From Agrobacterium tumefaciens (GTDB lineage: Bacteria > Pseudomonadota > Alphaproteobacteria > Rhizobiales > Rhizobiaceae), in assembly GCF_013318015.2 (NCBI RefSeq), contig NZ_CP115843.1, positions 124,001 through 188,000 on the forward strand: a stretch of 64,000 nt of DNA, given 5' to 3'. The stretch's first letter is position 1. Every line of letters begins with the position of its first letter. Made by a program: the position numbers and the translations under genes. Below the pieces are notes generated by a model. It was not told the DNA's origin, ran no database searches, and worked only from the letters and a program-made list of their open reading frames with translations. Below, piece after piece: positions 1 to 64,000 of this stretch.

Positions 1-507
1 CCATATGCAAGCGATGTGATCGCCAAGGAATACGCGCCTCCTGCAACGAGCTGGGCGCTGTGTGCCGGGCTGGTGACGCCGAAGAGCCGGGGTACGGTCA
101 AACTGAAATCGAGTGACACCTCCGTACGGCCTGTCGTAGACATGCAGTTTCTCAGTGAGCCGGACGATGTCGCCACGCTTTCCGAAAGTATCGAGATCGC
201 CCGTTCTATCGGCAATTCCAAAGCGATGAGGGAATTCGTCGTGAAGGAAGTCTCTCCCGGCAAGAAGTTGGAAGGTGATGCGCTGGTGAACTTCGTGCGC
301 AACGGCGCCACGACATATTTCCACGCGTCGGGTGCGTGCCGGATGGGCAAGGACGACAAGGCAGTTGTCGATTCCAAATTGCGGGTCAACGGTATCCGAA
401 ATCTGCGGATTGCCGACTCGACCATCATGCCTCGCATCGTGGCGGTTCCGACCATGCCGGCCTGCGTTCTGATCGGCCAGCGCATGGCCGAGATACTTGC
501 GACTTGA
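1..507 (+). CDS. GMC-family oxidoreductase, C-terminal part (5' end outside window)
   Basis: The reading frame is open from the first base, so the gene starts upstream; about 168 residues are visible. This is the C-terminal substrate-domain part of a choline-dehydrogenase-like flavoprotein. The sequence shows VTPKSRGTVKL near the start (the usual PxSRGxV strand), the catalytic-His region FHASGACRMG, and the closing FAD-contact stretch GIRNLRIADSTIMP followed by a helix ending IGQRMAEIL. FAD-dependent oxidation of an alcohol is inferred from the family; the substrate is unknown. It converges on the minus-strand sugar operon with about 120 bp between the stops. Confidence 0.9.
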   Translation, partial: PYASDVIAKEYAPPATSWALCAGLVTPKSRGTVKLKSSDTSVRPVVDMQFLSEPDDVATLSESIEIARSIGNSKAMREFVVKEVSPGKKLEGDALVNFVRNGATTYFHASGACRMGKDDKAVVDSKLRVNGIRNLRIADSTIMPRIVAVPTMPACVLIGQRMAEILAT

Positions 508-627
508 TGGTTATGTGAGGGGTGTGATTAGGCTGCTATGGATGGCAAATGCGGACCGGGAGGCATTTCGAGCACTCCCGGTATTCGTGCCGCATCCCTT
601 GGACCGCCGGACGTGACGGTCTGCTGC

Positions 628-1614
628 TCATCTTGCGAGGCGTTCGATGTCCCCGACGATCCGATCGCTCAGGGCTTCGATCGCAGGGTCTTTTTGTATG
701 CCGGCTTCAAGGCGTTTCTTCAGGAAGCGGATGGGGGCGGCCAGCACCTTTTCGAGGTCTGATTCGCATGCGAAGTCACCGGCGAGCATCTTGATTTTGG
801 TGTTGTCGAACAAGGTGGTCAATGTCTTGTCGCCAAACAATGGACCCTGCCACTCGGGATGATAACGAACCAGTACATCGCTTGGCACATGCACGATTTT
901 GATATCCACGCCCAATGCGCGAGCGATCACGCTATAGATTGCATCCCAGGTGTAGCCATTGTCCGAGGTGATATGGAAATCTTCACCCAGGGCGCCAGGA
1001 TTGCCGAAAAGCCTGACGAATGGACGCGCGATATCCTCGGAACGCGTGAGCGTCCACAGGGAGGTGCCGTCGCCTGCGACGATCACCGGCTTGTCTGCCA
1101 GCATGCGAAGCGCCACGCTGTCCCCTTCGTTGAGCATCGTCGGCATGGCGGTCCGCACGGTCTGGCTTGGTCGCACGATCGTGTAGGGAAGATCCACGGC
1201 GGACCGGATCATTTCCTCACTTCTGATTTTCGCCTGGCTGTAGGACCAGAACGGATTGCCTATTCTTGTGGTTTCGGCCAAGCGTCCGTCGAACGGCGTC
1301 TTATGATAGACCGAGGCCGATGAAATGAACACGTATTGGCCTGTCCTTCCGGCGAATAGGCTGATATCGCGTTCGACCAGATCCGTTGTGCGGGCGAGAA
1401 ACTGGTTGACTACATGCCAGTCCCGATTTGCGAGCTTTGCATAGGCATGAATGTCATCCGTGTCTCCGGTGATCAATTCGACGCCCTCCGGCAATGGTTC
1501 GCCTCTGATGCCGCGGTTGAAGACCGTGACCTGATGTCCGGCTTCGATTGCGGCTCTGACGCAGGGAAGCGAAATCTGGCCCGTTCCGCCTATGAACAAT
1601 ACTTTCAGGGTCAT
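628..1614 (-). CDS. NAD-dependent epimerase/dehydratase family protein
   Basis: Extended SDR protein of 328 residues. The N-terminus MTLKVLFIGGTGQIS carries the GxxGxxG-type Rossmann turn, and SSASVYHKT resembles the Ser/Tyr region of nucleoside-sugar epimerases, though the usual YxxxK is seen only as YSQAK further on. The start at 1614 is chosen because GAGGAG lies about 6 bases upstream; the frame stays open further upstream but that part does not look like protein. It is the last gene of the sugar operon, 37 bp after the 253-aa gene. It probably acts on the oxidised or epimerised sugar made by the neighbouring enzymes; the substrate cannot be read from sequence. Confidence 0.8.
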   Translation of the reverse strand: MTLKVLFIGGTGQISLPCVRAAIEAGHQVTVFNRGIRGEPLPEGVELITGDTDDIHAYAKLANRDWHVVNQFLARTTDLVERDISLFAGRTGQYVFISSASVYHKTPFDGRLAETTRIGNPFWSYSQAKIRSEEMIRSAVDLPYTIVRPSQTVRTAMPTMLNEGDSVALRMLADKPVIVAGDGTSLWTLTRSEDIARPFVRLFGNPGALGEDFHITSDNGYTWDAIYSVIARALGVDIKIVHVPSDVLVRYHPEWQGPLFGDKTLTTLFDNTKIKMLAGDFACESDLEKVLAAPIRFLKKRLEAGIQKDPAIEALSDRIVGDIERLAR

Positions 1615-1651
1615 GCACTCCTCGCAAATTACATAATTACGCCGAAGACTG

Positions 1652-2413
1652 TCACGCGAGGCGCAGCAGCTTACGGCAGTTTTCAAGGTCAGTTCGCAAT
1701 TTCTGTAGCCCGTAGGGCAAGGCACTTCCGTTACGAACATGTCCAAGAGCGATGCGCCATGAAATTCGGGCGCTGCTTTCGTATTGCAGCGCTGGCTCGA
1801 TCAACGATGTCGGTGTGGTTGTGCGAATGATCGCCGGCTGAGCAGATGGGGCACCGGTAATATCGACCTCGAGCCTTCGCGTCATGCCGACCACATGTGC
1901 GTCAATAAACATTGTCTTGGCGTTATATGTGCCCGAAAAGACCGTTGCACCCGATTGCACTGTGTAGGAATGGTTTCGCGAGATGAAACTCTCCCGGCCA
2001 TCGAACAGCGCTCCCATGAGACCCAGCATGGCTAACTGCTCCAAAAGAATTTCGCGGATATCGGTCCCGGTAATGCTGGCACTGCATTCTGCGTACACAG
2101 GCGACTCTACCGGCAATGTCCCACTCGGGAAAAGCTTCGGAAGAAAGGACAGAAGCGGCATGACCGGAATTTCCAGCTCTGCTAGGGTCTCTATGTCCCG
2201 TTCTTGCGCAAGCCATGGTTTTGCCAGCAGGATCAGATGCGCATTGGTGCAGGCTAGGCGACCCGGCTCCAGTGCGTCGGCCTGTGCGATTGCAATCCCT
2301 GCGGTTTCGTTGTCGGACCATGCCATGCTCAAGGGAAGTGAATTCAGGGTGTCCCGGTAGGCCGGATCCAGTTCGCCATTTGTCAGATCGATAACACTGA
2401 CTGGAGATGTCAT
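1652..2413 (-). CDS. unrecognised 253-aa protein translationally coupled to a Gfo/Idh dehydrogenase
   Basis: Soluble protein of 253 residues with no signal peptide or membrane segment. It has no glycine-rich nucleotide-binding turn at its N-terminus. Its second half (around SGTYNAKTMFIDAHVVGMTR and a closing helix GLQKLRTDLENCRKLL) loosely recalls the C-terminal domain of Gfo/Idh/MocA proteins. Its ATG overlaps the stop of the Gfo/Idh gene by 4 bp, so the two are probably made in fixed ratio. One reading is a degenerate Gfo/Idh paralogue acting as partner subunit; this is inference only. No known family is assigned. Confidence 0.6.
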   Translation of the reverse strand: MTSPVSVIDLTNGELDPAYRDTLNSLPLSMAWSDNETAGIAIAQADALEPGRLACTNAHLILLAKPWLAQERDIETLAELEIPVMPLLSFLPKLFPSGTLPVESPVYAECSASITGTDIREILLEQLAMLGLMGALFDGRESFISRNHSYTVQSGATVFSGTYNAKTMFIDAHVVGMTRRLEVDITGAPSAQPAIIRTTTPTSLIEPALQYESSARISWRIALGHVRNGSALPYGLQKLRTDLENCRKLLRLA

Positions 2414-3444
2414 AGCCTCTCCTCCAGAATGCGGTCCGCAGCGCCGGCAAGTCCAAGCGCGAAATCGAGATCAGCGATCGCGATGTCCGGCGGCACTGTC
2501 TGCTCACTCCGTCCGGTTACCACATCGAGGATTTCCTGCCACAGCACCTCGTACCCGTTGAGATCGCTATGGAATGTGGTCTGGACGCCGTTCCGGACAA
2601 TGTGCGCTTTCGACGAGCCACCGAGCACATATGACGGTGTGAACTCGATGTGGAGATCGGTTCGTTTTCCCGTGGCTTTGAGCATCCATCTGGCCGGCCA
2701 CTCTCCGGGCGTAATGGCCGTCATCATGGTGCGTGTGAGGTCATTGGCCATGTTCAATGCGTAACCGTATGGCAGGATGCCGGCGACATTGTGCAAGGTC
2801 CCCGGATCCGCGCAAAGCTCGCGGACAAGAGGGATGTCATGAATGCCAAGCCCAAGCAGGGCTGATCTCAACATTGCCCGGCGATATTGTTGCGAGTCTG
2901 CAGGACGTGATGCGGCCGGTGCGGCGTGAGCGAAGATTTCGGTCGATTGCGCGATGAAAACCGAGTTCGCAGGAATGCATATCGAGGATTGAATAAGCGA
3001 AGCCTGTTCTTCGTGATCTTTCCAGTCCTGGATCGCTCGCCGACAGGCGGGATCGTAGACATGCATCGTTCCCACGAAGAGCGCGGTTTTGAAGGGCCGG
3101 ATGGCGTCATCGATCAGGCGGGCTTCCTCTTGCGACCAGGCAAGAGGTTTTTCGCAAAGAATGGCTTTCTTTGACGCCGCGCAGGCCGCAAGAATCTGCT
3201 CGCAATGCAAACTGTTGGGGCTGCATATGACGATGACATCTACCTTGGGGTCTTCGAGTATTGGCTCAATCGACGTCGTCGCGCGGGCTTCTACCCGCCC
3301 GGCGACATTCTTTGCGACATCCGCGTGTATGTCCATGATCCAACGGATTTCACAGCGGTCATTCACAGTGGCAATGGCCGGCAGGTGGATGGACTGTGTC
3401 ACCTGTCCCGCGCCGATGATCCCTATGCCGACCGTCTGCCTCAT
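2410..3444 (-). CDS. Gfo/Idh/MocA family oxidoreductase
   Basis: NAD(P)-dependent sugar or polyol dehydrogenase of 344 residues. The N-terminus VGIGIIGAGQVTQSIHLPAI is the family's Rossmann turn, and CEKPLAWSQEEA is the conserved EKP motif that positions the nicotinamide. The start at 3444 is chosen because it gives an ATGA overlap with the upstream isomerase gene; the frame extends 12 codons further upstream. Family enzymes oxidise a ring hydroxyl of inositols, glucosides or sugar acids to a ketone. Together with the TIM-barrel gene this is the usual oxidise-then-isomerise pair of inositol-like or 3-keto-sugar pathways. Confidence 0.87.
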   Translation of the reverse strand: MRQTVGIGIIGAGQVTQSIHLPAIATVNDRCEIRWIMDIHADVAKNVAGRVEARATTSIEPILEDPKVDVIVICSPNSLHCEQILAACAASKKAILCEKPLAWSQEEARLIDDAIRPFKTALFVGTMHVYDPACRRAIQDWKDHEEQASLIQSSICIPANSVFIAQSTEIFAHAAPAASRPADSQQYRRAMLRSALLGLGIHDIPLVRELCADPGTLHNVAGILPYGYALNMANDLTRTMMTAITPGEWPARWMLKATGKRTDLHIEFTPSYVLGGSSKAHIVRNGVQTTFHSDLNGYEVLWQEILDVVTGRSEQTVPPDIAIADLDFALGLAGAADRILEERL

Positions 3445-4328
3445 GTTGTTTGCCGCAGGTTCAGGTTCCGTCGCATCCACTGACCTGCCAGCCTCGCGCT
3501 TTCCGCCACGGTTGGTTGATCGGCTATGTCGACCTCGACCACAAACCAGCCGTCAAAGCTCGACAGCGCAGCCATCACACCATCAAGTTCAATCGAACCG
3601 CGGCCCGGTTCAGTCCATATGCCTGCAGCGCCGGCGTCGAAATAGGTCTTGCCTTCAGTCTTGATGCTTTCAGCGACCGAGTGCCGGTAATCCTTCATGT
3701 GTACGGCGCCGATGCGACCCGCATGTGTTTTCAGGAATGGCAGGAGGTCGAATTCCGCCCAACTGAGGTGGCCTGTGTCAGGCCCCAGCATGAGAACATT
3801 TTTTGCAACGTTCTCAAGCACGAACTCGGTTTCTGACTGGGTTTCTATGCGTGTGCCGACATGGGGATGTAGGCAAGGGATGACGCCTTCCGCTACCATG
3901 GCCGCGGCGGTCTGCGCGATCCCCTCAGTGATTGCCTCAAGCACCCGGTCGTCACGCTTGGCACCCTGGGCAGGGATTTCGTTGCGCTCGGGCAAGATCC
4001 CTCGCACCTCGGCCAGAAAGATCCGGTCAAGGCCAAGCAGGGCATGGTCGCCGGCGATCTTGCGCGCAGTTTCGATCGTCCCCGCGAGTGCATCGTGATT
4101 GCTGAAATCGGCTGAAAAGTAACCCGGTGCGGGCAGGAGCTGGTAGCCGGTAAGTAGCTCCTGATAGGCTGCCGGTGTGCTACCGGCTGGGATGTCGGCA
4201 TGAATGCCATCATAGCCTGCATCACGTACCATTTCGAGGATCACCGGGAGTGGCGGTGCCTGATCCGGTCTGAACCCCTCCCGCGTCAAAATGTAGGGGA
4301 GGGGGTTATAGGCCATTTTCCTGGACAT
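3441..4328 (-). CDS. sugar phosphate isomerase/epimerase-type TIM-barrel protein
   Basis: AP-endonuclease-family-2 / xylose-isomerase-like TIM barrel of 295 residues. Metal-ligand-type positions are visible in PCLHPHVGTRIE, LGPDTGHLSW, GAVHMKDYRH and the final strand WFVVEVDIADQP. The family contains IolE/IolI, hydroxypyruvate isomerase and 3-keto-sugar isomerases or hydratases. The start ATG at 4328 has GAGG about 7 bases upstream. It overlaps the Gfo/Idh start by 4 bp and follows the transporter ATPase gene by 55 bp, so it belongs to the same transcript. Exact reaction unknown. Confidence 0.85.
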   Translation of the reverse strand: MSRKMAYNPLPYILTREGFRPDQAPPLPVILEMVRDAGYDGIHADIPAGSTPAAYQELLTGYQLLPAPGYFSADFSNHDALAGTIETARKIAGDHALLGLDRIFLAEVRGILPERNEIPAQGAKRDDRVLEAITEGIAQTAAAMVAEGVIPCLHPHVGTRIETQSETEFVLENVAKNVLMLGPDTGHLSWAEFDLLPFLKTHAGRIGAVHMKDYRHSVAESIKTEGKTYFDAGAAGIWTEPGRGSIELDGVMAALSSFDGWFVVEVDIADQPTVAESARLAGQWMRRNLNLRQTT

Positions 4329-4383
4329 ACGTATTCCTCGGTCTTTCTGGATGTCTGAACTGAACCTCCGGTAAGCAGCGGTC

Positions 4384-5451
4384 TCAGTTGAGGCGTGTAC
4401 CTGTCTCGGCGTCGAACAGATGGGCCCGATTTGCGAAAGGGCTGAGATGAATGGTTTCGCCCGGGGCGACCGTCAGGCGCTCGTGAAACATTCCGACGAT
4501 CTCGTCACCGTTCATCCGCAACTTGACCAGGGTTTCGGATCCGGTCGGTTCCGTTACGGTGACTTCAGCCGCAAACGAACCAGGTGCACCGGCTTCAACG
4601 ATGGCAAGATGTTCAGGGCGAATGCCGAGGGTAACGGGCCGGTTTGGGGTGCTGGACAGGTGCGGAACGACGATCTGGGTCCCAGATGGGCTTTTGAATA
4701 CGCCATCGGACGACACCGTGCCGTTGATCAGGTTCATTCCGGGCGATCCGATAAATGTTGCGACGAAGAGATTGGCCGGGTTGTCATAGAGAGCAAGCGG
4801 CGGGCCGACTTGTTCGACACGGCCGCCATTCATGACGACGATCCTGTCGGCCATCGTCATCGCCTCCACCTGGTCATGCGTCACATACACAATGGTCGTG
4901 CCGAGCCGTTGATGCAGTTCCTTGATCTCGCTGCGCATCTGCACGCGCAGCTTCGCATCGAGATTGCTGAGGGGTTCGTCAAAGAGAAAAACCGCGGGAT
5001 TTCTGACAATTGCCCGCCCCATCGCAACGCGCTGTCTCTGGCCGCCCGACAGCTGCTTTGGCGTCCTCTCGAGAAGGTCGTTCAAGGCGAGAATTTCAGC
5101 TGCCTTCCTGACGGCGGTATCGATCTCCGGCTTTGGCTTGCGCTTCAGCTTGAGTGAAAAGGCCATATTTTCGGCAACGGTCATGTGCGGGTACAAGGCA
5201 TAGGACTGAAACACCATGGCGATGTCACGGTCTTTCGGAGCCAGCCGATTGACCACCTTGTCGCCGATCTTCATCGTCCCGCCGCTGATCGATTCCAGGC
5301 CTGCGATCATTCGCAGCAAGGTCGACTTTCCACATCCCGACGGTCCGACGAGAATGACGAACTCGCCATCTCGGACATCGACATCGACGCCGTGCAGAAC
5401 CTGCAAGGCCCCGTATTTCTTGGTGACGGACTGAATTGTAAGAGAGGCCAT
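4384..5451 (-). CDS. sugar ABC transporter ATP-binding protein (MalK/UgpC type)
   Basis: Cytoplasmic ATPase of 355 residues that energises the neighbouring sugar importer. Walker A is GPSGCGKST at residues 36-44, the signature LSGGQRQR is near 135, Walker B VFLFDEP is near 157, and the switch His lies in YVTHDQVEAM. About 120 residues of C-terminal TOBE/OB domain follow, as in the CUT1 class (MalK, UgpC), where this domain receives regulatory input. It lies 4 bp after the second permease and shares its transcript. CUT1 importers bring in oligosaccharides, glycosides, polyols or glycerol phosphate. Confidence 0.95.
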   Translation of the reverse strand: MASLTIQSVTKKYGALQVLHGVDVDVRDGEFVILVGPSGCGKSTLLRMIAGLESISGGTMKIGDKVVNRLAPKDRDIAMVFQSYALYPHMTVAENMAFSLKLKRKPKPEIDTAVRKAAEILALNDLLERTPKQLSGGQRQRVAMGRAIVRNPAVFLFDEPLSNLDAKLRVQMRSEIKELHQRLGTTIVYVTHDQVEAMTMADRIVVMNGGRVEQVGPPLALYDNPANLFVATFIGSPGMNLINGTVSSDGVFKSPSGTQIVVPHLSSTPNRPVTLGIRPEHLAIVEAGAPGSFAAEVTVTEPTGSETLVKLRMNGDEIVGMFHERLTVAPGETIHLSPFANRAHLFDAETGTRLN

Positions 5452-5455
5452 GTGT

Positions 5456-6283
5456 TTAACCTTTCACGCCGCCGGCGACTGCGCCGTGCGCGATGAATTT
5501 CTGAACGAACAGGAAAAGGATCAGTGTCGGCAGCATCATAAGGGTGGCTGCCGCCATCAGGCTGCCCCAGTCGGTGGAGAACTGGTCCATGAACATCCGG
5601 ATACCGACGGGAAGCGTCATGGCTTCCGTTGTCCTCAGGAACACGTTCGCGACAAAGAACTCGTTGTAGGAGAAGAGGAAGGCGAAGATCGACGTTGCCG
5701 CAATGCCCGGTCCGGAAAGCGGTAGCACGATGCGCAGAAACGCTTCGATCGGTCCGCATCCATCGATCAGGGCGGCCTCTTCCAGTTCGCGCGGGATGGT
5801 GTCGAAATAGCTGCGCGCCATCCAGGTGATGAAAGGAAGGTTGACCATCGCATAAACGATGATGACCGACAGAGGGCTGTTGATCAGGCCCATGGGCTGG
5901 AAGATCAAGAATAGCGGGATCAACGCGAGGATGATCGGGAACATCTGTACGGCAAAGAGCGTTGTCGAATAGCCCTGCAGCAGCTTGTTGCGATATCGCG
6001 AGAGAGCATATCCGCCCAGCACCGCTGCAGACACGCTCAAGGCAGTCGCACCGATTGAAACGATCAGCGAGTTCCGAAAGTATAGGAAGAACGGCGTCTG
6101 CGTCAGGCCGCGATAGTTTTCCAGTGTGAAGACTTCAGGGATCACGCTGCGCGACAGCAGCATCTGCTCGGTCGTCTGGAACGAATTCAGGACCATCAGG
6201 ATGATCGGCATATTGAGGATCGTGACGATCACGAGCATCAGTGCTGCCAGAGACCAGCGTTCAAGTGTTGTGGTGTCGTTCAT
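5456..6283 (-). CDS. carbohydrate ABC transporter permease (MalG/UgpE type)
   Basis: Inner-membrane permease of 275 residues with about six hydrophobic segments. The first starts near residue 12 (LAALMLVIVTILNMPIILMV). The cytoplasmic EAA loop that docks on the ATPase reads EAALIDGCGPIEAFLRIVLP. Length and motif fit the MalG half of CUT1 importers. It lies 4 bp after the MalF-type permease and 4 bp before the ATPase gene. The pair forms the translocation channel. Confidence 0.94.
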   Translation of the reverse strand: MNDTTTLERWSLAALMLVIVTILNMPIILMVLNSFQTTEQMLLSRSVIPEVFTLENYRGLTQTPFFLYFRNSLIVSIGATALSVSAAVLGGYALSRYRNKLLQGYSTTLFAVQMFPIILALIPLFLIFQPMGLINSPLSVIIVYAMVNLPFITWMARSYFDTIPRELEEAALIDGCGPIEAFLRIVLPLSGPGIAATSIFAFLFSYNEFFVANVFLRTTEAMTLPVGIRMFMDQFSTDWGSLMAAATLMMLPTLILFLFVQKFIAHGAVAGGVKG

Positions 6284-6287
6284 GGCG

Positions 6288-7196
6288 TCAGTTCCGGCGC
6301 TGAAGACGGAGCAGGAAGGAAACCAGCACCATCAAGATAAACAGGGTGACGAAGGATGTCGCTGCACCCATGCCGACGTCGTTGCGCGCAAAGGTGTAAC
6401 GGTAGGCGAGGACGATAAGGTTTTCTGTCGCGTTTGCCGGCCCGCCTTGCGTCAGAAGCCATGGCGTATCGAAATCGTTGACAGACCAGATCGTCATCAG
6501 TAGGCACAGTATGATCGAGATATTCTTGATCTGCGGCATCGTCACGTTCCAGAAGGACTGCAACTTCGTTGCGCCATCGATGGCTGCCGCCTCGTAGAGA
6601 CTGCGGTCGATGCTCTGGAGAGCAGCAAGCAGTGATAGCATCATGAACGGGAAGCTTCGCCAGATCTTGATGACGATCACCAGCGTTGTTGCCCATGTGC
6701 TGTCCGATAGAAAATAGATCGGGCTCGAGCCGAACATTCCAAGCAACTGATTGAACAGAGCCTTGTCGTCGGCAACCATCCATCGCCATGCGACGATCGA
6801 CACGAGCGACGGTACGATCCACGGCAGAAGAAGCATGACGCGAAACAGTGCGCGACCAGGCATGTCCTTCTGCATGAGAAGCGCCAGTCCCAGACCCAGC
6901 AGGTAACAGCCGACGATGTTGAAGAATGCAAAAACGAGGCTGAACTGCAGGGAGTGATAGAAAGCCGGCGATGACAGCAGCTTCACGTAGTTGTCGAAAC
7001 CGACGAGACGTCCTGCCTTCATCAGCGACCCGTTGGTAAAGCTGAAATAAAATCCCTGGACCATCGGATATGCGATGACAAGCATCAGCAGAACGATGGA
7101 GGGTGTCAGCAGAATGGCTGGCGTTACGAATTCGGGTGCGGCCATCTGCCTGGCGCGATCGCGCCAGGTCCCGGCTTCAACATGATGTGTTGCCAC
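6288..7196 (-). CDS. carbohydrate ABC transporter permease (MalF/UgpA type)
   Basis: Inner-membrane permease of 302 residues. It begins with a short cytoplasmic tail and a first membrane helix around ILLTPSIVLLMLVIAYPM. The EAA loop is EAAAIDGATKLQSFWNVTMP. I place the start at the GTG at 7196 because GGAGAAG lies just upstream and this leaves 4 bp after the binding-protein stop; the frame remains open into the preceding gene. It is the MalF partner of the permease that follows. Confidence 0.93.
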   Translation of the reverse strand: MATHHVEAGTWRDRARQMAAPEFVTPAILLTPSIVLLMLVIAYPMVQGFYFSFTNGSLMKAGRLVGFDNYVKLLSSPAFYHSLQFSLVFAFFNIVGCYLLGLGLALLMQKDMPGRALFRVMLLLPWIVPSLVSIVAWRWMVADDKALFNQLLGMFGSSPIYFLSDSTWATTLVIVIKIWRSFPFMMLSLLAALQSIDRSLYEAAAIDGATKLQSFWNVTMPQIKNISIILCLLMTIWSVNDFDTPWLLTQGGPANATENLIVLAYRYTFARNDVGMGAATSFVTLFILMVLVSFLLRLQRRN

Positions 7197-7200
7197 GGAG

Positions 7201-8478
7201 TTACTTCTCCAAGACTTCTTCAAGATGGGATTGAGCATTGCCAAGAGGCCCGTCGAGCGGCTGGCCCTGCCAGATCGACTGCGCGAGGCTCAAGAGGAAA
7301 CCATCGCCGTCGATAGTGTTGAGCACAGGGAAAGTTCCGCCCTTCGCCTGCGACAGCGTTCGTGCGCCGGGCACGTAATTATCAAAGACGAACTTGATAT
7401 CCGGATCCTTGGTGAAGTGTGGATCCTCGGCGATCGATTGACGCGCCGGGAGATTGTTCACATGCCCCTCGCTCCACAGGGTGATCGCATTGTCAGACCA
7501 CCATTTCATGAACGCGAGCGTTTCTTTCGGGTGTTGGCTCTGCTGGTAGGCCATAATGTTGTTGACGAAATACAGGCCGAGCTGATCGCCATGCGGGCCT
7601 TTAAGCGGCGGCAGTATGCCGATTTTCGAACGGGCATCGCCCGCCTGGGTCGCGGCCGTAGCGCCGGCAAGCACAAACGTTGCTTCGCCACGGAAGAACG
7701 CGCCGAGCGCGTCGTTATTCGTGTATCCCGCGCTGGCTGGATTGACCGAGCCGTCCTTCACGAGATCGGCGAGGAATTGAATTCCTTCCTTGCTGCGCTC
7801 CGATGTCAATCCGGCCTTGCCGTCAGGCGTGAAAAGCCCACCGCCGTTGCCGATTGCCATATGGGAAATCCAATGCGCGCCAGAAGCGTCACCCGAGGCC
7901 ACGATCCCGAATTTCCCGCCGCCGGTTGTTGCCTTCGCAGCCTGGCGGAGTTCCTCGAACGTGGTCGGCGGCTTGATCCCGGCCGCTTCCAGGATGTCCT
8001 TGCGGTAGAGGATGACCTTGACGTTCAACGCCCATGGCAGGCCGACATAATGGTCGTCGAATTTCATGGCGTTGAGCGCCGATCCCGAAAATTGCGCTTC
8101 GCCGATCTCCTTGACGACTTCATCGACAGGAAGGATCGCCCCCTGGTCATAAAACTGCACAGCCTGGAAGCCGCCGCCCGTCGAAATGTCAGGCGCGCTG
8201 CCGGATGCGATCGCAGTGACGTATGTCTCGTACCAGTTCGACCATGGCACGGATCGATAAACCACCTTAACGCCGGGGTTTTCCTTGTTGTAGCGGTCGA
8301 CCAGAGCCTGCGCCGTTCCGGGATAGGCCTTGTCACCCCATATCATGTCCCAGAAATTCAGCGTGACCGGCGACTGTGCAGCAGCAGGGCAGATGCCGGT
8401 CATAAGCAATCCGGCGGCAAGAGTTAGCTTGAGTGTTGTGCGCCGAGTTGCGTCGGCGCAAGAGAGACCGAAAATCAT
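7201..8478 (-). CDS. extracellular sugar-binding protein of the ABC importer
   Basis: Periplasmic solute-binding protein (family 1) of about 425 residues, first gene of the operon. The start at 8478 is supported by GGGAGGAAATA directly upstream. The N-terminus has a signal peptide with twin arginines (RRTTLKLTLAAGLLMTG) ending near PAAAQS, so Tat export is possible; Sec is equally plausible. The mature part starts VTLNFWDMIWGDK, typical of MalE/UgpB relatives. Transcription is divergent from the LacI-type gene across 350 bp. The ligand is unknown. Confidence 0.93.
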   Translation of the reverse strand: MIFGLSCADATRRTTLKLTLAAGLLMTGICPAAAQSPVTLNFWDMIWGDKAYPGTAQALVDRYNKENPGVKVVYRSVPWSNWYETYVTAIASGSAPDISTGGGFQAVQFYDQGAILPVDEVVKEIGEAQFSGSALNAMKFDDHYVGLPWALNVKVILYRKDILEAAGIKPPTTFEELRQAAKATTGGGKFGIVASGDASGAHWISHMAIGNGGGLFTPDGKAGLTSERSKEGIQFLADLVKDGSVNPASAGYTNNDALGAFFRGEATFVLAGATAATQAGDARSKIGILPPLKGPHGDQLGLYFVNNIMAYQQSQHPKETLAFMKWWSDNAITLWSEGHVNNLPARQSIAEDPHFTKDPDIKFVFDNYVPGARTLSQAKGGTFPVLNTIDGDGFLLSLAQSIWQGQPLDGPLGNAQSHLEEVLEK

Positions 8479-8656
8479 TATTTCCTCCCGAAAGCACGAA
8501 GGCATCATGTCCACCTTCGGCACAGATCCCGATTGTCATGCAATTTCTCACCGATCGACGAAGAAGTTTTCCTCTCGAGCGAGCAAGGCCTCAATCGCGT
8601 CAGGCATTGCTCGAACCGCCTCCCGTCGGTTGATGTGGTTACGTCACCATAGTTCC

Positions 8657-8709
8657 TTGCTAAATGCAACAAGATTCCGTAAGGTGAAACAAATTGCATG
8701 GAGCGCAAT
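8657..8709. promoter_or_regulatory. two TTGC/GCAA inverted repeats between the sugar operon and its LacI-type regulator
   Basis: The 350-bp divergent region 8479-8828 holds two inverted repeats with the same arms: TTGCTAAATGCAA at 8657-8669 and ATTGC-N7-GCAAT at 8693-8709. Their centres lie 38 bp apart. They are candidate operators for the LacI-type protein. They lack the central CG that most LacI-family operators have, so the assignment is tentative. I see nothing else recognisable in the region. Confidence 0.35.
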
Positions 8710-8828
8710 GAAAATGATGGCGAGTTATGCTTCCTTACCCGCCGTGAAGTGTTAGGGATCGCGGTGGTTAGCTGGTAACAAGGACGTCGATGGAGAAGGC
8801 CGCCCGGTCCGCCTAGTGAGGAGCCGCG

Positions 8829-9923
8829 GTGTCTAAATCGGAAAGCACGCGTGTACTGAAAATGAAAAAAGCCAGAGTGTCCGATGTCGCGTCGCTTGCG
8901 GGTGTATCGCCAAGTACGGTGACGCGTGTCCTTCATAAAAATGGATATGTGTCTGAAGCAAATCGGACAAAAGTCGAGAAGGCGGTTTCCGAGCTTGGTT
9001 ATTTACCCAATATTCAGGCCCGATCCCTTCGAAACCGACGCAGTTATGCTGTCGGGCTTCTTTTGTCGTCCGAAAGGGCAAACCCTTATTATACCAAGGT
9101 TGCGGATGCCATCAGGGCGGAAGCGGCCACCAGGGACTATTTCATTTTGTCTGCGAACCATAACTTCTCACCATCACTGGAGGCGATGGCGGTTCGGCAA
9201 TTCATGCAGCAGGACGTTGAGGCCGTCATCGTGTGTAATGCCCTCGATCCTGACAATTTCCAACCTCTCAAAGACTCCGGAATCGCCATCATCCAAGTCG
9301 AGCGGCAGAGGCTCCAGGGAACTCATCAGATCGACGTCGAACTTGCAAAAGGTTTTGATGTCGCCCTCGAAACTCTTCGAACGCTTGGTCACAGCAGGAT
9401 AGCGTTCCTGGGCTGGCAGGCGCATCGATGGAAAGCGGACGCAGGCATCGCGCTGACTGAACATCGTCGATCGGAAGGGTTTAGGCAGGCGGCAGATCGA
9501 TACGCTTTTCATGCGGAGGACAGTCCGATACTACTCGGAAAATTCGATATCGGCCTCGATCCGACCGAGGTCGGCAGAGTGCTGACACGGGAACTGCTGG
9601 ATCGGCGCGAACGGCTGCCGACCGCGATACTGACCGGCTCGGACGTCCTTGCCGCTGGCGTCCTGCAGGAGTTGCATGCGCACGGTCTTTCTGTCCCAGG
9701 TGATCTTTCCGTTATAGGTTATGACGACAGTATTGCCTCATATCTTTCTCCACCGCTGACGACCATATCGCAGCCATACGCGTCAATAGCCAGTTCAGCC
9801 TTCTCCATCCTTGATGCCTTTGCTTCGGACCCGCACAAGCGTGATCCAATAAGGCTGGTCATCGAGAATGATCTAACTCCAAGAGCCTCGATTGGGCCGG
9901 CTACCGTCTGTCGGAAGCGATAG
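8829..9923 (+). CDS. LacI-family transcriptional regulator
   Basis: Regulator of 364 residues. The helix-turn-helix is VSDVASLAGVSPSTVTRVL at about residues 17-35, followed by the hinge (YLPNIQARSLR) and a periplasmic-binding-protein-like effector domain beginning AVGLLLSS. The GTG start at 8829 has GAGGAG upstream; an internal ATG at residue 12 also exists. It is divergent from the sugar ABC operon and most likely controls it, sensing the imported sugar or a breakdown product. Confidence 0.93.
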   Translation: MSKSESTRVLKMKKARVSDVASLAGVSPSTVTRVLHKNGYVSEANRTKVEKAVSELGYLPNIQARSLRNRRSYAVGLLLSSERANPYYTKVADAIRAEAATRDYFILSANHNFSPSLEAMAVRQFMQQDVEAVIVCNALDPDNFQPLKDSGIAIIQVERQRLQGTHQIDVELAKGFDVALETLRTLGHSRIAFLGWQAHRWKADAGIALTEHRRSEGFRQAADRYAFHAEDSPILLGKFDIGLDPTEVGRVLTRELLDRRERLPTAILTGSDVLAAGVLQELHAHGLSVPGDLSVIGYDDSIASYLSPPLTTISQPYASIASSAFSILDAFASDPHKRDPIRLVIENDLTPRASIGPATVCRKR

Positions 9924-10474
9924 CCCAGGACGTGTCCTTCCCCGGAATTCAATAGTGCCGCCCTGCTAAGCGTTTACACCCAAAACAATCCAGGCGCCCG
10001 CGGTCCTACTTAGTAATGCTATCGATCAGGTGAATTTGGGCCTCGTGACCTTAAAATGTAGTTGGTAAAATTCGATTTGCAGGAGTTCACTGTGTTTAAA
10101 GTGCTAGCAATAGCCGCCGGACATCGCGACATTGCGCATGTGGCTGGTCTTCTTCCCGGGGCGATCGTCAGCGATCGTCTGGATGGATGCAGTCAGCCGC
10201 TCTGCGATGCTGGCACCGAACTGCACCACGAGACGGTCGTGCGTTGTGACTACAACATTGACGCGGAACGTGCAGCCATCCGCCAACTGGTGGAGACAAA
10301 TGCTCCGTTCTCCGCAGCCCCACGGGGTCCGATTGACAATCAACGGGATGCCGCGGAACTTCGCCCTGAAGACCTGCTTTGTAAATCTCGAGCTGTGAAC
10401 TCTCCGTACTTTGCTTTTATCATCGTATCCTCCCACATGTGCTTGTTGATATCACTGCAATTGATCCGACAGGA
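9924..10474. other. 551 bp without a supported gene
   Basis: Open frames exist on both strands (10104-10436 minus, 110 codons; a plus frame from 10062). Neither shows a recognisable family, and the plus frame runs into the antisense of the next gene. It may hold the eroded end of an older gene. No convincing terminator was seen. Confidence 0.4.
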
Positions 10475-11428
10475 CTATCTGCCGCGACTGGAGATCTTAT
10501 GGTTCGTTTGCGTGGCTACATGCTCAGTTCTGGCTTCGATCGCTGTGATTACCGACATCATGTCCAAGCGGCCATTCCCTGATTCGACGCTCTCGGCGTA
10601 GAGTTGCCGGCTAAGATCAAGAAGTGGCGAGGCGATTCCAACTGCCCGTGCGGCGTAGGCAACGAGTGTAGTGCTGTTATAGGCATCGGAGGTTGCGGCC
10701 TGAACGGTCAGGTCGCGGGACATCAATTTTGGAATCTTGATGCGGGTTAGATCACACGCCATTGGCCCCGACGCGATGGCTTCTTCGAACGTGCGCAGAT
10801 CGAGATTGTTCCGCTCGGCAAAATGCACTGCTTCTGCTAGACCAGCGAGCATCGTGCAAAGATAATGGTTAACCGTGAGTTTCATGAGCGCACCGTTGCC
10901 TACGGCGCCACACACTATGGTTTCACGACACATGGGTGCTAAGAGTGGACGTATCTCGGCGAGACTTTCGGGGTCTCCGCCCAGCAAAGACACCAATTGG
11001 CCTTTTTCTGCCGGTATTCGCGAGCCGGAAACAGGGGCCTCGACATAGCGTCCGCCCGCGGCGGAAATCTCGGCCGCCAACGTGCGTGAATATTCCGCAG
11101 GGTTCGAGCCCATCGATACGATCAGGTGATCAGTAACAAGGGCCTTAAATGCAGGTGTCCCGCGTTGGAGAACGGCGTCCAGCGCTGCTTCATTGACCAG
11201 CATGCAAATGACTATCCTCGTTTTCTGAAAAAGCTCTGCGACAGTCTCGGCTACCTCCGCACCGGCGTGACGCAAGGGTTCGGTCGCAGCAGGCGAACGA
11301 TTCCAAACTACGAGCTTTGCCCCGGCTTTTGCAAGGTTCAGAGCCATGGGCTGTCCCATGACTCCAAGCCCGATAAAACCAATTTCTAGTTCCGTAGTGC
11401 TGGCTTGGTTTTCAATCATACGCGCCAT
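10475..11428 (-). CDS. NAD(P)-dependent oxidoreductase, 3-hydroxyisobutyrate dehydrogenase family
   Basis: Beta-hydroxyacid dehydrogenase of about 317 residues. The Rossmann start is IGFIGLGVMGQPMALNLAKA, the substrate-binding stretch is YVEAPVSGSRIPAEKGQL, and the catalytic Lys lies in GNGALMKLTVNHYL. The start at 11428 has GGAG upstream; an ATG seven codons earlier is possible. The family reduces or oxidises 3-hydroxyisobutyrate, tartronate semialdehyde and similar. It follows the decayed ilvE by 44 bp on the same strand; transaminase plus 3-hydroxyisobutyrate dehydrogenase would fit valine breakdown, but that is inference. Confidence 0.87.
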   Translation of the reverse strand: MARMIENQASTTELEIGFIGLGVMGQPMALNLAKAGAKLVVWNRSPAATEPLRHAGAEVAETVAELFQKTRIVICMLVNEAALDAVLQRGTPAFKALVTDHLIVSMGSNPAEYSRTLAAEISAAGGRYVEAPVSGSRIPAEKGQLVSLLGGDPESLAEIRPLLAPMCRETIVCGAVGNGALMKLTVNHYLCTMLAGLAEAVHFAERNNLDLRTFEEAIASGPMACDLTRIKIPKLMSRDLTVQAATSDAYNSTTLVAYAARAVGIASPLLDLSRQLYAESVESGNGRLDMMSVITAIEARTEHVATQTNHKISSRGR

Positions 11429-11472
11429 AATCAGAGCTCCGTCATTCAAAATATCGAAATCGTCAAAGTGGC

Positions 11473-12417
11473 TTAGAAAAGGCGGTCAAGCCAACCATGA
11501 GGGTCGAGCGCATGCCCGAACTGGATCAGTCAAGGCAGCCTTCAAACGCGTCACAACGGCTGCCGTGCCGCAAGCAAACGCTTCATGGAGGCGCCCGCTT
11601 TCTACATCCTTCTGCCATTGATCTACAGCATATGGCTCCTCCTTGACGGTAAGCCCCATGTCGCGGCCGATTTGGATCAACGAGTTGCGTGTAATGTCGG
11701 GCAGGATAGTCCCGGTCAGCGGCGGGGTCTGCAACGACCCATCTTCAAAGACGAAGAAGATGTTCATTCCACCCAGTTCCTCAACCCAGCGCCGCTCGAT
11801 CACATCAAGGAAACTACCTGATCGCAGCCTTCGCGAAGACCTTCCGTCTGCGCCGCAAGGCTGGCCGCATAGTTGCCACCGCACTTGGCAGCGCCTGTTC
11901 CACCTGGTGCAGCTCTTGTATAATTTTCCGATAGCCAGAGTGTCACCGCTGCGGATCCGTTCTTGAAATAAGACGCCACCGGAGATGCAATCACGTAGAA
12001 CACGTATTCTGAAGCCGGCTTCGTACCGAGCGCCGCTTCCGAACCAATCAAGAAGGGACGCAGATAAAGGGAGCCGCCTTCGGCCGAAGGAATCCAATCA
12101 CGATCAAGCCTCACCAACGCGCGGCAAGATTCGATAAACACGTCTTCCGGCAACCTTCCCATCGCGAGACGTTCTGCAAAATCACGGAAGCGGCATGCGT
12201 TTGCATCGGGACGAAAGAGAGTCGCACCGCCATCCGGAAGACGGTAAACTTTTATGCCTTCGAAAATATCGAGGGCGTAGCGAAGAACCATCGTCGCAAG
12301 GTCGAGGTCAAGTGCCTTGCCGAACCCAGGATTTTTTAGCAGAGTTTCGCGATGTGGCGCGGAAACGGGTTCTGGATTCTTCTTTACATCGAATGTGAGC
12401 GTGACATGTCCATCCAT
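11473..12417 (-). pseudogene. ilvE: branched-chain amino acid aminotransferase, broken (ilvE remnant)
   Basis: The N-terminal two thirds read as a good class IV aminotransferase from ATG 12417 (GAGG upstream), including ALDIFEGIKVYRLPDGG and AAKCGGNYAASLAAQ with the PLP lysine. Three lesions follow. (1) One base is missing in the A-run at 11811-11813: the frame hits a stop, and the protein resumes in the next frame as FLDVIERRWVEELGGMNIFF. (2) After EAFACGTAAVVT some 25-40 codons expected in the family are absent, and the text jumps to TRLKAALTD. (3) About 2 bases are missing near 11525, and the true end DPHGWLDRLF is found in another frame, stopping at 11473. No functional enzyme is expected. 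It is divergent from the frameshifted lrp gene. Confidence 0.88.
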
Positions 12418-12580
12418 TGTTATCCTCAAAACTTGGCAAAAGATGTGATGAAGATCTTGTATATGAAAAGCTTTGGCATTTGCGTGGGTGTATGCTGTTT
12501 TTAGCGTCCATTTTGGCAGAAAACCGGTTAAAATTGGGGAAGGGTGAAATCCACTGCTACGAGAGTTTTGGGGTGCCTAA

Positions 12581-13041
12581 TTGATCAAGCTGGATGACAT
12601 AGACCGACGCATACTACGGGCCCTCCAAAAGAACGGACGGCGGCAAAACGCAGAACTGGCCGATGAGGTCGGGTTATCCCCGTCACCTTGTCTTCGACGC
12701 ATCAAGCTACTCGAAGAATCAGGCGTCATCGAACGATATGTCGCATTGCTTGATGCTACGAAAATTGGAATGGGACTAACTGTGTTTGCACGGAGATGGC
12801 TTACCGGCCAAGACGTGGAGACTGTTGATCACTTCACGAATGAGTGAAGAAGTTGCCACAGATCGTTGAATGCCATCTTATGGCGGGAGACTGCGATTTT
12901 CTGCTGCGAGTCGTCGCAACTGACCTGGACGACTATCGCAGGTTCCAGATCAATCATCTCACACGGATCAAGGGCGTCCAAAGTGTCAAGACGGAGATCC
13001 CAATGCAAAAGGTCAAACTGACTACCGAGTTGCCGATCTAA
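12581..13041 (+). pseudogene. Lrp/AsnC-family regulator, frameshifted
   Basis: The HTH half reads well (DDIDRRILRALQKNGRRQNA, then SPSPCLRRIKLLEESG) as far as VDHFTNE, where a stop follows. The effector (RAM) half continues at once in another frame from 12844 as KKLPQIVECHLMAGDCDFLL and runs to the normal end KVKLTTELPI. Adding one G at about 12842-12844 restores a protein of about 153 residues, the usual Lrp length. It is either a recent pseudogene or a sequencing error. It sits back to back with the broken ilvE and was probably its regulator. Confidence 0.85.
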
Positions 13042-13584
13042 AGCGCCGGTCTTGTTTCCGGCACCAAGTAGGTGAGCCGCGCAACAAGGTGGGGAACTTC
13101 TGCGGATCCTTCGTCACCGAGATCCGGTTTGGAAGACGGCTCAGTTCCGCGTGGAAACGTATGGCCCGCCCTGTTTGCAAGTAGTTTTTTAGATCCCCTG
13201 TGCAATCGGCTTCAGCGTATTCGGTCTTACGGTCAAGCCGTAGCCAAGATGGATATCCGCACGTCCAGAGCCACGATAACCAACACGGTTTCAATGAACC
13301 ATTTCCACCTGGGCTTTCTGAATGGCCGATTGACTGTCAGGCCATCTATATTCCTTTTCGCAAACATCATGGACTGCGTGTAAGCGCAGCCAACCTTGAT
13401 ATGATGGCGCTACGCCGAAATTTTTCTTACGTAAAGCAAAATAGGTGGGGGGGGAATATGCCAGGCCACTGCTCTCAGTAGGTTTGGACAAAGTGTTTCG
13501 GCCCGAAATCGCGCGTCAAACTCACAGTCTTCATCCGGCAACAGTGATGGAAGTCAAAATTTTGTAAGCATGTCAGCTGCGCGG
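13042..13584. other. 543 bp without a supported gene
   Basis: Short frames on both strands show no recognisable family. A run of eight G lies near 13447. The stretch separates the decayed ilvE/lrp pair from the cat genes, and its lack of coding signal fits an eroded junction. Confidence 0.4.
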
Positions 13585-14484
13585 TCACCACCAGGTTGGG
13601 TTCTCAGCGTACATGATCTCAATGAGTTGTTTAACAAGCGTGATGTAGCCCGAATTATCGCTTACCCTATGATACAAAATAACCGGTGAGGTGGCACGCT
13701 CATCGTCTATCATTCGGTAATGAACGTCTGAACGCATTTGCCTGGCAGAGAGCGGCACTATACATATTCCTGCTTCTGCCGCCACAAGCCCTAGTGCTGT
13801 TTGGATTTCCCGAACTTCCTCAACTTCTGACGGTCTCACATCTGCCGCGTGAAGGATCTCAAGCACCTGATCGGCGTACCCGGGACGCGGTTCCTTTGGA
13901 TATACGATGATCTTCTGCCTTGACAACCTCTTCAAGGGAATCGGCGTCGTGTCGTCAGCCAGTAGCGAGCTTTTCGGCACTGCGACGGCGAGCCTCTCTT
14001 CGCATAGAACCGTGCTAGAGACGTTTGGATCGGTGGGCCTCAGACGGCCAAACCCGATGTCGATCCGTCCCTCCTTCAATGCGGGGATCTGCTGAACCGA
14101 AACAAGTTCGAGAAGTCGGATATCAAGCTCTGGCGCATGATAACGCAACTTGCGTACTAGAGTGGGTAGACCGCCGTATAATGTCGATGCCACAAAGCCG
14201 ATCGAAAGGATGCTGTTCTGATTGAGTCCGACGCGACGGGTCGATTCCCGCATTTGCTCAACACGGCCGAGAACCTGCAAGGACTGCTCGTAGAAAAGCC
14301 GGCCGGCATCTGTCAGTTTTATTGGGCGGCTCTTGCGAATGATGAGCGGTACACCCAACTCGTCCTCAAGAATTTGAATCTGCCGGCTGAGCGGTGGTTG
14401 GGCGATGTTCAAGACCTGTGCGGCGCGAGTGAAGTTGCGTTCGCGGGCAACTGCCACGAAATATCGAAGTTGCCGGAGGTCCAT
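13585..14484 (-). CDS. catR: LysR-type regulator of the cat genes (CatR/CatM/BenM type)
   Basis: LysR protein of 299 residues. The N-terminus MDLRQLRYFVAVARERNFTR and the HTH around AAQVLNIAQPPLSRQIQ are typical of the BenM/CatM/CatR group. The effector domain (starting near LSIGFVASTLYGGLPTLV) fits this group, which binds cis,cis-muconate. The ATG has GGAG upstream. It is divergent from catB across 156 bp that hold an ATAC-N7-GTAT site, the established site form for this group. The symbol rests on position and subgroup. Confidence 0.88.
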   Translation of the reverse strand: MDLRQLRYFVAVARERNFTRAAQVLNIAQPPLSRQIQILEDELGVPLIIRKSRPIKLTDAGRLFYEQSLQVLGRVEQMRESTRRVGLNQNSILSIGFVASTLYGGLPTLVRKLRYHAPELDIRLLELVSVQQIPALKEGRIDIGFGRLRPTDPNVSSTVLCEERLAVAVPKSSLLADDTTPIPLKRLSRQKIIVYPKEPRPGYADQVLEILHAADVRPSEVEEVREIQTALGLVAAEAGICIVPLSARQMRSDVHYRMIDDERATSPVILYHRVSDNSGYITLVKQLIEIMYAENPTWW

Positions 14485-14573
14485 TCCGCTTCTCCAGGCT
14501 AGGGTGAAATTGCTTCACGAAAGGTATGTTGCTAGGCAGCAACCGGCTAAAATCGTTACGAACTCTGGATATC

Positions 14574-14588
14574 ATACCTTCTAGGTAT
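14574..14588. promoter_or_regulatory. ATAC-N7-GTAT operator between catR and catB
   Basis: ATACCTTCTAGGTAT is a perfect match to the ATAC-N7-GTAT recognition site described for BenM/CatM-type regulators. It lies 52 bp before the catB start and 89 bp before the catR start, right for both activation and autoregulation. A further inverted repeat, TTGCTAGGCAGCAA, lies at 14529-14542. Confidence 0.75.
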
Positions 14589-14640
14589 AATATAGAACCT
14601 AAAAGGTGTTGGACGATAACATCGCTTAAGACGTAACGTT

Positions 14641-15828
14641 ATGTCCATGAGCGAGATAGTCACCAAGCTAAACCCAAAATCTTCCGGCTTCCCCGCGGTC
14701 GAACGGATCGAAACATTGATTGTCGATCTGCCCACAATTCGACCGCACAAATTATCGGTCACAACTATGACCGGCCAGACGCTTATGCTGGTGAAGGTTT
14801 ACTGCAGCGACGGCGTCTGTGGGATGGGCGAAGGAACAACCATTGGCGGACTAGCCTATGGAGGTGAGAGTCCAGAGAGCATGAAGCTTGCCATTGATAG
14901 CTATTTTGCGCCGGTTATGATTGGCCAAGATGCAACGCGCGTCCAGCTCTTGATGGCTCGCATCGGGAAAATGGTGAAGGAAAACCGTTTCGCGAAAAGT
15001 GCTGTGGAGACGGCACTTCTTGATGCTCATGGCAAGCGCGTCGGTTTGCCTGTCAGTGAACTGCTGGGCGGGCGTCAGCGCGACCGGCTCCCGGTTGCAT
15101 GGACACTTGCGTCCGGTGACACAGAGCGGGACATTGCTGAAGCCGAGATGATGCTCGATCTTCGCCGCCACCGAGTTTTCAAACTGAAGATCGGAGCGAA
15201 AGGATTACACGAGGATGTCGCCCATGTTGCCGCGATCAAGCGGGTACTTGGTGACCGGGGTTCGGTGCGTGTTGATCTAAACATGGCTTGGAGCGAGACC
15301 GAAGCGACATACGGTATTGCGGCATTGGCCGATGCGGGTTGCGAGCTCGTGGAGCAGCCAGTGGCGTCCGCAAATGCTCTTTTTCGTCTTATGCGTCGCT
15401 TCCCAGTGGCGCTCATGGCCGATGAAATACTCACGGGACCTGCTTCAGCTCACGACATCGCGCGTGTGAACGGTGCGGATGTGTTCGCGGTCAAGATCGA
15501 ACAGAGCGGAGGCCTTTTCAATGCGCAACGAGTCGCGGCTATCGCCGATTCGGCCGGGATCGAGCTCTATGGTGGCACTATGCTTGAGGGTGCGGTTAGC
15601 ACGATAGCCTCGGCACAGGTCTTTGCCACGTTCGCCAATCTGCAATGGGGAACGGAGCTCTTCGGTCCCTTGCTCTTGACTGAGGAAATACTGGTGGAGC
15701 CACTGGATTACAGTGAATTTTCGCTGTCGATTCCCACGGGTCCGGGACTTGGGATCGAGCTCGATAATGAGCGTGTCGCCTTCTTCGCCCGCGACGGTTT
15801 GCGCAAAACCATCAGTATCGCTGGATAG
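14641..15828 (+). CDS. catB: muconate cycloisomerase
   Basis: Converts cis,cis-muconate to muconolactone in catechol ortho-cleavage. The protein has 395 residues and belongs to the enolase superfamily, muconate-lactonizing subgroup. Visible landmarks are RIETLIVDLPTIRPHKLSV at the capping domain, the KxK pair in FKLKIG, metal ligands in RVDLNMAW, LVEQPV and LMADEIL, and the second catalytic Lys in VFAVKIEQSGG. Length is slightly above the usual 370-385 because of about 15 extra N-terminal residues; the start is uncertain, with no clear ribosome site. catC follows 9 bp after the stop. Confidence 0.95.
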   Translation: MSMSEIVTKLNPKSSGFPAVERIETLIVDLPTIRPHKLSVTTMTGQTLMLVKVYCSDGVCGMGEGTTIGGLAYGGESPESMKLAIDSYFAPVMIGQDATRVQLLMARIGKMVKENRFAKSAVETALLDAHGKRVGLPVSELLGGRQRDRLPVAWTLASGDTERDIAEAEMMLDLRRHRVFKLKIGAKGLHEDVAHVAAIKRVLGDRGSVRVDLNMAWSETEATYGIAALADAGCELVEQPVASANALFRLMRRFPVALMADEILTGPASAHDIARVNGADVFAVKIEQSGGLFNAQRVAAIADSAGIELYGGTMLEGAVSTIASAQVFATFANLQWGTELFGPLLLTEEILVEPLDYSEFSLSIPTGPGLGIELDNERVAFFARDGLRKTISIAG

Positions 15829-15837
15829 GAGATTAGC

Positions 15838-16128
15838 ATGCTTTTTCATGTCCGAATGGATGTCAATATTCCCCGGGACGTCACGGCGAATGAAGCAAAC
15901 GAGATCATTGCCAAGGAAAAGGCCTATTCGCAGGCCTTGCAGCAAAGTGGGAAATGGCGACACATTTGGCGAATTGCGGGCGAATACGCAAATTTTAGCA
16001 TCTTCGATGTTCAGGACAACGCGGAGCTACATGAGGTTCTCTCTGGCTTACCGCTTTTCCGCTTCATGAAGATCGAAGTGACACCATTGTTGCGGCATCC
16101 CTCCTCGGTCCGTGAAGACGATTCCTGA
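15838..16128 (+). CDS. catC: muconolactone delta-isomerase
   Basis: Small cytoplasmic enzyme of 96 residues that turns muconolactone into 3-oxoadipate enol-lactone. The start MLFHVRMDVNIPRDV, the middle ...SGKWRHIWRIAGEYANFSIF and the end PLFRFMKIEVTPLLRHP match the family over full length. AGGAG lies 7 bases before the ATG. It lies between catB and catA, 71 bp before catA. Confidence 0.96.
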   Translation: MLFHVRMDVNIPRDVTANEANEIIAKEKAYSQALQQSGKWRHIWRIAGEYANFSIFDVQDNAELHEVLSGLPLFRFMKIEVTPLLRHPSSVREDDS

Positions 16129-16199
16129 CGACCAGTCGTGACGCTGCCTGGAGGACGCAATCCCGCCCGTTTCAAGATCAATCACATGGAGGAGTAGCA

Positions 16200-17138
16200 A
16201 TGAGCGTAAAAATTTTTAATCGCCCCGACATTCAGGAATTCCTGGCAACTGTCAGCGGTCTTGATAAACACGACGGTAACACGCGCATAAAGCAGATCAC
16301 CAATCGGATTGTGTCCGATTTGTTCGAGGCAATTGATGACCTGAACATCACACCAGATGAATATTGGGCCGGGATCGCTTGGTTGAACGAAATCGGTGCG
16401 GCTGGACAGGCGGGTCTCATCTCGCCGGGCCTAGGCCTCGACCATTTCCTCGATGAACGACTTGACGCAATCGACGCGGAACTCGGGATCGAAAATCCGA
16501 CCCCTCGAACGATCGAAGGACCGCTCTATATCGCAGGAGCACCGGTTTCTACCGGTTACGCTCGTCTCGATGACGGCAGTGACGAGAATGGCCATACACT
16601 TATTATGCACGGCACGGTGTTCGGCTTCGACGGTAATCCGTTGCCCGGCGCCAAGGTGGAAGTTTGGCATTGCGACACCCGTGGGTTCTACTCACATTTC
16701 GATCCGACCGGAAAGCAGGCGCCATTCAACATGCGCCGTACAATAATTAGCGACGACAAGGGGCGTTACAAGTTCCAGAGTATCCTGCCGAGTGGTTACG
16801 GCGTTCCTCCGGGAAGTCCGACAGAAAAGCTACTATCAAGCTTGGGACGTCATGGTCAGCGTCCAGCACATATCCACTTTTTCGTCAGTGCAGATGGTCA
16901 CCGCAAGCTTACGACGCAAATTAATATTGAGGGGGATCCGTTAATCCATGATGATTTTGCCTACGCAACGCGTGAGGGCCTGATCCCTTCGGTGATCGAG
17001 CGAACCGATGAGGCGAGTATTCATGCCAACAACTTAAATGCTCCGTTTGCCGAAATCGTTTTCGACATCCGCCTCACGGCTCTCGTCGACGGTGTTGACA
17101 ATCAGATCAACGAACAGCGTAAGCGGGCTGCCGCCTGA
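16200..17138 (+). CDS. catA: catechol 1,2-dioxygenase
   Basis: Intradiol ring-cleaving, Fe(III)-dependent enzyme of 312 residues that opens catechol to cis,cis-muconate. An N-terminal helical dimerisation domain is followed by the beta core with GAPVSTGYARLDD, LPGAKVEVWHCDTRGFYSHF, SILPSGYGVPPGSPTEKLL and RPAHIHFFVSADGH, which carry the Tyr and His iron ligands. GGAGGAG precedes the ATG. A strong terminator follows at 17151-17182, closing the catBCA transcript. Confidence 0.96.
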   Translation: MSVKIFNRPDIQEFLATVSGLDKHDGNTRIKQITNRIVSDLFEAIDDLNITPDEYWAGIAWLNEIGAAGQAGLISPGLGLDHFLDERLDAIDAELGIENPTPRTIEGPLYIAGAPVSTGYARLDDGSDENGHTLIMHGTVFGFDGNPLPGAKVEVWHCDTRGFYSHFDPTGKQAPFNMRRTIISDDKGRYKFQSILPSGYGVPPGSPTEKLLSSLGRHGQRPAHIHFFVSADGHRKLTTQINIEGDPLIHDDFAYATREGLIPSVIERTDEASIHANNLNAPFAEIVFDIRLTALVDGVDNQINEQRKRAAA

Positions 17139-17150
17139 TCGCGCGCATCC

Positions 17151-17182
17151 GCGGCCCCTTTCAAAAGGGGCCGCTTGGTTTT
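17151..17182 (+). terminator. intrinsic terminator after catA
   Basis: GCGGCCCCTT / AAGGGGCCGC, a perfect 10-bp stem with the loop TCAA, followed by TTGGTTTT. It begins 12 bp after the catA stop and should separate catA from the enol-lactonase gene. Confidence 0.85.
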
Positions 17183-17403
17183 GAGAATGGCGGACCCGTA
17201 TGCCGGTGCGGAGCGAGATTTTTCTTGAATCTCGATGATTACCGATACAGGCAATATTCTCCGGACCAAACGTTGGTGACATCGTACTCGAGGTAATCGA
17301 CGCGGTTCTGTTTGTGCCGTCACTTGGACGTCAACTATCGTTTTGGGCGTTGGCGCCAATTATCTCGGCTCTGTTGCCTCCTATCATTAGAAAGATAAAC
17401 GCT

Positions 17404-18186
17404 TTGCAAAGTCTCGATCTTGCCAGCCACACAATTCATTATCGTGTCGATGGTGATAATGGGAAAAAGCCCTGGCTGTTATTTTGCAACTCGCTTGGAA
17501 CCGATCTTCGCATGTGGGACCCACAGGTAGACTCCCTCTCAAGCGATTTTCGAATCCTGCGCTACGATCGCCGCGGTCATGGACGGTCGACCACTCCATC
17601 CACACCGTTTACCATCGCGGACCTTGGGAACGACGTGGTTGCGCTCCTTGACGCGCTCAATATCGAAAAAACGAATTTCTGTGGCCTGTCGATCGGCGGA
17701 TTAACCGGCCAATGGTTGGCGATTCACGCTAGCCAGCGACTCCATAGGATTGTTGTCTGTGCGACGGCTGCAAAGATTGGTACGATGGAAAGCTGGACCG
17801 CCCGCATCGAGGAGGTCTGCAACGACGGTCTCCAACCATTAGCATCTGCCACTGCGGAACGATGGTTCTCGCCTGCATTTCGTGTTTCGAACCCGGCTAT
17901 CGTGGATGCGGTATTAAAGTCTTTTGGTGACACGTCTGAGGACGGCTACGTGGGATGTTGTGCCGCACTTGCAACTGCCGATCTGCGAGCAGATCTTGCC
18001 CATATCAGGCATCCACTACTTGCCATTTCAGGTGACCGCGACCCTGTCTGCCCCCCAGCGGATCTTCAAGCACTTGCTGTGGGAGCCTCGTTTGGGCGTC
18101 ACGTTTCGCTCCCCGGGAGGCATATTATTAATATCGAAGCGGCCAACAGTTTCAACAAAGTCGTACGGTCGTTCCTTTTAGAGTAG
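17404..18186 (+). CDS. catD: 3-oxoadipate enol-lactonase
   Basis: Alpha/beta hydrolase that opens 3-oxoadipate enol-lactone to 3-oxoadipate, the next step after CatC (called catD or pcaD). Visible are HYRVDG at the start of the fold, LRYDRRGHGRST, the nucleophile elbow GLSIGG, the acid in SGDRDPVCPP and the His in PGRHIINIE. The start is unclear: homology begins near residue QSLDLASHTIHY, where only a TTG at 17404 is available. The frame is open back to a GTG at 17314, but the extra residues look non-coding. The gene lies beyond the catA terminator, so it needs its own promoter. Confidence 0.88.
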   Translation: MQSLDLASHTIHYRVDGDNGKKPWLLFCNSLGTDLRMWDPQVDSLSSDFRILRYDRRGHGRSTTPSTPFTIADLGNDVVALLDALNIEKTNFCGLSIGGLTGQWLAIHASQRLHRIVVCATAAKIGTMESWTARIEEVCNDGLQPLASATAERWFSPAFRVSNPAIVDAVLKSFGDTSEDGYVGCCAALATADLRADLAHIRHPLLAISGDRDPVCPPADLQALAVGASFGRHVSLPGRHIINIEAANSFNKVVRSFLLE

Positions 18187-18483
18187 AGGCAAGCGCCATA
18201 AACGAAGTACTCAGGGGTGGATATCTTTTCGCGCTTCCAGAAACCTGCGCTTGGGTACAACCGTATGTGATCGCCTATAGTTCTATCGGATCAAGACCTG
18301 GATGTATGCCGCATTATCTCACATGTCGTGGAGCCATCGAGTGATGGGAGCTGCGCGCCGCCGGGGCAGCTGCAGCGTTGAGTGCCTTCGGAATCACTTT
18401 CACCGTCCGGTTTAGAACCACCGCGACGCTTTGATGATTGCCGGGAGCAGGGCGAGCAACCCAATCCGGACGGCGCTTTCTGC
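18187..18483. other. 297 bp without a supported gene
   Basis: Convergent space between the enol-lactonase and the FUSC gene. No recognisable protein, clear terminator or mobile-element end was seen. Confidence 0.4.
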
Positions 18484-20460
18484 CTATCGCGACGCGAATA
18501 TGGACGGGTGGCCGGACAGGTCGTGGGCGGCCAGTTCCAGCAGCCATTGCAGCCTGCTGGGCTGGTCCGGATCTGGCTCACCAGCACCCGTGATCACCGC
18601 ATCGAGTCCGGCCGCATAGCCGCGCAACGTTTCTCCCGTCCGCACCGGATCGTCGAGCGATGAGCTCATCAGACGAAGTGTTTCCTGAAGAGCGCGGTGG
18701 CTGGCGTCCGTGAGTGCTGCGGAGTCTCGCATTTCACCCAGGCGCAGGAGCACATGCCCGAGCGACAGTGCGGCGAGAGCATCCTCGACGTCCTCGACCC
18801 GTCCCCACGATCGGACGGCGAGGCTAAAGACGAGATATCGCAATCGCGCAAGATGCCGTGCGGCCCAAGGGGTGCTGGCGCGGATCGAAATCGCGGTAAT
18901 CTCCCTGCGGATCGAAGCTCTCAGATGCTGACGGCGACGCTGCGCATCCATCGGGAGAAGCCAGCGATAGAAGGCGTAGCTCACCGCGATTCCGGCAAGC
19001 AACGCCACCTCGATGGCCACAAGGCCCACCGGATCGACCGGGTGAATGTCGACCGGGCGCGCCAGGATCGCAAACAACATGTTGAAGGCGAGCCCAAAAA
19101 CGATGGTTCCCTGCTTCGCCTGCAGCAGCGAGGCTGCGAATATAAGAGGAACGGCAAGCGCTAGGGAAAGCCAACCGTTCGCCACCGCCGGCAGAATGGC
19201 AGCGCGCCATAACAGGGCGGCAAACGAGGCAAAGAGACCGCCGAGGAATATCTGACGAACGGCCGGAGCGGGTTCGTCCACCATGGAGAACAGGACCGTG
19301 AAGATGCAGGTTCCGAGCATCAGGTATCGCAGCGGTTCCCAGCCGATAAGCAGCCAAATCGCGCCGACGACAGTGGAAGCAATGGCACCCCGGAGCACGG
19401 CCAGTTGAAGGGCCGCCAGATCCGGATGTGGCGTCGAGCGGTGCAGGTCCGTCTCGCCCGAAGCTGTGCGGATCTGTTCATAGCTCCCGGCGGCGCGCGT
19501 CAGCAGCGTTCTCATTTCGTCGAGAACCGGCGCCAGCAGGACATCTTCCCGCTCCAGCTGTAGGGCGGCCGCATGGATTTCCTGCATATCGAAGTCGCGA
19601 CCGGCTCCCAATTCTTCAGCTGCCCGGCTGAAGGCCTGGCTGAGGGCCAGCATTCCCGAATGACCGGGGGCCAGGTGCAAAGCTTCGCGCGAACGGATGG
19701 CCCGAGCCACGACGATGAGATCGAGATGGCTCGCAAACAGGGAATTCAGCTCCCGCAGCTGACGACGCGCCGCGAGCGACCCGGCTGCGGCATCCTCCGC
19801 CGAAGCCTCGACACCGGCGAGCGAGAGCAGGAATGCGCGCTCCCGCGCAAGCGATCGTTCGCCTGGTTCAGACAGGGCATCGGCGATCAGGGCCAACGCC
19901 TGCGACGCCACGCTGCGGGAACGGACATCTACGCTCGATCTGCCTGCCCGCGGGCCAAACACAAGCGCAACAAGGATCGCCGATCCGATCCCGATAACAT
20001 TGTCGACGGCACGAGCTACCGCAAAAGCCAATGGATCAATAGGTGTCATCAGCGTCAGCGAAACGATGACGGCACACGTCAGCCCGCACAGAGCCGCACC
20101 ATAGGCGCGCTGGTGCCGCATCACGTTGGCACCGCCGCAACAAAGAGCGATCCAGGCGGCAAGGCCGAACACGGCAATCGTGGGATCGGCGGGCCAGACA
20201 AGCACCAGCACGGCTCCAGCCGCTGCGCCCAGCAGGGTGCCGAAGAGCTGGGCCAAGCTTCGTTCGAACAGGAGACCGCGGGGAGGTTGCCCGACCATCC
20301 AGACCGTCATGGCGGCCCACCACGGGTAGTCGAGGGAGAGCGCCGTTGCGACAGCCATCGCAAGCGTCGACGCGCCGGTCAGTCGTATGGCGACATTGGA
20401 GATCGCCGGGTCGCGCACGGCAGCAATGAAAGAACGCACCACACCCCCATTGGTCGAGAA
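18484..20460 (-). CDS. FUSC-family (aromatic acid / fusaric acid efflux) membrane protein
   Basis: About 658 residues arranged as two copies of a five- to six-helix membrane block, each followed by a soluble part, as in AaeB/FusC-type exporters. The first block includes LDYPWWAAMTVWMVGQPPRG and LFGTLLGAAAGAVLVLVW; the second includes ATVVGAIWLLIGW and FILFSMV-like helices after residue 370. The family exports aromatic carboxylic acids such as hydroxybenzoates or fusaric acid. It is downstream of the aryl-alcohol and aldehyde dehydrogenase genes on the same strand, which fits export of the acid they make. No membrane-fusion partner is seen. The start is uncertain: the ATG at 20460 has no clear ribosome site. 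Confidence 0.85.
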   Translation of the reverse strand, partial: FSTNGGVVRSFIAAVRDPAISNVAIRLTGASTLAMAVATALSLDYPWWAAMTVWMVGQPPRGLLFERSLAQLFGTLLGAAAGAVLVLVWPADPTIAVFGLAAWIALCCGGANVMRHQRAYGAALCGLTCAVIVSLTLMTPIDPLAFAVARAVDNVIGIGSAILVALVFGPRAGRSSVDVRSRSVASQALALIADALSEPGERSLARERAFLLSLAGVEASAEDAAAGSLAARRQLRELNSLFASHLDLIVVARAIRSREALHLAPGHSGMLALSQAFSRAAEELGAGRDFDMQEIHAAALQLEREDVLLAPVLDEMRTLLTRAAGSYEQIRTASGETDLHRSTPHPDLAALQLAVLRGAIASTVVGAIWLLIGWEPLRYLMLGTCIFTVLFSMVDEPAPAVRQIFLGGLFASFAALLWRAAILPAVANGWLSLALAVPLIFAASLLQAKQGTIVFGLAFNMLFAILARPVDIHPVDPVGLVAIEVALLAGIAVSYAFYRWLLPMDAQRRRQHLRASIRREITAISIRASTPWAARHLARLRYLVFSLAVRSWGRVEDVEDALAALSLGHVLLRLGEMRDSAALTDASHRALQETLRLMSSSLDDPVRTGETLRGYAAGLDAVITGAGEPDPDQPSRLQWLLELAAHDLSGHPSIFASR

Positions 20461-20569
20461 CATCGACCGCGTCGGCACAGATCATTGCACCGACCGTATC
20501 AGGCCATAATCGAAAGGAACGTCCTGCCGGTCTGGAGCCAGACCAGCGGGACAAAACGTTGCCCGTCCG

Positions 20570-22021
20570 TCAAAACGGATAGGCCTGGGCCGGGTCTTCC
20601 AGTGTCACCCACTTGATCTCGGTGAACTCCTCGATGACGGCCCGACCGTCGAAGCGGCCATAACCGCTGTTCTTCATGCCGCCATAGGGGGCCTGCGCCT
20701 CGTTCTGGACAGTCGCGCCATTGACATGCACGCAACCGGCCTGGATGCGCGTGGCGGCCGAGATCGCTCGGTTGATGTTGTTGCTGAACACAGCGGCCGA
20801 CAAGCCATAGTCCGTGTCGTTGGCGACACGCACGGCCTCTTCGATGTCGCGCACGCGCACGACCGTGGTGATGGGGCCGAAGGTCTCCTCACCGTAGATG
20901 GTCATGCCGGGCTTGACGTGATCGACGATGGTCGCGTCCATCATCGCGCCGTTGGCCTTGCCTCCGGCCGCGATCACCGCACCCTTGTCCACGGCATCCT
21001 GCAGCATGGCGTTGATCCGCTCACCCGAAGCTGCATTCAGGATCGGGCCGACGACGCTGTCGCTCGCCTGCATCGGGTCTTTCGCCACAAGCGCCTTGGC
21101 GCGCTCGGCGAAACGCGCCACGAAGGCGTCGGCAATCTTCTCGTCGACGACGAAGCGTTCCGTCGACATGCAAATCTGGCCCTGGTAGAGGAACGCACCG
21201 AATACGGCGGCATTGACCGCGCCATCGAGGTCGGCATCGTCGAGGACGACGAACGGCGCTTTGCCGCCGAGTTCGAGCAGGCAGCGCTTCAGATAGCGGG
21301 CCGAGGTTTCGGCGATGACGCGTCCGACTCGGGTCGAGCCAGTGAAGTTGACGCGGCGCACGGCGGGATGGGCAATCAGGACCTCTGTCACCGGACCGGA
21401 ATCCTTGGGCGCGATCGTGATGAAGTTCAGAACGCCGGCCGGCAGGCCTGCCTCATAGAGCGACGACGCCAGCAGGGCGTGGGTGCGCGGGCTGTTCTCT
21501 GACGCTTTGAAGATCACCGGGTTTCCGCAAACGATCGGATAGGCCATGGCGCGGGCGCCAAGCAGGATCGGTCCGTTCCAGGGGGCGATGCTTAAAACCA
21601 CACCAGCAGCCTGGCGGATCGTCAGCGAGAGCGTACCGGGCTTGTCAGTCGGGAGGGTCTCGCCTTGGATCTGGGTTGCCAGACCGGCGGCCTCACGAAA
21701 CAGAGCGGCCGAGCCCAAAACGTTGAAACGCGCCCACAGCTCCGAAGAGCCGACCTCGGCAGCCATGACCTCGCAGAACTCGGGCAGCTTCTGCTCGAGG
21801 ATATCTGCCGCCTTGAGCAGGATGGCACGCCGGGTCGAGGGACCGGTGGCCGACCACGAGGCGAAAGCCCGCGCAGCGGATTCGGCGGCGGCAATTGCGT
21901 CGTTCACCGATGCCGCGGCGCCTGTGGTCACCACCTCCTGGCTGACGGGATGACGTCGCTCAAACGTGGCCCCATTTTCTGCCGGGCGAGGAATATTGTC
22001 GATGATGAGTTCGGTCTTCAT
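20570..22021 (-). CDS. NAD(P)-dependent aldehyde dehydrogenase (aromatic aldehyde / vanillin DH type)
   Basis: Aldehyde dehydrogenase of 483 residues. The active-site Glu is in LLELGGKAP, the catalytic Cys in YQGQICMSTERF, and the cofactor-site turn is NFTGSTRVGR. The class is close to benzaldehyde, salicylaldehyde and vanillin dehydrogenases by overall pattern; that substrate class is inferred mainly from the aryl-alcohol dehydrogenase 50 bp upstream. AAGGAC precedes the ATG. Product acids could enter the catechol pathway or leave via the FUSC protein. Confidence 0.92.
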   Translation of the reverse strand: MKTELIIDNIPRPAENGATFERRHPVSQEVVTTGAAASVNDAIAAAESAARAFASWSATGPSTRRAILLKAADILEQKLPEFCEVMAAEVGSSELWARFNVLGSAALFREAAGLATQIQGETLPTDKPGTLSLTIRQAAGVVLSIAPWNGPILLGARAMAYPIVCGNPVIFKASENSPRTHALLASSLYEAGLPAGVLNFITIAPKDSGPVTEVLIAHPAVRRVNFTGSTRVGRVIAETSARYLKRCLLELGGKAPFVVLDDADLDGAVNAAVFGAFLYQGQICMSTERFVVDEKIADAFVARFAERAKALVAKDPMQASDSVVGPILNAASGERINAMLQDAVDKGAVIAAGGKANGAMMDATIVDHVKPGMTIYGEETFGPITTVVRVRDIEEAVRVANDTDYGLSAAVFSNNINRAISAATRIQAGCVHVNGATVQNEAQAPYGGMKNSGYGRFDGRAVIEEFTEIKWVTLEDPAQAYPF

Positions 22022-22071
22022 TTCTTGTCCTTCTTGGGTGTCCGCGCCTGTGGTTCTGCTGCCAGAGAAAG

Positions 22072-23214
22072 TCAGGCGGCTTCGTCGAAACGCACGATCG
22101 GTTTGATGGTGATACAGCTTTCGCTGTCGGCCATGGCCTGGTTCAGCTCGTCAAAACGGTAGAACTTGACCAGACGGTCGAACGGGAACCGGCCTTGCCG
22201 GTAGAGCTCGATCAGTTCCGGGATGAAGGTGCGCGAGACCACGTCGCCCTGCACGATCCCCATGATGCGGCGGCCGGGGATCATCACCTCATTGACGTTG
22301 AAGCTGGCCTCGGTGCCTTCGCGCGTGGCGCCGACGATGCCGCAGGTCCCAAGCGTTGCGAGGCTGTCGATCGCCTGGCGCAGTACCTCGGCGCGGCCGC
22401 TGCATTCAAGGGTGAAGTCGGCGCCGCCAGACGTGATGCGGCGAATTTCCTCGACGGGATTCGTTTCGCGGCTGTTGATCGCGTGCGTCGCGCCGAGTTC
22501 CAGCGCGAGCACGAGCCGATCGGGGTTGACGTCGACCGCGATGATCGTCGTCGCCCCGGCCACACGGGCCGCCATCAGGGCCGCAAGGCCGACCGCACCG
22601 GTTCCGAAGGCCGCGAAGGCGGAGCCCCCATGGACCTTCAGCGCATTGAGCACCGCGCCCGAGCCAGTTTGGATGCCGCAGCCGAGGGGGCCGAGTAGTT
22701 CCAGCGGAACATCTTTGCGAACCTTCACCACGTTGCGTTCGCTGGCAATCGCATGGGTGGCGAAGGAGGATTGTCCGAAGAAGTGATCGTGCAACTCCCC
22801 GCCATGGGCGTCGCATGACGAGCAGCTCCCATCCATGCGCGCGCCGCCGAAGTTGAGAAGGGTCATATGCTCGCAATGGGCGGGATGGCCTGTAGCGCAG
22901 GGAGCACACAGGCCGCAGGACATGTAGGTCAGCACCACATGGTCGCCCGGCACAACGGTGGTCACGTCGCTGCCGACCCGCTCGACCACGCCCGACCCTT
23001 CATGGCCGAGGATCATAGGTATGGGCGTTGTAAAGTATTGATCGCGCACGACCATGTCTGTGTGGCAAACGCCGCTGGCGACAAGTCGAACCAGGACCTC
23101 GTTTGCCCGGGGCTCTTCCAGCGAGGCGGTTTCGATATGCAGCGGTTGTCCCGGTTGCCGGAGAACTGCTGCCTGTATCTGCAGGCGTTGAGATGTATCT
23201 TGGGACAAGGGCAC
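22072..23214 (-). CDS. zinc-dependent aryl-alcohol dehydrogenase
   Basis: Medium-chain zinc alcohol dehydrogenase of about 380 residues. Catalytic zinc ligands are in GVCHTDM, GHEGSGVVE and GPLGCGIQTG; the structural zinc cysteines are in SCGLCAPCATGHPAHC. The cofactor turn is FGTGAVGLAALMAA. The pattern and length match benzyl/aryl-alcohol dehydrogenases (XylB/AreB-like). The GTG start at 23214 overlaps its own GGGAGG, so a TTG two codons later (23208) is possible. It is first in the ADH-ALDH-FUSC transcript and divergent from a LysR gene. Confidence 0.91.
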   Translation of the reverse strand: MPLSQDTSQRLQIQAAVLRQPGQPLHIETASLEEPRANEVLVRLVASGVCHTDMVVRDQYFTTPIPMILGHEGSGVVERVGSDVTTVVPGDHVVLTYMSCGLCAPCATGHPAHCEHMTLLNFGGARMDGSCSSCDAHGGELHDHFFGQSSFATHAIASERNVVKVRKDVPLELLGPLGCGIQTGSGAVLNALKVHGGSAFAAFGTGAVGLAALMAARVAGATTIIAVDVNPDRLVLALELGATHAINSRETNPVEEIRRITSGGADFTLECSGRAEVLRQAIDSLATLGTCGIVGATREGTEASFNVNEVMIPGRRIMGIVQGDVVSRTFIPELIELYRQGRFPFDRLVKFYRFDELNQAMADSESCITIKPIVRFDEAA

Positions 23215-23307
23215 CCTCCCGGTAAACGTTGGCTGGTCTATCTGGAATTTTGACCCAACCCGTTAGCGCATCGCATTCCGCAGCGGAAACACCGTTTTGG
23301 TATTGAG

Positions 23308-23324
23308 CATATCGATACGATATG
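23308..23324. promoter_or_regulatory. CATATCG-N3-CGATATG inverted repeat in the ADH/LysR divergent promoter
   Basis: A perfect 7-bp inverted repeat with a 3-bp centre, in the 171-bp space between the aryl-alcohol dehydrogenase and the LysR gene. It is 62 bp before the LysR start. Its size and position fit an operator for that LysR protein. Confidence 0.55.
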
Positions 23325-23385
23325 TAATTCCTCTGTTTCGTTGAAGACAACGGCATTTGATTCCCATCGTCATTCGTGAATCGAT

Positions 23386-24324
23386 ATGTCAATCGACCTG
23401 AAACGCCTTCGCTATTTCGTAACAGTCGCCCGCCTCGGAAGCTTTACCCGCGCGGCCGAAGTCCTGGGCATGGCGCAACCGCCGTTGAGCCAGCGCATCC
23501 AGGAACTCGAGGCGGAGGTCGGCTCGCTTCTGCTGGACCGCGCCGCCCGGCCGCTGGAACTGACGACCGCTGGGCGTCTGCTTTACGAGCAGTCATCCCA
23601 GATCCTGCAGCGTACCGAGGCAATGATGGCGTCGATGCGCCGCTTGCAGAGCGATCAGCGTCCGGTGTTTCGCCTTGGTATGGTGCCAACAAACTTCCAC
23701 GGCAATCTGGCCGGCATCATCCGGGATTATCGGCGGGCGCTTCCAGGCGTCGAGGTACGCATCGCAGAGATGAACAGCATCGAGCAGGCCGAAGCGCTGC
23801 GCGAGGGACGCATCGATGCCGGGATCAGCCGCGTCGAAATCGCCGCGCCCGGTGTTCGCCGGATCGTGCTCCGCAACGAACCGATGGTCGCCGCACTACC
23901 GGTCGATCATCCGCTGGCGACGATCGAGGAAGCGATGCCGCTGGCCTCGCTGAAGGACGAACCCTTCATTGTCTACACCAGCAATCCGCGCCCCAGCCTC
24001 GCCGACCATGTGCTCGCGCAATTTGCCGAGCGCGACATTGCGCTTTCGAGGATCGTCGAGGTCGGTCAGTATGACACCGCACTGATCATGATCGCCGCGG
24101 GCGAGGGGGTGTCAATCGTCCCGGCCTCCGCCCGCCTTGTCGGCTCCGTGGGCGTGGCCTATCGGCCGCTCGCGGAGCATATCACCACGCCCATCGTTCT
24201 TTGCTATCGCGAGGACGACACAACGCCCGAGCTACAAGCGTTTCATCTCGTCGTGTCGGAATTTTTTGCGGAACGCCGGCTCCCTATCCCCGCCTTAATG
24301 GAGCCGGTGTCAGCGGGACCCTGA
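23386..24324 (+). CDS. LysR-type regulator
   Basis: LysR protein of 312 residues. The N-terminus is MSIDLKRLRYFVTVARLGSF with HTH AAEVLGMAQPPLSQRIQELE, the same subgroup as BenM/CatR. The effector domain begins FRLGMVPTNFHGNLAGI. It sits between the divergent aryl-alcohol operon and the downstream DoxX/dioxygenase operon, so it could control either or both; the palindrome at 23308-23324 favours the former. Confidence 0.92.
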   Translation: MSIDLKRLRYFVTVARLGSFTRAAEVLGMAQPPLSQRIQELEAEVGSLLLDRAARPLELTTAGRLLYEQSSQILQRTEAMMASMRRLQSDQRPVFRLGMVPTNFHGNLAGIIRDYRRALPGVEVRIAEMNSIEQAEALREGRIDAGISRVEIAAPGVRRIVLRNEPMVAALPVDHPLATIEEAMPLASLKDEPFIVYTSNPRPSLADHVLAQFAERDIALSRIVEVGQYDTALIMIAAGEGVSIVPASARLVGSVGVAYRPLAEHITTPIVLCYREDDTTPELQAFHLVVSEFFAERRLPIPALMEPVSAGP

Positions 24325-24479
24325 ACGGACAGGCGCCAGCAGCGCGCATCGGGCCGCCTTAAGAGGGCGTTATTCCTTCCAAAATGGAACGAATAACCTG
24401 CAAATCGACGCGCTAATCAAAATTTCGAAACGGATGCATATTGGGCTTCTAACAACCTCGAACCTCGGTAGGCCTCGTC

Positions 24480-24896
24480 ATGATTGACAATCGTACTGCT
24501 CCTTATGCTGCTCTTGTCCTGCGTATTGCGCTTGGCATCCTGTTCCTCGCCCATGCGGGCCTCAAGATCTTCGTGTTCACGCCTGCCGGTACGGCGGGCT
24601 TCTTCGGCTCGCTCGGCCTGCCGGGCTGGCTCGCCTATGTCACCATCCTGTGGGAAGTTCTGGGCGCGCTTGCCCTGATCCTCGGCGTGGTGCCGCGCCT
24701 CGTCGCCATCGGCATGATCCCGGTCCTGCTCGGTGCCATCTTTACCGTCCACGGCGCCGCCGGCTTCTTCTTCAACAACCCGAATGGCGGCTGGGAATTC
24801 CCCGCCTTCTGGATCGTCGGCCTTGTCGTGCTCGCCCTCATCGGCGACGGCCCCTTTGCGCTCAAGCCCACGCCGGCTGGCGCCAAAAAGGCTTGA
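24480..24896 (+). CDS. DoxX-family membrane protein
   Basis: Small integral membrane protein of 138 residues with about four helices (ALVLRIALGILFLAHAGLKI, WLAYVTILWEVLGALALILG, GMIPVLLGAIFTVHG, FWIVGLVVLALIGDGPFALK). DoxX proteins are quinone-linked; in Bacillus subtilis a DoxX protein is encoded beside a ring-cleaving dioxygenase (catDE, mhqOP). The same pairing is seen here: the dioxygenase starts 4 bp after this stop. First gene of a five-gene operon. Confidence 0.9.
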   Translation: MIDNRTAPYAALVLRIALGILFLAHAGLKIFVFTPAGTAGFFGSLGLPGWLAYVTILWEVLGALALILGVVPRLVAIGMIPVLLGAIFTVHGAAGFFFNNPNGGWEFPAFWIVGLVVLALIGDGPFALKPTPAGAKKA

Positions 24897-24900
24897 ACCG

Positions 24901-25776
24901 ATGGCCGATCAGGACTCTGCCGCTGCGACCCGCCTGTCGATGGGACGGGTCGCCCTGACGGTCAACGACCTCGACCGCGTATCGGACTTCTACCAGCGCT
25001 CGGTCGGCCTCCATCTCCTTCGCCGGGATGGGGCCACCGCCGAGCTCGGAGCCGGCGATGAGACGCTGCTGGAACTTCGGCACGATGCCTCGGCGCGGCG
25101 CCGGTCTCCACGCGATGCCGGTCTTTTCCATACCGCCTTCTTGCTGCCGTCGCGGCCCGACCTTGCACGCTGGACGAGAAACGCGATGGAAACGCGCTCA
25201 CCTGTCGTGGGTGCGTCGGACCACAGTGTCAGCGAGGCGATCTACCTGTCCGATCCAGAAGGCAACGGCGTCGAGATATATGCCGATCGTCCCGCCTCCG
25301 CCTGGAAATGGCAGGGCGGCCTGGTCGACATGCCGAGCGATCCGCTGGATGTCGAAAATCTTCTGGCCGATGCCAACGATGAAACCTGGAACGGATTCCC
25401 GGTCGGCTCGAAGATCGGCCATGTGCATCTTCAGGTTGGCGCCATCACGCCAGCCGAAGAGTTTTATGCCGCCGTCCTCGGCCTCGATATCACCTCCCGT
25501 TATCCGGGCGGCACCTTCTACGCCGCCGACGGCTATCACCACCACATCGCAACCAACATCTGGAACAGCCGGGGTGCCCCGGTGCGCTCCGAGCCCACAA
25601 CAGGCCTAGCCGAGATCAGGATCGAACTTGGCCTGGAACGTCTCGCGGCAGTGAAAGCCCGATCAACACAAAGTGCCACGAACGGCAATGACGGCTTTCT
25701 CATCCGCGATCCCTGGGGCACCGCCATCGTGTTGGTGCCTGTCTCGTCCCACAACAACCAAGGAGAACCAGCATGA
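24901..25776 (+). CDS. two-domain VOC ring-cleavage dioxygenase (CatE-like)
   Basis: Protein of 291 residues with two VOC (glyoxalase/extradiol dioxygenase) modules. Module 1 runs from RVALTVNDLDRVSDFYQ to SDPEGNGVEIYADRP; module 2 starts SKIGHVHLQVGAITPAEEFY. Metal-ligand-type residues are HTAF, GHVHL and the Glu of GVEIY. The order and length match the catechol-2,3-dioxygenase CatE type rather than classical XylE. The ATG at 24901 fits the gene spacing, although the frame is open upstream through the doxX gene. Its stop overlaps the next start by 4 bp. Confidence 0.88.
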   Translation: MADQDSAAATRLSMGRVALTVNDLDRVSDFYQRSVGLHLLRRDGATAELGAGDETLLELRHDASARRRSPRDAGLFHTAFLLPSRPDLARWTRNAMETRSPVVGASDHSVSEAIYLSDPEGNGVEIYADRPASAWKWQGGLVDMPSDPLDVENLLADANDETWNGFPVGSKIGHVHLQVGAITPAEEFYAAVLGLDITSRYPGGTFYAADGYHHHIATNIWNSRGAPVRSEPTTGLAEIRIELGLERLAAVKARSTQSATNGNDGFLIRDPWGTAIVLVPVSSHNNQGEPA

Positions 25777-26537
25777 CTGACACCCGCCCCGCCGATATCG
25801 TCAGCCCGATCAGCGACAGCGTGTTGCCAAATCGTGTTTCCGCAGCCGAGGCTCGCGCTGCAGGCCGCTATGGCCATGACAAGCCGACGGCCGAAAACAG
25901 CATCCTGCTGCTGGTCGATCACCAGATCGGACTGATGGCCGGCATGCGCGATACCACCTCGCTTGCCGAACTCAAGAGCAATGTCGTCGGTCTCGCCCGC
26001 ACGGCGAAGGCTCTCGGTATCCCGACGCTTATCACGTCATCCAATGCGCAGTGGCAGAACGGAGACAACCTGCCCGAGATCAAGGAGCTGTTTTCCGACC
26101 AGCCGATCTATCGCCGCACCGGCATCATCAACTGCTACGAGGACCCGACCTTCCGCAAGGCGCTGGAGGATCTGGTCGAGAAGACCGGCCGCCGCCACAT
26201 CATCGTCGCGGGCGTGACCATCGGCACATGCTGCGCACTACCGACTCTGTCGATGCTCAACGATGGCTACGCCGTCTTTCCGGTCGTAGATGCCTCCGGT
26301 GCCTGGAACCGCTATGAGGCCGATGCTGCAATGTCGCGCATGGCGAATGCCGGTGCGGAACTGGTATCCACCTTCGCGCTTGCCTGCGAACTGCAGGCCG
26401 ACTGGAAGAGCCCGACCGCCAACGCGATGCTCGAGCCCTTCGTCCAGAACCTCTCGGAATACGGTTTCGTACTCCAGAATTTCTGGAACAACGCCAATGG
26501 CCACACCGTCTCCGACCCGTTCGGAATGGTGAAGTAA
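25773..26537 (+). CDS. isochorismatase-family hydrolase
   Basis: Cysteine hydrolase of 254 residues. The catalytic Asp is in LLLVDHQIGLMAG, the Lys position near RTGIINCYEDP is replaced or shifted, and the catalytic Cys is in GVTIGTCCALPTLSMLNDGY. The family splits amides or vinyl ethers (nicotinamidase, isochorismatase, YcaC-like). It starts inside the dioxygenase stop (ATGA), so it is made with it. Its role in quinone handling is not established. Confidence 0.87.
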   Translation: MTDTRPADIVSPISDSVLPNRVSAAEARAAGRYGHDKPTAENSILLLVDHQIGLMAGMRDTTSLAELKSNVVGLARTAKALGIPTLITSSNAQWQNGDNLPEIKELFSDQPIYRRTGIINCYEDPTFRKALEDLVEKTGRRHIIVAGVTIGTCCALPTLSMLNDGYAVFPVVDASGAWNRYEADAAMSRMANAGAELVSTFALACELQADWKSPTANAMLEPFVQNLSEYGFVLQNFWNNANGHTVSDPFGMVK

Positions 26538-26551
26538 GCACGAAATGTGTG

Positions 26552-26575
26552 GCCCGTTCCCTTCGGGGAGCGGGC
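26552..26575 (+). other. hairpin with TTCG tetraloop inside the operon
   Basis: GCCCGTTCCC-TTCG-GGGAGCGGGC, a 10-bp stem with one G:U pair, in the 54-bp gap between the isochorismatase-like and glutathionyl-reductase genes. No T-run follows, so it is more likely an mRNA-stability or processing element than a terminator. Confidence 0.55.
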
Positions 26576-26591
26576 GGAAGGGATTTGAGGA

Positions 26592-27599
26592 ATGCTTGTC
26601 GAAGGAAAATGGGTCGAGAATTGGCAGCCGGTACAGGCCAAGGATGAAAAGGGCGGCTTTGTCCGCCAGATCTCCGGCTTTCGCAGCTGGGTGACGCCCG
26701 ACGGCAGCGCCGGGCCGACCGGCGAGGTGGGCTTCAAGGCCGAAGCCGGGCGCTACCACCTCTACGTCGCGCTGATTTGCCCCTGGGCATCGCGGACGCT
26801 GATCGCTCGCAAGCTCAAGGGCCTTGAGGATGTCGTCTCGGTCTCTGTCGTCGAGCCGGCACTGACCGATCAGGGCTGGCGTTTCGGGGACTATCCCGGT
26901 TCATCCCGTGACGACGTCAACGGCGCCACATACCTGCACGAACTCTACACGCGCGCCGATCCGCACTACACCGGCCGCGCTACCGTGCCCGTCCTGTGGG
27001 ACAGGAAGCGCGCAACGATCGTCAGCAACGAATCCGCCGAGATCGTGCGCATGTTCAACTCCGGCTTCGGGGACCTGGCGACGGACGCGTTCGAGCTCTA
27101 TCCCGAGCATCTGCGCGCTGCCATCGACGGGCTGAACGATCGCATCTATCCGAGCCTCAACAACGGCGTCTACCGCGCCGGTTTCGCGACGACACAGATC
27201 GCCTACGAGGAAGCCTTCGCCGAGGTGTTCGGCATGCTCGACGAGCTCGAAACCCGGCTGGAGCGAACCGGCCCCTTCCTGTTCGGCGACGCGTTTACGG
27301 AAGCTGATATCCGTCTTTTCGTGACGCTGGTGCGCTTCGATGCGGCCTATCATGGCCTGTTCAAATGCAACCTGCGCCGCATTGCCGACTATGATCGGTT
27401 AAGCGCCTATCTCGCCCGCGTTCTCGCTGTTCCCGGCATCCGAGAGACCGTCAATATCGATCATATCAAGCGCGGCTACTATTCGATCAAGGCACTTAAC
27501 CCGACCGGCATCGTCCCGCTTGGTCCCGATCTTCCGGGGCTGGCTCCCGTCAACCTGTCTCCGCGTGAAGCGGTTCTTTCAAAGGAAGTCCGCTCATGA
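26592..27599 (+). CDS. glutathionyl-hydroquinone reductase (YqjG/ECM4-type glutathione transferase)
   Basis: Xi-class glutathione transferase of 335 residues. The catalytic Cys is in YVALICPWASRTLIARKLKG, with the long WRFGDYPGS segment after it. NESAEIVRMFN is the glutathione-binding turn and GPFLFGDAFTEADIRLFVTL the C-terminal helical domain. These enzymes reduce glutathionyl-hydroquinones back to hydroquinones with glutathione. In this operon it would rescue quinones trapped by glutathione. The stop overlaps the next start by 4 bp. Confidence 0.92.
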   Translation: MLVEGKWVENWQPVQAKDEKGGFVRQISGFRSWVTPDGSAGPTGEVGFKAEAGRYHLYVALICPWASRTLIARKLKGLEDVVSVSVVEPALTDQGWRFGDYPGSSRDDVNGATYLHELYTRADPHYTGRATVPVLWDRKRATIVSNESAEIVRMFNSGFGDLATDAFELYPEHLRAAIDGLNDRIYPSLNNGVYRAGFATTQIAYEEAFAEVFGMLDELETRLERTGPFLFGDAFTEADIRLFVTLVRFDAAYHGLFKCNLRRIADYDRLSAYLARVLAVPGIRETVNIDHIKRGYYSIKALNPTGIVPLGPDLPGLAPVNLSPREAVLSKEVRS

Positions 27600-28216
27600 G
27601 CGCACTCGTTATTTTTCTCCATGGAGTAGGCAGCCGCGGCGCGGATCTAGCTGGGCTCGGCGGTATGTGGGGGCCGCAACTGTCGGATACGGCCTTCGCC
27701 GCTCCGGACGCCCCCTTCGCATTCGATCAGGGTGGGCCTGGCCGGCAATGGTTCAGCGTACGTGGCGTGACCGAGGCCGATCGCCCGCAACGGGTGGCCG
27801 ATGCGCGCGAGGCCTTCGATCAGACCATCCGAGCGATTATAGAGACGCATGGCCTTGCCGGACGTCTCGAGCGCGTCGCGCTTGTGGGATTCTCGCAAGG
27901 GTCGATCATGGCGCTGGACGCCGTCGCCTCCGGTCGCTGGCCGGTTGGAGCGGTGGTTGCCTTTTCCGGACGCCTGGCCTCGCCCGAGCCTTTGGCGCCC
28001 GCGACCGGCACGAAAGTGTTGCTTGTCCACGGTGACGCCGATCCGGTGATCCCGGCGCAGGAATCCGCTCAGGCGGAGGCAACCCTTCAGACCGCCGGTG
28101 TCGATGCCCGCCATCAAAGACTTCGGGGACTCGGCCACACGATCTCTGCCGAGGGGGCCGCAATCGCCGGCAAATTCCTCGACGATGTTTTCGGTGCAGT
28201 TGCAGTCTCGGAGTGA
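27596..28216 (+). CDS. phospholipase/carboxylesterase-family hydrolase (MhqD-like)
   Basis: Alpha/beta hydrolase of 206 residues. The oxyanion start is FLHGVGSRGADL, the nucleophile is in VGFSQGSIMALDAV, the Asp in VHGDADPVIPA and the His in RGLGHTISAE. Size and motifs match the carboxylesterase family that includes MhqD and YpfH. In B. subtilis mhqD is co-transcribed with a VOC dioxygenase (mhqE) and responds to methylhydroquinone. Last gene of the operon. Confidence 0.87.
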   Translation: MSALVIFLHGVGSRGADLAGLGGMWGPQLSDTAFAAPDAPFAFDQGGPGRQWFSVRGVTEADRPQRVADAREAFDQTIRAIIETHGLAGRLERVALVGFSQGSIMALDAVASGRWPVGAVVAFSGRLASPEPLAPATGTKVLLVHGDADPVIPAQESAQAEATLQTAGVDARHQRLRGLGHTISAEGAAIAGKFLDDVFGAVAVSE

Positions 28217-28381
28217 AATGCAACGCGTGCGGGACGATAGTTTCCACGCGTTTATTCCTGAGAAGAGCATCGCCAAGAAACCGAGAAAGTGATGAAGTGC
28301 CACCGATTGCTCCAACGGTCGTACACGGAATAGTATAATCCCATCATCATTGCATTGTGCAGGCTTGAATGGACCTCAACT

Positions 28382-29296
28382 ATGGATCGTCTCGATTGTG
28401 AACGCATGTTCGTCACCGTGCTTGACACGGGGAGTTTCGCGGCGGCCGCGCAACGGCTCGGCACGAGCAGCGGACAAGCCTCGAAGCTGGTTTCGAAACT
28501 GGAGGCTGATATCGGGGTCCAGCTCATCAAGCGCACTACCCGCGCGCTATCGGTGACGGAGGTCGGGCAGGCCTATTATGAGCGGATGAAGGTCCTGCTC
28601 GAGGAATTCGACAGCCTAGACGCCTCTGTCCGCAACGCCTCCGGCGCTCCCGCCGGGCGCCTTCGGCTGACGGCCCCTATGACTTTCGGGACGACCTGCC
28701 TTACCCCCGTGCTGATCGACTTCGCCAATGCCTTTCCGCAAATCCAGCTCGATGTCAGCTTCTCCGATCGGGTCGTAAATCTCGTCGACGAAGGGTTCGA
28801 TGTCGCCATCCGGATAGGCAAGCCGCAGGACAGCGCCATGATCGCCCGAAAGATCTGCGACGCCCGCGTCGTTGTCGTCGCGGCTCCTTCCTATCTCGCC
28901 AGCAGGGGGCTGCCGGGAACACCGGAAGATCTGGACGGACACGACTGCATCATCGACACCAATTTCCGCGATCCGTTCCATTGGACATTCAAGTCAACCG
29001 CTTCACCGGAATCGTTGACGGTGACAGTATCGGGACGGTTGAGCTTTTCGAACGGCGAGACATGCCTCGCCGCAGCTACGGCCGGTCTCGGTATCGCCCG
29101 CGTGCCGAGCTTCATTGCGGGGCCTCTTGTTCGCGCTGGACGCGTGCAGCCGTTGTTCACTGATCGCGAGGATGCGCCGCTCGCCATTCATGCGCTTTAC
29201 CCGCCCGCACGGCATCTGGCTCTCAAGGTTCGGGCGGTCGTCGACTTTCTCGCGAGTTGCTATCGCGGGCAACCGGAATGGGATCGTGGCTGGTGA
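28382..29296 (+). CDS. LysR-type regulator
   Basis: LysR protein of 304 residues of the CrgA/DmlR-like subgroup: DCERMFVTVLDTGSFAAAAQ, with HTH RLGTSSGQASKLVSKLEA and the typical RTTRALSVTEVG. The effector domain begins GRLRLTAPMTFGTTCLTPV. The start is taken at the ATG 28382; a GTG nine codons upstream is open. It lies 165 bp after the quinone operon on the same strand. The target is unknown. Confidence 0.9.
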   Translation: MDRLDCERMFVTVLDTGSFAAAAQRLGTSSGQASKLVSKLEADIGVQLIKRTTRALSVTEVGQAYYERMKVLLEEFDSLDASVRNASGAPAGRLRLTAPMTFGTTCLTPVLIDFANAFPQIQLDVSFSDRVVNLVDEGFDVAIRIGKPQDSAMIARKICDARVVVVAAPSYLASRGLPGTPEDLDGHDCIIDTNFRDPFHWTFKSTASPESLTVTVSGRLSFSNGETCLAAATAGLGIARVPSFIAGPLVRAGRVQPLFTDREDAPLAIHALYPPARHLALKVRAVVDFLASCYRGQPEWDRGW

Positions 29297-29760
29297 CCAT
29301 TGCCGTTCGTCCGGAAGAACGGCCCCATATCTTCATGTCATGCTGTTGCAACGTTCGGCTTCGCACACTCATCACATAGCAACCGATGAGGGCCTGATGG
29401 TGGCAGGAAAGTTCAGTAGTCGAACTCAAGAAACCTTGCAATTCAAACAAGCCCGGAAAGATGCGGCTGAAATTTGCTGGAATCAGTCGGGGGATACGGA
29501 ACTTTGGCGACGCTGTCGTTCCCTGCCGCAATAATTATCGTCGACGACTAAGATGCTACAGCCATGGATCCGATCTCAACCATCTAAAAAAGGGAGCGAT
29601 GCAAGTTATCCGTCACTATTTTCTCTTTTGGTTTCGGCCAGGTATGTGTCCATAGTTCGGGATGCACTCGACCAATGCGCCGTGCAGGAGAATTCTTGTT
29701 GTGTTTTTATTGTTCTTTTCAAATCCTGAACTGTGTTTCCATCACCAGGCCAAACGCAGC
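29297..29760. other. 464 bp without a supported gene
   Basis: Apart from the hairpin at 29302-29323, short frames only and no recognisable family. It borders the 3' end of a decayed quinone oxidoreductase and may be part of the same eroded patch. Confidence 0.4.
29302..29323 (+). terminator. hairpin just after the LysR gene
   Basis: GCCGTTC-N8-GAACGGC, a perfect 7-bp stem beginning 6 bp after the LysR stop. No T-run follows, so termination is only possible. Confidence 0.4.
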
Positions 29761-30560
29761 TCAGGTCAGAACGACGATCGGATTGATCGTAAAGACGCGC
29801 GCGATTCTGACCGGGAGCGCACCGGAGGCGACGTCATAAACCAATGACTGAAAAGGTATCTCGACGAGGTCCAAGACGTGCCTGCCATAGCTTGTCAGCG
29901 AACCCGGGCACGGGATCGCTCATTTGGCCCCGACAATGCCCGCCGTGAAGACGAGGCCACCGCGATCCGCGCAGAGCAGCGAATCTTCCAGTGTCGTCGT
30001 GCCAAGGAGTTCGAGAACCTTGTCGAAGCGCAAACCGATGGAGGCGATCGCGCCATCGTCGATGATGACCCGGTGGGCGCCGAGCTGTTTTAGGGCTGTA
30101 ATCCGGCTTTCCCGGCGCGTGGTGGCGAACACGTTCGCGCCGGCCCGACGCGCGAGTGCGACGCTGCCATTCCGACTGAAGTCGTGACACACGCAGGAGG
30201 CGTTGTCTTTGCTGAAGATCAAGCGACGAGAACAGGGATCCCCATGCCGTCTGGAGCATATCCGGGAGCGTGGCGAGGACGCCCCAGGGAAGATTTGTCT
30301 CGATCTTGACCACATTCTTGGTCGGCACGCAGTTGAACTGCGCATGGCCGCGTTGAACTGCGTGCCATGCCGCCCATCACCGTCGCCACGACATAGCAAC
30401 GGGCGAAGTCGCCCCCGGTGCCTCCTCAATGGCGCCTACCGCCTCAATCCCGAGGATCCGCGGAAGACTTACCGTGGCAGACCCTGCCTGGTAAAAAGCT
30501 CGGACCGGTTAAAGCCAAATGCCTTTACACCGATCCGAGCCCATCCCGAGGTTGCTTTCA
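29761..30560 (-). pseudogene. zinc-type quinone oxidoreductase / alcohol dehydrogenase family, multiply broken
   Basis: Pieces of a medium-chain oxidoreductase of the Qor family appear in order but in different frames. They are VKAFGFNRSELFTRQG; then LGIEAVGAIEEAPGGDFAR; then KNVVKIETNLPWGVLATLPD and MLQTAWGSLFSSLDLQQ; then ALARRAGANVFATTRRESR and FDKVLELLGTTTLEDSLLC; then SLVYDVASGALPVRIARVF, followed by PIVVLT and a stop at 29761. The first 25 or so residues are missing at the junction with the SDR gene, and the final HRLMEE-type helix is deleted. At least four frame changes and one stop exclude function. Confidence 0.87.
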
Positions 30561-30564
30561 GCTG

Positions 30565-31374
<810 letters not shown>

Positions 31375-31415
31375 TTAGTTGATCTCCATGACTGGCGGCT
31401 CAAGCGGCCATCTGA

Positions 31416-31620
31416 TCAGCGATCCAGAAACGCACACAGGTCGTTGGTAAAACTTCACAGGATTCTTGAAGGCAAAGATGTGGTCGCCTTCCTCCTCGGC
31501 TGAGTAGACAACAGGCTCCGATCCATTGATCTGCGCCTGCATCCATCGCTGGCTCAGGACATTGTTGCTGTTGTCGCTGGTGAAGATCGCGGTCGGAACG
31601 TCGATCTTGCGGCTGATCAC
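31416..31620 (-). pseudogene. alpha/beta-hydrolase C-terminal fragment
   Basis: Only the last 65 or so residues of a hydrolase remain: IDVPTAIFTSDNSNNV, ...RWMQAQINGSE and GDHIFAFKNPVKF. An extra T in the T-run after KF shifts the frame; removing it gives the normal end TNDLCAFLDR and a stop at 31416. The fragment begins within 2 bp of the FMN reductase stop, so the front of the gene was lost in a rearrangement there. Confidence 0.7.
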
Positions 31621-31621
31621 G

Positions 31622-32182
31622 TCACGCTCTTGACCGATTGCTGGCGATCCATTTTCCGAAGGCCGTCATCAACGCCGTGAGGAACTTTTCGGTGTTCTCG
31701 TTCACAAGGTTTCCGCTTTCGTCGAGCAGGTTCCCGACGCCGCCGATATAGGCTTCTGGCTGCTGCAAAGTCGGCACGTCTAGAAAGACCAGCGACTGGC
31801 GCAGATGATGGTTGGCTCCGAACCCGCCGATCCCTCCTGGCGAGACGCTGACGACCGCACCGGGCTTGCCGCTCCACACGCTCTTGCCGTACGGCCGGGA
31901 CCCGACGTCGAGTGCGTTCTTGAGAACGGCCGGCACCGAGCGGTTATATTCCGGCGTGACGAACAGGACGGCATCGAAAGGTCTCACCTTGTCTCTGAAT
32001 GCGGCCCAGGCGGCAGGCGGAGTCTCTAGTTCAAGATCCTCGTTATAGAGCGGCAGATCACCGATCTCGACGATTTCAAAGTTCAGGTCCTTCGGTGCAA
32101 GGCCCATGAGCACATGCGCCATTTTGCGGTTGAGTGAGGCCTTGCGCAGACTGCCGACAAGAACGGCGACGGATGTGGTCAT
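31622..32182 (-). CDS. NADPH-dependent FMN reductase (ChrR/azoreductase-like)
   Basis: Flavodoxin-like reductase of 186 residues. The FMN phosphate loop is VLVGSLRKASLNRKMA, the flavin loop is FVTPEYNRSVPAVLKNALD, and KPGAVVSVSPGGIGGFGANH follows. The family reduces quinones, azo dyes or chromate with NAD(P)H. AAGGA precedes the ATG. It is complete although its 3' end abuts a hydrolase fragment. Confidence 0.9.
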   Translation of the reverse strand: MTTSVAVLVGSLRKASLNRKMAHVLMGLAPKDLNFEIVEIGDLPLYNEDLELETPPAAWAAFRDKVRPFDAVLFVTPEYNRSVPAVLKNALDVGSRPYGKSVWSGKPGAVVSVSPGGIGGFGANHHLRQSLVFLDVPTLQQPEAYIGGVGNLLDESGNLVNENTEKFLTALMTAFGKWIASNRSRA

Positions 32183-32306
32183 GGCGTTTTTCCTTGCGAG
32201 GTTGATTGTGATGCAGGTTGACGGGTGGTTGATTGAGCGATTCCTCGCCTGTCCATGCCGGTGCCCGCCCTGGACTTGATCTCAGCTTGAAGTAAGCCAA
32301 CCATTC

Positions 32307-33755
32307 TCACGAATGACCAGCCAGGTCTTCGCGGCTACGCCCTCGCATCCTGAGAACAAGCGCTAGGAAGAAAAGAAACACTACGACCAGGCCGGAGATC
32401 ATGGCCGGCACGATGTAAGGCTGCATCCGGGCGAGCAGCGGCTGCGGTCCACCGGCGCGGGAGACAGCCACGTCGGCCAGCGACACACGTGCCTGCGGAT
32501 TGCCATAGCTGGACAGCAGATAATTGGAGATATCCGCCACCTGTTGATCGGAGAGCGCGCCGACGAAGGAGCCCGTGCCGAAGTGGGGCATCAGGACCTC
32601 CTTACCGCCCGCATTGCGCTCGATGCCGTAGAGTACGGTAGCGACGAGATTTGCCGGCTCGATGGCTCCAGTAGCGGTATTGTGGAACAGCGACGGATAG
32701 GCCTGGTTCTCGCTGCCGGCACCGGTAGGTTGGTGACAGCTGGCGCAATTGCCGCTGTAGAGTTCCGCGCCGGTGCGCAGGCTGTCATGGGCATTGGAGG
32801 GGAAGATTCCGCGGATCTCGGCCTCGCTGCTGACCGAAGCACCGAAGTCATGCGCTGGCTTCGTTTCGCGCGGATCACGAATAGCGGGAACCGACTTCAG
32901 ATAGATAGCAAGTGCCCGAAGATCGGCCTCGGGAAGATGCTGCAGACTGTTCTCCACCGCCTCCGCCATGCCGCCACCGGCCTGGTTCTTCCCGTCAGCG
33001 TGACCGGTACGGAAATAGGTCACCAATTCGTCGGTGCTCCAGCCGCCGATACCGCTCACCGGGTCGGACGTGATGTTGGGAGCGAACCAGGGGCCGACAA
33101 AGCCGCCGGCCAGATAAGCGCTTGAATCCTCACCCATCAGCACACCGCGAGGTGTGTGGCAGGAACTGCAATGACCGAGTGCGCCAACCAGGTAGGCTCC
33201 TCGGTTCTGCTCCTCGCTTTTTATCGGGTTCGGCTGGAAAGGTGTCTTGCGCGCATAGATGAGGTTCCAGGCAGCCATGGAGAAGCGGATGTTGAAGGGG
33301 AAGGGCAGTGCGGTCTGGACCTGAGGCGCTTCGTCAACTGGCTGCACACCGAGCATGAAATACGCGTAGAGGGCACTGATGTCGGCGTCGGTCAGCTCGG
33401 CATAGGCGTCATAAGGCATGGCGGGATACAGATGGACGCCGTCCTTGCGCACGCCGTTGCGCACGGCGCGCCCGAATTCGGCCTCTGAATAGGTGCCGAT
33501 GCCCGTCGTCTTTGACGGAGTGATGTTGGTGGAGACGATCGCGCCGAGCGGGGACTCGATGGCGTAGCCGCCAGCGAATGGCTTGCCGCCTCGCGGAGCG
33601 GTGTGGCAGGCCATGCAGTCGGCGCCGGTGGCGACCATGCGGCCCTGCTGCACGAGTGCAACATCCTGGGCCTGCGCCCCAAGGGGTGCGAGTGCGACTA
33701 ACAGCGTGGCGCACAGGAGAGCGCCGGAGAGGGCATGTTCTACCTTCATCGTCAT
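32307..33755 (-). CDS. triheme cytochrome c subunit of a membrane-bound dehydrogenase
   Basis: Cytochrome of 482 residues with a cleavable signal peptide (ending near GAQAQD), three heme sites CMACH, CSSCH and CASCH, each followed by a distal Met region, and a C-terminal membrane anchor (PAMISGLVVVFLFFLALVL). Size and layout match the cytochrome subunit of gluconate, sorbitol, fructose or alcohol dehydrogenases, which passes electrons to ubiquinone. Its start overlaps the flavoprotein stop by 4 bp. Third gene of a small-large-cytochrome operon. Confidence 0.93.
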   Translation of the reverse strand: MTMKVEHALSGALLCATLLVALAPLGAQAQDVALVQQGRMVATGADCMACHTAPRGGKPFAGGYAIESPLGAIVSTNITPSKTTGIGTYSEAEFGRAVRNGVRKDGVHLYPAMPYDAYAELTDADISALYAYFMLGVQPVDEAPQVQTALPFPFNIRFSMAAWNLIYARKTPFQPNPIKSEEQNRGAYLVGALGHCSSCHTPRGVLMGEDSSAYLAGGFVGPWFAPNITSDPVSGIGGWSTDELVTYFRTGHADGKNQAGGGMAEAVENSLQHLPEADLRALAIYLKSVPAIRDPRETKPAHDFGASVSSEAEIRGIFPSNAHDSLRTGAELYSGNCASCHQPTGAGSENQAYPSLFHNTATGAIEPANLVATVLYGIERNAGGKEVLMPHFGTGSFVGALSDQQVADISNYLLSSYGNPQARVSLADVAVSRAGGPQPLLARMQPYIVPAMISGLVVVFLFFLALVLRMRGRSREDLAGHS

Positions 33756-35398
33756 GCCCTCAGCGCGCCGGAGATGTCGTCCGCAGCCTTGATGCCGAGG
33801 GCAGCCATGGTTAGGGTCGAGTTGACCACGCTTGCAGAGGGCATGGCGCCGCCACCGGGAATCCAGAGGTTGGCGTGGTCATGGGCGCGGCAATTGCCGT
33901 CCACAACGGAGGTCGTTGGGTTAGCACCCATGATGGTGCCCCCCATGATGTGGTTGTTGGCGTTGAGCGCCGTCGTGATGTTCAGCTCAGTGGCGTTGAA
34001 CAGGCCCGCGATCTGCTTCAACTGCGACACGGAGGCCTCGTAGCCATTCCGGACATAGTCACCCACGTCGTAATAGACGTCGGGGCAGGCAATGCCATGC
34101 GGGTCGCGGCGGGTCTTGCTGAGTGTCACGCGGTTCTTCGGATCCGGCAGCGGTTCGAGGCTGATCGACAGATCGACGCCATGGATGGTGCGCTTGCGAA
34201 TCTCCGCGTCGAGCTCCGCGCCAACGAGGCCCGCCTTCAGCGCCGCATTGGTGGCGGAGGTGACCTGCGTGATGTTGTTGAGGATCATCTTGTTGGCGGA
34301 ATAGTCGGAGCGGAATGCACCGTCGCGGGGGCCGACGAGGCAGCTGCTCTGCGCCGGACCACGGCCGACCCAGAGCGGCTCCTCTGACTGGAAAAAGCAG
34401 TGAAAGCCGGAATGATCCATCATGTTGCGCCCGACCTGGTCGGACGAATTGGCGATGCCCGCCGGGTTAAGCTCGTTGGCAGCAGCCAGCAGAAGGCGCG
34501 GCGATTCCAAAGAGTTGCAGGCGATGACAAAAGCTTGTCCCGTCGCCTTATGGGATCGATGCTCGTTGTCGTACCAGTGGACCGCCGTGACGCGGTTGTT
34601 GGCGTCGGTGTCGATCCGGTAGACGACGGATTCGGCCAGTACCAGCGCCCCCTTGGCCTCGGCGGCCTCGACGGTGTGGATGCCGTTGTACATGGCGCCG
34701 ATCGGACAAATGGGCTGACAATTGTTGTTGCCGCAGCAGGTGGGTCGACCATTCCAGGGCCGGGTGCTGCGTCCCTGCGGGATGGGCACCGAGCGGAAGC
34801 CGTGGGCGTTTACCACCTCGGCGAAGCGCTTGTCGCCATAGCTCCACGGAACCATGTCCATCGGATAGGGGCGGGAGCGTTCAGCGGGCGACTGCAGGGC
34901 GGGATCGTTCGGCCCTGCGACCCCCATGGCGTCTTCGGCGCGACAGTAATATGGCTCAAGCTCGTCATAGGAGATGGGCCAGTCGAGCCCGACGCCGTAG
35001 GTGGAGTGCATCTTCAGGTCGACTGGCAGATGCCGCCAGCTGGAGGCGGCCCAGTGCCAGGTCGTACCGCCCACAGTCTTCAGATAACCCTGCTTGAAGC
35101 CCTTGCCGTCGGGGCCGGAAAGCTCGACGAAATTGTTCTCGGGCCAATAGAGCGGGGCCGGCGCCCATTTGGACTGCGGGAAGAGGCCCTGGAAATCTGA
35201 GCCGGCTCGATTCTGGAATGGCATGTTGCGCCAGTTCTCAACCGCCTGGGCGCGCTCGATGCGCAGACCGGCATCCAGCACCAGAACGGCCTTCCCTTCT
35301 GCCGCAAGTTGGTCGGCGATCAACGCGCCGACCACGCCTGAGCCAACAATCACGACATCAGCGACCGCGTCGCCATTTGAAAATACGGGGCGTTTCAC
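33752..35398 (-). CDS. GMC flavoprotein large subunit of a membrane-bound dehydrogenase
   Basis: FAD-binding GMC oxidoreductase of about 548 residues. The ADP-binding turn is VVIVGSGVVGALIADQLAAE. Features of the gluconate/sorbitol/fructose dehydrogenase branch are KTVGGTTWHWAASSWRHLP, a Cys-rich CCGNNNCQPICPIGAMY (the possible 3Fe-4S cluster segment known in fructose dehydrogenase), and HDHANLWIPGGGAMPS with the catalytic His region near NHIMGGTIMG. The GTG start at 35398 leaves 2 bp after the small-subunit stop. The substrate is unknown. Confidence 0.92.
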   Translation of the reverse strand: MKRPVFSNGDAVADVVIVGSGVVGALIADQLAAEGKAVLVLDAGLRIERAQAVENWRNMPFQNRAGSDFQGLFPQSKWAPAPLYWPENNFVELSGPDGKGFKQGYLKTVGGTTWHWAASSWRHLPVDLKMHSTYGVGLDWPISYDELEPYYCRAEDAMGVAGPNDPALQSPAERSRPYPMDMVPWSYGDKRFAEVVNAHGFRSVPIPQGRSTRPWNGRPTCCGNNNCQPICPIGAMYNGIHTVEAAEAKGALVLAESVVYRIDTDANNRVTAVHWYDNEHRSHKATGQAFVIACNSLESPRLLLAAANELNPAGIANSSDQVGRNMMDHSGFHCFFQSEEPLWVGRGPAQSSCLVGPRDGAFRSDYSANKMILNNITQVTSATNAALKAGLVGAELDAEIRKRTIHGVDLSISLEPLPDPKNRVTLSKTRRDPHGIACPDVYYDVGDYVRNGYEASVSQLKQIAGLFNATELNITTALNANNHIMGGTIMGANPTTSVVDGNCRAHDHANLWIPGGGAMPSASVVNSTLTMAALGIKAADDISGALRA

Positions 35399-35400
35399 GA

Positions 35401-35970
35401 TCAGAGAACCTCGGGGCTGTTCACGGGCATGCGGCTGATGCCGGGTGGCAGCGCGCTCCACCACATGGGGCCCTTGTTGCAATAGGTTGGGACCGTCAGG
35501 CCATCAGCGACGGGCGCGTACATAAGCGCGTCCTTGTAGGCGACGACGACCGGGCCCTTCTGGGTGTCCACGGTACCTTTGTACCAGGCTGCGATGATGC
35601 GCATCAGCGCGCCGTCGAGGCCTGCCTCAACAGCCGCGTCCTTTAGCCCCCGTGGGCTCAGGCCGAGAGTGGCGAAGCCGACGAGGCGGGTGATCTCTTC
35701 ACCCATCCCGTCGCCGGAAAGAGCCTCGAACATGCGCTGGGCAGTGTCGGGCGATAGCTCGGCCCGCCCTGTTGCGATCCGAGATAGGTTGAGAAAGTCC
35801 CTGGCATCGTCAGCCGGATCCGCGATAGCCTGTGGCGCTGGTAGCGCGGCGAAGCCGAAAAGGAAGAAAGCGGCGCTGGTGAGCAGGGTGCGGCGGGAAA
35901 CTGGCCTGGCTGTAAACGGCGCGGAGCGGGGCAGGGCTCCGCTGACGCCAGAATGTCCTCTAGCGATCAA
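35401..35970 (-). CDS. small subunit of a gluconate/sorbitol/fructose dehydrogenase complex, Tat-exported
   Basis: Protein of 189 residues of the FAD-SLDH / gluconate dehydrogenase gamma type. The N-terminus carries a Tat signal, SRRTLLTSAAFFLFGFA. Such small subunits carry the folded flavoprotein partner, which has no signal of its own, through the Tat system. Helical features and the end WWSALPPGISRMP fit the family. The TTG start at 35970 has AGAGGG upstream. First gene of the three-gene operon. Confidence 0.87.
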   Translation of the reverse strand: MIARGHSGVSGALPRSAPFTARPVSRRTLLTSAAFFLFGFAALPAPQAIADPADDARDFLNLSRIATGRAELSPDTAQRMFEALSGDGMGEEITRLVGFATLGLSPRGLKDAAVEAGLDGALMRIIAAWYKGTVDTQKGPVVVAYKDALMYAPVADGLTVPTYCNKGPMWWSALPPGISRMPVNSPEVL

Positions 35971-36299
35971 ATTTGATCCCTCTTATAGACCGAAACGATA
36001 TGTGTCGGCATGGAAAATCCTAACGTTCTTAGAATAGATCCAGAAGCGGTGGCGATATAGTGCGTGTTCAGTCTACTGACTGTAGACCTCGCGGATATCC
36101 GGCGCGTCGGGGGCAACTGCAGTAAGCGACCGAGATCGGATCGCGGGTGACGGCGACCGCTTTGGCGAGCGCATGGCAGGCAGGCAACGCCTTGAATCCG
36201 AAGATGGTGAGAACGATGGTCTGTCATGTCGGAGGACGGGATAGGGCTCCGTGTGTGCGGCATTCACTGATCGGACCCAATTAAACCCGGAGTGAGCGA
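35971..36299. other. 329 bp upstream region without a supported gene
   Basis: It should contain the promoter of the dehydrogenase operon. No operator or complete gene was recognised. It borders an IS91-type remnant, and part may belong to the mobile element's end. Confidence 0.4.
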
Positions 36300-36640
36300 G
36301 GGGACAGGTTGTTTGATACTATGGGGATTTAGCCTAAGTAGTGGATCGCATTTTGCATGGTTGAGCCTTGCCGGAGCCAATGAACAGGTCTGACAGAAGA
36401 TTTTTGTTGGCTGGCTGGCAGACCGCCTGGATCGGGTCCGCATACCCGTGATGTAATGGCGTCGCAGCAACCGGGGCACTGGTGCGTCAAAGGTGGTGGC
36501 TTTGGTCCAGCTTCAGTTGTTGACGGCCATCGGCAAGCAGGGCGCAACAACGAATGCGATTAAATCCGTCGGGAAGGGTGTGAAGCAGGATGCGACGGAT
36601 GAACTCGTGGGCATCGAGCGCCATTACCTCCTGCCTCCCG
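36300..36640 (-). mobile_element. IS91-family transposase remnant
   Basis: Reading the minus strand from about 36620, the frame gives ALDAHEFIRRILLHTLPDGF followed by NRIRCCALLADGRQQ and a stop. This is the characteristic late segment of IS91-type (Y2, rolling-circle) transposases (EFIRRFLLHVLPxGFxRIR). A Cys-rich QCPGCC stretch follows in another frame. The catalytic tyrosines and the front of the gene are absent, so it is a dead fragment. Both ends are approximate. Confidence 0.72.
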
Positions 36641-36678
36641 GCCGTTCGATATTATAAGCCTCCGGTCGGTCGGGGCAT

Positions 36679-37350
36679 TCAAGCATTGGTGCGAACCTGA
36701 ATGCCAATGCCAACAAGAGTGAGAATCGGCGGCAGAACGAAACACCACATTCCAAACTGGATGTACGTGAGCGCCGCCAAGGCGCAGCCCAACGCAAAGG
36801 TTGCAACGGCAATAGCGAGTCGGACAATGCCTGACTTGATCGGAGCAGGGTCCACCCCAGCGTTTGGACTAAGCAACGCTGCGACATCCAACATGATCTG
36901 GGTGGTCGTTCCCGTCATTAGCGTCGTGGGAGGAGCACCGTTTAGGCGCACGCGATGAAACCCATTTTGGATAGCCATTGCCGCAACAATCAGCATGCCA
37001 GTTGTGATCAGAGGCATGCCGTCCGGATTGTCGAATTTGCCATAGTGGATCGCCAGCGCCGCCGCTGCAGACAGCAGCAGGAACTGAACGCAGAGCATAG
37101 TCACCACCGTTCGCTTGCCTGACATCGAAATTCTGAGCGACGCCGTGCGCGCGATGAGGATTGCCACGCAGAAGACTGGCAACGCCAACAATTTGCTGAG
37201 AATGCCTGTACTACCGTGAGCGATAGCGGCACCGATCATTACAAAATTACCAGTTACGTGAGCAGTAAAAAGGCCATTCAGAGCAAGAAAACCTGCAGTG
37301 TCGACATACCCACCGATGAAGCTAAGGAGTGTCGCAAGGGGATTTTTCAT
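36679..37350 (-). CDS. YoaK/DUF1275-family membrane protein
   Basis: Integral membrane protein of 223 residues with about six helices. The family signature is visible in SFIGGYVDTAGFLALNGLFT followed by AHVTGNFV, and in the late MTGTTTQIMLDVAALL. The biochemical role of the family is not established. GGAG precedes the ATG. It stands alone between an IS91 remnant and a GMC gene; an operon partner is not evident. Confidence 0.9.
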   Translation of the reverse strand: MKNPLATLLSFIGGYVDTAGFLALNGLFTAHVTGNFVMIGAAIAHGSTGILSKLLALPVFCVAILIARTASLRISMSGKRTVVTMLCVQFLLLSAAAALAIHYGKFDNPDGMPLITTGMLIVAAMAIQNGFHRVRLNGAPPTTLMTGTTTQIMLDVAALLSPNAGVDPAPIKSGIVRLAIAVATFALGCALAALTYIQFGMWCFVLPPILTLVGIGIQVRTNA

Positions 37351-37549
37351 TCAGCGCTCCAGATAATACTTGGTCCCCGATATCGCCATATGGCGGTCAT
37401 TAGCATGATGCCGGGACTGGGTGGGGTTATAGACGACGGGAAGCAGGCGGCGTCAGCGGCCGCCTGCTCTTGACGCCTTGCTTACACACGTCCCATGAAC
37501 GCTAGCCGCCTCGATGGCCGGTTTGTGTCCAGACACGTCGTCCTATCTG

Positions 37550-39139
37550 TCAGGCCTCGGCGGCGATCAGCTCCGCTGCCCGATATCCGATGAAGACGGT
37601 CGGGGCGATGGTGTGCCCGCGGATGAGGCTCGGCATCACCGACGCGTCTGCCACGCGCAGACCAGCCACTCCCTTCACCTTGAGGTCCGGCCCCACGACC
37701 GCGGCGTCGTCGTCGGCCGCCCCCATTCGGACCGTCCCAACCGGATGGAAAACAGTGCCGATGTCCTTGCGCACAAAGGCGGCAAGTTCCTCGTCACTGG
37801 CGTCCTTCGGAGGAAACACGGCTTCCGCCCATGGTGCCAGCACAGAGGCCTGGGCTACGCGCTGCGCAATGCGCAGCCCGCTGACAAGCGTGCCGATATC
37901 TGCCGGATCGCTCAGATAGCGAGGATCGATGACAGGCTTGGCATACGGGTCGGCCGAAGCCAGACGCACTGTGCCTCGGCTCTTGGGCTGTAGCAGCACC
38001 GCTCCAATGGTAACTCCCGAGCGGCTTTCTGCATCGCTCACGTTTCCGAACTCGCCCGGCGACGTATTGTACGACAATAGAAGTTCGATGTCGGGAACCT
38101 TGGCGTCTCCGAGCGTCGCCCAACCTACTCCGTTTTCAGGGAAGTAGTTCGCCCGGCCCGTGTGATCGTTCAGCCATTGATTTGCATCAGTGTCGGACAA
38201 GCCCATTGGGACGGAGCCATCAACACCCGATTTGGCCAACGTGTAGGCGTGCGAATAGATGTGATCCTGCAAATTTGCACCGACTGCCGGTGAATCGACA
38301 AGGGTCGTGATGCCCAGAGTTTCTAGATGCGCATGCGGACCGACGCCGGACAGCATGAGGATTTGCGGTGTGTTGAACGCGCCAGCTGAAAGGATGACCT
38401 CGCGACGCGCGCTCAGGGTGCGAACGCCGTCGCCATCGCGGATCTCGACCCCCGTGGCTCGCCCTTCCTCGATCACCACCCGCAGGACATGGGCGTCCGT
38501 CATGATGGTGAAGTTGTCGCGCGCACGAACCTCTGGCGTCAGGAAGTCGTCGGCGACCGTGCTGCGAACGCCGTTGCGGAACAGCGTCTGGTAACGATCT
38601 GCCACAAACGGATCGGCCCCAGCAGAATCACCGAGCGTACCCAAACCGATCTCGACGAAGGCATCGCGAAGTTTGTCCGAGAGATCAGTCGGCGTGGAAA
38701 TGTCCTCCATGTGGATGGGACCATTCTGGCCTCGCAGCGTATCAGGTCCGCGGTCTGTACTCTCGACCTTGCGGAAGGTTTCGACCGCCGCCGCACCGGT
38801 CCATCCCGAGGCGCCGGCCGCTTCCCATGCGTCGTAGTCTTCAGGCCGACCGCGCAACCATGCCCCGATGTTGAGGACGTTCGAACCACCCACTGCCCGA
38901 CCGCGTGGGTGGGCAATGCTGCGCCCCCCGAGTCCCTCTTGCGGAACAGTCGCATAGGCCCAGTTCTTGTCGGAATTCCACGTTCGGACGAAGCCCCCCT
39001 GACTGCGGCCAATGTCATTTGGGTTCTCGTCTCCCGCCTCCACGAGGGCTACCGTCACCTTGAGATTTTCGCTCAGCCTTGCGGCCAGTACTGATCCGGC
39101 AACGCCTGCGCCTACAACGATATAGTCAAACTCGTCCAT
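37550..39139 (-). CDS. GMC-family oxidoreductase (choline dehydrogenase-like)
   Basis: FAD-dependent alcohol oxidoreductase of 529 residues. The ADP-binding turn is DYIVVGAGVAGSVLAARLSE. The GMC signatures are HPRGRAVGGSNVLNIGAWLR and GAFNTPQILMLSGVGP. The catalytic His regions are VFHPVGTVRMG and SLIRGHTIAPTVFIGYRAAE. It is soluble, with no signal peptide. It lies 271 bp downstream of the tautomerase gene on the same strand. The substrate is unknown. Confidence 0.93.
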   Translation of the reverse strand: MDEFDYIVVGAGVAGSVLAARLSENLKVTVALVEAGDENPNDIGRSQGGFVRTWNSDKNWAYATVPQEGLGGRSIAHPRGRAVGGSNVLNIGAWLRGRPEDYDAWEAAGASGWTGAAAVETFRKVESTDRGPDTLRGQNGPIHMEDISTPTDLSDKLRDAFVEIGLGTLGDSAGADPFVADRYQTLFRNGVRSTVADDFLTPEVRARDNFTIMTDAHVLRVVIEEGRATGVEIRDGDGVRTLSARREVILSAGAFNTPQILMLSGVGPHAHLETLGITTLVDSPAVGANLQDHIYSHAYTLAKSGVDGSVPMGLSDTDANQWLNDHTGRANYFPENGVGWATLGDAKVPDIELLLSYNTSPGEFGNVSDAESRSGVTIGAVLLQPKSRGTVRLASADPYAKPVIDPRYLSDPADIGTLVSGLRIAQRVAQASVLAPWAEAVFPPKDASDEELAAFVRKDIGTVFHPVGTVRMGAADDDAAVVGPDLKVKGVAGLRVADASVMPSLIRGHTIAPTVFIGYRAAELIAAEA

Positions 39140-39410
39140 TGGGGTTCCAATCTGCTACAGAGGTCAGAAAGAGCGCCGTCCTCGGCGCGTTTGTCAGTCA
39201 CCGCTCGCATGTAGGCGGTGGCCAAACGGCAAATGTTCTTTAAAGGGAGATGTGTGGCCGGGTCGACGATTGCCGCCTCTGCCTCCACGGGCCTTGCAAA
39301 CCTAACGATAACGTTCAGGTCTGATGATGTATTGCAGCGAGGCGCTGTGTTCTAACGGAGAAGCTGCGGAATCTCCGTTGGCAAGCAAGCCGCCTTTATT
39401 TTTTTCGGGA

Positions 39411-39614
39411 TCAGCCCTTGGGATCCGTCGGCGGCTCACCGAACAGCTTTCCTGCGCCAGCCCAGTCACTGGGAGCAACATCCTCGAAAATGACGTAGAT
39501 ATAACTCGCGTCGGTTCCCGTGTTTCGAACAATGCTTTCAGTGATTTCTGCTGCGACTTTCTTCTTCTGTTCGTGGTTCTTGCCTTCGAACCAACTCACT
39601 TTGACGACCGGCAT
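39411..39614 (-). CDS. 4-oxalocrotonate tautomerase family protein
   Basis: Small tautomerase of 67 residues. After removal of the start Met it begins with the catalytic Pro-1 (PVVKVSWFEGKNHEQKKKVA) and continues with AEITESIVRNTGTDASYIYV, the family's helix and strand. GGAGAA precedes the ATG. It is divergent from a LysR gene that is frameshifted, so its regulation is probably altered. The substrate is unknown; typical members isomerise 2-hydroxymuconate-type enols. Confidence 0.9.
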   Translation of the reverse strand: MPVVKVSWFEGKNHEQKKKVAAEITESIVRNTGTDASYIYVIFEDVAPSDWAGAGKLFGEPPTDPKG

Positions 39615-39888
39615 AATACATTCTCCTTCATCTCTGTGCCCGACCGCGTCTCGATCAGGGCAAATGACATTGTGATAATTTTATTGTATCTGCATCGCCA
39701 TTAAAGGGGCATCGACAGCGACTCTGTGTAGACTTATGTTCGTCAATCGGCCGACGGACGCGCTTCGCGGCCACCTCGTCGCGAAGCGGGAAGGCGAGCC
39801 TCGGGGGGGTGAGCCTTTCGGAGAATGACCAATCAAGGTGTCTGGGCCAAGAGCTTCCTGGAGTGGCGCAGCAGCAGAAAGGATTTAA

Positions 39889-40796
39889 ATGGGGCAAATA
39901 GATCATCTCGCCGGCGTTCAGGCCTTCGTCGAGGCAGCGGATACCTGAACTTCACCGAGGCCGCGCACGCGCTGGGTGTAACCAAATCTGCAGTTGGCAA
40001 GAGCGTGAGTCGCCTCGAGGCCCGGCTTGGCGTCGAACTCATTCACCGCAGTACACGCCGTCTTGTGCTGACCGCCGACGGAGAAGCTTATCTCGCCGTC
40101 GCACGCCGGGCACTTGAGGAGATCAGTGCGGCTGAAACCTTCCTATCGAGCGGGAACAGCGTCATTGCGGGAAGGTTGCGCGTCGACGGGCCCGCGGCTT
40201 GGGGCCGCGAGGTCCTTTTGCCGATCCTGACCGAGATTGTACGGGAACATCCCGGCCTGCATCTTTCCATGACCTTCACGGATCGCATCATCGATCCAGT
40301 CGAAGAGCGTGTCGATCTTGTCCTACGGTTCGGCGAAACCGCGGACACTACCGGCCTCATCACGCGAAAGCTGGCTGAGCAGCGCGCGCCGCTGGTCGCG
40401 GCACCGTCATATCTCGCGCGAAAAGGAACCCCCAGCAGGCCGGAAGACCTTAACCGCCACGATTGTATCACGGGGGTTAGGCGAGATGTGCCGATCGGCT
40501 ACAGGATCGCACGTGGATCTAGCCCGATGGAACGTCTTCCGGTCGTCCCGACGCACGAAATCGGCGACGGCTCGGCAGTGGTGGAGGCAGCCATAGCCGG
40601 ACTCGGGATCGCACAAATGCCCTGGTCGCTGGTTGCAAAGGAACTGGCTGACGGGCGATTGGTCGAAGTCCTGCCCGAATATGGAACCGTGCATGTCGGA
40701 ATATATGCATTATGGCCCAAGACCCGCCATCTGCTGGCACGCGTGCGCCACGTCGTGGATGTTTTGTCGGAGAAGGGACAGCGAGGCGCGCTTTAA
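39889..40796 (+). pseudogene. LysR-type regulator, frameshifted in the DNA-binding domain
   Basis: From the ATG at 39889 (AGAAAGGA upstream) the frame reads GQIDHLAGVQAFVEAADT and then meets a stop. One missing C in the pair at 39944-39945 accounts for this: in the next frame the protein continues LNFTEAAHALGVTKSAVGKS and runs undisturbed to the stop at 40796 (GRLRVDGPAAWGREVLLPIL and so on). The restored protein would have about 302 residues, normal for the CrgA/DmlR-like subgroup. Without repair, only a 20-residue peptide or an N-terminally changed protein is made. It could be a sequencing error. Confidence 0.85.
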
Positions 40797-41164
40797 GCCG
40801 CCAGCGCATTCTGATCATTAACAATTCTTGTGAAAGTGCCGAATACGTGCCCGGGCAGATGCCGCCCACAGGAGAATGGCTGCGACCCGAAAGCCGTGGT
40901 GAAGGCGGGGGTATTGCTGGAATAGCGAGGAAAACGCGAAGCCCCGGTCTTGGTATCTGGATATTGCCGATGCTGCAAAGGATGCAGAAATAGCTTAACT
41001 TAATACATCGATGCGAAGCAGACATTCATTCTGTCCGGGTCACTGCATGTTATTGGTTCTCTGCCAGAATGTGAGATTCGTGCATTCAAGATTTCATATT
41101 AATCTTTTCTGCCACCAAGTGATGGTCGCCCGGAGAGGCGTGACCTGCGCGTTTCCGCCTTTCC
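40797..41164. other. 368 bp without a supported gene
   Basis: Convergent space between two LysR genes. No recognisable protein, terminator or mobile end was seen. Confidence 0.4.
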
Positions 41165-42061
41165 TTATCGCGACAGTTCCTTTTTCAAGGCGTCGATGAA
41201 CAGTTGAGTTCGCAGCGGCAGCAGCCTGCGTCCAGGGATGATCGCCCAGATCGGTATCTCTGCCTGCTGCCAGTCTTTGATTACGCGAACCAGAGCGCCG
41301 GAACGCATGCTTTCAGCCGCGAGGTGATTTGCCAGCGGTGCGATCCCCGCGCCATTCAACGCCATATGCATCAGAATGCCCGGTGAGTTGGCCGTCACCC
41401 GCGCCTGCAGGTTCCCCTCCCAGGTTTTATCCTCCGAAACGAGTCTGAGACGCATCGGCTCCCCGATGCGCTGCGTCAAATGCAGGACTTCATGCGAACC
41501 GAGATCGTCGGGCGAGTCTGGGATACTGTGTCCAGTCAGATATCCCGGCGAAGCATAAAGGCCCATATGGATGGTGCCGACACGCCGGGCGGCCAGGGTG
41601 GCATCATCCTGGAGATCACCGATCCGTACGGCCAGATCGAAATTCTCGGCAATCAGGTCGACCCGGCGGCGGGAGACATCGACATCCACCAAAATCTTCG
41701 GATGCGCCACCATGAAGCGGGTGATCAGAGCCCCCAGCATGTCGCTGGTGAAATCGGTGGGCATCGAAAGGCGTAGGTGTCCGCTGGGCTCCAATGTGCG
41801 ACCCTGTATCAGATCGGCAGTCGCCTCGACCTCCGCCGCCACATGTTCTGCATGTACGAGAACGGTTGCTCCAAAGTCAGTCAGAGTCAGTGTTCTAGTG
41901 GTCCTTTGAAGGAGCTTTTCGCCAAGCTGGTTTTCCAGCATCATGACCCGGCGGGAGATGGTCGAATGTGGGACGCCAAGTTGCTCTCCGGCTTTCTTGA
42001 AACTGCCTTGACGCACAACTGTCGCGAACATGACAAGGTCATTCGGATCGGGTCGGCCCAT
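41165..42061 (-). CDS. LysR-type regulator
   Basis: LysR protein of 298 residues: DPNDLVMFATVVRQGSFKKA, HTH around GEQLGVPHSTISRRVMMLE, effector domain from GHLRLSMPTDFTSDMLGALI. It belongs to the CrgA/DmlR-like subgroup. It is divergent from the SnoaL-like gene across 142 bp holding an imperfect palindrome, so it probably controls the second quinone-related gene set. Confidence 0.92.
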   Translation of the reverse strand: MGRPDPNDLVMFATVVRQGSFKKAGEQLGVPHSTISRRVMMLENQLGEKLLQRTTRTLTLTDFGATVLVHAEHVAAEVEATADLIQGRTLEPSGHLRLSMPTDFTSDMLGALITRFMVAHPKILVDVDVSRRRVDLIAENFDLAVRIGDLQDDATLAARRVGTIHMGLYASPGYLTGHSIPDSPDDLGSHEVLHLTQRIGEPMRLRLVSEDKTWEGNLQARVTANSPGILMHMALNGAGIAPLANHLAAESMRSGALVRVIKDWQQAEIPIWAIIPGRRLLPLRTQLFIDALKKELSR

Positions 42062-42099
42062 TTTTTATATCCATTTTGACGCGTTCTATTATCTCATTT

Positions 42100-42118
42100 A
42101 TGGGATTTCGAAACCCAT
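42100..42118. promoter_or_regulatory. imperfect palindrome in the LysR/SnoaL divergent promoter
   Basis: ATGGGATTTCGAAACCCAT, symmetrical except for one extra A, centred on TTTCGAAA. It lies 38 bp before the LysR start and 85 bp before the SnoaL-like start. It is a candidate LysR operator. Confidence 0.45.
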
Positions 42119-42203
42119 TTCCATGACTTTATCTTATCTGCGGGTTTGATAGTTTCTCCCCATCGGCGGCGGAAAGCAGCCGCCAACCAGATGGAGAAAG
42201 CTC

Positions 42204-42803
42204 ATGTTCAAGATTGCTCACCGTAAATTTCTCGTCGGCGCACTGGCACTTGCAACCGGCCTGTCGGCTGTGACTGTTGCCGCAGTTTCACCAGCATCTG
42301 CGCAGACGGCTGGCACCGAAGCCCAGTCTGCCGCATCGCTTGCAGTTGTCATGGACTTCCTGTCGAACACTGCCCCTGATAAGGTCGAAGCCGCTGCAAA
42401 GCGTCTGGTGGCCGAAGATGCGACATATGTTTCGCTGAACTTCGACAACCCTGAACTGAAGAAGATCGAACCATGGACCGGCACCGCGAAGGGACCCTCT
42501 GCCTATAGCAGCACCTTCATGCGCGTCGCCAACTATTGGAAAATTGAAGACTTCAGCGTCACCGATAAGATCGCATCTGGCGAAGACGTCGCCATCTTCG
42601 GTAGATTCACCTACCGCTCTGTTGTGGTTGGCACGGTGTTCACATCGCCCTTCTCGATCCATGCTAAGGTCAAGAACGGCAAGATGACATACTTCCAGTT
42701 CATGGAAGATACCTACGCCTCGGCAAGCTCGTTCCGCCAGTCCGGTTCCTGGACTGTCCAGACCACCGAGGGCTCCGCACCGTTCACGGTCGGCGGCAAG
42801 TAA
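42204..42803 (+). CDS. exported SnoaL-like / NTF2-fold protein
   Basis: Protein of 199 residues with a cleavable signal peptide (KFLVGALALATGLSAVTVAA, cleavage near SPASAQT). The mature part resembles SnoaL-like polyketide-cyclase / ketosteroid-isomerase folds: helix VMDFLSNTAPDKVEAAAKRL, then strands with FDNPELKKIEPWTGTAKGPS and ending MTYFQFMEDTYASASSF. GGAG precedes the ATG. First gene of a rightward set with a dioxygenase, a broken wrbA and a doxX. A periplasmic location is predicted; the reaction is unknown. Confidence 0.83.
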   Translation: MFKIAHRKFLVGALALATGLSAVTVAAVSPASAQTAGTEAQSAASLAVVMDFLSNTAPDKVEAAAKRLVAEDATYVSLNFDNPELKKIEPWTGTAKGPSAYSSTFMRVANYWKIEDFSVTDKIASGEDVAIFGRFTYRSVVVGTVFTSPFSIHAKVKNGKMTYFQFMEDTYASASSFRQSGSWTVQTTEGSAPFTVGGK

Positions 42804-42922
42804 TCGGCTCTCACCAAATCTCATTATCTTCGAAAATCGTCAGTGCTCATAGTGCTGGCGGCGAAAATTCCAGCAGGCCCTGACCTTCATGGTTTTTCGG
42901 TCTGCCGCTCGGGAGACAATCG

Positions 42923-43876
42923 ATGGACCTTCAGCTCACAGGCTTTCACCACCTGACAGCAATCACGGCAAACGCAGCCGAGAACGCGCGGTTCTACACG
43001 CAGACGCTCGGCATGCGGCTGGTCAAAAAAACCGTCAATCAGGACGATACGACTGCCTATCATCTGTTCTATGCGGACGGCGTTGCCACACCTGGCACCG
43101 ATCTCACATTCTTTGACTGGCCAGTTGACCGCGAACGTCGCGGCACCCACAGCGTCTCCAGAACTGGGCTTAGGGTCACAGGACCGGACACCCTGACTTA
43201 TTGGGAGTCCAGGTTTAAAGAGTTGAAGGTGATGTCTGGAGACGTAGTCCAGATCGATGGCCGTGCGTCGCTTGATTTCGAGGACGGCGAAGGCCAGCGC
43301 TTCCGGCTGGTCGACGATGGAGGGCCAGCGCCCGCGAATCCTTGGGACCGCAGTCCGGTACCTGCGGAATATCAGATCAAAGGCCTTGGGCCGATCATCA
43401 TGAGCGTTCCCGATATTACAAACACCGAGCTGGTTCTGACACGCGTGATGAACATGAAGGAAGTCCGCTCGTACGGCTCTCCTGACGGAAATGGGGATGT
43501 TCATGTGTTTGAAATGGGCGAAGGCGGCCCGTCGGCAGAACTACACGTCGCCGTCCAGGCTGGGTTGCCAGCCGCTGGACAAGGTGCTGGCGCCGTCCAC
43601 CACGTAGCATTCCGAACGCCAGATGAGACGCAACTGAAAGCTTGGACGGAGCGGCTGAACTCCGTTCGGCTGCCATCGTCTGGGGAAGTCGAGCGGTTTT
43701 ATTTTAAGTCGCTATATTTTCGTGAGCCGAACGGCGTGCTGTTCGAGATCGCAACAGACGGCCCCGGCTTTGCGGTCGATGAACCACTTGAGACCCTTGG
43801 CGAAAGTCTGTCTCTTCCACCATTCCTCGAACACAAGCGCCAGCAGATCGAAGCAAGACTGAAGTCGCTTATCTGA
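42923..43876 (+). CDS. MhqO-type ring-cleaving dioxygenase (glyoxalase family)
   Basis: Two-domain VOC protein of 317 residues. The start [20 protein letters not shown], the early [20 protein letters not shown] and the second-domain [16 protein letters not shown], ending [19 protein letters not shown], match the MhqA/MhqE/MhqO family of hydroquinone-responsive ring-cleaving dioxygenases. Metal ligands are the His of FHHL, the His of VHHVAF and the Glu of [12 protein letters not shown] precedes the ATG. It is followed by a wrbA remnant and doxX. Confidence 0.92.
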
Positions 43877-43919
43877 GCGGCCTCGGGATAATTCCAGACT
43901 TCCAGAGGGAACCAATGAA

Positions 43920-44300
43920 ATGTCCAAGATCCTCGTCCTCTGTTTCGTCCCACGGCCAAATCGAAACCACGGCTTATGCCGCCGCAGAAGGTGCGAAGTC
44001 GGAACGCGCCGATGTTATCGTCAAGCGCGTTCCCGAGCTAGTTCCGGATGATGTTGCCAATTCCTCTTACTTCAAGATGGACCAGCTAGCTTCCATCGCG
44101 ACTGCAGAAAAGCTTGCGGAGTACAATGCGATCATCGTCGGCGCGGGTACGCGGTTCGGTACTGTCGCCGCGCAGATGCGCAACTACCATAATTAATGGC
44201 GATGAATCACGCCAGCCATCGGAAGTCGAACTCGAAGGTGCTCGGTTCCAAGGCGCGCATGTCGCGAGGATCACGGCCAATCTCCCGGTGGCCTTAATCA
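43920..44300 (+). pseudogene. wrbA: WrbA-type NAD(P)H:quinone oxidoreductase, broken
   Basis: It starts at ATG 43920 (MSKILVLC), but an extra T near 43945 shifts the frame. The protein then reads [39 protein letters not shown] and [17 protein letters not shown] in another frame. The middle of about 90 residues is missing: the text jumps at about 44187 to the normal C-terminus [20 protein letters not shown] and HVARITANL in a third frame. There is one small insertion and one internal deletion, so no function is expected. It lies between the dioxygenase and doxX, the place a quinone reductase would hold. Confidence 0.88.
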
Positions 44301-44328
44301 TGGCGAACTCTTTCTCTCGGAGAACACA

Positions 44329-44748
44329 ATGGAGCAGCAGATCGCCTTCTACAGACCCTTTGCCCTATCCGCGATGCGGATTTCGCTCGGGCTGGTTATC
44401 TTTTCGTTTGGAACAGCGAAGATTTTCAGCTTCCATTCTGGTCAGTTTACGCCTCCGCCGGGATCACTCCCTTGGCTCGCGGGACTGATCGAGCTGATAG
44501 TCGGGTTCTTTTTTGTGATCGGTTTTCAAACCCGGATCAAAGTATTTGTCCTCAGCGGTCAAATGCCGGTTGCCTACAGCATGGCCCATCTTCCGATGAG
44601 CTTTTTCCCAACGGAAAACGCTGGATATGCTGCGGCAGTTTTTGCCTTTGTATTCTTCTATTTTGTGTTTGCCGGTGCGCCGAAGTTTTCAACCACGAAA
44701 TCAAGGAAGCTTCTCAATTTCGGCGTCAACCGCCGATCCGGCGCATAG
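44329..44748 (+). CDS. DoxX-family membrane protein with a replaced C-terminus
   Basis: Membrane protein of 139 residues with about four helices ([58 protein letters not shown]). The family usually ends soon after FVFAGxG. Here the frame runs on through 91 bp that are the antisense of the last codons of the convergent LysR gene. The final residues ([20 protein letters not shown]) are therefore probably not original. GGAG precedes the ATG. Third element of the dioxygenase-wrbA-doxX set. Confidence 0.83.
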
Positions 44749-45557
44749 AGGACATGCAAAGGCCGTGTCGGCACATGGTAATCTCGCAGGAGCGCAACCA
44801 ACTGGCCGTTGTCGAGATAGTCGCGCACAAGTTCCAGTGGCTGCAACATAATTCCCAGGCCTTCCAAAGCCGCGCAAAGGAGAGGCTCCCCATGATCTGC
44901 CACAAGCCGACTTGTGACGGGGATGATTTGTCGTCCATCTGGGCCATCAAAAGTCCAGTGGGTGCGCAGTTCCGTGTGGGAAAAGCCAAGGCATTCGTGC
45001 TGCGCCAGATCCTGCGGCGACGCCAAGGGTGGTGCTTTTTCCAGATATTTGGGCGATGCGCAAAGAGCGAGCTGATAGGGAGAAAGCCGTCTGGCAATCA
45101 ACCCGCTGTCCGAAAGCTCTCCCACCCGAAACACGGCATCATAGCCCTCGTCGATTAGGTCCACTGCGCGATTGGCCAGTGTCAGCTCAACCGACAATTC
45201 GGGGAACATTTTCATGAATTTGGGGAGGAGTGGGGAAAGGGTGCGCATGCCGAAGCTGACAGGGGCGTTGATGCGCAGGCGTCCTGCAGGCACTGCGCGT
45301 GTTTCTTCCGCCATGCTTTCCGCCGTCTCGACCTCTGCCAGGATGATTTTCACGCGCTCATAGAAGACCCGGCCGAAATCGGTCAGACTCTGTCTACGCG
45401 TCGAGCGATGGAGAAGCTGGACACCCAGGTGCTGCTCAAGCTTCTGGACATGTTTGCCGACAAGCTGAGATGACATCTGCAATGCTTCGGCCGCGGCGCT
45501 GAATGAGCCGCAGTCCACGGCTCTGACAAACACTTCCATTCCCGTAAGACGATCCAT
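44658..45557 (-). CDS. LysR-type regulator
   Basis: LysR protein of 299 residues: DRLTGMEVFVRAVDCGSFSA, HTH AEALQMSSQLVGKHVQKLEQ, then HRSTRRQSLTDFG; effector domain from GRLRINAPVSFGMRTLSPLL. CrgA/DmlR-like subgroup. It is divergent from the F420-type reductase gene across 97 bp and probably controls it. Its 3' end overlaps the doxX 3' end by 91 bp tail to tail. Confidence 0.92.
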   Translation of the reverse strand: MDRLTGMEVFVRAVDCGSFSAAAEALQMSSQLVGKHVQKLEQHLGVQLLHRSTRRQSLTDFGRVFYERVKIILAEVETAESMAEETRAVPAGRLRINAPVSFGMRTLSPLLPKFMKMFPELSVELTLANRAVDLIDEGYDAVFRVGELSDSGLIARRLSPYQLALCASPKYLEKAPPLASPQDLAQHECLGFSHTELRTHWTFDGPDGRQIIPVTSRLVADHGEPLLCAALEGLGIMLQPLELVRDYLDNGQLVALLRDYHVPTRPLHVLYAPDRRLTPKLRSFLDFVVENFGAPANTK

Positions 45558-45654
45558 TCAAAACATTCCGTTTCAAGTGATGCGATGATCGTGCGATTTA
45601 TCTGTCTTTGTTTCAGAGGCAAAGTGTCTTTAGTCGAAAAGAGAGGATATGGAA

Positions 45655-46281
45655 ATGAAAGTCGCAGTCATTGGAACAGGGAACATGGGCTCTGGATTTG
45701 CCCGGGCATTTGCTGCTCGAGGCGTTGATGTCGTCATGGGTCACCGGGATCCGGCCAAGGCCGCATCACTTGCCGCCGAAATCGGCTCGCATGTTGAAGG
45801 CGGGGGTATTGCCGCTGCTATAAAGCTTGCGGATGTTGTTTTGTTGGCCCTGCCGTACCAGGCCGTCGCTCCAGTTCTGGCAGAAGCCGGGGACCTGAAG
45901 GGCAAAATCCTGATCGACATCACCAACCCGATCACTGCCGACTACAAGGAATTGCTCTTGGGTCACACAACTTCCGCTTCCGAGGAAATTCAGAAGCTCG
46001 CAGGTGGTGCCCATGTCGTGAAAGCATTTAACACGATATTTGCGGGCCTGATTTCGCCGGAGGCCCGGACGGGCAAGACGCTGCAAGTGTTTGTGGCCGG
46101 CGATGATGAGGACGCAACGGCGAAGGTGCGCAAATTGGCTGAGACGTTGTCGTTCGAGCCTATTAATGCCGGCCCGTTGAGCAACAGCCGCTTTCTAGAA
46201 CCGATAGGAGAGATGAACATCCACTTCGGCTTTTTCCTCGGTATGGGCCCGACGGTAGCGCCTGCCTGGGTTCGCGTTTGA
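45655..46281 (+). CDS. NADPH-dependent F420 reductase-family oxidoreductase
   Basis: Rossmann protein of 208 residues. The start KVAVIGTGNMGSGFARAFAA and the NADP-preference segment VVMGHRDPAKAASLA resemble F420H2:NADP oxidoreductases and the related FNO/YqeC-type proteins. VVLLALPYQAVAPVL and ILIDITNPI continue the fold. The start at 45655 has GAGAGGA at good spacing; an ATG two codons earlier is possible. Alphaproteobacteria of this type generally lack F420, so a different acceptor is likely. A long hairpin follows at once. Confidence 0.87.
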   Translation: MKVAVIGTGNMGSGFARAFAARGVDVVMGHRDPAKAASLAAEIGSHVEGGGIAAAIKLADVVLLALPYQAVAPVLAEAGDLKGKILIDITNPITADYKELLLGHTTSASEEIQKLAGGAHVVKAFNTIFAGLISPEARTGKTLQVFVAGDDEDATAKVRKLAETLSFEPINAGPLSNSRFLEPIGEMNIHFGFFLGMGPTVAPAWVRV

Positions 46282-46286
46282 CAGAA

Positions 46287-46326
46287 GATGCCTGATGGAA
46301 AGCAATTTTGCGGTCCATCAGGCATC
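46287..46326 (+). terminator. 13-bp perfect hairpin after the F420-type reductase gene
   Basis: GATGCCTGATGGA at 46287-46299 pairs perfectly with TCCATCAGGCATC at 46314-46326. The loop itself contains GCAA-TT-TTGC, so the fold could be extended inwards. It begins 5 bp after the stop codon. No T-run follows, but the strength and position suggest a transcript end or mRNA barrier. Confidence 0.65.
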
Positions 46327-46398
46327 CAGCCTAAGCAAATTATCGTGGAACTGCGCTTAACTTACGTCGTGGCTGCGATACGCAACTGGAGGAACACA

Positions 46399-47097
46399 AT
46401 GAATTTCGTACGTACAGTGCCACTCGCCATCGGAATGCTTTTTGCGGCCGAAGGCCACTCAGCAGGAACTTCTGCATCACCCGCCGTTGGCGACTTCACT
46501 CTTTCGGGTGTTTCGCTCGAACAGTCGAGCTACAAGGGTGAACCAGCCTTCAGGATGGCGATGCCATCTGAGGCTATCCAAGACCCGCAGAAGGAAAAGC
46601 TTTCGGACCGGGACTTCATGGCATGGCTGCCTCAAGATTTTGGTGATGGCGTCATCGAGATCGAAGTGGCAAGTGAACTGGTTGAGAATGCTCCAGCATA
46701 CGCACGTGGGTTTATCGGCCTTACTTTCCGTATCGACAAGGACGGCCGCTTTGAAAGCATCTACCTGCGCCCGACGAACAGTACCGCGGACGATCAGGTG
46801 CGGCGCAACCACAGTGTGCAGTATGTAGCATACCCAGACTATCGTTTCGACAGGCTGAGGCAGGAATCACCTGAAAAATACGAGAGCTACGCGGAGCTTG
46901 ACCTAGAACGATGGATCCATATGAAGATCCTCGTATCCGGAGAAAGGGCAGAACTCTATCTCGACGGTAGTGAACGACCTGCTTTGATTGTCAGCGATCT
47001 AAAACTGGGAGCTGGTCAACGAGGCGGTGTGGGCGTCTGGCTGGAATCCGGCACGCTGGCCTATTTCCGAAACCTGAAGGTAACCCCTGCTCCTTGA
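46399..47097 (+). CDS. exported protein with a LamG/3-keto-glycosidase-like (DUF1080-type) fold
   Basis: Protein of 232 residues with a short signal peptide (NFVRTVPLAIGMLFAAEGHS, cleavage near HSAGTSA). The remainder has the beta-rich pattern of concanavalin-type jelly rolls: ARGFIGLTFRIDKDGRFESI, LYLRPTN-like strands, RWIHMKILVSGERAELYLDG and closing GVWLESGTLAYFRNLKV. The start at 46399 is fixed by GGAGG 6 bases upstream. The role is unknown; binding or trimming of carbohydrate is possible by fold. It stands alone. Confidence 0.78.
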   Translation: MNFVRTVPLAIGMLFAAEGHSAGTSASPAVGDFTLSGVSLEQSSYKGEPAFRMAMPSEAIQDPQKEKLSDRDFMAWLPQDFGDGVIEIEVASELVENAPAYARGFIGLTFRIDKDGRFESIYLRPTNSTADDQVRRNHSVQYVAYPDYRFDRLRQESPEKYESYAELDLERWIHMKILVSGERAELYLDGSERPALIVSDLKLGAGQRGGVGVWLESGTLAYFRNLKVTPAP

Positions 47098-47106
47098 AAA
47101 AAATTG

Positions 47107-47125
47107 GACGGGCCAAGGGCCCGTC
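47107..47125. terminator. GC-rich hairpin, possible bidirectional terminator
   Basis: GACGGGCC-AAG-GGCCCGTC, a perfect 8-bp stem 9 bp after the stop of the jelly-roll gene. On the minus strand it is followed by CAATTTTTTTC, so the best match to an intrinsic terminator is for leftward transcription. Confidence 0.6.
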
Positions 47126-47150
47126 ATGTTACGGCAATGCGGAAAGCTCA

Positions 47151-47183
47151 GCCTACACCTGATGATCTCTATCAGGTGTAGGC
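47151..47183. repeat. 13-bp perfect inverted repeat just before a short membrane ORF
   Basis: GCCTACACCTGAT at 47151-47163 and its exact complement ATCAGGTGTAGGC at 47171-47183, with a 7-base centre. It ends 2 bp before the ATG of a 35-codon frame that lacks a ribosome site. It may be an operator, a hairpin that blocks translation, or the terminator of the gene to the left. Confidence 0.6.
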
Positions 47184-47185
47184 CT

Positions 47186-47293
47186 ATGAAGTTCGCAAGC
47201 AACATTGTCCGTCTTTTTCTACGATATCTCTATCCGATCATCGTTCTTGCCATTCTAGTGGCTGGGCCTTTAAGTATTTTGCTGCTCAGGTGA
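47186..47293 (+). CDS. 35-aa membrane peptide, probably the front of a gene cut by an IS3-type element
   Basis: MKFASNIVRLFLRYLYPIIV followed by LAILVAGPLSILLLR: a positively charged start and one membrane helix. The stop TGA lies exactly where IS3-like sequence begins, so the frame is probably a truncated N-terminus of a larger membrane or membrane-fusion protein rather than a complete small protein. No ribosome site is visible because the inverted repeat occupies that space. Confidence 0.4.
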   Translation: MKFASNIVRLFLRYLYPIIVLAILVAGPLSILLLR

Positions 47294-47400
47294 CATGCGG
47301 GATGCGGACGAAAACTTGGACCACCAGGAGGTAGTTCATGTATTCCCATACAGACAGAATTCGCGCGGTCGAGCTGTACATTAAGCTCGACAAGCGGGTT
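47291..47400 (+). mobile_element. IS3-family insertion sequence, left-end fragment
   Basis: After a segment containing AACTTGGACCACC, a strong ribosome site (AGGAGGTAGTTC) leads to ATG 47338 and MYSHTDRIRAVELYIKLDKR. This is the typical first line of an IS3-family OrfA (MYSxxDRIRAVxLYIKLGKR). The homology ends at about 47400, where a regulator fragment begins. Only the left end remains. Confidence 0.72.
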
Positions 47401-47797
47401 TAGGATCGGCGACACGATCAAACGCTTCATAGCATGGCGCAAAGCCACGGGCCTGAATCCGAAGACCAGTTTGACTTTCAACATCTTCCATTCCAATCCA
47501 CGTGTGACGTCTCCGGACGAGTATCGGCTGGACCTTTGTGTCAGCACTGATCAGCCGATCAAGACGAACGAAGAGCATATTGAGGCGGGCATGATCCCCG
47601 GCGGCCGTTGCGCCGTGCTGAAAGTCGCCGACAATACTGATGATCTGGAGCCTGCCGCGCTTTACCTCTGTCGCGATTGGCTGCCGGCCAGTGGCGAGGA
47701 AGCGAGGGATTTCCCCCTGTATTGCCAGTACCTCATCTTCTTTCCGGAAGCACCTGAACATGCGGCAGTGGCAGAGCTCTTCCTGCACCAGAAATAG
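47401..47797 (+). pseudogene. GyrI-like effector-binding domain, C-terminal fragment
   Basis: The frame reads GDTIKRFIAWRKATGLNPKT, NIFHSNPRVTSPDEYRLDLC, GGRCAVLKVADNTDDLEPAA and RDWLPASGEEARDFPLYCQY to the end at 47797. This is the GyrI-like (SbmC/Rob-type) effector domain found at the C-terminus of AraC regulators. The DNA-binding part and the start of the domain are missing and the fragment is joined directly to IS3 sequence. A short internal start (TTG 47471) exists, but a working protein is unlikely. Confidence 0.72.
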
Positions 47798-48085
47798 CGA
47801 ACCTCTGTGGCGGCTTGTCCGTTTCCGTCCACGGCGGCGGACAAGCAGCTTTCAACCCAAATCTCCCGATCCGGCTCAACAGCGCGTTCGCTGAGCGTGG
47901 GCATTCCATCAGGCGATATTATAGCGGCCTTCACCGGATGGCTACTCCGCAACAACAGAAAATGATGGTGTGGAACGGCCCTTCGCACCGCATCGAGGAT
48001 GGCCGCGTAAATCAAACCAAACGGTCTCCGATAAACCCGGGGCGGTTCAGTTCAATTGAAATGATTTTATTCGAATTGATGCAGC

Positions 48086-48112
48086 AGAAAAGGCCGGACA
48101 ATGTCCGACCTT
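48086..48112 (-). terminator. intrinsic terminator of the liv-type operon
   Basis: On the minus strand AAGGTCGGAC-ATT-GTCCGGCCTT (10-bp stem with one G:U pair) runs into TTTT. It lies 29 bp after the livM stop. The remaining bases 47798-48085 hold no recognised gene. Confidence 0.8.
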
Positions 48113-48140
48113 ACGCGGTTTTAGATTCTGCCGGAAGTTC

Positions 48141-49136
48141 CTAGAGGGTTTTCCCGGTCTTACGTCCGATCAAGCCAATGATGCCATCTCTGAACATCAA
48201 CACACATACGACAAATACGACACCCTGAATTACGGTCACCCAAGCGCCGAATGGGGCGAGGTAGTTTGCCATTGCGGTGATTATAAATGATCCAACAATT
48301 GGCCCAAAGATCGTCCCCATGCCACCAACCAGTGTCATCAGTACGACTTCACCTGACATGGACCAGTGTACGTCTGTTAGGGACGCCAGTTGGAACACGA
48401 TGGCTTTGGTAGCGCCTGCAACACCAGTTAACGTTGCCGAGAGCACAAACACCGCGAGTTTGTACCTGTTGATGTCATAACCCAGCGAGGTAGCGCGCAC
48501 CTCGTTTTCCCGAATTGCCTTGAGAGCTTGTCCGAAAGGCGAGTGGATAATTCTGTAGATCAGTGCGAGCGTCGACAAAAAGATCAGCGCTACGACAACG
48601 TAGAGCGTGCTGTCACTCGCGAGATCGATAAAGCCGAACATCTTGCCTCGTGGTACAGCTTGGATTCCGTCTTCGCCGCCAGTGAAGGGGGCCTGTACAC
48701 ACACAAAATACACAAGTTGCGCCAATGCGAGGGTGATCATGGCGAAGTAGATACCTTGCCGTCTGATCGCCAGGGATCCTGCTACGAAGCCTAATATCGC
48801 TGAAACAATAGCACCGAAGAGAATAGCGAGCTCCGGCGGGAAGCCCCATATCTTGGCAGCATGCGCGCAAGCGTAGCTGGCCATGCCGAAATAAGCAGCG
48901 TGACCGAAAGAGAGTAGGCCTCCGTACCCAAGGAGGAGATTGAAAGCCAACGCATAGATGGAGAAACACAGCACCTTCATGACGAAGACCGGGTACAAAA
49001 ACATCGGCATGACTATCAACGCTAACGTGATGAGCCCGAAGACGATCAGGTGATCTTTGGCGCTACGATCATGTTCCGCGGGCAGGAGAGCACTTACGGT
49101 ATTTTGCTCGAATTCAGTTTGAACAGTTTGTTTCAT
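48141..49136 (-). CDS. livM: branched-chain-type ABC transporter permease LivM
   Basis: Inner-membrane permease of 331 residues with many helices (LIVFGLITLALIVMPMFLYP, LAFNLLLGYGGLLSFGHAAY, IYFAMITLALAQLVYFVCVQ). The cytoplasmic loop that meets the ATPase is near FGQALKAIRENEVRATSLGY. Length and motif fit LivM. The ATG at 49136 is preferred over a TTG five codons upstream. It follows livH by 21 bp. The class also carries aromatic acids, ureas and other organic acids, so the ligand need not be an amino acid. Confidence 0.94.
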   Translation of the reverse strand: MKQTVQTEFEQNTVSALLPAEHDRSAKDHLIVFGLITLALIVMPMFLYPVFVMKVLCFSIYALAFNLLLGYGGLLSFGHAAYFGMASYACAHAAKIWGFPPELAILFGAIVSAILGFVAGSLAIRRQGIYFAMITLALAQLVYFVCVQAPFTGGEDGIQAVPRGKMFGFIDLASDSTLYVVVALIFLSTLALIYRIIHSPFGQALKAIRENEVRATSLGYDINRYKLAVFVLSATLTGVAGATKAIVFQLASLTDVHWSMSGEVVLMTLVGGMGTIFGPIVGSFIITAMANYLAPFGAWVTVIQGVVFVVCVLMFRDGIIGLIGRKTGKTL

Positions 49137-49157
49137 TGGAACACCTATCAATCCATA

Positions 49158-50045
49158 TCAGACCGCGCGACCGAAGAGGCCCGCTGGCTTAATGAGCAAG
49201 ACAATCATCATCACGACGAAAATGACCGTAGAGGATGCCTCGGGGTAGAAAACCTTCGTTAGTCCCTCAAGGAGCCCAAGTGAAAAGCCTGTAATGACCG
49301 AACCTAGGATTGATCCCATTCCCCCAATTACCACCACGGCAAACACGACGATGATAAGATCAGCGCCCATATTTGGATTGACGGAGTAGAGCGGGGCTGC
49401 AAGCACGCCCGCAAATGCTGCAAGCGCTACACCAAACCCATATGTTATTGTCAGGAGAAGCGGGACATTCACTCCGAAGGCTTGGACAAGCGATGGGTTC
49501 TCTGTTGCTGCTCTCAGATAGGATCCGAGCTTCGTTTTCTCGATCACGAGCCAGGTTGCGATACATACCACCAGTGATACGACGATGACCCAACCTCTAT
49601 AGATTGGAAGGTACATGAACGGCAGGCGGTATCCGCCAGCAAGTTCAGGTGGAACCGCGTAAGGTATACCCGATACGCCATACTCGTTGCGAAACAGTCC
49701 CTGAATTATGAGAGAGATCCCAAACGTCAAAAGCAGACCGTACAAGTGATCGAGGTGATACAATCTGGAAATGAACAGCCGTTCGAACAGCACGCCGGTG
49801 GCACCAACAATGATCGGTGCCAGAAGGAGAGCCCACCAATATCCCAAGCCCAGGTAATTGAGCAGCATCCATGCGATGAAAGCGCCCATCATGTATTGGG
49901 CACCGTGGGTAAAATTGATGATGTTCAGCAATCCAAAAATAATCGCCAAGCCAAGTGAGAGAAGCGCGTAAAATGATCCGTTGATCAACCCTATCAAGAG
50001 CTGCCCGAACAACGCGTTCGCAGATATGTCGAAAAATGCGGTCAT
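49158..50045 (-). CDS. livH: branched-chain-type ABC transporter permease LivH
   Basis: Inner-membrane permease of 295 residues: LINGSFYALLSLGLAIIFGL, NIINFTHGAQYMMGAFIAWM, and the docking loop near TKLGSYLRAATENPSLVQAF. These match LivH over full length. The ATG at 50045 starts 1 bp after the livF stop (50047-50049), so translation is coupled. A GTG three codons upstream is also open. Confidence 0.94.
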   Translation of the reverse strand: MTAFFDISANALFGQLLIGLINGSFYALLSLGLAIIFGLLNIINFTHGAQYMMGAFIAWMLLNYLGLGYWWALLLAPIIVGATGVLFERLFISRLYHLDHLYGLLLTFGISLIIQGLFRNEYGVSGIPYAVPPELAGGYRLPFMYLPIYRGWVIVVSLVVCIATWLVIEKTKLGSYLRAATENPSLVQAFGVNVPLLLTITYGFGVALAAFAGVLAAPLYSVNPNMGADLIIVVFAVVVIGGMGSILGSVITGFSLGLLEGLTKVFYPEASSTVIFVVMMIVLLIKPAGLFGRAV

Positions 50046-50046
50046 G

Positions 50047-50793
50047 TCAGACACCTAGATACGAGTGCAGTTTCTGGATGTTGTTATCCAGTTCAACGTT
50101 GAGGATCATGTCGATGACTTTGCCGTGGTCGACGATGAAGTGCCGATCAGCAACAGATTGTGCAAACCGGAAATTCTGCTCCACGAGTATTATCGTGTAA
50201 CCTTCGAGCTTTAGCTTTTGTAGCATCGCGCCGATCTGTTGAACGATAACGGGAGCCAGCCCCTCGGTTGGCTCATCGAGCACGATCACTTTTGCGCCGG
50301 TTCGAAGTACACGTGCGATGGCAAGCATCTGTTGCTCGCCGCCCGACAACTTCGTGCCCTGGCTTTTTGATCTCTCTTTGAGGTTGGGAAACAACTCGTA
50401 GATTTGCTCAATCGACATCCCGCCAGCATTGATGCGCGGCGGAAGCATCAAGTTCTCCAGCACCGATAAGCTAGCGAAAATACCGCGCTCCTCGGGGACA
50501 TATGCCAAACCCATCCTGGCTATATGCCGAGAAGGCGCTTGGACAATCTGCTTGCCGTGAAACTCAATTGAGCCGCGACGCTTGGAGAGAATGCCCATGA
50601 TCGCTCGGAGCGTGGTTGTTTTTCCTGCTCCGTTTCGTCCCAGCAGTGTGACGACTTCTCCGCGTTTGACGTCAAAGGAAATACCATGCAAAACATGGCT
50701 CTCTCCATACCACGCTTCCAGCGCATCGACTTTCAAGCACACTTCGTCAGACTGCGCTTTAGCATTTCTGGAATGCTGCAATAACTCAGACAT
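50047..50793 (-). CDS. livF: branched-chain-type ABC transporter ATPase LivF
   Basis: ATPase of 248 residues. Walker A is LLGRNGAGKTTTLRAI, the signature LSGGEQQMLAIARVL, Walker B KVIVLDEPTEGLAP, switch His replaced by the usual Gln/Glu-rich ILVEQN. Short form without a C-terminal domain, as in LivF. The ATG at 50793 overlaps the livG stop by 8 bp. Confidence 0.94.
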   Translation of the reverse strand: MSELLQHSRNAKAQSDEVCLKVDALEAWYGESHVLHGISFDVKRGEVVTLLGRNGAGKTTTLRAIMGILSKRRGSIEFHGKQIVQAPSRHIARMGLAYVPEERGIFASLSVLENLMLPPRINAGGMSIEQIYELFPNLKERSKSQGTKLSGGEQQMLAIARVLRTGAKVIVLDEPTEGLAPVIVQQIGAMLQKLKLEGYTIILVEQNFRFAQSVADRHFIVDHGKVIDMILNVELDNNIQKLHSYLGV

Positions 50794-51553
50794 GACCGGC
50801 TCCAATGTAAGCTTCAATCACCTGCGGATCCTGGGAAACGCTTTTGTAGTCGCCTTCGGCCAAGACCTGACCACGTGCCAGCACGGTTATGCGATCTGAC
50901 AGGTTCGCCACTACAGACAGATTGTGTTCGACCATAAGGATGGTTCGGTTCTTCGAGACTTGTTTGATGAGCGCAGCTGTGCGGTCAACGTCCTCGTGGC
51001 TCATTCCAGCCATAGGTTCATCAAGCAGCATCATTTCGGGATCCAGAGCGAGCGTTGTTGCGATCTCAAGCGCTCTCTTGCGGCCGTAGGAAAGCTCTTT
51101 TGCTTCTTTGTGAGCGAAGGCGGACAAACCAACGGATGCGACCAATTGATCTGCCTCATCGTTGAGGACGGCAAGAGTTTTATCCGACCGCCAAAAGTCA
51201 AAGGAGTCACCGCGTACGCGTCGCTGGAGGGCTACTCTGACATTCTCCCTCGCGGTCAAATTAGGGAATACTGCCGATATTTGGAACGACCTTACTAGGC
51301 CGAGCCGCGCGACACGCGAGGGATTGAGCTTCGTAATGTCGTGACCGTTGTATGAAATCCTGCCACTGGTCGGCGTCAGGAATTTTGTAAGCATGTTAAA
51401 ACAGGTTGTCTTTCCCGCTCCGTTGGGACCGATGAGTGCGTGTATGGTCCCGCGGCGGATGCTGAGATTTACGCCGTTCACGGCGTGAAACCCGCGAAAT
51501 TGCATGCCAAGGTTCTCAGCGACCAGGATATGATCCGTGCCAGATGTCGTCAT
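50786..51553 (-). CDS. livG: branched-chain-type ABC transporter ATPase LivG
   Basis: ATPase of 255 residues. Walker A is LIGPNGAGKTTCFNML, the signature LSYGRKRALEIATTLA (the LSYG form usual in LivG), Walker B MMLLDEPMAGMSHED, switch His in LMVEHNLSVVANLSD. The ATG at 51553 is taken over an earlier one five codons upstream. It is 73 bp after the binding-protein gene, with a hairpin in that gap. Confidence 0.94.
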   Translation of the reverse strand: MTTSGTDHILVAENLGMQFRGFHAVNGVNLSIRRGTIHALIGPNGAGKTTCFNMLTKFLTPTSGRISYNGHDITKLNPSRVARLGLVRSFQISAVFPNLTARENVRVALQRRVRGDSFDFWRSDKTLAVLNDEADQLVASVGLSAFAHKEAKELSYGRKRALEIATTLALDPEMMLLDEPMAGMSHEDVDRTAALIKQVSKNRTILMVEHNLSVVANLSDRITVLARGQVLAEGDYKSVSQDPQVIEAYIGAGHV

Positions 51554-51587
51554 GATTGATGCTCGCAAAAAAGAAAGAGCTCAAGCG

Positions 51588-51608
51588 CCGCCAACTGATC
51601 GCTGGCGG
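51588..51608 (-). other. hairpin between the binding-protein gene and livG
   Basis: CCGCCA-N9-TGGCGG, 6-bp stem, followed on the minus strand by a T-rich run about 10 bp later (CTCTTTCTTTTTT). Its position suits partial termination that lets more binding protein be made than transporter. Confidence 0.5.
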
Positions 51609-51626
51609 GGCTAATGAGGAGATCAA

Positions 51627-52823
51627 TTACCCGTTGATCTTGCAGCTTTCCAACCGTGGGGGCGCTGCGTCTTCGGCATTCACCTTCGCGATGAAGGAGT
51701 AGTAGTCCCAAGGTGCTTTCGACTCGTCAGGAGTTTTCACGCGGAAGAGATACAGATCGCGCATTACCCAACCGTCATCTCGAATTTTGGCGTCGTGAGT
51801 CATCATGTCGTTGACAGGCAACTCACGCATCGCCTTGGCGACTGCGCTGGACTCTGTCGTGCCCGCCTTCTCAACGCCCTTGATGTAATGACGCACGGCA
51901 CTATAGACGCCCGCCTGAGCCATCGTTGGCATACGGCCATTCATTTTCTCGCCAAATCGCTTGGACCAAGCTTTGGTCTCGTCGTCGAGGTCGTGGTAGA
52001 ATGCAGAGGTCAATGTGAGGTTCTGCGCGATTGGCAGACCAATGCTGTGTACGTCCGAGAGGAACGTCTGCATTGAGACAATCTTCTGTCCACCGTCTGC
52101 AATGCCGAACTCGGTGGATTGTTTGACGACGTTGATGAAGTCGGAACCGCCACTTACAAAGGCGACTACCTTCGCGCCAGAGCTTTGTGCCTGGAGCAAG
52201 TATGACGCAAAGTCGGTCGTACCGAGCGGATGCCAGACCGTCCCGACTACTTTTCCGCCACCTTTGGTGATAACGTCAGTAGCGTCTCGTACCATGGCAT
52301 GGCCGAAGGCGTAGTCCGCAGCTACGAAATACCAGGAATCGCCACCGTCTTTAAGAACAGCCGTCGCGGTGCTTCGAGCGGAAGATGCCGTATTGAAGGT
52401 GAACTGGAAGCTGGTCGGGGAGCACGATTTTCCGAGCAAATCCGAGCTGCTCGCACTAGAAAAAGCAACGATCTTATTCTTCTCGTTCGCGACCTGCTGT
52501 ACCGCCAAGGCGATGGAAGACACTGGGAGGTCGAAAATCGCAGTTACACCGTCGGCATCGTACCATTTCCGAGCGATGTTCGCCCCAATATCTGGTTTGC
52601 CCTGATGGTCGGCGACAAGAACTTCAATAGGCTGTCCCAGTACTTTACCGCCCGCGTCTTCTACAGCAAGCTCTGCGGCTACTACGGATCCAGGTCCAGC
52701 CAAATCGGCGTAAATGCCGCTTTGGTCATTCAGAATGCCGATTTTTACGGGGGTATCACTCTGTGCGAAAGCACAAGCAGCTGTCCCCAACAACGTCAAA
52801 ATAGTCAAAGCCGATTTAATCAC
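51627..52823 (-). CDS. ABC transporter substrate-binding protein (LivJ/K type)
   Basis: Periplasmic binding protein of 398 residues. The GTG at 52823 is fixed by GGAGGAGAAACCT just upstream. The signal peptide IKSALTILTLLGTAACAFAQ ends before SDTPVKIGIL. The mature part shows the type I fold (GILNDQSGIYADLAGPGSVV; later WYFVAADYAFGHAMVRDATD and GTVWHPLGTTDFASYLLQAQ). Members of this size bind branched-chain amino acids, amides, or aromatic and other organic acids. First gene of the importer operon, divergent from the IclR gene. Confidence 0.93.
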   Translation of the reverse strand: MIKSALTILTLLGTAACAFAQSDTPVKIGILNDQSGIYADLAGPGSVVAAELAVEDAGGKVLGQPIEVLVADHQGKPDIGANIARKWYDADGVTAIFDLPVSSIALAVQQVANEKNKIVAFSSASSSDLLGKSCSPTSFQFTFNTASSARSTATAVLKDGGDSWYFVAADYAFGHAMVRDATDVITKGGGKVVGTVWHPLGTTDFASYLLQAQSSGAKVVAFVSGGSDFINVVKQSTEFGIADGGQKIVSMQTFLSDVHSIGLPIAQNLTLTSAFYHDLDDETKAWSKRFGEKMNGRMPTMAQAGVYSAVRHYIKGVEKAGTTESSAVAKAMRELPVNDMMTHDAKIRDDGWVMRDLYLFRVKTPDESKAPWDYYSFIAKVNAEDAAPPRLESCKING

Positions 52824-53143
52824 AGGTTTCTCCTCCAGTACCTGATGACACGCCCCTACGGGCGCACTCCCCCCACTGTCGAACGCATTGGCGACCGACA
52901 TTGGCGATTTCTCTGAACTGTAATTTTCGCTCCAGCATCATCGGCCTCCCAGCCGTAAAACGATGCGGTTATGCGCAAAATACTCCCAAGATCGAAAGAA
53001 CAAGATTTTAAGTATCAAGTCAAGATATTATATATGAAACCTTATGGCTGTTTGCGATTATTCCAACTTTGGTGGCGGTGCAAATTTGTTTGGAAAGAGT
53101 TATAGGTCAACTCAGACTCGTCGGGGGGAAAACGGACTAGGCC
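52824..53143. promoter_or_regulatory. divergent region between the importer operon and iclR-type gene, with one ATCA-type element
   Basis: 320 bp of AT-rich sequence. At 53027-53038 the bases ATTATATATGAA match 10 of 12 positions of the element repeated three times at 56936-57018 (ATCATATGTGAA form). If the IclR protein binds that element, the importer and the catabolic genes would share control. No other gene or operator is recognised. Confidence 0.4.
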
Positions 53144-54067
53144 ATGGCAAGAGTAAAAATCGAGAAGGAAGTGGAAGATGAGCTTGAGGGAGGAAGTGCA
53201 GCGCCTGCTTATGCTGCACCTGCCTTGGAGAAGGGGCTCGATATCCTTGAGACTTTGTCGGCAAGCAACGTAGCATTATCTCAAATTGAGATTGCTGAGC
53301 GGATTGGCCGTAGTGTTAGCCAAATGTACCGTATGCTGACATGCCTAGTCTCGCGTAACTATGTTGCGAACGTCGGAGAATCATACTCAATAACGACGAA
53401 GTTGTTCGAGCTGGCTCACAACAATCCACCTACGAACCATCTCCTGTCAGAAGCCACACCAATCATGCAGGAATTGGCATCTGAGATCGAACAAGCCTGC
53501 CACCTAACGGTGTTCAGTGCAGGACGTCAGGTCGTCATCGCAAAGGTCGACAGCCCGAGCTGGGTTGGATTCAGTATTCGTGTAGGGGCACTCCTGGACT
53601 TACTCGTATCCGCATCAGGACGGGTGTTGCTGGCCTTTCAAGATCCAACCACACGAGATTTGCGGATTAAGGAAGCGCTGAGACACAGACCGCAGGACGC
53701 AGAGATCGAGATCGGTAAAATACTGGAAAGTATCCAGGATCGCGGGTTCGAGTCGATGGTAAGCATGCAAGTGAAAGGCCTTCACGCGATCAGTTTCCCA
53801 ATTCTGGATACTCGCAACCGAGCCATGGCTGCCCTGACCGTTCCTTATGCTGACCGCCTTGAGCAATCAGGAAGCAAATCCATCGCAGACGCAGAGGTAG
53901 CTTTAGGGCGTGCGGCCAAGACGTTGTCTGAACGAATGGGTTGGCGCGAAGGTGTTAGTAACGTTGAGATATTAGGGCTGGGCGAGGCGGGGGCTGATGA
54001 TACACCGCGCCGTCGGCGACGTGCAAAGTTGGGTAACGTCTCCGATACCGTTAGACAGCGGTCATAA
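53144..54067 (+). CDS. IclR-family transcriptional regulator
   Basis: Regulator of 307 residues. The winged HTH is near residues 28-85 (LEKGLDILETLSASNVALSQ, then IAERIGRSVSQMYRMLTCL). The effector domain runs from SEATPIMQELASEIEQACHL to the end of the fold near ADRLEQSGSKSIADAEVALG. It carries unusual ends: an acidic start (KEVEDELEGG) and a basic tail with TPRRRRRAK. IclR proteins of the PcaR/PobR type control aromatic and organic-acid degradation. It sits between the importer and the catabolic genes and is their most likely regulator. Confidence 0.92.
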   Translation: MARVKIEKEVEDELEGGSAAPAYAAPALEKGLDILETLSASNVALSQIEIAERIGRSVSQMYRMLTCLVSRNYVANVGESYSITTKLFELAHNNPPTNHLLSEATPIMQELASEIEQACHLTVFSAGRQVVIAKVDSPSWVGFSIRVGALLDLLVSASGRVLLAFQDPTTRDLRIKEALRHRPQDAEIEIGKILESIQDRGFESMVSMQVKGLHAISFPILDTRNRAMAALTVPYADRLEQSGSKSIADAEVALGRAAKTLSERMGWREGVSNVEILGLGEAGADDTPRRRRRAKLGNVSDTVRQRS

Positions 54068-54129
54068 CGGCGTGCGGTGGATGAAAAGCTATGGAGAGAG
54101 TATTTGCCCAGAGCGGTAAGCAACGTACG

Positions 54130-54522
54130 TCAAGGTGAGCCTCCGGCAAACCCGGCGCGGTTCATATTAAAGGTCGATGGTTGAACAGAAAACAAAACCT
54201 GATCGCCAGTGTATGGAATTTCCAGTGTAACCTTCATACCAGGTACGGACTGGCTTCGACCACGTTCAAGGCCGTACATAAAGCCCGATACCTTCACCTG
54301 AGCCTCCGACTGGTCTACAGCCGCATTGTGAACGTCCAACTCGGGTACGCTTATGACGAACTTATCAAAGATGTAGTTCACCAAATCTTCTATGGAGGCA
54401 TTCAATATGCGCCCCTCAGGAATCGTAGCGATTTCCGTGGTGACCAACTTACTTTGGGCTTCTCGAACCTGATATGAACTAACTTTGCAAAATAGGGGTT
54501 CTGGTTCGGTGTAACGCGCCAT
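54130..54522 (-). CDS. unrecognised protein of about 130 aa, possibly the N-terminal piece of a longer one
   Basis: The N-terminus ARYTEPEPLFCKVSSYQVRE and the middle EGRILNASIEDLVNYIFDKF look like a real, well-formed soluble protein with mixed helix and strand. The end is abrupt: PYTGDQVLFSVQPSTFNMNR is followed by AGFAGGSP and a stop. That pattern suggests a longer protein cut at a junction near 54130. It has no signal peptide or membrane segment. I do not recognise a function. It lies convergent to the iclR gene and has no link to the pathway genes. Confidence 0.55.
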   Translation of the reverse strand: MARYTEPEPLFCKVSSYQVREAQSKLVTTEIATIPEGRILNASIEDLVNYIFDKFVISVPELDVHNAAVDQSEAQVKVSGFMYGLERGRSQSVPGMKVTLEIPYTGDQVLFSVQPSTFNMNRAGFAGGSP

Positions 54523-54739
54523 GCCTGCCATTCCTCATCGAGATTTACGATTCAGTCACAGGGCCACCTCACTCGATTTGCAACAAGCTTGCAAGTTTAG
54601 GGCGAGTATATTGGAATGGAGTTTTGAAAAAAGGCTTTGCGAAGCGCACGACTGTAGGGTTTCGCTCGACCTGACAGATAGAAGGAGAATTCATAGATTT
54701 GTGTAGCGAAACTAGGATGCCCCGCTACACGAGATCTCG

Positions 54740-55495
54740 TTAGGCTGGCAAACCGCCGTCGATCATGAACGTTGCCGAAGTGACATATGAGGCCTCCTCA
54801 GAAGCCAGCCACAGCATCGGATTTGCAAGCTCTGCCGGTTCCGCCCATCTCTTGAGTGCGCAAGGTGGCACGAGATCATCAACTGCTTTCTCTCCCATCC
54901 TTTTGAGATGGAAAATGGTCCGAGTAAATCCGGGGCAAATTGAGTTCACGCGGATGTTGTGTTCGGCTTCTTCGAACGCGAGTGTTCGCGTCAAAGCAAG
55001 GACACCAGCCTTTGTGGCATCATACGCCCCCATACCTTTGCGGCCGTACATGGCATAAGTAGACGATACGTTGACAATGCTGCCGTTTTTGGCTTCGCGC
55101 ATATGTGGAATGACTGCACGGGACATCGACACAAAGCTGAGAAGATTGACGCGAACGATCTCGTCCCAAAGCTCCCAGGGTGCGTCCGCTACGGCTTCGT
55201 AGCGTCTGATTCCAACATTGTTCACGAGCACGGTTGTGGGCCCGAGTTTTTCCGTGACCAGCGCGACGGATCTTTCGGCCTCTGTCTCGACGCCGAGGTC
55301 TGCCCCAATTCCGATAATCTCTGCGCCGGGAACTTGAGTGCGAATATCTTCAGCTGCCTTCTCGGCTGCTTCAGCACTGATATCGACGAGCGCTACTTTT
55401 GCGCCTTCCGCACAAAAAATCTTTCCAGCAGCAGAGCCTATGCCGCCGCCACCGCCGGTGATGACAGCTACCTTGTTCTCTAATCGATTGCCCAT
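54740..55495 (-). CDS. short-chain dehydrogenase/reductase (SDR)
   Basis: Classical SDR of 251 residues. The cofactor turn is VITGGGGGIGSAAGKIFCAE; the Asp in VALVDIS favours NAD. LVNNVGIRRYE has Val where most have Ala. The catalytic Ser and Tyr-Lys are in IVNVSSTYAMYGRKGMGAYD and YDATK. The start at 55495 is fixed by GGAGG. It follows the CoA-transferase gene by 79 bp on the same strand. A role as 3-hydroxyacyl or cyclic-alcohol dehydrogenase is likely in this cluster; the substrate is unknown. Confidence 0.9.
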   Translation of the reverse strand: MGNRLENKVAVITGGGGGIGSAAGKIFCAEGAKVALVDISAEAAEKAAEDIRTQVPGAEIIGIGADLGVETEAERSVALVTEKLGPTTVLVNNVGIRRYEAVADAPWELWDEIVRVNLLSFVSMSRAVIPHMREAKNGSIVNVSSTYAMYGRKGMGAYDATKAGVLALTRTLAFEEAEHNIRVNSICPGFTRTIFHLKRMGEKAVDDLVPPCALKRWAEPAELANPMLWLASEEASYVTSATFMIDGGLPA

Positions 55496-55574
55496 TGTGT
55501 TCCTCCATGATTGAGCTGATGTTGAGAGCACCGCCAGGACTTTCCGCCTCCTGCGAGAAAGCCGACGTTGTCGG

Positions 55575-56777
55575 TTATGAAGCGCTAACAGCGGCTCCTG
55601 TTTCCTCGAAATCCCTTGCCTCAGCGATGCTGAAGCCAAGTTCTCCGAGAATGTCCTGAGTGTTCCACCCAAGAGGTTGGGCGAAGATCCCAGTCGACGG
55701 ATATTCGTCGTCGCAACGAATTGTCGAACGAATCACTGTGGTACTGCCTTCCTTGGGGTGAACCTCTTGCGAGAGAAGTCCGACTGCCTGGATGTGTGGA
55801 TCAGCCACGAGTGTCTCTGTCGTGTGGCAAGGCATGGCCGCAATGTCGGCATCCTGGAAGATCTGTAGCCATTGAGCTGTCGTTTTATCGGAGAGTGCAG
55901 CTCCGCGGACTTCAAACCACGCATCGACGTTCAACGCGCGAGCTGAGACGGTTGCGAATCTTTCATCATCAAGAAGCTGATCGCGGCCTACAGCTTTCAG
56001 GAAAGCCTTGACCTGCGGGTCGGTATTGATGGTCACCGATATCCATCCGTCTGCAGTTTTAAGCGGATGGTTGTTCGGGTTCAGAAGGCGACGATCTCCA
56101 ACTGGTCCCACTGGAGGATCAAACGTCGCCTGAGCCAAGTGCTCCTGGAGAACAAATGCCGCCATTGTTTCGAACATAGGTATCTCAATGGAAGATCCAC
56201 CGTTTCCAGCGTTTCGCTTGAGGACCGCAGCGAGAATTGCACCGGCAGCGATCTCGCCAACAATATGGTCGCAAACAACCAATGGCACATAGGATGGACT
56301 ACCGTCGCGTGCCTGGAAAAGTCCAGCAATCCCGGATGCGCCTTGGATAACGCTGTCGTATGTTGGCCTGCCAGAGTAGGGGCCATCCGTTCCATAGCCT
56401 GTGATGAGGCAATGTATCTTATTTGGATAGGTATCTCTTATTGAAGCCGCGTCTAGGCCCAGCCGTTGAAGCGCCTGTGGGCGCATGTTGGCAACGACCA
56501 CGTCGGACCACTCAATGAGCTTCTTTATAATCTTATCTGCGCCTGGCTTTTTAAGATTAAGGCCGATGTTACGCTTACCTCGGTTGAGATGAAGGTAAGT
56601 TCCCGAATGCTTCCCGGTGGGCGACATGCCTCCCAACCCGCGCATTAGATCGCCTTCGGGCGACTCGACCTTGATAACCTCGGCTCCATACTGCGCAAGA
56701 CGCCAGGTGCATGTTGGACCAACAACAACGCTCGTGAAATCGAGTATGCGCAGACCGTTCAAAAGGGAATTATTCAC
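55575..56777 (-). CDS. class III (CaiB/BaiF-type) CoA-transferase
   Basis: Enzyme of 400 residues that moves CoA from an acyl-CoA donor to a free acid. The start LLNGLRILDFTSVVVGPTCT, the loop ESPEGDLMRGLGG, NRGKRNIGLNLKKP and the probable catalytic Asp at residue 141 in GRPTYDSVIQGASG fit the family, as does the late LNPNNHPLKTADGWISVTIN. The GTG start at 56777 has GGAGG upstream. It would activate the imported acid. Divergent from the second SDR gene across a region with three operator-like repeats. Confidence 0.92.
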   Translation of the reverse strand: MNNSLLNGLRILDFTSVVVGPTCTWRLAQYGAEVIKVESPEGDLMRGLGGMSPTGKHSGTYLHLNRGKRNIGLNLKKPGADKIIKKLIEWSDVVVANMRPQALQRLGLDAASIRDTYPNKIHCLITGYGTDGPYSGRPTYDSVIQGASGIAGLFQARDGSPSYVPLVVCDHIVGEIAAGAILAAVLKRNAGNGGSSIEIPMFETMAAFVLQEHLAQATFDPPVGPVGDRRLLNPNNHPLKTADGWISVTINTDPQVKAFLKAVGRDQLLDDERFATVSARALNVDAWFEVRGAALSDKTTAQWLQIFQDADIAAMPCHTTETLVADPHIQAVGLLSQEVHPKEGSTTVIRSTIRCDDEYPSTGIFAQPLGWNTQDILGELGFSIAEARDFEETGAAVSAS

Positions 56778-56935
56778 TTGTAACCTCCGCCCGGGCGATG
56801 TCGGGCAACGCGCTCCAATCGCCACCTGAAGTACAGGCGTCGATGTCACCGCTTAATTTGTGATCCTCCGGAGCCGCTCTTTGACCGCTCCCACGTTGAT
56901 GTTCTCCTCGTCAACGTCCTCGGATACTGTTTAAT

Positions 56936-57018
56936 ATCATATTTGATGTCAAGCAATCAGATGTGAAATTTAATTTGCATCTAGATTCCGTAGGTGAACT
57001 ATTGACATCATATGTGAA
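56936..57018. promoter_or_regulatory. three copies of a 12-bp element in the divergent catabolic promoter
   Basis: ATCATATTTGAT (56936-56947), ATCAGATGTGAA (56956-56967) and ATCATATGTGAA (57007-57018) fit one consensus, ATCAkATkTGAw. Starts are 20 and 51 bp apart, close to two and five helical turns. Two TTGACA hexamers, one on each strand (56947-56952 minus, 57002-57007 plus), point outward and overlap or touch the elements. This fits control of both the CoA-transferase/SDR and SDR/VOC/thiolase transcripts by one regulator, probably the IclR protein. Confidence 0.65.
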
Positions 57019-57057
57019 ATGATAATGATCGCTGCGAGGCGAGGAATGGAGGACTAC

Positions 57058-57819
57058 ATGTTGATGAGAGACAAGGTTTGCGCGATCACAGGCGCAGCAT
57101 CTCCTCATGGAATTGGGCGCGCGACTGCTCAACTGGTTGCACAAAATGGAGGAAAGCTGGTCATCCTAGATGTCAGCGACAGCATTCATAAAGCTTGTGC
57201 TGATCTCCAGAAGGAATTCCCGAATTCCGAAATCGTTGCTGTACAGACGGACATCTCGTCCCGAAGCGACTGTAAGCTTGCAATTGAAGTTGTTCTTGAG
57301 AGATTTGGGCGAGTCGACGCACTCATTCACTGTGCTGGCGTCATGCGCGCCGCAAAATTCGAAGAGATATCCGAACAGGATTTGACAGATGTGCTGTCGG
57401 TGAACTTGGCAGGGACATTTAATATCGTCGGTGCGTTTTCACCGTCGATGATCGCTCAGGGTAGCGGTTCTATTGTCAATGTATCATCGGTCGCGGCACA
57501 GCGGGGAGGCGGGCTTTTCGGGGGATCACATTACGCGGCCTCTAAAGGCGGTGTCTTGAGCTTCACTCGGACGCTTGCAAGGGAGTTTGGTGCGTCTGGT
57601 GTACGCGTCAACGCAGTTTGCCCCTCCCTAATCGAGACTGACTTCGTCGCGTCAGCCATCACACCTGAACGACTTCGCGAGCTTTCAACGGCAATTCCAT
57701 TGGGACGTCCTGGGCGTCCTTCCGAAGTGGCGGGAGCATGCATGTTCCTTGCCTCTGATTTGTCGACGTACATCACCGGGGCAACCATCGATGTGAACGG
57801 TGGCATTCACATCCACTGA
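57058..57819 (+). CDS. short-chain dehydrogenase/reductase (SDR)
   Basis: Classical SDR of 253 residues. The cofactor turn is lengthened: AITGAASPHGIGRATAQLVA. HCAGVM replaces NNAG, the Ser region is SIVNVSSVAAQRGGG, and HYAASK holds the catalytic Tyr and Lys. The end is GATIDVNGGIHIH. The start at 57058 is fixed by GGAGG 7 bases upstream. First gene of the rightward catabolic transcript. With the other SDR it may form a pair acting at different steps, or a heteromer; both are guesses. Confidence 0.9.
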   Translation: MLMRDKVCAITGAASPHGIGRATAQLVAQNGGKLVILDVSDSIHKACADLQKEFPNSEIVAVQTDISSRSDCKLAIEVVLERFGRVDALIHCAGVMRAAKFEEISEQDLTDVLSVNLAGTFNIVGAFSPSMIAQGSGSIVNVSSVAAQRGGGLFGGSHYAASKGGVLSFTRTLAREFGASGVRVNAVCPSLIETDFVASAITPERLRELSTAIPLGRPGRPSEVAGACMFLASDLSTYITGATIDVNGGIHIH

Positions 57820-57870
57820 TTACCAAAGCCAAAGCACGAGAAGTGCGCAAGCCTATATATGGAGGAAACC

Positions 57871-58299
57871 ATGGCAACTCATTTTCACCACGTAAACTTC
57901 ACCGCGAAAGATGTTTCGGATCTCGAAAACTTCTACAAAGACGTTCTAGAGCTGCAGCAGACATATTACGGCGGTCACGACGCTGACGACCAGATTAAGG
58001 ACCGCGGATATGGTGGTCACGTGACCTTCCTCACCGACGGTTCCACTGAAATGCACCTGGCCACGCGTGACCTCAACGTTGCTTTCAAGACCGGCAAGGG
58101 TGTGAACCCACTTGACCGTGGACATATTGCATTCCGTACAGACGACATTGAAGGCATTAAGGCGCGCTTGACCGAGCGCGGCATTCCTTATGCTGACTAT
58201 GGCCAGTGGGCTATCAAGGGATGGCAGCAGATTTTTTTCCAGGATCCTGAAGGCAACATCGTGGAAGTCCACGAAGTTGAAGGCGGCGAGGCTGCCTAA
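57871..58299 (+). CDS. small VOC-fold (glyoxalase-like) protein
   Basis: Single VOC protein of 142 residues: THFHHVNFTAKDVSDLENFY, GGHVTFLTDGSTEMHLATRD, RGHIAFRTDDIEGIKARLTE and FFQDPEGNIVEVHEVEGG. His (HHVNF), His (GHIAF) and Glu (IVEVH) provide the metal site. The family covers methylmalonyl-CoA epimerase, lactoylglutathione lyase and dioxygenases. Its start at 57871 has GGAGGAAACC upstream. In a CoA pathway an epimerase of 2-methyl- or 3-oxo-acyl-CoA is one option. Confidence 0.85.
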   Translation: MATHFHHVNFTAKDVSDLENFYKDVLELQQTYYGGHDADDQIKDRGYGGHVTFLTDGSTEMHLATRDLNVAFKTGKGVNPLDRGHIAFRTDDIEGIKARLTERGIPYADYGQWAIKGWQQIFFQDPEGNIVEVHEVEGGEAA

Positions 58300-58309
58300 G
58301 GCCGAACTT

Positions 58310-58336
58310 GAGGGGGTGGCGTAAAGGCACCCCCTC
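58310..58336 (+). other. GC-rich hairpin between the VOC and thiolase genes
   Basis: GAGGGGGTG / CACCCCCTC, a perfect 9-bp stem with a 9-base loop, 11 bp after the VOC stop. No T-run. It may set the VOC gene apart by mRNA processing, or reduce read-through to the thiolase. Confidence 0.6.
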
Positions 58337-58404
58337 TCGACCCGAGAAACCAAATCTCGATGTGGTTCCGACCAATCTCAGGTCTTTCGGAGGAGAAAGC
58401 CCGC

Positions 58405-59610
58405 ATGAACGACGCATATATTTGCGATTATGTTCGTACCCCCATTGGACGATACGCTGGAGGCCTTAAAGACGTCAGAGCTGACGACTTAGCCGCTCAC
58501 GTCCTGCGAAACTTGGTAGAGCGAAATACAAGTGTCGACTGGGAAGCTGTAACTGATACCTATTTTGGCTGTGCCAATCAGGCTGGTGAAGACAACCGAA
58601 ACGTTGCGCGAATGGCGCTTCTGTTGGCTGGACTTCCGGTCTCAATCCCGGGTTCAACGATAAATCGTCTTTGTGGATCCGGTCTCGACGCCGTGGGTAC
58701 CGCAGCGCGAGCGATCCGTTCCGGCGATGCCTCCCTCATGATCGCCGGTGGCGTGGAAAGCATGACGCGCGCGCCATTTGTCGTGCCGAAGGCAACGGAT
58801 GCTTTCTCACGGCAAGCGCAGATGGAAGACACCACAATTGGTTGGCGCTTTGTAAATCCGCAGATGAAAGCACTGCACGGCGTGGACTCGATGCCCGAGA
58901 CTGCAGAAAATGTAGCGGAATCTTATTCTATCAGCCGAGAAGATCAGGATTCCTTCGCTCTACGGTCGCAGCAGAAAACCAAAGCCGCCCAGGACAGTGG
59001 ATTCTTCTCCGGTGAGATTGCTCCTGTCACGGTGAGCACGAAACGTGGCCAAACGGTTGTTGCCCAGGACGAACACCCTCGGGCTGAAACAACTCTTGAT
59101 GGCTTGAGCAAACTGAAAGCACCTTTTCGTGCCTCCGGTGGCACAGTTACGGCTGGCAATGCATCTGGCGTGAACGACGGTGCAGCAGCGCTCATTTTGG
59201 CGTCAGAGGCAGCGGTAAAGCGCTTCGGCCTTACTCCTCGTGCCAGAGTCGTAAGCGTAGCGACCGCCGGGGTTGAACCCCGTCTGATGGGTGTCGGTCC
59301 GTTACCCGCAACACAGAAATTGTTGGCGATGAATGGGCTGAAAACCTCTGACATAGACATTTTCGAGTTGAATGAAGCCTTTGCGTCTCAAAGTCTCGCT
59401 GTCCTTCGAGGGTTGGGTCTTCCAGATGACGCAGACCACGTCAACCCCCATGGCGGAGCGATAGCCCTTGGGCATCCATTGGGCATGTCGGGTGCAAGAA
59501 TAGCTGGAACGGCTGTGAGAGCGCTGGAATTGACGAGTTCGAAGAGGGCCATCGCGACAATGTGCATTGGCGTTGGCCAAGGCATAGCAGCCCTGATTGA
59601 ACGGGTTTGA
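58405..59610 (+). CDS. pcaF: acetyl-CoA acyltransferase, 3-oxoadipyl-CoA thiolase type
   Basis: Thiolase of 401 residues, the usual PcaF/PaaJ length. The start [20 protein letters not shown] is characteristic of that group. The nucleophile Cys is residue 90 in [11 protein letters not shown], the His is in [16 protein letters not shown], and the second Cys is in MCIGVGQG. It splits 3-oxoadipyl-CoA, or a related 3-oxoacyl-CoA here, into acetyl-CoA and a shorter acyl-CoA. The start at 58405 is fixed by GGAGGAGAA. It could also serve the catechol pathway, whose 3-oxoadipate needs such an enzyme. Confidence 0.88.
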
Positions 59611-59619
59611 GGAACCGAG

Positions 59620-61686
59620 ATGAGTAAGCAGTTCGGCGTCGTTCAGACCAGAATTCAGGATAACATCGGTATAATCTCTGTAGAAGAAAGCGCTACAGGG
59701 CTTACTGAGGAACTGGCGACGAAGCTCGCTTGCGCACTTTTTGATGTCGACATCGAAGGTGTCGACGTAGTTTTGTTGTGTGGTGGCACCGCGTCCTTTT
59801 TGGTGAACCCAGATGATGCGCCAAGATGGCATGTTGTTGCAGGGCTCTGTACTCATATTGAACGCTCGTCGAGACCTGTGATTGCCTTCACAGAGGGCCG
59901 TGTAGAAGATGCGGGTTTGGCAATCGTTCTTGCCTGTGACCATCGAATTGCCACTGATAGTTCCTTCTTCGGTTTTCCTGCGTCGAAGTATGGTCTCTCC
60001 TTTGTTGGAGGAGCTGGCCGACGTTTGGTGCGAGCTGTGGGGAAGTCGGCCGCCATTGAATTACTTTGTACAGAAAACATCGATGCCAAATCTGCGAAAG
60101 ATATTGGGCTTGTCGATGAGGTGCTGGCCGATGTTGATGTGGTTGCGCACGTAATTTCCAACGCAACGAACTATCGGAAGATGCCAGAGACGTCGGCTAT
60201 TGTTGACGCGGATCCGGCCAAGGTAATTATCGCCTCAAAGGATGCTATCAAGCGGTCCAAGAAGCTTGGATCCGTGGCCTCGGCCATTGAGCTGATAGAC
60301 AAGATCGGGGTGGTCTCAGATGCTGATGCGGACGATCTAGAGAGGTCAAACTACATTATCTCTGCGTCATCGGACGATTTTAGGGCGCTTCAGCATCTTC
60401 AGTGGGCTGAAAAGCAGGCGTCTGTTTCCGGCCATCCGTCGACTGCGCACCATCCGATCAAAACGGTTGCTGTTATTGGTGCCGGTACTATGGGATCGGC
60501 GATAGCCGTAGCCGTTTCAGCAGTTGGCCTTCCCGTCACGTTGATCGAACAGACAGAAGAAGCCGCTCGCGCTGGTATCGAGCGCGTCCGCGGCATCTAC
60601 GGCAAACAGGTGGAGACCGGGCGATTATCGCAATCACAGTCCGAGACCGCTCTGATAGGTGTTTCTGCGACGCATGACTGGGAAGTTCTCAGCGATGTCG
60701 ACTTGATAATCGAAGCGGCGTTCGAGGATATGGATGTGAAACGATCCATATTTGAGCGACTGGATTCCCTTGCAAAGAAAGACGCGGTACTGGCGACGAA
60801 TACCTCCTATCTCGACATAAACGAGATAGGAAAATTCACGAAACGGCCCGAAAGCGTTCTTGGTCTCCATTTCTTTTCACCTGCGCACATTATGCGCCTG
60901 TTGGAGGTCGTCAAAACCGAGGCGACGAATGAAAGCACACTGGCCGTAGGTGTAGAATTCGGGCGACGGATTGGGAAACTTCCCATCGTCGCTGGTGTGT
61001 GTGACGGCTTTATAGGAAATCGGATCTTCTCGATTTATCGTAGGCACGCGGAGTACCTTCTTGAGGACGGTGCCAGTCCAAAACAGATTGATGACGCTGC
61101 CCAGGATTTCGGGTTTGCTATGGGACCATTCGCGGTCGCGGACATGTCTGGACTGGATATCGCTTGGGCAATGCGGAAACGACGGGCAAAGACGAGAAAC
61201 CCTTTGGAACGTTATGTCTCAATTCCGGATCGCCTTTGTGAAGCAGGGCGCATTGGGCGGAAAGTTGGGAAGGGGTGGTACGACTACCAGGATGGGCGCG
61301 CCGCTCCATCTCCTGAAGTCCAGAACATGGTTGAGCTTGGACGATTGAGCCAGGGTGTCATGGAACGAGATTTCACTCCGTCAGATATCCAACGAAGGCT
61401 GCTGGCAGTGATGGCAAACGAAGGTGCGAAAGTGCTTGAAGAAGGGATCAGCTCGCGGCCGTCTGACATCGATCTCGTTTTTGTAAATGGTTATGGATTT
61501 CCACGTCTGAAGGGTGGGCCAATGTATGCGGCGGACCAGATAGGTCTGAGTGCCATTTTGAACGAAGTTCTTAGCGCGGCCCATATCGGTGGCGCAGGAT
61601 CGGAACCATCACGCCTGCTCGTGGAACTAGTACGAACTAACCGTACGTTCGGCGAATGGCAGAAAGATAACACCACACAATTCTAG
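59620..61686 (+). CDS. enoyl-CoA hydratase-like / 3-hydroxyacyl-CoA dehydrogenase fusion with a degenerate hydratase half
   Basis: Protein of 688 residues laid out like FadB/FadJ. The dehydrogenase half is intact: [20 protein letters not shown] (near 285-304), catalytic His 417 in [10 protein letters not shown], Glu 429 in LLEVV, and [13 protein letters not shown]. The N-terminal hydratase half is not. The two catalytic Glu of the crotonase fold, found as GGGxE and PET, are Ala 101 (in [13 protein letters not shown]) and Ala 121 (in GFPASKYGL), and the oxyanion motif is worn ([11 protein letters not shown]). Hydration by this half is unlikely. It follows the thiolase by 9 bp and precedes the symporter. 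Confidence 0.9.
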
Positions 61687-61717
61687 AAATTTATGCTGCT
61701 TTTCGAGGAGGACGCAA

Positions 61718-63067
61718 ATGTCGGCTAATACCCAAAACGCGACGCTATCCCAAGTAGACGTCGAGAGTGAAACAGTGACGCCTATGGCGAAGAAAGCTGC
61801 ATTTAGCAGCGCGGTTGGATCAGCACTGGAGTGGCTCGATTTTACCGCTTATGGCGCTATCTCCGCGACTGTACTTCCTGCGCTATTTTTCCCCACAATG
61901 GAGCCAAGTGCTGCATTGTTGGCATCATTTGCTACGTTTGGCGTCGGATTTTTCGCTCGCCCGGCGGGTGGTGTTATCATGGGCATTTTGGGTGACCGGA
62001 TAGGACGCAAAAATATCCTGTTGTTCACATTCATTATCATGGGATTTGCTTCATTCTTGATCGGCTTGATGCCGACTTACGAGACAATTGGTATATGGGC
62101 ACCAATACTGATCGTGATGCTGAGGTTTATCCAAGGTTTTGCGCTTGGTGGTGAATCAACGGGCGCGCAACTGTTCACAATGGAGCACGCACCACAAAGC
62201 AAGCGTGGATTGTTTGGTGCGTTCACAAACATGGCAGCTCCTATTAGCCAGGTCTTGGCGAACGGGCTTCTGTTTGTAATTGCGGCGCTGATGACCACTG
62301 AGCAATTCACGAGCTACGGATGGAGAATTCCATTCTTGATGAGTGTACTGTTGGTGCTTTTGGGCGTGTACATCCGCTTCCGCGTTGAAGAAACACCCGC
62401 ATTCCAGCAACTCAAGCAACGTCAGGAGCTTGCTGAGGCTAAGGACATCGAGCTGGAGCCCAAACGCTCAGTGTTTAAAACGCACCCTAAAACGATTATC
62501 CGGCTGATCCTTTTTTGGGCAGCGCCAGCCAGCTGTTACTACGTGATTACGGTGTTCTCGATCAACTACCTCACCAAATCTGTTGGGGTCGCCAACCAGA
62601 CCGCTTTTGCATGCCTGATGGCAGCAAATGTGGTCGCAATTTTCACGACATGCATTGGTGGTGCCTTGAGCGACAAGTACGGCCGTAAGCCACCTCTGAT
62701 CGTCACAACTTTGTTGATGTTCGTAATTGCGTTCTTCTACTTCCCCATGATGAACACAGGCAGCACGGTTTTGATTTTCCTTGCCATGGGCGCTTTCGCT
62801 GGCTGCATCCAGGCGCAGAGCGGTATTTTGCCATCCTTCTTTGCTGAGCATTTTCCAACGTCGCAGCGGTATGCGGGATCCGCAATCGCGTATACCGGTG
62901 CAAACCTGCTCTTCGCTGGCCCGACGCCGTTTGTCGCTGCTTGGTTGATGCAATCGTTCGGTGGTCAAGTCTGGATCATTACAGCTATGAGCCTGATCTT
63001 GCTGTCCGTCTCATTCGTGGCGCTTCTGATAAGCCCAGAGACGAGAAACGTCGATATCACGAAGTAG
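61718..63067 (+). CDS. MFS transporter of the metabolite:H+ symporter (MHS) type
   Basis: Twelve-helix symporter of 449 residues. It starts with the MHS pattern SSAVGSALEWLDFTAYGAIS and has the loop-2/3 motif GILGDRIGRKNILLFTFIIM and the later GGALSDKYGRKPPLI. MHS proteins import organic acids such as alpha-ketoglutarate, shikimate, citrate or protocatechuate-type compounds. It offers a second uptake route for the pathway substrate besides the Liv-type importer, or imports a different intermediate. Confidence 0.92.
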   Translation: MSANTQNATLSQVDVESETVTPMAKKAAFSSAVGSALEWLDFTAYGAISATVLPALFFPTMEPSAALLASFATFGVGFFARPAGGVIMGILGDRIGRKNILLFTFIIMGFASFLIGLMPTYETIGIWAPILIVMLRFIQGFALGGESTGAQLFTMEHAPQSKRGLFGAFTNMAAPISQVLANGLLFVIAALMTTEQFTSYGWRIPFLMSVLLVLLGVYIRFRVEETPAFQQLKQRQELAEAKDIELEPKRSVFKTHPKTIIRLILFWAAPASCYYVITVFSINYLTKSVGVANQTAFACLMAANVVAIFTTCIGGALSDKYGRKPPLIVTTLLMFVIAFFYFPMMNTGSTVLIFLAMGAFAGCIQAQSGILPSFFAEHFPTSQRYAGSAIAYTGANLLFAGPTPFVAAWLMQSFGGQVWIITAMSLILLSVSFVALLISPETRNVDITK

Positions 63068-63118
63068 TCGAAGCATGGTGAATCCAAATCTGCGATAATG
63101 ACGTACAGGACTAACACA

Positions 63119-63949
63119 ATGACAAACGACCCTTCCGCTCCCGATGTAAATGAGATTGTTCGTAAGGAGACTTGCTCTGTTTCGGCGGTGCGTCGTATCG
63201 CTGCAATGTTGGACGTTGACCCCGACGAGTACAAAGAAGGGGGCGTGCTTCCCTTAGGATGGCATTTTATCTTGCTGGCGGGAGATACTCGGCGCTCCGA
63301 GGTCAGAGGCGATGGATTTCCGGGTCTGGGTGTTCCGATCCCAGACTTGGGCTTACCTCGTCTTTTGCTCGGCAGCAGGACTGTCGATGCACGTGAAGAT
63401 CTGATTATCGGAAGCAATTATGATCGCCACAGCTGGGTTGATAGCATTGTCCAGAAGGAGGGAAAAGCTGGCCCAATGGCAATTGTATCCATCGCCCACG
63501 ACTTGGTAGATCCTCTATCAGCTCGGGTCGTGTTGCACGAGGTTCAGACCTACATTTTGCTTGGGGCGGCACCTTACACGTCTCGTGAAACAGCTCAGTT
63601 AGAGTTGCCTGAAAATGTCACGACAATCGTTCCCGATGACATCCTTCTCTTTCAGTATTCTGCTTTAGGATTCAACTCTCATAAGATCCATATCGACCGC
63701 GCCTATGCGAGGGATGTTGAGGGTTATCCAGACATAGTGGTGAACGGGGGCTTATCTAGCCTATTGCTATTGGAGCATCTCCGAAACCGTGATGCGAGAC
63801 AAGCGGTCAAGATTGTAGCGAAGCATCACCTTCCGCTTTTCAGCGGAAAGCCGATCCACATTCACACTGAAGATGTCGAAGGTGGTTTGAAACTGAAAGC
63901 ACTTGACCATTCTGGAGCACTTTCTGTCGAAATCCACGTTGAGTTTTAG
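63119..63949 (+). CDS. hot-dog-fold acyl-CoA hydratase (3-methylfumaryl-CoA hydratase / HTD2-like)
   Basis: Protein of about 276 residues with an N-terminal FAS1-like dehydratase domain (PLGWHFILLAGDTRRSEVRG) and a C-terminal hot-dog with the catalytic region GFNSHKIHIDRAYARDVEGY. That is the FNxHxIHxDxxYA pattern of mesaconyl-C4-CoA (3-methylfumaryl-CoA) hydratase and HTD2 proteins. GIPDL-type contacts and the end KALDHSGALSVEIHVEF complete it. The start at 63119 has AGGA upstream; an ATG seven codons earlier also exists. It is the best hydratase candidate of the cluster given the dead domain in the fusion protein. Confidence 0.87.
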   Translation: MTNDPSAPDVNEIVRKETCSVSAVRRIAAMLDVDPDEYKEGGVLPLGWHFILLAGDTRRSEVRGDGFPGLGVPIPDLGLPRLLLGSRTVDAREDLIIGSNYDRHSWVDSIVQKEGKAGPMAIVSIAHDLVDPLSARVVLHEVQTYILLGAAPYTSRETAQLELPENVTTIVPDDILLFQYSALGFNSHKIHIDRAYARDVEGYPDIVVNGGLSSLLLLEHLRNRDARQAVKIVAKHHLPLFSGKPIHIHTEDVEGGLKLKALDHSGALSVEIHVEF

Positions 63950-64000
63950 GTCGGCGGCTGAGCACTATGTTTATCCCCACGCCGTGGAGACATATCGGAA

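Follow-up and report, generated by a model that had tools for sequence, protein, structure and literature searches.

A putative mobile catabolic module on Agrobacterium plasmids, in which a hot-dog hydratase may stand in for a decayed crotonase domain

Which acid is consumed by the genes at 48141–63949 of the window (the whole 64,000-nucleotide stretch analysed), and by what route, is the question raised by this locus. Our best answer, to which we assign a probability of about one half, is a catabolic module that moves horizontally and degrades a small organic acid, with a hot-dog hydratase in the place of a crotonase and lower steps related to those of the phenylacetate (paa) pathway. The source contig is 633 kb, and the window is 99.9% identical over its stretch to Agrobacterium plasmid pAt13-2099-1-2a. 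The genes had been listed as a set in an earlier note. That set is real: an open reading frame check found each of them open at the coordinates given below, and Pfam and structure–sequence matches agree. The Pfam scan covered ten of the genes; the four Liv genes were identified through the annotation of pAt13-2099-1-2a.

The minus strand carries LivM (48141–49151), LivH (49158–50054), LivF (50047–50817) and LivG (50786–51568), a branched-chain-amino-acid-type ABC importer spanning 48141–51568. Its periplasmic binding protein (Peripla_BP_6, 51627–52901, minus) has 3i09 (E 4.9e-95) and 3n0w (E 3.6e-91) as closest solved relatives, and two relatives (48–51%) flank a CoA-transferase/hydratase pair in Methylobacterium aquaticum, one on each side. 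The IclR-family regulator by Pfam (53144–54067, plus) is nearest to the curated PcaR/PcaU/PobR model, with a score under the cut-off. Two further minus-strand genes follow. SDR1 (Pfam SDR, 54740–55672) has its start annotated near 55496 in the near-identical plasmid, and an 81% relative comes after the CoA-transferase in A. leguminum. The CoA-transferase (CoA_transf_3, 55575–56849) belongs to class III, but it falls far under every named equivalog cut-off among the curated models; Asp165 is at what we take to be the catalytic position of the family.

The remaining genes are on the plus strand. SDR2 (57019–57819; the annotation of the near-identical plasmid starts it about 40 bases later) is an SDR by Pfam and FabG-like, with FabG models below their cut-offs. 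The VOC protein (Pfam Glyoxalase/VOC, 57859–58299) has residues H10/H11, E64, H66, H89 and E136 invariant in six aligned sequences (the window included, two being identical), a pattern compatible with a candidate metal site. The thiolase (58360–59610), also matched by Pfam, is of the 3-oxoadipyl-CoA type, clearing the PcaF equivalog cut-off (672.5 versus 597 bits) and carrying the family Cys and His motifs. It is followed by a crotonase/3-hydroxyacyl-CoA dehydrogenase fusion (ECH_1 plus 3HCDH, 59620–61686) and an MHS-type proton symporter (Pfam MFS, 61718–63067; best model TIGR00883, below cut-off). Last is the hot-dog hydratase (63098–63949), itaconyl-CoA/3-methylfumaryl-CoA hydratase-like, which has no Pfam-A match. 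It matches itaconyl-CoA hydratase 8khg at E 1.7e-20, a family-level assignment only, and many of its homologues among the matches listed carry the name 3-methylfumaryl-CoA hydratase.

The earlier note had also seen neither an acyl-CoA dehydrogenase nor a CoA ligase. For the cluster this stands, none being annotated within 17 kb on either side in pAt13-2099-1-2a, whose gene table is incomplete; ordinary beta-oxidation was rejected. It does not hold plasmid-wide for the dehydrogenase: acyl-CoA dehydrogenase and ETF genes are present on the same plasmid, adjoining a second, paralogous cluster, so the absence is a property of the first cluster and not of the plasmid. The 3-oxoadipate branch with a two-subunit PcaIJ was likewise rejected, PcaIJ not being seen among the cluster frames.

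A divergent promoter/operator-like pair occupies 56936–57018 on both strands, consisting of TTGACATCAAATATGAT (minus, 56936–56952, one mismatch) and TTGACATCATATGTGAA (plus, 57002–57018). It is common to the two divergent predicted transcripts, and it occurs paired in A. leguminum too and once in a third genome. The window and A. leguminum supplied the pattern, which makes the chance values for these two post hoc. Among nine more loci (L131, L132, L133, L136–L140 and L143), L143 has the only one-mismatch match, which is the sole independent one, and L132, L137 and L139 have three-mismatch matches.

Gene neighbourhoods, whose comparison had been proposed as a check, show that a core of IclR, VOC, hydratase, CoA-transferase and SDR2 recurs in distant bacteria. 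Plasmids that keep it are the A. leguminum pTi, two from Phaeobacter and one from Blastomonas; genomes G502 and G1068 have it as well. The importers beside it vary among MHS, TRAP, tripartite tricarboxylate and Liv systems, all of carboxylate types; for the TRAP binding protein the nearest matches are 2hzk and the ketoacid-binding 7ug8. Since the core is found on four other plasmids and in these two genomes with its importers exchanged, it appears to be a rare mobile module. The core is absent from the surroundings of three further plasmid matches (a Roseomonas fusion, an A. cucumeris LLM and a Microvirga SDR). A Korean Rhizobium plasmid has an insertion between its IclR and SDR1 genes; the insertion gave no Pfam match and was set aside as unrelated. 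The thiolase–dehydrogenase linkage is also present on both Phaeobacter plasmids. No linked PcaF-type thiolase or dehydrogenase was found in A. leguminum, Blastomonas, G502, G1068, Cupriavidus P-10 or Methylobacterium, so the core need not have those steps beside it; close by in A. leguminum and Methylobacterium are other thiolases and enoyl-CoA hydratases.

What is new in the fusion protein is that both positions at which the alignment of its crotonase domain (the first ~240 residues) leads one to expect a catalytic Glu are Ala, at 101 and 121, while the dehydrogenase domain keeps the conserved GLHFFSPA and DGFIGNRI motifs. Judged by its residues, the crotonase (hydratase) domain is probably dead, and the fusion would then not be the supplier of the hydration step. 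The crotonase was probably replaced by the hot-dog hydratase; the loss is read directly from the alignment, and the replacement is our interpretation of it. Of 120 listed fusion homologues, 81 are intact and 39 are degenerate (15) or domain-less (24). In a tree, a single clade (support 0.979) unites the window with 14 of the 15 degenerate homologues and with each of the 24 that lack the domain, and none of the intact fusions among these homologues falls inside it. The domain-less dehydrogenase of Phaeobacter belongs to another lineage, and it too has the hydratase next to it.

Putative contig sharing with hydratase or CoA-transferase homologues was scored for 20 of the 39 degenerate or domain-less homologues and none of the 81 intact ones among the matches listed, where equal size of the longest contig is a proxy and not a gene neighbourhood, and the sequences are related by descent, so that the Fisher value does not come from independent samples. 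One hydratase entry whose length may be wrong contributes to none of these matches. The lists behind this count hold 120 each of 1411, 7968 and 3227 hits, the latter two scored among the 8000 candidates with most words in common. The other 19 of the 39 gave no sign of a shared contig among the matches listed. Both Glu are retained in 79 of 80 named fusion loci, and the hydratase is in none of the 80 (the best 80 of at least 591 confirmed, with flanks up to 10 kb and some loci short). No CoA-transferase or hydratase lies within 14 kb of an intact fusion (55%) on a Roseomonas gilardii plasmid. Against the replacement reading, a related CoA-transferase and a hot-dog hydratase lie ~15 kb from an intact fusion in the second cluster of the window's genome, and Phaeobacter G2 has an intact fusion ~16 kb from the hydratase, besides its domain-less one.

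The proposed route would begin with import by LivFGHM with its binding protein and by the MHS symporter. Going by its family, the CoA-transferase would then pass CoA to the acid, probably from succinyl-CoA, and the itaconyl-CoA-hydratase-like enzyme would add water to the unsaturated acyl-CoA in place of the fusion crotonase. The dehydrogenase domain and the PcaF-type thiolase would oxidise and cleave a 3-hydroxyadipyl-CoA-type intermediate to succinyl-CoA and acetyl-CoA, and since cleavage would give succinyl-CoA, the CoA donor would be returned. SDR2 and the VOC protein may act upstream or fix stereochemistry. In the three best-matching of the 80 named loci (L047–L049; best 80 of at least 591), thiolase (70–74%) and dehydrogenase part (53–58%) stand beside PaaZ. 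With its closest thiolase/dehydrogenase pairs in paa clusters, the locus points to 3-hydroxyadipyl-CoA-type chemistry. As entry compound, an unsaturated or hydroxylated acid giving a C6 dicarboxylyl-CoA is the most likely. Stereochemistry counts against this best explanation: by CIP comparison, itaconyl-CoA hydratase attacks the face giving (R)-3-hydroxyacyl-CoA, the 3-hydroxyacyl-CoA dehydrogenase family is 3S-specific, and the two do not obviously fit. Of the step types listed in the earlier note, import and activation by CoA exchange are supported, hydration would probably not come from the fusion, and epimerisation would be a putative role of the VOC protein.

Three other explanations were weighed. 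That the Liv importer, the CoA-transferase/SDR unit and the thiolase/dehydrogenase unit are separate neighbours with no common pathway would suit the gain and loss of importers and lower enzymes among relatives. It would also suit the region upstream of liv, where no full-strength motif was found and the best match (53007–53023) has three mismatches. The recurrent core, the shared divergent motif and the thiolase–dehydrogenase linkage on both Phaeobacter plasmids make it very doubtful; core and motif instead uphold the idea of one catabolic unit in which an imported acid is activated by CoA transfer. A lower pathway for an alicyclic or cyclic acid is unlikely. Here the SDRs and VOC protein would open or isomerise a ring to an adipate-like CoA ester, and the second cluster would encode a parallel route that uses luciferase-type (Baeyer–Villiger-like) monooxygenases. 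Homologous CoA-transferase/hydratase pairs do stand near LLM monooxygenases, flavin reductases and an aldehyde dehydrogenase, both in the second cluster and in those of Phaeobacter. Between Phaeobacter and the genome of the window, the LLM monooxygenases share 87% identity; the closest match is 3,6-diketocamphane monooxygenase 4uwm. However, there is no monooxygenase among the ten scanned proteins of 48141–63949, and the second cluster may serve a different substrate.

A C5 branched dicarboxylate of itaconate type, which the C5–C7 range suggested in the earlier note would allow, fits poorly. In an itaconate/mesaconate/methylsuccinate-type pathway, the CoA-transferase would be Ict, the hydratase Ich and the remainder accessory. 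The hydratase is indeed closest to the solved itaconyl-CoA hydratase, the CoA-transferase is of class III, as we take Ict to be, and the P. aeruginosa itaconate cluster also has a glyoxalase-family gene in the available part of PMC12290011. Against it, no citramalyl-CoA lyase (HpcH/HpaI-type) was found among the 48141–63949 proteins, three matches lying elsewhere in the genome, and membership in the itaconate pathway was rejected for this reason. Thiolases and 3-hydroxyacyl-CoA dehydrogenases cannot handle a tertiary alcohol such as citramalyl-CoA, and the thiolase here is of the C6 (PcaF/PaaJ) kind. The CoA-transferase scores 135 bits against the succinyl-CoA:mesaconate equivalog, whose cut-off is 700. 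We regard this reading as improbable.

Returning to the C6 reading, we tentatively propose an undescribed pathway whose lower part derives from phenylacetate degradation and in which a hot-dog (itaconyl-CoA-type) hydratase displaced the crotonase on more than one occasion. What remains would be a natural series of crotonase domains that runs from intact through dead to deleted, and succinyl-CoA would be regenerated each turn for the next substrate molecule. If true, this would give (predicted) conjugative Agrobacterium plasmids a further catabolic route, one that joins activation by CoA-transferase with 3-oxoadipyl-CoA chemistry. It would also show concretely how a step can pass to another enzyme fold as the former domain decays within a fused protein. 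It could help to name CoA-transferase/Ich-homologue pairs, such as that of C. necator, where a second Ich homologue adjoins a CoA-transferase and has no assigned pathway in the available part of PMC12290011.

The view that no described pathway has exactly this set agrees with our search: no named pathway with the same ordered genes was found in the open-access literature, most subscription papers lying outside it. Nor does the whole set occur around any fusion homologue of the 80 named loci (best 80 of at least 591). The 3-hydroxypropionate bicycle combines the class III CoA-transferase Mct with a mesaconyl-C4-CoA hydratase of the 3-methylfumaryl-CoA hydratase family. The pairing of families is the same here, but in a catabolic cluster with a thiolase, and intramolecular transfer is not expected. 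The paa lower pathway shares the PcaF/PaaJ-type thiolase with 3HCDH, and in Acidocella, Xanthobacter and Acetobacter PaaZ adjoins the nearest relatives of fusion and thiolase (best 80 of at least 591). It differs in that PaaZ and the epoxidase subunit PaaE have no match within the window, the crotonase catalytic residues are lost here, and activation, judging from the enzyme family, would be by CoA-transferase, whereas paa activation uses a ligase. The itaconate/methylsuccinate cluster ict-ich-ccl, as given in the available part of PMC12290011, likewise has a CoA-transferase and an Ich-type hot-dog hydratase. Its citramalyl-CoA lyase, MmgE/PrpD and acyl-CoA dehydrogenase are not seen in the cluster here, which has the dehydrogenase fusion, PcaF-type thiolase and two SDRs instead. 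With the MFE1/FadB family, the shared feature is the crotonase–HAD fusion, and the differences are that both catalytic Glu are Ala here and that relatives have lost the domain altogether. In rat MFE1, one such Glu-to-Ala change kills the hydratase and leaves the dehydrogenase active, and the laboratory variants E123A and BCDE, as described in the available part of PMC10988713, are man-made counterparts of the decayed domain.

The contig that carries the window (G000:C3:124001-188000) has 632,660 bases and is one of 6 in a genome of 6.0 Mb. The 15.8-kb cluster stretch (48141..63949) is 99.9% identical to plasmid pAt13-2099-1-2a of Agrobacterium sp. 13-2099-1-2 and 99.6% identical to plasmid pMK-2 of Rhizobium sp. 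NIBRBAC000502774. The genes that the earlier note listed here are borne out as open frames, with the expected domains in the proteins scanned (n = 10); the identity of the four Liv genes comes from the annotation of the near-identical pAt13-2099-1-2a. The last gene (63098..63949), alone among the ten scanned proteins, has no Pfam-A match and is by sequence a hot-dog enzyme similar to itaconyl-CoA/3-methylfumaryl-CoA hydratases. About 1.2 kb of extra DNA lies between the IclR and SDR1 genes in pMK-2 (L141 8372-9622, compared with window 54067-54740), encoding a 416-residue frame with no Pfam match. Elsewhere on the contig, an 845-residue frame (G000:C3:4571-6778) has two CoA-transferase III matches in what we take to be a DddD-like layout, and G000:C3:82926-83627 matches the same family in part (profile positions 1-233 of 366) and contains an internal TAA.

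The core of the cluster recurs as a module. Apart from those on the near-identical pair of plasmids, its CoA-transferase has relatives (59-73% identity) on six others: A. leguminum pTiCFBP4996, Cupriavidus P-10, Blastomonas RAC04, Phaeobacter G2, P. inhibens P88 and Methylobacterium aquaticum. A hot-dog hydratase relative adjoins it in all six. IclR, VOC and SDR2 join the pair in four (A. leguminum, Blastomonas and both Phaeobacter) and do not accompany it on the Cupriavidus and Methylobacterium plasmids. They are also with the pair in genomes G1068 and G502; in the latter the sequence stretch ends within the IclR gene. On pTiCFBP4996 (L135 17377-19628), the SDR1 homologue is annotated shorter, and IS630-type transposase genes lie shortly downstream. 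The module is rare: in partly overlapping genome draws excluding the window's own genome, the CoA-transferase at E <= 1e-110 appears in a single genome each among 384 of the class and 296 of the family, and in none of 100 relatives or of 24 genomes behind named loci.

Bearing on co-regulation, the divergent gap between the CoA-transferase and SDR2 genes holds two inverted copies of TTGACWTCAWATNTGWA, with 0 and 1 mismatch, both beginning with a -35-like TTGACA. A. leguminum has the same inverted pair, and a single copy (1 mismatch) is present in G1068; since the pattern was derived from the window and A. leguminum, G1068 is the sole independent occurrence. The motif was not found with up to three mismatches in loci L131, L133, L136, L138 or L140, and the liv promoter region has a 3-mismatch match only. 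Importers beside the module vary: A. leguminum has the MHS type and Phaeobacter the TRAP type, G1068 has a TRAP binding protein, Cupriavidus one of tripartite-tricarboxylate type, and Methylobacterium relatives of the window's binding protein. The TRAP binding protein of Phaeobacter G2 is closest to 2hzk and the ketoacid-binding 7ug8. These importer types and binding protein relatives favour a small organic acid as substrate.

The 688-residue crotonase/3-hydroxyacyl-CoA dehydrogenase fusion (59620..61686) has Ala at residues 101 and 121, where intact relatives have two Glu (GGGLE and LPE motifs). By motif and a common spacing of 20, these equate to the catalytic Glu103 and Glu123 of rat MFE1, in which E123A inactivates the hydratase site but leaves dehydrogenase activity comparable, and removal of the crotonase domain also leaves the protein able to dehydrogenate (PMC10988713). 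Of the best 120 of 7968 fusion homologues, 81 are intact at both Glu positions, 15 lack Glu at one or both, and the remaining 24 are without a crotonase domain. The window's fusion groups with 14 of the 15 Glu-altered proteins and all 24 domain-less ones in a 39-member clade (support 0.979) containing no intact fusion; P0137 (Glu-Asp) is the only altered homologue outside. The domain-less P0212 and P0226 fall within the degenerate-fusion sub-clade, whose sister group is the other 22. The Phaeobacter plasmids (L138, L139) encode a domain-less dehydrogenase adjoining the hydratase; its separate position in the tree, away from the clade of the window's fusion, suggests that the domain was lost a second time. 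Identity between the window's fusion and P0121 is 88.8% in the crotonase and 95.3% in the dehydrogenase domain, and to eleven more distant relatives 24-31% and 59-67%. The domains diverge less unequally in two intact fusion pairs (84 versus 87%, 58 versus 65%). The pattern fits relaxed constraint on the crotonase domain.

In our reading, hydration has probably passed to the hot-dog enzyme. Co-occurrence with hot-dog hydratase or CoA-transferase homologues, scored as equal size of the longest contig against the best 120 listed homologues of each, is found for 20 of 39 homologues with altered Glu (15) or no crotonase domain (24), versus none of the 81 intact ones (Fisher 2e-12, a value that ignores kinship and the best-120 restriction of the lists). 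As a direct control, 79 of the 80 named loci with fusion homologues (best 80 of at least 591) keep both Glu, the other (L104) being unreadable, and none of the 80 has hot-dog hydratase or VOC genes in flanks of up to 10 kb. Nor is either gene within 14 kb of the intact fusion (55%) on a Roseomonas gilardii plasmid. There are two counterexamples, both with intact fusions of a more distant type. In Phaeobacter G2, a related intact fusion lies ~16 kb from the hydratase. The other is a second cluster on the window's own plasmid (G000:C3:~211000-239400, L131 and L132; annotated in NZ_CP110833.1 192557-220955, L148), with an intact fusion ~15 kb from a related CoA-transferase and hot-dog hydratase (63% and 41% identity). 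Also in it are acyl-CoA dehydrogenase, ETF and pcaF genes, two luciferase-type monooxygenases (one of them LLM1), flavin reductases, riboflavin genes and an aldehyde dehydrogenase. The nearest solved structure to its LLM1 is 3,6-diketocamphane monooxygenase; LLM1 and one SDR are 87% and 91% identical to Phaeobacter plasmid genes, and its regulator is 66% identical to a sigma-54-interacting regulator of Phaeobacter.

Gene content, the conserved core, the loss of catalytic residues and a thiolase score at PcaF level can be read from the sequence; the chemistry is a proposal. The class III CoA-transferase would use succinyl-CoA as donor, which is also the donor for Ict in P. aeruginosa and in C. 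necator (PMC12290011). The hot-dog enzyme would add water, and oxidation and thiolysis would yield succinyl-CoA and acetyl-CoA, thereby regenerating the donor. Stereochemistry is a difficulty for this scheme: by our own CIP analysis, itaconyl-CoA hydratase, in making (S)-citramalyl-CoA, attacks the face that would give an (R)-3-hydroxyacyl-CoA, whereas the dehydrogenase domain is of a 3S-specific family. An R product could be oxidised by the FabG-like SDR2; alternatively, the window's hydratase may have the opposite facial preference.

The dehydrogenase and thiolase are like the lower half of the phenylacetate pathway, where enzymes of these two kinds act on 3-hydroxyadipyl-CoA and 3-oxoadipyl-CoA. 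The three best of the 80 named loci, in Acidocella aromatica (L047), Xanthobacter (L048) and Acetobacter cerevisiae (L049), all adjoin PaaZ, with thiolases 70-74% and dehydrogenase parts 53-58% identical to the window's; PaaZ or PaaE is present in 7 of these 80 best-matching loci. Three other close PcaF-type thiolases in the window's genome are 61-68% identical. The CoA-transferase and Ich-type hydratase are like the itaconate route. The module would thus work as a cross between the two, and membership tests place it in neither pathway. It resembles the pair of Ich homologue and CoA-transferase in C. necator, to which published work assigns no pathway (PMC12290011).
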